From positions 684,013-707,804 of the forward strand of contig MU646324.1 of NCBI GenBank assembly GCA_026770585.1: a stretch of 23,792 nucleotides of DNA, read 5' to 3'. The stretch's first letter is position 1. Each line of letters begins with the position of its first letter. The stretch is from Baffinella frigidus. Taxonomy: Eukaryota > Cryptophyceae > Cryptomonadales > Baffinellaceae. This document shows, piece after piece, positions 1 to 23,792 of this stretch. Under the pieces are notes generated by a model that saw nothing but the letters and a program-made list of their open reading frames with translations, ran no database searches and had not been told where the DNA came from. Position numbers and translations under genes: made by a program.

Positions 1-61
1 CCCCTCCCCCCTCTCCACCCCGCCCACACACCCTGGGGCGACAAGCCTGCCGGCCGGGTCC

Positions 62-113
62 CACCTGGATGCGGTTGTTGTCGCGGTCGGCGACGTAGAG
101 CATGCCCCCAGAG
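62..113 (-). repeat. 3'-edge echo of gene B exon 8
   Basis: Partial copy of the exon end ([17 protein letters not shown]) with CAG and donor GTGGGA, lying downstream of the real exon. It could be a decoy 5' splice site or an exon remnant. Confidence 0.7.
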
Positions 114-213
114 TCGCAAGAGGTTCACGACTCCCCTACAAGAGGGTCGCGACTCCCTTATAAGGGGGCCGCGACTCCCTTAGCAAGGGGCTTCAGGTGC
201 AGAGGCGAAGAAC

Positions 214-321
214 CTGGATGCGGTTGTTGTCGCGGTCGGCGACGTAAAGCATGCCCCCAGAGTCGCACGCGACCCCCGCAGGGTTGTTGAAGCAGCACGG
301 CCCCGTCCCGGCTTTTCCGAC
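214..321 (-). CDS. Gene B exon 8, NHL blade 3
   Basis: Acceptor CTGAAGCAG, 108 nt, phase 0/0. It encodes [20 protein letters not shown] and then [16 protein letters not shown], a complete NHL blade. The exon ends at a CAG followed by GTTCTT. If that donor is ignored, the frame reads VLRLCT and then a stop at 193-195, so this could also be the last exon. Continued splicing is favoured because the downstream echo (62-113) keeps the same CAG plus a better donor. Confidence 0.8.
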
Positions 322-444
322 CTGCTTCAGTTTTCGAGATTCAGGCCTAGTCCACGCGGTGCGTCTCCCATCGTGTACCGTATACATATATGTAGATATA
401 TGTAGATATAGATATATGTAGATATAGATATATGTAGATATAGA

Positions 445-501
<57 letters not shown>

Positions 502-579
502 GTCATTGAAGCAGCACGGCCCCGTCCCGGCTTTCCCAACCTGCTTCCACTTTCGAGATTCAGGCCTAGTCCACGCATC

Positions 580-612
<33 letters not shown>

Positions 613-3600
613 CATATATATATATATTATGTATATATATATATATTATATGTATATTATATATATATAATATATATATACACATATACGCGGATATATA
701 CATATATGTATGTATCCGCCCTTCCACGGCCCCGTCCCGGCTTTCCCAACCTGCTCCCGCTTTCGAGATTCAGGCCTAGTCCACGCATCGCCCAAATGAC
801 ATCGAATGTTTCCACAGTCCGCGTCGATTTTTGAAGAAGGAATCGAAGTTCTGGTACCACTTAGCAGCCACCGTTGCCCTTCCCCCCCGGATCTCTGGGG
901 GGGCATTTCAAGCCCATTACCCCGAAATGAATTTCAAGCCCATTACCCCGAAATGGCCCCGTCCCAGCTTTTCCAACCTGCTTCCACTTTCGAGATTCAG
1001 GCCCAATTCACGCATCATATATATATATACATATATGCGGATATATACATACATGTATAGATCCGCCCTTCCAAGTCACGTGTTTTCATCCGCATTGAGT
1101 TTTCACGAAGCATAGTGTGCGAGTAACGCTCCTGATCGAGAAGCTCTGGTACTAGGGCGATGTGCTATGTCCTTTAGGTCTTTTATTTTTTTTGGATACT
1201 CCCAACATAGGCGGACACCCCGCCCTTCCATTAAAAGGATCCGCAGGATGGCCCTGCTATGTCTCGAGCGACGGATGTTTGAGCGTGAACATGACCGAGA
1301 AGGGGGCATGCCGATGATCGCACCGTTCGCACAAGGACACGAGGGTTTAGGGTGTAGGGTGTAGGGTGTAGGGTGCAGGGTGTAGGGTGTAGGGTGTAGA
1401 GTGTATGGTGTATGGTGTATGGTGTAGGGTGTAGGGTGTAGGGTGTAGGGTGTAGGTTGTAGGGTTTAGAATGCACCGTGCGCACGAGGACGCCTTTTCC
1501 GTTGAAAAGCTGGATGCGGTTGCCTTGTTGTTCCACCACTGCGATCAACCCTGTTGGAGGAGGCTACGGCGTTACGATGACCACTCTTCTCGGATATCCG
1601 GGCGTAACGTCACCAGTTTCCAATAAAAATTGAAGAAAAGGCTCCAATTCCGGTTGAAAAGTGGTCCCTGTAGCCTTCTGAGCAGACCTGAACGCCGCAT
1701 CCTTCACGCACGACCGGTGCCTGGCACCGGTGACTTCGGGCTACGGTCCATCTAAACGATTATGGTACAAATCTTATCCATTCCTGGGGATCCTAACCGG
1801 AACCTCGCCCGGAAATCCGGGAGAAAAGGGCAACGGTGGCTGCTAAGTGGAGAAGACGCATCAACACAGGAGCAAACTCTGAAATCATACAGGGCTTTCA
1901 TAGAAGAATGTCACGAGGCAGGTCACGAGGACGGTCAAAAGAAAGTCACGAGGAAAGTCACAAGACAGTCACGAGGATGGCCACAAGACGGTCAAATCAC
2001 CAGCCGGCGTGACGCCGCAAGAGGCACGGGGCACACCGGCAGGAGTGGTCGTGACCGCAACAGGTTGCCGGAACTCCCCCGGCCCGCTGCCCTCCCCGCT
2101 GCCCTCCTGCCACCCAAACCAAACCAATTTAAATCAAATGTAAATCCCAAACCAATCCAATTTGAATCAAATGTAAACCCCGAACCAAACCAATTCAAAT
2201 CCCAAACCAAAAAAAATTAAATCATTATAACTGATCGACAGTGTTGGCTGCATACCTGCTGGAATGAGGTATGGAAGGCTCTCTCTAGAGAATCGAGGAC
2301 TGGTTGCAACCGGAGTGGGCGGGCCCCGTGGGCCCGCCTCGAGGCGATGCAACCCTCAGCCCTAAACCCCGAACCCCAAACCGTAACACCTAACACCTAA
2401 ACCCTAAATCCTAAATCCTAAACACCAAACCGTTCCGTGATGCATCAGGGTCGAGGAGAGAGGAGATGGTGCAACGTGTAGAGGAGAGAGGAGGGATTTT
2501 ACAGTGCACAGTGTGGGCTGGACTGCCCCGCACTCCACCACACCCAGCCACACAGTGGGCTTCGAAGGAAATCTCGACCGAAAATCCGGTCAATATATCG
2601 GTTGATACCATGTCTTTGTACCGAGCAATTCTGAATTAGTACCACGGAAGTAATTGGGCGGATCTGCGAAGCCCACTGTGTGGTTGAGGGGCAATGCCCA
2701 CTGACAAGGCTACACGGGACACTCTTGCCCGGATATCCGGGCAACACGTGACCATTCCCGGTACAATCCGAAGAAAAGGATCCAATTCCGGTCCCCTGTA
2801 GCCACGCCAGATTCTTGGAAGGAGTTGCCAAAAGTCAATTTCCCCTCAAGGCAGTGGTTTTCGAAGGTCAACAGACACATCCTTTGGTGCCTTAAAAAAT
2901 CAAGCCCCGCCTCGAATCTGGCGTGGAGTCTTGTGAGGGGCAGCAAACCTTGCCGATGGAGAGGTGAAGCGTGCCGTTTCCGTGCATCACCTGCGAAAGG
3001 CCATCGACTTCAATCGACAAATATATCCCTTAAGTGCCCATAGGGAGAATATTCCCCCTATGGGCAAACACACCTCCACTAACGTAACGAAATTCTCTGC
3101 CTTTTCCGTGCATCACCTGCGTGAGGCCATCGCATTTGACCTTCAAAACAATACTTCTTGTCGAAATGGGCTCCGCGCGGAATCGAGGTCAGGTCAGGAA
3201 CGAGCCGGATTTCTCAGAAAATGAACGTTTATGCTATCTTAGGCATGATTTTCATCCCAAAACAGCATCCCCCACTCAGAAGATGACACACAAAGGCAAA
3301 ACTTCCGGGAAAATGTTGGATCCGTGCCTGACCTGACCTCAACTTTTCCCGCGCGGAGCCCACTCCTAAACGCAACGACATTCGCGGCCACGTAAGCAAC
3401 TGTCCACACAGCGAACTACGAACGGATTTCGTGAACACTCCCCTAGTAAATAATCCATAGGGCCTACGGTAGGTAATACCGTAGGGACATAGGGAGGTTC
3501 TACGGATAAGGTAACGGGGAGTCGGGCATAAAATCCCTTTTTGAGCCGCTGTGGGGCGAGTGTGTGCTCCTCGGGCCAGAAGAAGGTGGTAACTCGGGGG

Positions 3601-6600
3601 ATGGCATCAGTTAAGGGTTGACGCCTAGAGACCAAACCAACACACACACACGCTCATCTCGAGGCTGAGAGTAATAAACAAGACGAAGAAGAAGGCGAAG
3701 AAGACGAAGACGACGAAGAAGAAGCAGAAGAAGCAAAGAATAATCTCCGTGGTCAACTGCAGCGGCACCAAAATGGGGTTGCTGGCCGCATGCCTCGACC
3801 CCCACACAAACTCCAAACCTCTACCTCCTACTCAAATCGACGCGCACCGTTGGCTCTGTCTCAGTCTATTTGGACTCACCTACCACACAGCAGACTTCGA
3901 AGGGATTTCGCGAATAAGCGATAAGACATAGGACCCTATGGGAAGGCAATGTCGTAGGGACATGGGGAGGGTTCCTACGGATAAGGTAACGGACAATGCC
4001 TTAAATTCGGCCAGAAAATCCCTTCGTAGCCCGCTGTGTGGTTGGGCTCAAGGCGCGCACCTGGACTCGGTTATTCAAGGTGTCGGCGACGACGAGGCGG
4101 CCTTCGAGGTCGACCGTGACCCCATACGGGAACTGGAAGTTGGTAGGCCCTGCCGAAACACCACACCACCGCGCCGCGTCACTGCCACCGTGGTTCACAA
4201 GCACCTGCATGCGCTTCCGGGTTCTCGCGATCTCGCGCACCGTGCTAATCCCCAGATGTCACGACCGTCACCCCGTACGGGAACTGCAAGTTGGTAGGCC
4301 CTGACAAAAACACCACCACGCGCCGAGTTACTCTCACAGAGGGCTTGTGCCGCACGACGCGTGCCGCATCACTCTACCACAACCGCGGTTCCGAAGCACC
4401 TGGTCTGCTGACCGTGACCCCGTGCGGGAACTGGAAGTTCGTCGGCCCTGCCGAAACACCACATCACCATCACAAATGAAGAGACTTTATTGAACGTATG
4501 AACTCACGCATGTTCAATGTGGCCCTGCCAAACCACCAGCATGCGCCGCGTTACTCTCACCCCTGCCACACCACCGCGCCACATCACTATCACCGCGGTT
4601 CACCGTACGGAAACTGGAAGTTCGTGGGGCCTGCCGAGGCGGGCTCGTTTTCAGGTTCATAGACGTTTGGATCACTCAACTCTAGGCTTAAGGGGCTTCC
4701 CCGTATGGGAATTGGAAGTTTGTAGGCCCTGCCAAAAACACCACCACGCGCCGCGTTACTTTCACAACAGTCTGGGGACAAGTCCCATATAGGCCAAAAA
4801 TCCCATAGAGCCGGACCGTGACCTCGTACGTGAACTGGAAGTTCGTCGGCCCTGCCGAAACACCACACCACCGCGCCGCGTCACTGCCACCGTGGGCTTG
4901 TGACGCACGCATGCCGCATCACACGCACCCCTGCCACACCACCGCGCCGTATGGGAACTGGAACTTGGTGGGCCCTGCCAGAACACCACTCGCCACATCA
5001 CTATCGCCCCTGCTACAACACCGCGCCGCATCACAGGTTTACTCAGTTAGAATCGGTTTTTCGATACCGAAAAGTGCGGTTGGTATGGTGGTTGAATGCC
5101 CGTGCAGATTTACTCTGTTGGTATGGTGGCTGAATACCCCTCTGGATGTTCTTGCCCGCGCAAGCTTTGGAGGGAGGGGTGGGGTGGGGCAGGGCCGACT
5201 AATCATGGCTCCCACCAGCCAATGGCTCCAACGTTCTGCCGAGGCGGGCCTATCCCTGGCGTGTTGAGGGGAGGCAACTAACCCGCGCCACGGCTGCCGA
5301 TAAGGTTGAGAGCGCCGTGTGCGGACCGTCTAACTTGACTCTCTTGCTACGGTGGATCAATACCCGTGCAGGTTTACTCTGTTGGTATGGTGGGTGAAGG
5401 GTGAAGGGGTGGACGATGCCTTTGGCGTTTCTGATAATATGGTGTGGGATGGTCCTTTTGATAATATAGTGTGGGATGGCCACCTGTGCCGTGGCTGCCG
5501 ATGGGGTGGAGAGGGCCGCATTTGCACAGTGCGCGTTTACTCTGTTGGTATGGTGGTTGAACACCCCTTGGTATGGTGGGTGAATAGTTGGTATGGTGAG
5601 TGGCATGGTGGGTGAACATGGTAGGTGAATACCCGTGGCGTGGCTGCCGATGGGGTGGAGAGGGCCTCCAACCTGGGCGTGATTCGTGTGTGGAGCACTC
5701 ATCGCAAGTCTTCGTGTATGCAGAGTGTTCAGTGTGAGGGCAGGCAGAGCGTACCCGTGCCGTGGCTGCCGATAGGGTGGAGAGGGCCGTGTGTGGACCG
5801 TGCAGGATTCTGGTAATATAGTGTGGGATGGTCCTTCTGATAATATAGTGTGGGATGGTTATTTTGATAGTATAGTGTGGGATGGTGATTGACAGGGTAC
5901 CTGTGCCGTGGCTGCCGATGGGGTGGAGAGGGCCTCCAGCCTGGGCGTGATTCGTGCGGGGAGCACTCATCGGAAGCGTGGGCAGCACTGATCGGAATAT
6001 AGTGTGGGATGGTCCTTCTGATAATATAGTGTGGAATGGTCCTTCTGATAATAAAGTGTGGGATGGTCCTTCTGATAATATAGTGTGGGATGGTCCTTCT
6101 GATAATATAGTGTGGGATGGTCACCCGTGCCGTGGCTGCCGATGGGGTGGAGAGGGCCGCGCACAGACCCGACCATTCGCGTCCGGAGCAGCTCCTCCGT
6201 CGACCCTGCCAATCACCATCCCATATTATATTATGAGGACCATCCCACACTATATTATGAGAAGGACCATCCCACACTATATTATCAGAAAGACCATCCC
6301 ACACTATATTATCAGAAACGTCTCGTTGTGGGAGTTTCACTGAGTCCACCCCATCACGCTCGCTAGCTCCACTCTGCCACGCCAAAGTGGTGGGTGCTAC
6401 ACGCACGCGTCCGCCGCTCAGAAGGAAATTGACTAGGATCCCGTCGAGCGAGAGAGAGTCAGGTCAGAGAGAGTCAAAGAGAGGGAGGGAGGGAGAGAGA
6501 GAGAGAGCGAAGGGAGAGAGAGAGAGAGAGAGTGCGCGAGCACGCGCGTGTGTCTCTTCGTGTGTTCTGCAGAAAACACGTGCCACACTATGAGAGAAGG

Positions 6601-6863
6601 GAGGCTTACCAGCGCCGAGAAGGCTGACGATTTGGTTCATCGCGTACTCCAGCTTCTGCATCCGCGTCTGCCAATCAACAAAGAAAGTGAGTTGTGGGTA
6701 ATCGGTTCCTTCTGCGTGCACCAGCCTGGGTCAGCAGCTTGGGGTTGGCACTAGCCAAGAGTTGCTGGCCGCACGACCATGGCCATGCCCATGACGCGCG
6801 CTCTACACTGCACTCACCAGCCACCATCTCTAAGAGTGGCTGCTGCTGAGGGGAGGGTTCCAT
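214..6863 (-). CDS. Gene B: NHL-repeat (beta-propeller) protein, 8 exons, left end probably open
   Basis: Exons read right to left: 6818-6863, 6610-6711, 6125-6205, 4061-4149, 2949-2990, 2037-2106, 1477-1550, 214-321. They total 612 nt (204 codons), all introns are GT-AG, and reading phase carries across all seven junctions. The predicted protein has a polar, Gln-rich start, a helical segment (residues about 28-50), then at least three NHL blades ending in NNRVQ, GNRIQ and NNRIQ about 47-51 residues apart. NHL repeats form propellers of about six blades that bind protein or RNA. Three blades suggest that the gene continues beyond the left edge or is a short relative. No RING or B-box is visible. 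Domain call: established family pattern. Gene model: inferred by hand, without transcript support. Confidence 0.75.
378..700. repeat. (TA)n microsatellite blocks in gene B intron 7
   Basis: Two long TA/TATATG tracts (about 378-500 and 578-700) separate the echoes of exon 8. They generate meaningless Tyr-Ile reading frames on both strands. Confidence 0.9.
505..1015 (-). repeat. 5'-edge echoes of gene B exon 8 (3 copies)
   Basis: Copies at about 505-578, 727-787 and 955-1015 carry the intron 3' end, the acceptor CAG and the first codons of the exon (VGKAGTGP in the best copy). All lie upstream of the real exon and are separated by TA tracts. Confidence 0.75.
1318..1475. repeat. 3'-edge echo of exon 7 and TGTAGGG-type heptamer array
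   Basis: A short copy of the exon 7 end (GTGCGAACG before a GTGCG donor) at 1318-1345 is followed by about 18 units of AGGGTGT with variants, ending at the donor of exon 7. Confidence 0.8.
1477..1550 (-). CDS. Gene B exon 7, NHL blade 2 end and blade 3 start
   Basis: Acceptor CTCCAACAG, donor GTGCAT, 74 nt, phase 1 in and 0 out. It encodes [15 protein letters not shown] and [16 protein letters not shown] closes blade 2. The usual Asp of VAD is replaced by Glu ([10 protein letters not shown]). The intron begins immediately with a TGTAGGG-type heptamer array, and a partial copy of the exon end with a donor lies at 1318-1345. Confidence 0.75.
1559..1680. repeat. Foldback repeat family with GGATATCCGGGC core, copy 1
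   Basis: Shares a GGATATCCGGGC core, a GAAGAAAAGG..CCAATTCCGGT segment and a terminal TGTAGCC(TT) with 2705-2804 and 22562-22656. The ends AGGCTAC and GTAGCCT are inverted, so this looks like a small non-autonomous transposable element. Confidence 0.55.
1905..1995. repeat. Degenerate 12-base tandem repeat
   Basis: Units of the type GTCACGAGGACG with AAGA substitutions, in the intron just downstream of gene B exon 6. Confidence 0.6.
2037..2106 (-). CDS. Gene B exon 6, NHL blade 2 first half
   Basis: Acceptor GGGTGGCAG, donor GTGTGC, 70 nt, phase 0 in and 1 out. It encodes [18 protein letters not shown] followed by TTTPA. The GSGPGEF..PVAV string is a textbook NHL strand. Just downstream in the intron is a degenerate 12-base tandem repeat (about 1905-1995). 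Confidence 0.75.
2110..2222. repeat. AATCAAAT-rich low-complexity tract
   Basis: Reiterated AACCAAATTTAAATCAAATG-like words. The same word type recurs at 14200-14515 (opposite orientation) and 18430-18480, which makes it a dispersed family instead of chance A/T richness. Confidence 0.5.
2352..2435. repeat. CCCTAAA-type heptamers, reversed orientation
   Basis: Telomere-like heptamers with the C-rich strand on +, opposite to almost all other blocks in the window. Confidence 0.75.
2548..2683. mobile_element. MITE-like foldback, family 1 (CCACACAG ends), short variant
   Basis: A 136-bp element with perfect 17-base inverted ends CCACACAGTGGGCTTCG. The interior has a second small palindrome around AATATATCGG. 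It shares its end with the longer copies at 3414, 3883 and 21938 but has a different interior. No transposase; a clear target duplication is not seen. Confidence 0.75.
2705..2804. repeat. Foldback repeat family with GGATATCCGGGC core, copy 2
   Basis: AAGGCTACACGGGAC at the left is inverted at the right as GTCCCCTGTAGCC. The core GCCCGGATATCCGGGC is itself a palindrome. It abuts the next foldback. Confidence 0.6.
2802..2926. mobile_element. Foldback element with CCACGCCAGATTC ends
   Basis: A 125-bp segment with 13-base inverted ends (CCACGCCAGATTC / GAATCTGGCGTGG). It ends 22 nt downstream of the donor of gene B exon 5. Confidence 0.65.
2949..2990 (-). CDS. Gene B exon 5, short NHL linker exon
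   Basis: A 42-nt exon, phase 0/0, acceptor TTTCGCAG and donor GTTTGC, encoding [14 protein letters not shown]. It joins the NRVQ end of exon 4 to the [12 protein letters not shown] start of exon 6, which restores the expected strand between blades. A second copy of the acceptor and first codons at about 3100-3130 is the upstream echo. That copy also has a possible donor (GTTAGT, 33-nt exon, phase 0/0), so alternative use is conceivable. Confidence 0.7.
3035..3066. repeat. Short hairpin
   Basis: TGCCCATAGGG and CCCTATGGGCA flank a 10-base loop in the intron upstream of gene B exon 5. Confidence 0.6.
3167..3362. mobile_element. Foldback element with TGGGCTCCGCGCGG ends
   Basis: A 196-bp element. 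The left end TGGGCTCCGCGCGG with GAGGTCAGGTCAGG inside is mirrored on the right by CCTGACCTGACCTC and CCGCGCGGAGCCCA. No coding capacity; MITE-like. Confidence 0.75.
3414..3554. mobile_element. MITE-like foldback, family 1, diverged copy
   Basis: The left end CCACACAGCGAACTACGAA and the interior TACCGTAGGGACATAGGG are shared with 3883-4041 and 21938-22098. The right end is degraded (GCTGTGGGG). Confidence 0.6.
3668..3740. repeat. GAA/GAC-rich trinucleotide tract
   Basis: Imperfect GAAGAC repeats; open on the minus strand as Phe/Leu-rich frames with no other support as coding. Confidence 0.8.
3883..4041. mobile_element. MITE-like foldback, family 1, copy next to gene B exon 4
   Basis: A 159-bp copy with ends CCACACAGCAGACTTCGAAGG and GCTGTGTGG. 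The interior has CCTACGGATAAGGTAACGG as in the other copies. The right end lies 19 nt into the intron after exon 4. Confidence 0.75.
4061..4149 (-). CDS. Gene B exon 4, NHL blade 1
   Basis: Acceptor TTTCGGCAG, donor GTGCGC, 89 nt, phase 1 in and 0 out. It encodes [20 protein letters not shown] then ADTLNNRVQ, with the NHL signature (P.GV.VD..G...VADT.NNRVQ) complete. Seven partial copies of the acceptor and exon start lie just upstream (4266-4985). A foldback element ends 19 nt downstream of the donor. Confidence 0.85.
4266..5030 (-). repeat. 5'-edge echoes of gene B exon 4 (seven)
   Basis: Copies near 4273, 4421, 4514, 4605, 4700, 4825 and 4950 contain the acceptor (TTCGGCAG or TTTGGCAG) and the exon start coding for [10 protein letters not shown], with variable intron sequence between. 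All lie upstream of the true exon. Each is a potential decoy acceptor. Confidence 0.85.
5037..5990. repeat. 3'-edge echoes of gene B exon 3 with TTGGTATGGTGG repeats
   Basis: Five copies of the exon 3 end (near 5283, 5482, 5630, 5750, 5900; plus strand CCGTGGCTGCCGATGGGG) alternate with TTTACTCTGTTGGTATGGTG repeats and single 27-base units. All lie downstream of exon 3. Several keep CACGG or CACAG followed by GTAC/GTGG. Confidence 0.75.
5995..6320. repeat. Large inverted repeat built of 27-bp units around gene B exon 3
   Basis: Left arm: about five tandem 27-base units (TCCTTCTGATAATATAGTGT plus GGGATGG) at 5995-6122. Right arm: about four inverted units at 6217-6320. The loop holds exon 3 (6125-6205). 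In the transcript the arms could pair and bring both splice sites of exon 3 together. Confidence 0.85.
6125..6205 (-). CDS. Gene B exon 3, lead-in to first NHL blade
   Basis: Acceptor ATTGGCAG, donor GTGACC, 81 nt, phase 1 in and 1 out. It encodes [16 protein letters not shown], then [10 protein letters not shown]. Joined to exon 4 it yields [17 protein letters not shown], the canonical lead-in of an NHL blade, which is the best evidence that the splice is right. The exon lies in the loop between the two arms of a large inverted repeat (5995-6320). Five copies of its 3' part lie downstream (5283-5930). Confidence 0.65.
6440..6535. repeat. GA-rich microsatellite
   Basis: (GA)n with GGGA interruptions in the intron downstream of gene B exon 2. 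Confidence 0.85.
6610..6711 (-). CDS. Gene B exon 2, helical segment
   Basis: The acceptor GCACGCAG opens the exon and the donor GTAAGC closes it (102 nt, phase 1 in and 1 out). It encodes a segment containing [19 protein letters not shown] and then NQIVSLLGA, an amphipathic helix that could be a short coiled coil ahead of the propeller. An internal CAG before ACGCGGATG could act as an alternative acceptor but would break phase with exon 1. Confidence 0.65.
6818..6863 (-). CDS. Gene B exon 1 (start codon)
   Basis: The ATG at 6863-6861 is the first Met after an in-frame stop that lies in the upstream TACCCTC heptamer array. The 15 codons read [15 protein letters not shown], ending with one base before a strong donor, GTGAGT. 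Phase matches exon 2. An acceptor-like CAG sits just upstream of the ATG, so a further 5' exon cannot be excluded. Confidence 0.6.
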
Positions 6864-6879
6864 CGTACGGCAGCTGTCC

Positions 6880-6950
6880 AAAAGCGACCTCTACCCTCTA
6901 CCCTCTACCCTCTACCCTCTACCCTCTACCCTCTGCCTTCTACCCTGCTA
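6880..6950. repeat. TACCCTC heptamer array
   Basis: About eight units of TACCCTC, a variant of the telomere-like heptamer, directly upstream of the gene B start codon. Confidence 0.85.
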
Positions 6951-7008
6951 CAATACCGTCTCGCCTCCCGACATGCCCCCGAAGACTACTGAGTGGCGTG
7001 CCAGGCCA

Positions 7009-7138
7009 GAGAGATTGGCAATTTATTGCCAAACAACCAGCGTCAGCGCCGCACATGCTACGTATTGTGCCACTACTGTACCCCGTGTCGGCTGCTCATA
7101 CGAGCATTCTCCGGATGGATTCCAACTCCACCTCCTAC
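7009..7138. repeat. 130-bp interspersed repeat, copy 1
   Basis: Starts with AGAGATTGGCAATTTATTGC (TTGGCAATttATTGCCAA is a palindrome) and ends in GGTGG on the other strand. The reverse complement occurs at 11253-11384 and, shorter, at 13183-13269, always with CAGCGTCAGCGCCGCACATG. A small non-autonomous element is likely. Confidence 0.7.
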
Positions 7139-7215
7139 AACGTGCCGGGCAAGGCAGTGCACGCAACTGATTTAAACCCGTGGCTCTCTCCTCTACCCGC
7201 ACGAGGCTGGCCCAT

Positions 7216-7359
7216 CACCTTTTTTAAAACCCGGGGAGCTGTACTAGTGAGGCACTGTGTAGTAATTTTCATGGGTTTGGACACGTGGCTACACGCTTTT
7301 CGTGTAGCCACGTGACCAAATCCCTAACAAACTCCTACAATCGATATTTAAAAAGGGTG
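7216..7359. mobile_element. MITE-like foldback, family 2 (CACCCTTTTTAAA ends, CACGTG hairpin), complete copy
   Basis: A 144-bp element with inverted ends CACCTTTTTTAAA and TTTAAAAAGGGTG, and a central hairpin ACGTGGCTACACG / CGTGTAGCCACGT. Relatives at 13326, 19064, 19387 and 19541. Confidence 0.75.
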
Positions 7360-7440
7360 TTGGATCAGCCTCGTATGGACACGCTGCACCATCTCTCGGG
7401 AGCCGTAGAGGAGACAGAACTCGGGAGGGTTGGTACGAGG

Positions 7441-7858
7441 GTGTCCCTTTAGGGTTATGACCAGGGTGTTTAGGGTGTTCAGAGTTTAGGGTTGGTACCA
7501 GGGTGTCCCTCCGCTCCTGCGAACAGTCTTCGACCTGGTTTAGGGTTTAGGGTTTAGAGATCAGGGATCAGGGTTTAGGGTTCAGGGTTTGGGGTTTAGT
7601 GTTTAGTGTTTAGTGTTTAGTGTTTAGGGTTTAGGGTTGAGTGTTTAGGCTTCAGGGGTTAGGGTTTAGGGGTCTTAGGGTTTAGGATTTAGGGTCCAGG
7701 GTTCAGGGTTTAGGGTTTAGAGTCTAGTGTCCAGGGTTTCGGGTTTATGGTTCAGGGTTCAGGGTGTAGGTTTAGGGTTTATGGTTCAGGCTTCAACCCA
7801 GTCGGAGACGCCGTTGGCGAGTGTTCAGTGTTCAGGGTGTAGGTTTAGGGTTTAGGGT
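7441..7858. repeat. TTTAGGG-type heptamer array
   Basis: Long run of TTTAGGG with TTCAGGG, TTTAGTG and TTTGGGG variants, G-rich on +. It holds the echo of the gene A terminal exon (7785-7828) and reaches the gene A stop codon. Confidence 0.9.
7785..7828 (-). repeat. 3'-edge echo of gene A exon A19, stop included
   Basis: Copy of the last codons (ANGVSDWVEA) ending in TGA where the real exon ends in TAA. It lies downstream within the heptamers. Confidence 0.75.
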
Positions 7859-7939
7859 TTAGGCTTCAACCCAGTCGGCGACGCCGTTGGCGATTTCGAC
7901 CAGGCGTAGCGGCATCTGCTGTAGCACCACCGCCGTCCC
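7859..7939 (-). CDS. Gene A exon A19, terminal exon with stop
   Basis: Acceptor GGTGGCAG, phase 0 in, 26 codons and a TAA. It encodes [20 protein letters not shown] then ADWVEA. The stop lies at the first base of a TTTAGGG-type array. Acceptor-side echoes are upstream at about 8035-8050 and 8110-8170. A donor-side (here stop-side) echo at 7785-7828 also keeps VSDWVEA and a stop (TGA). Unknown family. Confidence 0.75.
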   Translation of the reverse strand, partial: GTAVVLQQMPLRLVEIANGVADWVEA

Positions 7940-9816
7940 CTGCCACCAACCACTCAGAAAGCGTGAGCGCTCATGGCACGAGGGGCACGTGCAGGCGCTC
8001 GGTGGGCGGGGCCTGGGTCCCAACAAGCACCACCGCTGTCCCCTGCCGAAACGAGAGAGAGAGAGAGAGGGTTGCACTATTCAGGACGTGCAGCTGAGCG
8101 GGACCGCATAACAACAGCGACCAGGCGTAGCGGCATCTGTTGTAACACGCCAGCCGTCCCCTGCCATCACTCGGAAACTTTGAGCGTCTGAAAAAAGGGG
8201 CGCGTGCTACCGTCCGGTGGGTGGGGCCAGAGTCCCATAACTGTTGACTGATCAGAGGTCTGTGTCCTGGCAAGGAACCTGGCAAATTGCAAAACGCATT
8301 AGACCCACTGCGAGCGCCCAGTCTGGTCGTTTCCTGGATGAGGTGAACCCCATAATCTAGGGTCGTGAATGATTCGTAGTCCACCGAGTGGGCATGAACC
8401 TGTCGCACAAAGGCAAAGATGATGGTCTCTGTGAGATCCAGACGTTAACAACCCCACATGTAAATAGCCCCCTCTTGAATTCTCGAGTGGCAGTGAGGCT
8501 AGGCTGGAACCTGTCGCATGCAGGCAAAGATGGTCTCCGTGAGATTCACGCCAAGACTGGGCCCAGTGGGATATGGAATCGACAAGAGTGGGGGCAGTGG
8601 GGCTAGGTAGGAACGCAACGCCTCCTCCTCTCCTTGCACGGCATCGGACTCTTCCGCTCCTTGCATGACATCAACACGACGGGGCCCAAGTAGGAACTTG
8701 GCGGACGAAGGCGAAGATGATAGCCTCCGGTGAGATCGACGATGCTGCAGCCCACCCGGACCTCTCTCTCTCGCACTCTCTCGCTCGCTCTCTCTCTCTC
8801 GCTTTCGTTCGCTCGCTCTCTCCCTCTCTCTCTCTCGCTCTCTCTCTCTCGCTCTCTCTCTCTCGCTCTCTCTCTCGCTCTCTCTCTCTCTCACACACAC
8901 ACACCTGGCGCACGAAGGCGAAGATGATGGCCTCTGTGAGATCGACGTTGCTGCTTCGTAGTCCACCGAGTGGGTAGGAACCTCTCCTTGCATGGCACCG
9001 ACAAGACTGGGGGCAGTGGGGGCAGGCAGGAAACTGGGTCCGGTGGGGGTAGGTAGGAATCGATCTAAACCCTAAACCCTTAACCAGGAATCGAGAAGGC
9101 TGGGCGCTCGCAGTGGGGCTAGGTAGGAACGTGTCGCACGAAGGCGAATATGATGGCCTCGGTGAGATCGACGTTGCTGCATCGCACCCGGACCTCTCTG
9201 TCTCTCTGTCTCTCGCTCTCTGTCTCGCTCTCTCGCTCTCGCTCTCTCTCTCGCTCTCTCTTTCTCTCTCTCTCACACACCTGGCGCACGAAGGCGAAGA
9301 TGATGGCTTCGGTGAGATCGACGTTGCTGCATCGCACCCGGACCATGATGGGAGAGCTTTCCAGGTCCGTCTCGATGTGTACCTGTGTTGCCATCCAACG
9401 TGAGGGTTAGGGTTTAGGGGGTTTAGGGGGACGAGAAATGGACGTGATCACACCCGCTACTATTCTAAACAGATGTGCCAACGGCCAGCAGCACGACGCT
9501 TGTTGACGCTGTCAAGCACGCCCTGCGAGCGCTCAGCGGCGGACATTAGAGAGAAGCAGACGCAGTGCCTAGAGCCTCACAGGATAGGGCAGTCGTCCGC
9601 TGCAGAGCGGTGGCTCTGCTGCCCCAAGGGGGGGGCTGAGTCCTGAGGAACCGTTCTTGGAAAAGTAAAAGTCAACTGGGCGACAACTTTAGACTGCGTC
9701 CCAAAAAAGAGTGGCACCGGCCAGCAGCACGACTGCTCTGGAGGCGCTCTGAGCCCCGTCGAATACGTCCGCCTCGGTACAAGAAAGTATTTTCCTGATC
9801 AAATCAACGAAATGTA

Positions 9817-9891
<75 letters not shown>

Positions 9892-12800
9892 CGAGAGAGA
9901 AAGAGAGCGAGCGAGTTGCATTATTGAGGAAGTGCAGCTGAGCGGGACTACATAAAAACACAAACCTGCAGCCCGAACGAAAAAATGTGTTTTCTTTTTG
10001 CGAGGCGCAAGAATAGGGAGGAGGAGAGGGCTCTGACCCACGGGGACATTCGGTCGAAGAACTGCAGCGCGCAGTGTGCGACTGTCTCCAGGATATCCCT
10101 TTTCGCTGCCTGCAACACACACACATAGCATTGTTTTCAGGGAAGTGAAATCGGTGTGGAAGGAAGCCCTTCTGCACGTGGTTGTGAAAGGAAGCCCTTC
10201 TGAACCCTACCCAGTGCAGCCAACCAACGCAGGAAGATTTCGTCCAGGTTGGTGTGCACTTTGGAGATCTGGGGACACGCCCCAACCGATCGGAACATTA
10301 CGAGGTACCGTGCGTAAGTTATTTATTGGATTCTCGCCCAAGTTAGTTAATTATTAGATTCTTGCCCGAGTTAATTATTGGATTCTTCCCCAACAGTCAG
10401 CAATCTGTCACGTCCCTCCCCGGTTTTCCGGGGAGGGACGTGCCGCGTAGCCTACCGAGTGGGTAGGAACAGCCGGAGTTACTTTACACAGGAACGCTCT
10501 AGAGGCACTATAGGCCTGGAGGCTTGCGCGGGCACGCTCGGCTGGATTCCGCTCCGCAACATTCAGGATTTCGCAGATATCCAAAAAAAATCGTACAGGT
10601 GCCCAATAAATTTCGCAGGTATACATAATCTTCACCTGGATGATTTGGGGGGGGGGGGCAATAAATCATTGAATTCAAATGGATTTTCACCTGGAGGTGT
10701 TGGGCGAGGTGGTCGAGGATGGCGGAAACGAATGACGCGAAGCGCAGGAGCCAGGATTTCGCGGGTATCCAACAAATTTCGCACAGATGCGAAATTTATT
10801 GATAAATTTCGAGTGTATCCGTATCCAGTCAAGTATTTCGTGGGTATCCAATAGTTTCGTGGGTATCGAATGAATTTTCACCTGGAGGTGTCGGGCGAGG
10901 TGGTCGAGGATGGCGGAGACGAAGAACACGAAGCGCAGGAGCCAGGATTTCGCAGATATCCAACAAATTTCGCACAGGTGCCCAATAAATTTCGTGGGTA
11001 TCCAGTCAAGTATTTCGTAGGTATCCAATAATTTCGTGGGTATCGAATAAAGTTCCACCTGGAGGTGTCGGGCGAGGTGGTCGAGGATAGCGGAAACGAA
11101 TGACGCGAATCGCAGGAGTTTGAAGGGCGGGTTTGCGATCAGCTTCATTTCCTCGCCCAAGTCCGCAGCCACCTGATTCACACCTCAAGTTTCAGATCTC
11201 GTGTCCTTTCACTCCCCACCTTTCAGGGCGCATCCCCTTTCACCATCCCCCAGTAGGAGGTGGAGTTCGAATCCATCCGGAAAATGCTCGTATGAGCGGC
11301 CGACGCGGGGTACAGTAAGTGGCACAATGCGTAGCATGTGCGGCGCTGACGCTGGTTGTTGAGCAATAAATTATCAATCTCTCTTCACTATCCCCCAAAA
11401 GACACCCTACGTTTCAGATCTCGTGGTCTTTCACACCCGACTTTTCAGATCGTGTGGCCACGAAAACGTTTGAAGGGCGGGTTTGCGATCAGCTTCATTT
11501 CCCCGCCTAGGTCCACTGCCACCTGGATTCACCCCCCCCCCCCAAAAAACACATGTTTCAGGTAAACACCCCGCGTGTCAAAGAAACACCACCCGTTTCA
11601 GATGTCGTGTCCACGCTGCCACCTGATTCACACCCCACGTTTCAGGGCTCGTAGAATTTCACCCCCCCCCCCAAAAGACACACCACGTTTCAGATCGCGT
11701 GGCCACGGAAACGATTCGGCAACGGCGACTTTCTCGAGTTGGCATCTTGGGTGTGAGGTGTAAATCCGCCTACTTTGAAGCGGAAAAGATCCCGGGCTCA
11801 CCAAATTGGTGAGCCAAAACAGACTGAGACAGCGCTAGAAGTGAGAACCGGTTCACGGCCGGGAGGCTTTTCGAGTGCATGCTTTCGCGTCACCCACCTA
11901 GGGTTTCGGGTTTATAGTCTAGGGTCTAGGGTCAAGGGTTCAGGGTTCAGGGTCTCGGGTTTAGGGCTTAGGGTTTCGGGTTTCGAGTTTAGGGTTTAGG
12001 GTTTAGGGTTTCGGGTTTCGGGTTTCGGGTTTGACCTCCAGGGTCTGGACAAGCAATGCGCGCAGGCCCGACAGCAGGAAGTCGCCCCATCTGGTTTGGG
12101 GTTTGAGGTTTGTGGTTTGGGGTGTAGGGTTTGGGGTTTAGGGTTTGGGGTTTAGGGTTTGGGGTTTAGGGTTTAGGGTTTGGGGTTTAGGGTTTAGGGT
12201 TTGGGGTTTGGGGTTTAGAGTTTGNNNNNNNNNNNNNNNNNNNNNNNNNNNNNNNNNNNNNNNNNNNNNNNNNNNNNNNGGGGTTTAGGGTTCAGGGTTT
12301 AGAGTTTAGGGTTACGGAATTAGGGTTTAGGGTGTAGGGTTTACTTCTCGACTGCGTCGTGGCACGCCGCTTGGAGGGAATGCTTCTGCGTCACCCACCT
12401 AGGGTTCAGGGTTTATGGTTTATGGGTTAGGGTTGAGGGTTGAGGGTTGTGTGGTTGAGGGTTTATGGAGTGCTTCTGCGTCACCCACCTGACGGCGGTA
12501 CACAAAGTTAGTGGCATCCCACGACGCTTTATGTTCTCTGAAATCTTTGGGCGGATTTCGTTTCAACGCGCACCATTGGCTAGACGAGCGTCAAAGATTT
12601 GACTGACGCAGCGACGCGTTAGTACCGGCACGCCCGATACATACACTCGAATTTGCACATGCCCGGGCAGCGCCAGGAGTGCGTCGCTGGGGCAGAACCG
12701 GGTACGCGTTCGGGTACGGGCACGTGCTATGCCCCTACGCGGCGGGCTACCGTAGGGCCCTACGGAACGCGCGTTGGTACCCGTACCCGCGGGTGCCGCG

Positions 12801-14798
12801 GGATAGTTCCTGCCAGGGGGGGACATTTGGGGTCATTTCGGGTACGGGTACGTGCTATGCCCCTACGCGGCGGGCTACCGTAGGGCCCTACGGAACGCGC
12901 GTTGGTACCCGTACCCGTCAGTCACGGGCTTGACGTCAGTCACGGGCGTGACGCTCGTCTAGCCAATGGTGCACTTTGAAACGAAACCCGCTCAGAGATG
13001 GTACGCCGCTTGGAGGGCATGCTTTTGCGTCACCCACCTGACTCCGGAGATAGGGGTTAGAGGCGTGTGGCTCGAGGGTAGAGAGAGAGAGAGATAGATA
13101 GAGAGAGAGAGAGAGGGTGGCTTGGCGGAAAGAACTAGCCGCTGGTGCTCTTTGATAACCACGCTGTTGCACACGAGAACCTACGACACGGGGTACGGTA
13201 AGTAGCACAATGCGTCAGGCATGTGCGGCGCTGACGCTGCGTGTTTGGCAATGAATTACCAATCTCTCTCACCCACCTGGTGGAGTGCGTTGCTGCGTCA
13301 GCCCACTCGAGGCTGGAAGAGGGAGTATTTTAAATGTAGGGCTGTTAAAGTTGTACCAGTCACGGGCGGGTTTGGTCACGTAGCCGCTCGGATTCGAGCG
13401 GCTACGTGACCAAATGCAACTAATTATGTGAAAATTACCACACACCCTTTCAAAATTACTACATCCCTTCACTTGTAAAGGAACCCCTGTTTTAAAATAG
13501 TCACATTTGCAGCCTCGAGTGGGTCAAGGGCTTGACGCTCGTCTAGCCAATGGTGCGCTTTGAAACGGATTCCGCTCCAAGATTTCAGAGAAAAGAAAGC
13601 GTCGTGGCACGCCGCTTGGAGTGAATGTTTTTGCGTCACCTACCTAAGGTGCAGGGTTTAGGGTTTAGGGGTTAGGGTTTCGGGTTTCGGGTTTCGGGTT
13701 CAGGGTTTCGGGTTTCGGGTTTCAGATTTCAGATTTCAGGTTTCGGGTTCCGGGTTTTGGGATGACGATTTAGGGTTGAAGGTGTAGGGTTTACCGTTCC
13801 GCAAGCTGATCAGGCGGGAGGGTCAGCTCCTTGCAGACAATATCGAGGTTCAGGGTTTAGGGTTATGAGTTTGGGGTATAGGGTTCAGGGTTTTGGGTTA
13901 AGGGTTAAGGGTTAAGGGCTTAGGGCTTAGGGTGTATGGTTTAGGTGAGCCAACAAGCCTGTGGCTTGCTGGCTTGGTTGAGGGTTGAGGGTCTAGAGTG
14001 TACCGTTCCGCAAGCTGATCAGGCGGGAGGGTGAGCTGAGGGTTGAGGGTTTAGAGTTTAGAGTTTAGAGTTTAGAGTTTAGGGATGAGGATTTAGGGTT
14101 TACGGTGTAGGGTTCACCGTTCCGCAAGCTGATCAGGCGGGAGGGTGAGATCCTTGCAGACAATGTCCAGAATCCGCGCTTTCAACGGCCGCAGCACCTG
14201 CGCAATTCGATTTGATTTGGTTTAAATCAGCACCTGCGAATTCAATTTGATTTGGTTCGTGACATTTGATTGGATTTGGTCTGTGGCGTTTGATTTGATT
14301 CGGTTCGTGACTTGCGTGCCCAGATCCTGTGTGAGCGCATCTGATCAGGCGGGAGGGTGAGCTCCTTGCAGACAATGTCGAGAATCCGCGCTTTCAACGG
14401 CCGCAGCACCTGCGCATTCGATTTGATTCGGTTGGAGCACCTGTATTTGATTTGATTCGCTTTGTGACTTTTAATTGGATTCGATTCGTGAATTTTGATT
14501 CGGTTTGGTTCGTGACTTGCGGGCCCAGATCCTGTCGTATCGCCTCCGTGTCCGCGAGGTGGCTCACTATCTACCAGCTGAGGCCAACGCCTAAGGGGGG
14601 GGGGGCATGATGGAAATGTTGGGGGGGGGGGCATGATGAAAATGTTGGGGGGGTAGGGGAGCGGTAGGATTGGGAGGCAGGTGCGTACCTCGCGGCACGC
14701 CTCCTCGTAGAGAACGCTGACACCCTCTTTCAGAAGCTCTCCTCTCCCTCCCCCCTCTCTCCCCCTGCCCTCCCTCCTCCCTCTCTCCCACCCCTCCC

Positions 14799-14843
<45 letters not shown>

Positions 14844-16853
14844 CCTTCCTCTCTCTCTCTCGCTGGGGGCGACAAGCCTGCCGGCAGGGCCACTAACCTC
14901 GCGGCACGCCTCTTCGTAGAGAGCGCTGACACCCTCCTTGAACAGTGACTGCTTGACTCAAATATTGACGGGGTTGTACCACAACCCACGAATGTCAACT
15001 TGAAAAAAGTCTGGTAACCCTACTGATGCAGGGCTAGGATGCTTGGGGTGCGTACCTCGCGGCACGCCTCTTCGTAGAGAGCGCTGACACCCTCCTTGAG
15101 CAGCGACTGCGCGTGCGCGACCGCTAGACGCCTCACCTTGTTCGACGTTGCTAGCGCCTGCCACCCCGTCACCAGAATAGTCAGGCAACCCGACTGCGGT
15201 AGAGCAGGAGTTACTAGCAGGGTTTAGCCTCCAGATATTAGCAACATGAGGTCACTATCAGTCACGCGACTGCTAGACGCCGCACCTTGTTCGACGTTGC
15301 CAGCGCCTGCCACCCGTCGCACTCACACTCACACTCACACCCGCACTCACACTCACACCCACACCCACACTCACACTCACACTCACACCCACACTCACAC
15401 ACACACTCACACCCGCACTCACACCCACACCCACACACCGTACCACCATCAACGTCGGAAACACCTTGTTCGACGTTGCTAGCGCCTGTTGCCAGTCACG
15501 GGTAAGTTAGCTGGTATCAGTACATGTCACTAAAGCTTGTGCATGTACGCAGATGCGAGCCGCCGCACCTTGTTCGATGTTGCTAGCGCCTGCCACCCGT
15601 CGCACTCACGCTCACGATCACACCCACACCCGCACCCACACTCAGACCCACACTCAGACCCACACTCAGACCCGCACTCACACTCACACACCGCACCACT
15701 ATCAACGTCCGAAACACCTTGTTCGACGTTGCTAGCGCCTGCCACCCGTCGCACTCACACTCACACTCACACCCACACTCACACTCACACCCACACCCGC
15801 ACTCACACTCACACTCACACTCACACTCACACCCACACCCACACCCACACCCACACCCACACCCACACCCGCACTCACACCCACACACCGCACCACCATC
15901 AACGTCCGAAACACCTTGTTTGACGTGGCCAGCGACTGCCACCCGTCACCAGAATAGTCAGGCAACCCGACTGCGGCAGAGCGAGAGTTACTAGCAAGGT
16001 TTAGCCTCTAGATGTTAGCAACATGAGGTCACTATCAGACACGCGACTGCTAGCCGCCGCACCTTGTTCGACGTTGCTAGCGCCTACTCCCAGTCACGGG
16101 TAAGTTGGTTGGTATCAGTACAGGTCTCTAAAGCCTGTGCGTGTACGCAGATGCAAGCCGCCGCACCTTGTTTGACGTTGCTACCGCCTGCCCACCCGTT
16201 GCCTTTTATTAGATATAGCCAATCTGGTAGGGCGTGGCCAAAGCGAAACTTCCAACTTACACAACACCATCAACCTGCTTTCCGTCGCGAACAACCCCAC
16301 AACCCCACAACCCCACAACCCCACAACCCCGCAACCCACACCACCATCAACGTCCGAAGGTACCTCGCCTACCTTCAACGATCACGCGCCAGTGCATCAA
16401 TCCGCGCGGATTCTAGAACAGGTGCTTGGGCTACAAGGTCATGCCATGAGGTGATGAACAACTTTGTCTTTATTTTCATCCGGGCCGAATCCCTCATTTC
16501 TCAAGGTGCCCTGATGAACAACGGTTTGAGAAGGGCGCTCGTCCCCGGTTGAGGGTCTGCCGAAACCCTCAACCGGGAAGTTCGTGGCAGGCTGGCGTGT
16601 GGTGTCCCTGACCAAAACATTGTTGCGAGGTCGTTGCAGGGGTTGGTTGCGGTTGGTATGTTGGGGTTGGTCCCCCCAACGTACCAACCGCAACCAGATA
16701 AACCTCAAACTACCTACCTGGGTTGGGGTAATAAAGAAGGGTCGGCTGTGGTCTGACCGGTTCGTGGCACGCGGGCAGCCCGAGCCTTGGTTGACCGCGA
16801 TCCTTGGTTCACCAAGGATCGCGCCTCCAAAGGTCGTGTCATGGTGGGGGCCA

Positions 16854-16912
<59 letters not shown>

Positions 16913-19900
16913 GGTTGCAGGTTGCAGGTTGGATTGAGAGGTCGTTGGGTTTAGGGTTGGGGAGGAGACCGGTTCGTGGCAGGCGGGCAGCCCGAGACGT
17001 GCGTTGACCAGGCTCGCGCGATGCAACGCATCCTGCCAACAAATCGTCCACCGTCAACGATCACACAGCTGACTGCAAACAGAATTTCGTCAATAAGCCC
17101 AAGCCTGGCGTTGACCAGGCTTGCGCGATGCGACGTATCCTGCCACCAACCAACGGTCCGTCTTCCCGTCAACAACGATAAAGAGATTACTCGAAGCTTT
17201 GCGCGTCTCATCAACCACGCGCATCGTTCCACGCATCCTGGCAACACTACATTGTGCGCATCCTGCCAACAACCAACGGTCCGTCTTCCCGTCAAACACA
17301 CAGCGGACTGCGAAGAGATTTTCGTGAATAACCGATACGCAAGCCTGGCGTTGACCACGCTTGCGCGATGCAGTGCATCCTGCCAACAATCGTTCCAACT
17401 CCGTCCACTTTGGAGAATGGTTCCAACTCTGTCAACTTTGCAAGTTTGGAGCAGTTTCTCTGTCCGTCAGCAATCAACGATTCCTCCTCCCGTAAACAAT
17501 CAACGATTCCTCCTCCTTCCAACAATCAACGCATCGTTCCTCCTCCCGTGAGGCGGGAGCGCTTTTGGCAATTATTTCCTCTGGTGGAAATAATTGCCAA
17601 AAGTGGAAATAATTGCCAAAAGAGGAAACTTGACCCTCAAGAGAGGGTCAAGAGAGGGGGGATGCGGACGGTCTTGAGTCCCCACGAGCACTTGAGGTTG
17701 TTCAAAAACTATCGGTTGATCTTCGCCATACGACCCTACGGTAGGCAACCCGTAGAGACATAGGGGGGTTCCTACGGAGACGGTCACGGAAAGGTGGCCT
17801 GATGTGGGCCGTGTCGGTTGATCTTCGACACACGACCCTACGGTATGCAACCCGTAGGGACGTAGGGGGGTTCCTACGGATAAGGTAACGGAAACGTGGC
17901 CCGATTTGGGCCGGAAATCCCTTCGTATCCCGCTGTGTGGCGAGGGGGGGGGGGGGCTTTAGCATGCGGATGGTCTTGGGCGTGTGTTCGAGAGGGGGGG
18001 CATATGCCAGAGAGCATTCGAGATTGGGGACCTATTCGAGAGTGTATTCGAGAGTGAAAACTTTCAACAGTGTATTCGAGAGAGAGAGAGGACCTATTCA
18101 AGAGTGTATTCGAGAGAGTGTCTAGAGAGAGTATTCGAGAGGGGGGTACCTTGAGCATTCGTACGGTCTTGGGTCCCCACGAGCACTTGAGGTTGTTCAA
18201 AAACTTCTCTTGATCTTCGACACACGACCCTACGGTATGCAACCCGTAGGGACATAGGGGGGTTCCTACGGATAAAATAACGGAAGCGTGGCCCGATTTG
18301 GGCCGGAAATCCCTTCGTATCCCGCTGTGTGGCGAGAGGGGGGGGGCCTTGAGCATTCGGACGGTCTTGGGTCCCCAGGAGCACTTGAGGTTGTTCAGAA
18401 ACTGTCGGTTGATCTTCGCGATCTGCCACCCGACATCAAATTGAATCAAATCAACTTAAACCCTCAAAATCAAATCAATTTAAATCCACACCTCCCGAGT
18501 GCAGGTCGGCAGATATGTATTGTAGATTTCAGCTTAGTGCGGAATTTTGGGAGATCAGGTCGGGACATCGGGGAACGAAAAAAGTGAAAATGAATCGAAA
18601 AGGTGTATTTTACGGGTGGGGGTCGCGATCTTGTCATCAAATCCATGCGTAAGATAGCATAAAACTTTAGATGGACGTGAAGATGATCGCGATTTTTTCG
18701 ATTTTCTCGATCCCCCGACCCGGATTGAATTCCGCGCTAAGCCGAAATCTACAATACCACACAGCGCGACACCATGTCACGCCAGGTCGCAAGTGGGAGT
18801 TTCAGAACGCGACGTTTCGATGTGCGGTACTACATGAGTGTGCGCTCCCCCGTGAAACGCAACTCCTCGTCCTGACCACGTCCGGGATTTCACCTGACTC
18901 TGAAAAAAACCTGTGACTTGTATCTCAAATTCCCACTTGTGGCCTGGCGTAGTCAGGCACTGGTCGAAAAAAAAACAGGCTCTCCAACAAAGCCGACTCA
19001 CAGGGTGTGGGGTGTACCAGAGCCCCGCAGCCAGCGCGCCCCGTCGAGACCAAGTCCGGCATCTTATTAAATGTCGATTGTAGGCGTTGTGTACCGAGTC
19101 GGTCACGTGTCCCCCCGCAAAGCGAGCCGACACGTGACCAAACACATGAAAAATGCTACACTACCTCACCTTGTACAGTTCCCCGGGTTTTAAAAAGGGT
19201 GTGTGCTCCGCCGCGTGTGGAGTGTGGGGTGTACCAGCGCCCCGCAGCCAGCGCGCCCCGTCGAGACCAGGTCCGGCATCTGCCACGGGTATGAGGGTTT
19301 AGTGTTTAGCTTTGAGGGTTTGGGATTCTGCGCGGTTTGGGATTCTGCGCGAGGGTTTAGTGTTTACCCACACAAGGCTACCCAGACACCCTTTTTAAAT
19401 GTTGGTTTTAGCGGTTTGTACGGAGCTGGTCATGTGTCTCTCCGAAAAGCGGGCCAAACATAGCGCGCCCCGTCGAGACCAGGTCCGGCATCTGCCACGC
19501 GTATGAGGCTTTAGTGTTTACCCACACAAGGCTACCCAGACACCCTTTTTAAATGTTGTTTTTATCGGTTAAATGTTGGTTTTGGCGGTTTGTACGGAGT
19601 TGGTCACGTGTCTCCCCGAAAAGCGGGCCGACACGTGACCTGTCGAGACCAGGTCCGGCATCTGCCACGCGTATGAGGGTTTAGTGTTGAGCTATTTAGT
19701 TTCGAGCACTTGAGGTCCTACATCCTAAAGCATCGCACCTCCACGCCGAACCACTCTGCTTCCGCAGCAGCGGCAAGTTTAGGGTTTTGGGGTTAGGGTC
19801 CAGTGTTTAGGATTCATAAGGTGGGTTTTGGGTTTTGGGATTTGGGATTTGGGATTTGGGTTTTGGGTTTTGGGTTTGGGCACCTCAGCGCTGAACCACT

Positions 19901-22900
19901 CTGCTTCAGCAGCGGCCTGCTGCCGAAGGCGACTGTTCTGAGACCACACGGTGGACTATTTTTGCCCCCCCCCCCAAAAAAATTTACAGGTAAATTTCAT
20001 GGGGGGGTGTCACAATTTACCTGAGAAATTTCGGGGGGGGCAAAATATCTACGCGCCCAAATTTAACTGGGACAGAGCTAGGTAGCGCACCTCAGCGCGG
20101 AACCACTCTGCTTCAGCCGCGGCTTGTTGTCGAAGGCGGGCGAAGGTTGACTGTTGGGAGTCGGCGGCTTTCGGAGGCGCGTTCATGCACGCCACCTGAT
20201 GAATGGATAATTCGAAAATTTATAAATTCTGAATGGATGATTCGAAAAATTATAAATTTTCGGCGACTTAGTCCAGCCCGAAAAAATCAGCGCTGGATCG
20301 AGTGTGTGCAACATTCAATCGAATGTGACCAGCGGGCGAAGGTCGACTGTTGGGAGTCGGCGGCTTTCGAGGCGTGTTCATGCACGCCACCTGATAAATG
20401 GATGATTCGGAAAATTATATTTAATTCATATATTGTCTCGCGGTTCAGCGCCGAATCGAGCATGTGCCAAATTCAATCAAGTTTGACCAAATTCGATCAC
20501 ATTTGACTCTTTGGAGCAGGAGCGTCCGTTGTCGCAGAAATTTCCTTGAGAGAGGGTCGGCTGAGTGTTACCTCGCCACGTTGCAACAACTGTCTCTGCA
20601 TAACCCATATGTTGTGCGTGTGTCAACAACTTGAAAAACAATCGTGCATCATGCGTGCTACGGGGGAGGGCTAGTTGCGTTCTTGGAGCCATTTCCCCCC
20701 ATATCCTGCGGTTACTTTTCCGTCAAATTTAATTATTTATGGGCATTTCAGGCAACTTTTGCCGATTTCAAGGGAAAATAATAGATGGACGCAGGGCGTA
20801 AAATGACATGTAGCTCTCCCGCGAGGTGTGGTGCGTGTGTCATTTCGGAGCATCGCGGACTGAGAAGAGGAGGCGTGAGGGTTGCCGTGGGGATTGAGAG
20901 ACACCAAGCCGTGAGGGTTGAGAGAGAGGGGGAGGCACCCAGCCGTGAGGGTTGAGGGAGACTGCGCCGACGTCGTCGGGGGGATGGTTCTGGCAAGGGG
21001 GGCATCAGGTTTTACGGTTCAGGGGTCAGGGGTTAGGGTTTAGGCTTGGGTTCAGGGGTTAGGGTTTAGGCTAGGGTTCAGGGTTCAGGGTTCAGGGTTC
21101 AGGGTTTAGGGGTTAGGGGTTAGGGGTTAGGGGTTTAGGGTTTAGGGTTTAGGGGTTCCACTCCGTCGTTTGGGGCCTAGGGTTTAGGGGTTAGGGTTTA
21201 GGCCCCAAACGACGGGGTGGCAACCAAACGGCCGTGTGGCCGCATCAGCTGAGTTGATCCTGAAATCCGGGGCGCTGTCACGGGCATTCTCGAGGGTGGT
21301 TTGGTGTCGTGACAGCCACTCGTCTGAGGCCGCAGGCTGCCACCAACCCTCACTGGAGGACTACATCGTCGATTTTAAAACCTCGATTTCACCTGGCAGA
21401 CCCCCTTTTTCGGGGGGTCTGCCCAGGTGATTTGAGATGTCAAAATCGACGATTTGGTCCTCCCGTGAGGGTTGGTGGTTCCGACTGACATGTATTCTTC
21501 GGAAACCTCCTCCATTGTAGGGTTGCACTGGGGGAATGTATTAATCAAAGCCTTTCTGCCAACGAAAATTTCTACACAACTACAAGGTGGGCCACGAACC
21601 TTTCATCAAAAGTCAACTTACCTGAAGAAAATTAACGTTACGGATTTTTCTAACGCAAATTAGTCACAAAACACCCCGGGATCCGGGGTCAACGAACCCC
21701 TGCTAGCCCACCGAGTGGTTGGATCATACTAGTAGTAGTAAAGCATTAGTGTAGTAAAGTTCGTTGGCAGGAAAGGCTTCAATTAATACATTTTTTGAGA
21801 TGATGGTAGTTACAATGCGGTACTGCACTGAGGAAGGTCCTCGGGCGCCTACACAAGACGCAGTCCTAGGTGCCCTAGGGCCTATCTCCGTCCAATAACG
21901 TATGCTAATCGCCCTGGAATCGAGGCGTTCCCCGATGCCACACAGCGGGCTACGAAGGGATTTTCGGCCCATGTTGAGCCGACTTTCCGTTACCTTATCT
22001 GAAGGAACCCCCCTATGTCCCTACGGGTTGCCTACCGTAGGGTCGTAGGTCTCATCGCTTAAGGGTTATTCGAAATCCCTTCGAAGTTCGCTGTGTGGCT
22101 CTAGGAACGGACCTGGAATCGTTTGCGGAAGTTGTCGCGCTTGCGGCCAAGAGGAACTTCGTCGCAAATCGTGAACACGCCTACCTGCTTGCGGGAGTAA
22201 TGCGTCAGGTCAGTGCGGGGACATTCCGTCAGGTGAGAGCATCGCCATATGGTGCAAGTGAAGAGCGCGAATAAGCACCATACGGTGCAAGTGTTGAGAA
22301 GGGAAAAGCCGTTGTGCGTCAGGGAAGAGCATCAACACAACACGGTGGACTACGGACCTGCCCACCAGCCCTCACAAAAAGCTCAAATCCAGAAACGTCC
22401 TTCTATTTTCTGGTACAATAAAGCTTCATTGTACGCTTTAAAGCTTTATAGTAATCAAGCTTTATAGTAAAGCTGGATTCCGGCGTGCAAGTACCTGCTT
22501 GCTGAAGTCCACTCAAACTTCCTTTGTCATCTCAGCCCTTTGAGCCCTTTGCTGAGATGACCTCTGGCCCCTGGATATGGGGTAACGTGCCATTTCCGAT
22601 ATAAAATTTGAGGAAAAGGCTCCCATTCCGGTTCAAACGTGGTCCATGTAGCCTTATGTGTGGAATGTGTCAGGTGAGAGCATCGCCATATGGTGCAAGT
22701 GGTGAGAGCAAAAAAGCCTTGGACTAGGCAATAGATCGCCGCCGGCACAGCAGCATGGCGCCACCAGGTCCAAGTCGTGTCATGTGATTATCTAGGCTCT
22801 AAGGGCGCCTAAGGATGCAAGGTTATGAGGACGCCAAAGTAGATTCACTTAGGCCTCGGCACGCGGGGCGTGTAGCGTTCACATTGCAGAATGGGGAACT

Positions 22901-23792
22901 CCGGCCACGGCACTACACACAGGGCTCCTCGAAAGCCTCAGGCAGCCGTTTCGCGAGGGTCCGTATGGCACCGCAGTGGACAGCGCAAAGCAGCTTTAGG
23001 GTTTAGGATTCAGGGTTTAGGGTTTAGGGTTTAGGGTTTAGGGTTTGAGGTTCAGGGTTTAGCGTTTTGGGTTTGGGGTTTAGGATTTATGGTTTCGGGT
23101 TTCGGGTTTCAGGTTTCGGGTTTCGGGTTTCGGTGAGCCAGAAAGCCTACGGCTGAGGTAGGGGCGGGAAGCAGCATAGGAAGGAACACACGGGCGTTCT
23201 AGATATGTCCGAGTAAATCTGGGCTCGGCAATAAATACGTTTATACGTCTAAATCTATTTTATTTGTACTGGAGCCCCTGCTTGAAAACTAAGAATGACG
23301 TGCCCGGATTTACTCGGACAGAGCTAGGCGTTGGGGACGACGGGGCGGACCGTGGAGCTTTCCAGATCGTGGTTGTGAATCAGCTCCACTGCCTGCACAT
23401 GGATGAATCAGGTTATGAGGATCGCTCCGGTTATGAGCCCTGCAACGTCGTGCCCCGATTAGCCAACTTTCCCGATTAGTCAACTGCATGTAGTGTCGTG
23501 TCCCGATTAGTACGACGGGCGTTGAGGGATACGTGTCGACGGACGACACCACCGAGTCGAACCAATTCCTCAAATCGATGAACTCCAGGCTGAGGGTTTG
23601 TACCAGGATAAGTAGGAATCCGACGCACCGTCCATCTATTCCCCAGTTCCCTACGGCAGGGTCCTACGGGTTTCCTACGGAAATAGATGGACGGTTTCCG
23701 ATGGGAGCCGTGAGGACCGGTGGTCACCTTGGACACGTTGGGGGCCTCCGAAGCGTCAACCGCGAGGAGAAAGAGCGAGTGGTTCCCCGCCT
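7859..23792 (-). CDS. Gene A: Ras/Roc-like GTPase fused to a long helical region, at least 19 exons, 5' end off the window
   Basis: Exons right to left: 23728-23792 (partial), about 23498-23582, 22919-22993, 22113-22184, 20572-20595, 20091-20150, 19235-19279, 18348-18422, 16970-17032, 15056-15157, 14118-14197, 12345-12398, 12036-12090, 11059-11172, 10206-10268, 10042-10109, 9731-9794, 9281-9382, 7859-7939. Reading phase carries through all junctions except the unresolved donor of exon A2. The first three exons resemble the second half of a Roc/Ras GTPase ([17 protein letters not shown] as G4, [15 protein letters not shown] as a G5-like segment). The rest is Leu/Ala-rich and helical with no family I recognise. 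One continuous gene is the simplest reading, but a split into two genes cannot be ruled out. Confidence 0.6.
7985..8240 (-). repeat. 5'-edge echoes of gene A exon A19
   Basis: Two acceptor-side copies (8035-8050, 8110-8170) with GGCAG/GGGAC(A/G)G. The intervening GCGCTCGGTGGGCGGGGCC-type sequence is duplicated with them. A conserved piece around CCCGCTCAGCTGCACGTCCT (8060-8110) recurs at 9915-9960. Confidence 0.65.
8240..8396. other. Unassigned intronic stretch
   Basis: Unique-looking sequence in the intron between exons A18 and A19, ending in a GTAGTCCACCGAGTGGG motif that recurs at 8955, 10448 and 21709. No exon or element recognised. Confidence 0.4.
8397..9190 (-). repeat. 3'-edge echoes of gene A exon A18 (five) with CT/GA microsatellites
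   Basis: Copies near 9129, 8906, 8697, 8510 and 8397 keep up to 16 codons of the exon end and often the CAG/GTGTGTGAGA donor. Long CT tracts on + (8760-8895) separate them. All lie downstream of the real exon. Confidence 0.85.
9281..9382 (-). CDS. Gene A exon A18
   Basis: Acceptor GCAACACAG, donor GTGTGT, 102 nt, phase 0/0, encoding [20 protein letters not shown] then [14 protein letters not shown]. Five donor-side echoes follow downstream (9129, 8906, 8697, 8510, 8397), most keeping [16 protein letters not shown] in frame and several keeping the GTGTGTGAGA donor region with its GA-rich tract. Confidence 0.8.
9480..9510 (-). repeat. 3'-edge echo of exon A17 or a 26-nt exon
   Basis: Minus strand CAG then a copy of the TCGTGCTGCTGGCC stretch of exon A17 before GTTGGC. 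As an exon it would read ASTSVVLLA in a phase that joins exons A17 and A18. Confidence 0.4.
9731..9794 (-). CDS. Gene A exon A17
   Basis: Acceptor TTGATCAG, 64 nt ending at donor GTGCTG (phase 0), encoding [20 protein letters not shown] plus V. A stronger-looking donor 13 bases later (GTGCCA, after VVLLAG) would need an extra exon; a 26-nt candidate at about 9480-9510 fits that phase. The true donor is unresolved. Confidence 0.6.
9815..9912. repeat. (TA)n followed by (GA)n
   Basis: Adjacent dinucleotide microsatellites in the intron upstream of exon A17. Confidence 0.9.
10042..10109 (-). CDS. Gene A exon A16, helical
   Basis: Acceptor GTGTTGCAG, donor GTGGGT, 68 nt, phase 0 in and 2 out, encoding [20 protein letters not shown] then MS and two bases. 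The two bases join exon A17 as Pro. A later donor (GTCAGA) would give phase 0 and not fit exon A17. No echo seen. Confidence 0.7.
10206..10268 (-). CDS. Gene A exon A15, helical
   Basis: Acceptor GTCCCCAG, donor GTTCAG, 63 nt, phase 0/0, encoding [20 protein letters not shown] plus R. A slightly earlier donor (GTAGGG at 10205-10210) would leave one base and break phase with exon A16. Confidence 0.7.
10313..10400. repeat. Tandem repeat of about 28 bp
   Basis: Three imperfect units of AGTTAATTATTGGATTCTTG plus CCC(A/G). Confidence 0.6.
10409..10441. repeat. GC-rich hairpin
   Basis: CGTCCCTCCCCGG and CCGGGGAGGGACG around a TTTT loop, in the intron between exons A14 and A15. Confidence 0.8.
10560..11050 (-). 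repeat. 3'-edge echoes of exon A14 with TTTCG(C/T)GGGTATCCAA repeats
   Basis: Two copies of the exon end (10685-10755, 10877-10945) each followed by reiterated ATTTCGTGGGTATCCAATA words. The unit exon-end plus TTTCGTGGG block is duplicated as a whole. Confidence 0.8.
11059..11172 (-). CDS. Gene A exon A14, long helical exon
   Basis: Acceptor GTGAATCAG, donor GTGGAA, 114 nt, phase 0/0, encoding [20 protein letters not shown] then [18 protein letters not shown]. Donor-side echoes at 10877-10945 and 10685-10755 keep SAILDHLA and a GTGAAA donor. Acceptor-side echoes at 11467-11530 and 11614-11640 keep the CAG/GTGGC junction. Frame is conserved in the echoes. Confidence 0.85.
11187..11720. repeat. 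5'-edge echoes of exon A14 with CACGTTTCAGATC repeats
   Basis: Irregular tandem units (CACCCCACGTTTCAGATCTC and variants, with poly-C) contain two acceptor-side copies of exon A14 (11467-11530, 11614-11640). A copy of the 130-bp interspersed repeat sits at 11253-11384. Confidence 0.7.
11253..11384. repeat. 130-bp interspersed repeat, copy 2 (inverted)
   Basis: Reverse complement of 7009-7138 with about nine in ten bases alike by eye, including GGAGGTGGAGTTCGAATCCA and TCCGG. Confidence 0.7.
12036..12090 (-). CDS. Gene A exon A13, hydrophobic helix
   Basis: Acceptor AAACCAG, donor GTCAAA, 55 nt, encoding [18 protein letters not shown] after one base that completes the Lys codon from exon A12. 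It is embedded entirely within TTTAGGG-type heptamers on both sides, so the introns flanking it are almost pure repeat. Confidence 0.75.
12225..12279. other. Assembly gap (55 N)
   Basis: Unknown bases inside the heptamer array. The true array length may differ from what is shown. Confidence 0.99.
12345..12398 (-). CDS. Gene A exon A12
   Basis: Acceptor ACCCTAG, donor GTAAAC, 54 nt. Read in the phase set by exon A11 it encodes [17 protein letters not shown] with two bases left over, which join exon A13 as Lys. It is the only one of several copies with a donor that carries phase onward; others (12470-12492, 13003-13045, 13603-13650) are acceptor-side echoes upstream, and a similar piece at 11870-11900 lies on the 'wrong' side. 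Confidence 0.65.
12551..12993. mobile_element. Foldback element with about 43-bp arms (CCATTGGCTAGACGAGCGTCA)
   Basis: Left arm 12551-12593 and right arm 12948-12993 are inverted copies around CACCATTGGCTAGACGAG. A further partial inverted copy of the left arm and its flank is at 13528-13620. It encloses a direct duplication (12711-12918). Confidence 0.7.
12711..12918. repeat. Direct duplication of a palindrome-ended 78-bp unit
   Basis: 12711-12789 and 12839-12918 are nearly identical. Each is bounded by GGGTACGGG and CCCGTACCC and contains the CTACCGTAGGGCCCTACGG palindrome. Confidence 0.85.
13003..13650 (-). repeat. 5'-edge echoes of exon A12
   Basis: Acceptor-side copies at 13003-13045, near 13266-13305 (diverged) and at 13603-13650, plus 12470-12492, repeat AG/GTGGGTGACGCA with the following codons. 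Copy 3 of the 130-bp interspersed repeat is at 13183-13269. Confidence 0.65.
13326..13499. mobile_element. MITE-like foldback, family 2, diverged copy
   Basis: A TTTTAAAT end and a GTTTTAAAATA end flank a perfect hairpin GGTCACGTAGCCGCTCG / CGAGCGGCTACGTGACC. Confidence 0.65.
13640..14110. repeat. Heptamer array with two 3'-edge echoes of exon A11
   Basis: TTTCGGG, TTAAGGG and TTTAGAG variant blocks, with donor-side copies of exon A11 at 13793-13850 and 14003-14035. Confidence 0.85.
14118..14197 (-). CDS. Gene A exon A11, helical
   Basis: Acceptor TTGCGCAG, donor GTGAAC, 80 nt, phase 0 in and 2 out, encoding [20 protein letters not shown] then PDQLAE and two bases. The two leftover bases join exon A12 to give Arg and the expected WVTQK frame. 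Echoes: acceptor side at 14340-14420 upstream, donor side at 14003-14035 and 13793-13850 downstream. Confidence 0.8.
14200..14515. repeat. ATTTGATTTGGTT-rich tract and 5'-edge echo of exon A11
   Basis: Reiterated TTTGATT(T/C)GGTTCGTGAC words. The acceptor-side copy of exon A11 (14340-14420) lies in the middle, with its own run of words, so word tract plus exon edge were duplicated together. Confidence 0.75.
14595..14965 (-). repeat. 3'-edge echoes of exon A10 with poly-G and CT microsatellites
   Basis: Donor-side copies at 14689-14735 and 14898-14950 ([16 protein letters not shown] region). Poly-G runs near 14600 and a CT tract at 14740-14862 lie between. Confidence 0.85.
15056..15157 (-). 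CDS. Gene A exon A10, helical
   Basis: Acceptor GGTGGCAG, donor GTACGC, 102 nt, phase 0/0, encoding [20 protein letters not shown] then [14 protein letters not shown]. This is the only copy with both ends. Seven acceptor-side echoes lie upstream (15285-16200) and two donor-side echoes downstream (14689-14735, 14898-14950). The internal AAG GTGAGG is a latent donor after ALATSNK. Confidence 0.8.
15285..16205 (-). repeat. 5'-edge echoes of exon A10 (seven) with (GTGAGT)n arrays
   Basis: Seven copies of GGCAG/GCGCTAGCAACGTCGAA (near 15285, 15467, 15567, 15719, 15911, 16063, 16168). Three are preceded, in the sense of transcription, by hexamer arrays reading GTGAGTGTGAGT and GTGGGTGTG (15311-15436, 15600-15690, 15747-15895). 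Confidence 0.85.
16275..16340. repeat. ACCCCACA minisatellite
   Basis: Several units of AACCCCACA in tandem. Confidence 0.8.
16540..16830. repeat. Three short hairpins between exons A9 and A10
   Basis: CCCGGTTGAGGGT / ACCCTCAACCGGG (about 16546-16579), GGTTGCGGTTGGTA / TACCAACCGCAACC (about 16641-16697) and GCGATCCTTGGT / ACCAAGGATCGC (about 16798-16824). The 3'-edge echoes of exon A9 (16580-16605, 16757-16790) alternate with them. Confidence 0.7.
16855..16925. repeat. GGGTTGA heptamer array
   Basis: About nine near-perfect GGGTTGA units, another variant of the telomere-like heptamer, downstream of exon A9. Confidence 0.9.
16970..17032 (-). CDS. Gene A exon A9
   Basis: Acceptor TTGGCAG, donor GTCTCC (weak), 63 nt, phase 0/0, encoding [20 protein letters not shown] plus P. 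Upstream copies of the acceptor side are at about 17113-17160, 17243-17280 and 17344-17395; downstream copies of the 3' end are at 16757-16790 (with GTCAGA) and 16580-16605. Function unknown. Confidence 0.65.
17060..17400 (-). repeat. 5'-edge echoes of exon A9
   Basis: Three copies with GGTTG(G/T)TGGCAG before GATACGTCGCATCGCGCAAG-like sequence, interleaved with family 1 MITE ends (CACACAGCGGACTGCGAAGAG at about 17298). Confidence 0.7.
17555..17622. repeat. Hairpin with TTTTGGCAATTATTTCC arms
   Basis: Arms are CTTTTGGCAATTATTTCC and its complement, with the right arm duplicated in tandem. Confidence 0.8.
17655..18335. repeat. Tandemly duplicated unit: exon A8 end plus family 1 MITE
   Basis: Three donor-side echoes of exon A8 (17660-17725, 17945-17985, 18144-18215) alternate with MITE copies ending at 17940 and 18332 and a truncated one near 17720-17800. 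The MITEs lack one end. A TATTCGAGAG-rich stretch fills 17985-18140. Confidence 0.75.
18348..18422 (-). CDS. Gene A exon A8
   Basis: Acceptor GGGTGGCAG, 75 nt, phase 0/0, encoding [19 protein letters not shown] then TVRMLK. The donor here is AAG followed by GC (GCCCCC), not GT. The downstream echo at 18144-18210 has AAG followed by GTACCC but lacks the proper acceptor. Either a GC-AG intron or use of the echo's donor would resolve this. Three downstream echoes carry a foldback element with them. Confidence 0.65.
18517..18757. mobile_element. Foldback element with GTATTGTAGATTTC ends
   Basis: A 241-bp element; ends GTATTGTAGATTTC(A/G)GCTTAG and a further GCGGAATT match. No coding capacity. 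Confidence 0.75.
18779..18950. mobile_element. Foldback element with ACGCCAGG ends
   Basis: A 172-bp element; ACGCCAGGTCGCAAGTGGGA at the left is mirrored at the right with two mismatches. Confidence 0.75.
19007..19670 (-). repeat. Echoes of exon A7 with family 2 MITE copies
   Basis: Downstream echo 19007-19060; upstream echoes 19459-19500 and 19638-19670. Family 2 foldbacks lie at about 19064-19201 (complete), 19387-19460 and 19541-19639 (truncated at the echo). GGTCACGTGTC/GACACGTGACC hairpins mark each. Confidence 0.75.
19235..19279 (-). CDS. Gene A exon A7
   Basis: Acceptor GGTGGCAG, donor GTACAC, 45 nt, encoding [15 protein letters not shown] in the phase that fits its neighbours. A downstream copy of the 3' part with the donor is at 19007-19060; upstream copies of the acceptor side are at 19459-19500 and 19638-19670. 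The protein sequence alone is not distinctive, so frame rests on phase. Confidence 0.55.
19735..20440 (-). repeat. Echoes of exon A6, poly-C/G hairpins and ATGATTCGAAAAATTATAAA repeats
   Basis: Donor-side echoes 19735-19775 and 19878-19920 with TTTGGGA heptamers between. A poly-C/poly-G inverted stretch lies at 19960-20040. The acceptor-side echo 20333-20365 is duplicated together with a GAATGGATGATTCG block. Confidence 0.75.
20091..20150 (-). CDS. Gene A exon A6, coiled-coil segment
   Basis: Acceptor CCCAACAG, donor GTGCGC, 60 nt, phase 0/0, encoding [20 protein letters not shown]. Two downstream copies of its 3' end (19735-19775, 19878-19920) keep AAAEAEWF and a GTGC donor. One upstream copy of the acceptor side is at 20333-20365. 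Reading frame is conserved in the echoes, which supports coding status. Confidence 0.7.
20572..20595 (-). CDS. Gene A exon A5, 24-nt microexon
   Basis: Acceptor TTATGCAG, donor GTAACA, phase 0/0, encoding RQLLQRGE. It bridges KRFQ of exon A4 and STFARLRQQ of exon A6 into one plausible amphipathic helix. It is supported by splice signals, phase and helix continuity, but a 24-nt exon could arise by chance. Confidence 0.5.
20596..21000. other. Intronic stretch upstream of exon A5
   Basis: 20600-20860 looks unique. 20860-20970 repeats CCGTGAGGGTTGAGAGA. The minus strand is open across 20748-21005 but Pro/Ser-rich with no splice or family support. Confidence 0.4.
21000..21232. repeat. Heptamer array with inverted CCGTCGTTTGGGGCCTA flanks
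   Basis: TTCAGGG and TTTAGGG units; the last part is enclosed by CCGTCGTTTGGGGCC and GGCCCCAAACGACGG (about 21163-21220). Confidence 0.85.
21340..21478. mobile_element. Foldback element with long arms (CCACCAACCCTCAC ends)
   Basis: About 60-base imperfect arms from CCACCAACCCTCAC to a CAGACCCCC/GGGGGTCTG stem with a short loop. It is almost one continuous hairpin. Confidence 0.8.
21534..21792. mobile_element. Foldback element with AATGTATTAAT arms
   Basis: Left arm 21534-21577 and right arm 21750-21792 pair through AAGCCTTTCTGCCAACGAA and its complement. The loop holds a CCCCGGGATCCGGGG palindrome. Confidence 0.75.
21938..22098. mobile_element. MITE-like foldback, family 1, most complete copy
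   Basis: A 161-bp copy, reverse orientation relative to 3883-4041. Ends CCACACAGCGGGCTACGAAG and CCACACAGCGAACTTCGAAG (inverted) continue into GGGATTT. It ends 14 nt downstream of the donor of exon A4. Confidence 0.8.
22113..22184 (-). CDS. Gene A exon A4
   Basis: Acceptor CGCAAGCAG, donor GTCCGT, 72 nt, phase 0/0. It encodes [18 protein letters not shown] then FRKRFQ, a strand followed by a basic helix leading into the coiled coil of exons A5-A6. An upstream echo of the acceptor (GCAAGCAG followed by GTA) is at about 22490-22510. A foldback element ends 14 nt downstream of the donor. Function unknown. Confidence 0.65.
22200..22740. repeat. Intron between exons A3 and A4: mixed repeats
   Basis: A CAGGTGAGAGCATCGCCATA block is duplicated (22219 and 22672). 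An AAGCTTTATAGT-rich stretch lies at 22420-22475, a TCATCTCA hairpin at about 22528-22560, and copy 3 of the GGATAT foldback family at 22562-22656. An acceptor-side echo of exon A4 is at 22490-22510. Confidence 0.65.
22919..22993 (-). CDS. Gene A exon A3, G5-like segment
   Basis: The acceptor is an AAAG inside the CCCTAAA array; the donor is GTGTAG or, two bases earlier, GTGTGT. As 75 nt in phase 0/0 it encodes [17 protein letters not shown] then [19 protein letters not shown] resembles the (S)A...G(I)..L...L of G5 and the last Ras helix, which fits its place after exon A2. The weak acceptor and absence of echoes lower confidence. Confidence 0.4.
22994..23135. repeat. TTTAGGG/TTTCGGG heptamer array
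   Basis: Ends directly at the candidate acceptor of exon A3; TTTAGGG at the left, TTTCGGG at the right. Confidence 0.9.
23206..23320. mobile_element. Foldback element with TGTCCGAGTAAATC ends
   Basis: A 115-bp, AT-rich interior; ends TGTCCGAGTAAATCTGGGC and GCCCGGATTTACTCGGACA. Flanked by CTAGATA and GAGCTAG. Confidence 0.8.
23498..23582 (-). CDS. Gene A exon A2, G4-like segment of the GTPase
   Basis: With acceptor CTGGAG the phase matches exon A1 and the exon reads [18 protein letters not shown] then [11 protein letters not shown]. This resembles the Roc pattern of a Trp-containing helix followed by PV(I/V)L(V/I)GT(H/R). The more usual acceptor CCCTCAG, 7 nt upstream, would break phase. 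No GT follows GGGACAC within 12 nt; the 3' boundary given is where the exon and its downstream echo (about 23444-23468) stop agreeing, and the expected Asp after GTR is not seen in read-through. Boundary uncertain. Confidence 0.55.
23627..23695. mobile_element. Short foldback with ACCGTCCATCTATT ends
   Basis: A 69-bp element; ends ACCGTCCATCTATT and AATAGATGGACGGT. It fills half of the short intron between exons A1 and A2. Confidence 0.75.
23728..23792 (-). CDS. Gene A exon A1 (partial), GTPase core strand
   Basis: Runs off the right edge; the donor is GTGACC after an AAG (phase 0). It encodes [20 protein letters not shown] plus K. The hydrophobic strand SLFLLAVDA fits the strand after switch II in Roc/Ras domains. 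Nothing of the P-loop is in the window. Confidence 0.55.

Follow-up and report, generated by a model that had tools for sequence, protein, structure and literature searches.

Polarized partial copies of exon edges in the introns of a Baffinella frigidus gene

An earlier note on a 23,792-nucleotide stretch of Baffinella frigidus nuclear DNA, which is called the window here, described exons surrounded by partial copies of their own splice junctions. These copies, termed echoes, raise the question of what kind of event places pieces of an exon edge in the neighboring intron. The exons had been assigned to two separate genes, A and B, but those taken as A and those taken as B share one deposited protein, which does not bear this division out. 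The protein, P0001 (592 aa; source name Baffinella frigidus T484DRAFT_2585168), has 17 letter-exact matches on the minus strand of the window, which cover 426/592 residues. The matching exons are the whole versions and none of the echoes is used in P0001.

Echo counts are mainly based on these 17 exons, a set taken from P0001 and independent of the echoes. A second set of 24 exons was our own, built before P0001 was known and partly found through its echoes; 15 of its exons are present in P0001, which contributed 7499-7534 and 2037-2106. Three exons outside P0001 are reported as probable upstream exons, as seen in Table 1, and share an open frame running through 498 codons. The stretches 23327-23392, 22113-22184, 16373-16412, 14517-14577, 10211-10268, and 9718-9748 were omitted from the final set. 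A search with the 498-aa composite returned P0001, the remaining matches being NHL proteins with low coverage, and NHL was the sole Pfam family above its curated cut-off. Peptides from the first exon guesses had no homologs at E ≤ 10, one PDB search gave no match while another gave two weak ones (E 0.098 and 1.8), and two viral-contig pattern scans found no match.

Table 1. Exons of the window and the junction positions of their echoes
Feature	Position	Strand	Observations
e17, whole	16970..17032	-	P0001 residues 4-24 exact; acceptor echoes upstream 17139, 17379; donor echo downstream 16757
e15, whole (taken as gene B exon 4)	15056..15157	-	inside P0001 stretch 25-59; 7 acceptor echoes upstream, 2 donor echoes downstream
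e15 acceptor-echo array, 7 copies	15260..16202	-	junctions 15306, 15485, 15589, 15738, 15935, 16083, 16187
e15 donor echoes, two	14680..14952	-	junctions 14897, 14688
e14, whole	14118..14197	-	P0001; acceptor echo 14409; donor echoes 14003, 13794 adjoining TTTAGGG-like repeats
e12b, whole	12345..12398	-	P0001; acceptor echoes upstream 12488, 13037, 13643; downstream 11897
e12, no echo detected	12036..12090	-	P0001, echo scan
e11, whole (taken as A10)	11059..11172	-	P0001; acceptor echoes 11522, about 11622; donor echoes 10881, 10690 (177-bp tandem unit)
e10, no echo detected	10038..10109	-	P0001, echo scan
e9, whole	9281..9382	-	P0001; donor echoes 9130, 8904, 8697, 8399 adjoining (AG)n and gttcctac fillers
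e7, whole	7871..7939	-	P0001; acceptor echoes 8042, 8160; donor echo 7797
e7c (VEDCSQERRDTL)	7499..7534	-	P0001; single donor-side copy, 62 nt downstream
e6b, no echo detected	6610..6667	-	P0001, echo scan
e6, whole (taken as A18)	6125..6205	-	P0001; donor echoes 5900, 5754, 5632, 5483, 5282
e4, NHL repeat, whole	4061..4149	-	P0001; acceptor echoes 4300, 4447, 4630, 4728, 4851, 4974
e2, whole	2949..2990	-	P0001; acceptor echo 3116
e2b, no echo detected	2037..2106	-	P0001, echo scan
e1b, no echo detected	1477..1550	-	P0001, echo scan
e1, NHL repeat, whole	214..321	-	P0001; acceptor echoes 540, 750, 977; donor echo 64
Three probable upstream exons (20091-20195, 19235-19279, 18348-18422)	18348..20195	-	same frame; in P0001 only MLK (from 18348-18422)

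Echoes were scanned for by BLAST (score of at least 36, at least 8 nt on the exon side and at least 2 nt on the intron side, within 3 kb, same strand). With the 17-exon set, acceptor-edge copies were found 27 times upstream and once downstream, and donor-edge copies 0 times upstream and 19 times downstream. Thus, the expected side holds for 46/47 same-strand copies within 3 kb, the single exception being the downstream acceptor copy of e12b. Echoes within this distance are borne by 12/17 exons and 18/34 junctions, which confirms the earlier note both in that most exons have edge copies nearby and in the side on which these lie. The majority side is the expected one at 18/18 echo-bearing junctions (2^-18 = 4e-6); echoes share ancestry, and their counts are not counts of independent events. 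Just one same-strand copy lies beyond 3 kb, no inverted copy of these edges occurs anywhere in the window, and local direct copies outnumber inverted ones. Requiring at least 8 nt on both sides left 22/1 acceptor and 0/9 donor copies (upstream/downstream), and the 24-exon set gave 25/1 and 0/13 under strict settings and 30/2 and 0/25 under relaxed ones. For the probable upstream exons, three acceptor echoes lie upstream and one downstream (a near-whole copy at 19062), and five donor echoes lie downstream. If the label gene B exon 4 refers to e15 and A18 to e6, as we take them to, the claimed seven upstream and five downstream echoes are exact. The two claimed downstream of A10, taken as e11, were also found, but its upstream echoes numbered two at this threshold instead of seven.

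Direct, local copies that span a splice junction are what tandem duplication of a junction segment leaves. With one breakpoint of the duplication inside the exon, the polarity is geometrically forced and, therefore, polarity alone shows duplication and nothing more. As background for the 24-exon set, points drawn at random outside exons had a local direct copy in 36% of cases, or 24% outside echoes as well. With each repeat family weighted once, these values were 18% and 12%, compared to 17/39 junctions (44%) under the same mask filter. Against an intron background that is itself duplicated, exon edges are thus enriched about 2.4-3.7-fold, in a comparison where exon constraint keeps echoes recognizable for longer and the 24-exon set is partly echo-derived.

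The edges of the echoes were then compared with those of the exons. All counted echoes keep the splice dinucleotide (AG 26/26, GT 18/18), an outcome that the filter favors. In 9/18 donor echoes, the homology consists of the exon and GT with nothing deeper into the intron, yet the exon parts of donor echoes are up to 98% identical. Random break positions do not explain this pile-up of intron edges at GT. In part of the echoes, homology runs at least 26 nt into the intron. At the inner edges of the echoes, splice motifs were present in 21/44 cases and 21.1 were expected from neighboring filler (scripted, local null), which is no excess. Tandem or mutually exclusive exons would each need an acceptor and a donor of their own, and the copies show no more of these motifs than chance would give. 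A first look by eye had suggested that half of the donor echoes begin at AG, usually in the right phase, and the idea of complete mini-exons was dropped after this count.

Plain tandem duplications through the intron are present as a 73-bp unit at 7797/7870, which includes the e7 donor echo and a TTTAGGG-like repeat, a 177-bp unit at 10881/11058, and the pairs 14311/14516 and 14197/14409. Among 52 adjacent copy pairs tested, 26 showed homology anywhere in the filler and 12 showed it in the half that adjoins the exon-side breakpoint (P<0.02 in both cases). Many copies, therefore, have filler between them that bears no relation to the predicted tandem partner. In the e15 array, three filler types recur out of order, as a, b, c, d~c, e~a, f~c, g~b, with identities of 91% over 74 nt for a~e and 93% over 125 nt for b~g. 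TTTAGGG-like arrays adjoin several echo breakpoints, and the e1 acceptor echo at 540 directly adjoins (AT)n.

Differences between exon and echo were counted by codon position in echoes with at least 15 ungapped exon nt, shorter ones being dropped. They amount to 21/551, 15/549, and 85/544 at positions 1, 2, and 3 (36/1100 for the first two together). Third-position bias is seen in 16/17 families, and a family bootstrap of the ratio of position 3 to positions 1 and 2 gave 3.0-8.0. The raw dN/dS of exon versus echo is 0.137 while a neutral echo needs about 0.5, and 35 nonsynonymous differences were seen compared to 138 expected for a neutral echo. Neutral decay of a surplus copy, as tandem junction duplication would have it, is not what these values show, and snapshots of an evolving exon combined with neutral decay, which have the same floor of about 0.5, were rejected. 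The 21 echoes with intron-side homology of at least 15 nt differ at 95/842 intron sites, 51/261 third positions, and 15/534 first and second positions, where the neutral expectation is at least about 30 differences; their gap columns number 16 in the intron and 0 in the exon. Where intron-side homology is short (23 echoes), the values are 27/621 for positions 1 and 2 and 48/312 for position 3, with 4 gap columns in exon parts. Mutation context was rejected as the cause of the bias since the third-position excess persists in CpG, other G/C, and A/T sites. For 143 intron-intron repeat pairs, the ratio was 2.7 with the phase chosen post hoc, compared to 4.8 for echoes at a fixed phase. The bias is repeated weakly at the probable upstream exons (7/105, 1/105, 11/104). 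Changes private to single echoes are less third-position biased (15, 13, and 31 at codon positions 1, 2, and 3; 7, 7, and 16 in inner echoes), so some neutral decay is present. The concentration of differences at silent sites suggests that exon and echo were probably unlike already at the time of the event.

Possible templates elsewhere in the genome were also considered. A search of the available stretches of the 382-Mb assembly with P0001 at E ≤ 0.001 placed 16/16 matches in the window (best candidates scored; the assembly may be incomplete), as did one with e15 exon DNA for all 8 matches. Paralogous templates are not supported, as neither query found a locus outside the window in these searches. 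In four loci on other contigs, local direct copies are present at 25-47% of points. One of these, L006 (contig C1159), has an exon with upstream acceptor-edge copies whose differences are 0/56, 0/56, and 8/53 at codon positions 1, 2, and 3. L006 was selected among the four since its repeats looked 3-periodic, with 1/54 repeat pairs at P<0.05; no repeat pair of L003, L004, or L008 reached P<0.05. Its working copy was taken to be the last one, next to the following exon, so the polarity there is partly by construction. The entire exon is covered by two of its copies, and one of these has both AG and GT. This exon may be a weak parallel to the echoes of the window.

How well does the proposal of the earlier note, tandem duplication between an exonic and an intronic breakpoint, explain these data? 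It is partly supported. The geometry of the polarity and the four intact units agree with it, as do the echoes with 26 nt or more of intron-side homology and the just mildly biased echo-private changes. The limited homology in the filler half by the exon-side breakpoint, donor homology that stops at GT, and coding-like differences do not. In its plainest form, the copies decay neutrally and the intron parts are unrecognizable because they consist of fast-changing simple repeats. The low dN/dS, the absence of exon gap columns in the same pairs that have 16 in the intron, and the donor homology ending at GT are difficult to reconcile with this form, and we consider it unlikely. Silent-site bias, conserved splice dinucleotides, and homology ending at the exon border would all be expected if the echoes were functional or recently functional tandem exons, under selection while their introns were free to diverge, and L006 does have one whole-exon upstream copy with AG and GT. 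Still, P0001 uses none of them, their inner edges show no excess of AG or GT, and their residues mostly equal those of the exon, so that an alternative exon would add little. Splicing of the echoes as true tandem exons, which the earlier note named as refuting its reading, is accordingly not supported by P0001 or by the inner edges. The polarity would also be left unexplained, and we find this explanation quite improbable.

Two kinds of insertion would account for foreign sequence beside the copies. If introner-like elements or transposons had inserted at exon edges and the echoes were their target-site duplications, unrelated filler would be flanked by copies, and filler units do recur, inside the window within one array. 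The shared exon parts measure 17-69 nt, far above the 3-9 bp target duplications given for some introner families in the available text (PMC9860276), and this origin seems very improbable. Copies inserted from paralogous genes would yield silent-site divergence and foreign intron flanks together. Random insertion would not be polarized, however, and the assembly search described above gave P0001 no other locus; of all the explanations, we find this one the hardest to believe.

We lean towards repeated short, local duplication across the splice site as the process that grew these introns, with the two copies probably different at birth. Each duplication, perhaps arising in break repair, would have one end in the exon and the other at or past the splice site. 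Where the exon is broken, the event would survive only when the duplicated piece reaches from the break across the splice dinucleotide, and this requirement would place echoes of acceptors upstream and those of donors downstream. After a tolerated event, one exon would be intact and the surplus, a partial exon edge plus filler, would turn into intron. The filler is at times the duplicated intron itself and often other sequence, with simple repeats and TTTAGGG-like ones among it. Echoes could then act as short homologies for later unequal exchange, by which filler units would be shuffled. Copies unlike at birth might come from another, diverged allele through inter-homolog exchange. Alternatively, error-prone synthesis may have produced the copy that became the working edge, with selection then filtering the outcome. 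The more specific proposal, that echo pairs diverged at birth through illegitimate inter-homolog exchange joining two exon-edge alleles in a hyperdiverse alga with a one-allele assembly, is tentative and we regard it as doubtful.

Among the titles and abstract openings listed, which for several searches were a portion of the matches, none describes exon-edge echoes. Tandem, mutually exclusive exon duplication produces neighboring exon copies with coding-type divergence; the divergence is alike here, but the echoes are partial and have a second splice site no more often than expected. Telomeric repeats are reportedly inserted at break sites, which is similar to the TTTAGGG-like arrays at several echo breakpoints, although many other fillers occur here too. 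The exonic-AGGT duplication model of intron gain, as far as the available sources describe it, also has tandem duplication reusing splice sites, but it makes a new intron, whereas here a natural junction is copied and P0001 has no new intron position. In potato RdRp, according to the available text, a new intron arose from one tandem genomic duplication that crossed an intron-exon boundary (Ma et al. 2016, PMC4974935). There, as here, the duplicated piece takes in the acceptor together with parts of the intron and exon on its two sides, and splice signals are inherited. The echoes, in contrast, sit in existing introns, often several per junction, with filler and silent-site divergence. The available text of Rogers and Bendich (2025, PMC11782384) describes direct repeats near intron borders of 4-30 bp (mean 11.4), read as break-repair scars. 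The echoes are likewise direct and at intron/exon borders, but longer in their shared exon edge and in up to seven copies per intron. In Drosophila, novel intron positions via tandem duplication or sliding are described in the text available (PMC2891723). Both involve coding sequence that is duplicated regionally and in tandem close to splice sites, while here existing exon edges are copied inside long introns.

Work on intron lengthening and on the origin of new splice sites usually relies on isolated lucky events. With scars at over half of one gene's junctions, breakpoints, fillers, and tolerated ends become countable. The echoes are also a warning for gene finders, as they provide decoy splice sites backed by real coding sequence. 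If the silent-site pattern holds genome-wide, copies differ at birth and intron growth would be tied to allele recombination or error-prone repair. If the inter-allele reading is true, introns would store fossils of past alleles, and exon edges would be recombination nodes that drive intron growth.

The exons found in the window are all encoded by the minus strand. Splice sites and reading frame were used to build a model of 20 exons with a single frame open over 498 codons, and a protein database search matched it to P0001, a deposited hypothetical protein (T484DRAFT_2585168) of the cryptophyte that the source names Baffinella frigidus. Seventeen exact stretches covered 426 of the 592 residues of P0001; beyond residue 429, no match was found within the window. 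The protein contains NHL repeats and an unrecognised N-terminal part. Its start, MLK, corresponds to the final codons of an earlier exon (18348-18422), and 18348-22184 holds what are probably additional upstream exons of this open frame, absent from P0001. The window was placed on contig C22 of the 382-Mb assembly. The earlier note had divided these exons between two genes, A and B, but the exons taken as theirs all belong to the one protein.

The echoes, which are partial copies of an exon edge in a nearby intron, were counted for the 17 exons confirmed by P0001, so the choice of exons was independent of the echoes. Among 28 copies of acceptor edges, 27 lay upstream and 1 downstream, while all 19 copies of donor edges lay downstream; no inverted copies of the edges of these exons were found. 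Echoes were present at 12 of the 17 exons and 18 of the 34 junctions. Requiring at least 8 nt per side left 22 upstream and 1 downstream acceptor copies and 0 upstream and 9 downstream donor copies, and a further requirement of score 56 left 20 and 1, and 0 and 8, respectively. The polarised echoes described from the sequence alone are thus borne out, and the echo effect at exon edges is real.

Local direct copies were also seen at 36% of random non-exon points (24% outside echoes), with balanced direction (817 upstream and 873 downstream for 2268 points), and inverted copies occurred at 0.15 per point. When each repeat family was counted once, 17 of 39 junctions of the 24-exon set (44%) had copies compared to 12-18% of intron points, a 2.4- to 3.7-fold excess. 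Four loci on other contigs had local duplications at 25-47% of points. The echo effect is superposed on introns that are already rich in short local duplications, both here and in these four loci.

Other repeats are collected in the table. The MITE-like family has inverted ends, CACACAGCGG... and ...CCGCTGTGTG, and its members are 73-94% identical. Several of the TTTAGGG-like arrays lie directly at echo breakpoints, and one contains an N run (12225-12279). A 24-bp sequence, 96% shared between 35-58 and 14866-14889, is found in the intron after two different donor echoes.

Repeat families in the window other than the exon-edge echoes
Feature	Positions	Orientation	Remarks
MITE-like family, ~110-165 bp	3404-3560, 3883-4041, 17712-17944, 18210-18336, 21937-22098	both	
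Second hairpin-like family, around ACGTGACCAAA	7197-7355, 19063-19220, 19368-19451, 19569-19640	both	75-85% identical
Dispersed repeat, 86-132 bp	7008-7138, 11253-11384, 13184-13269	both	86-92% identical
27-bp satellite, AATATAGTGTGGGATGGTCCTTCTGAT	5429-6317	both	surrounds the donor echoes of exon 6125-6205 (minus strand)
Degenerate TTTAGGG-like heptamer arrays	1342-1469, 7537-7790, 11899-12343, 13653-14114, 16854-16931, 21007-21154, 22995-23130		

A duplication running from intron into exon would necessarily place the truncated copy upstream of the whole exon, and the mirror duplication, from exon into intron, would necessarily place it downstream. A duplication that broke the exon without spanning the splice site would destroy the exon, and the event would be lost. 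Tolerated duplications ending in the exon would leave the truncated copy on one fixed side, and polarity is therefore expected of any such event. The polarity would argue against random insertion of copies and would not discriminate between mechanisms.

The mechanism proposed in the earlier note was tandem duplication across exon and intron. This was examined in the fillers, the sequences between neighbouring copies, of 52 adjacent copy pairs (the 24-exon set without one doubtful exon and one pair at the window edge). The filler was homologous to its tandem-predicted partner in 26 of the 52 pairs, and homology was seen in the half adjoining the exon-side breakpoint in 12. In the array upstream of exon 15056-15157 (15260-16202), the fillers fall into three types that reappear in irregular order, a pattern consistent with exchange between echoes. 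On average, 19% of the filler is simple repeat, compared to 13% of the window. For the P0001-confirmed exons, donor echoes share only 2 nt of intron in 9 of 18 cases and 3, 6, 9, or 26-87 nt in the others, and acceptor echoes (n = 26) share 2-119 nt. In the wider exon set, identity between echoes over 20 nt of exon was 0.86-0.88, a figure favoured by the detection of echoes through their exon part, and over the first 20 nt of intron it was 0.52 for donors and 0.67 for acceptors, compared to 0.47-0.48 for unrelated junctions. Three features do not readily fit plain tandem duplication: the fillers, the intron edge, and the codon positions.

Differences between exons and echoes fell at 21 of 551 first, 15 of 549 second, and 85 of 544 third codon positions. 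Synonymous differences numbered 85 over ~404 sites and nonsynonymous differences 35 over ~1215 sites, the latter against ~138 expected if an echo evolved neutrally while its exon was conserved. Because echoes copy one another, the family and not the single echo is the unit: the third-position excess was seen in 16 of 17 families and in each of three base contexts tried, and a family bootstrap of the ratio of third to first plus second positions gave 3.0-8.0. In the 21 echoes with at least 15 nt of alignable intron side, 11% of the intron, 20% of third positions, and 2.8% of first and second positions differed, with gap columns confined to the intron part (16); the other 23 echoes differed at 15% of third and 4.3% of first and second positions, with 4 exon-part gap columns. 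Changes private to one echo were mildly biased (third position in 31 of 59; 16 of 30 for inner echoes, P = 0.019), whereas third positions held 7 of the 8 changes setting the working exon, the copy used in P0001, apart from all its echoes and 11 of the 11 common to several echoes. The bias therefore belongs partly to the lineage of the working exon and partly to the echoes. Three upstream exons outside P0001 showed it weakly (7/105, 1/105, and 11/104 at positions 1, 2, and 3; P = 0.024).

A locus outside the window, L006 (3.1 kb, contig C1159), was originally chosen solely for a TA repeat and was picked among four loci for its 3-periodic repeats; no such repeat pairs were found in the other three loci examined. 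Its gene (928-2513) has several copies of one exon, two of them whole, with silent differences in codons 6-9 and the last 38 nt identical to the working copy. The exon joins a second exon in phase, whose predicted peptide appears leucine-rich-repeat-like by eye. Five acceptor-edge copies match a 15-nt word. If the last, which adjoins the second exon, is treated as working, the other four all lie upstream of it in the 3.1-kb stretch, a polarity that is partly circular because this copy was chosen as working. One upstream copy is shifted, one is truncated, and two span the exon, one with GT and one without. Differences at codon positions 1, 2, and 3 were 0/56, 0/56, and 8/53. L006 shows that similar structures exist elsewhere and does not imply a frequency.

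No earlier account of repeated, polarised exon-edge copies was found among the literature matches listed, a coverage outside which most subscription journals fall. The nearest published parallel found is in potato, where one duplication spanning the boundary of an intron and an exon created a new intron (PMC4974935). Introns in general are reported to have border direct repeats of 4-30 bp (PMC11782384). In the text consulted, neither source describes copies of exon edges that recur over a gene with a fixed polarity.

The codon pattern would be explained if the echoes were functional mini-exons. However, P0001 uses none of them, and splice motifs at their inner edges are at chance level (21 of 44 compared to 21.1 expected). 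The same results lend no support to echoes being spliced as true tandem exons, the outcome that the earlier note had named as contradicting its reading. A paralog of the gene was not found in the 382-Mb assembly, where all 16 matches to P0001 lie inside the window, and neither were copies of exon 15056-15157 elsewhere, with 8 of 8 matches inside the window. The reading left is that the copies were probably already different when made. The event might join two exon-edge alleles that selection had shaped separately; alternatively, the working edge might be resynthesised with errors and then filtered. The nuclear genome of a related cryptophyte, Guillardia theta, has been estimated to be haploid (PMC4007541). 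If Baffinella resembles it, only one allele would be visible in an assembly. The joining of two alleles would also account for intron flanks that share no relationship beyond their first two nucleotides.
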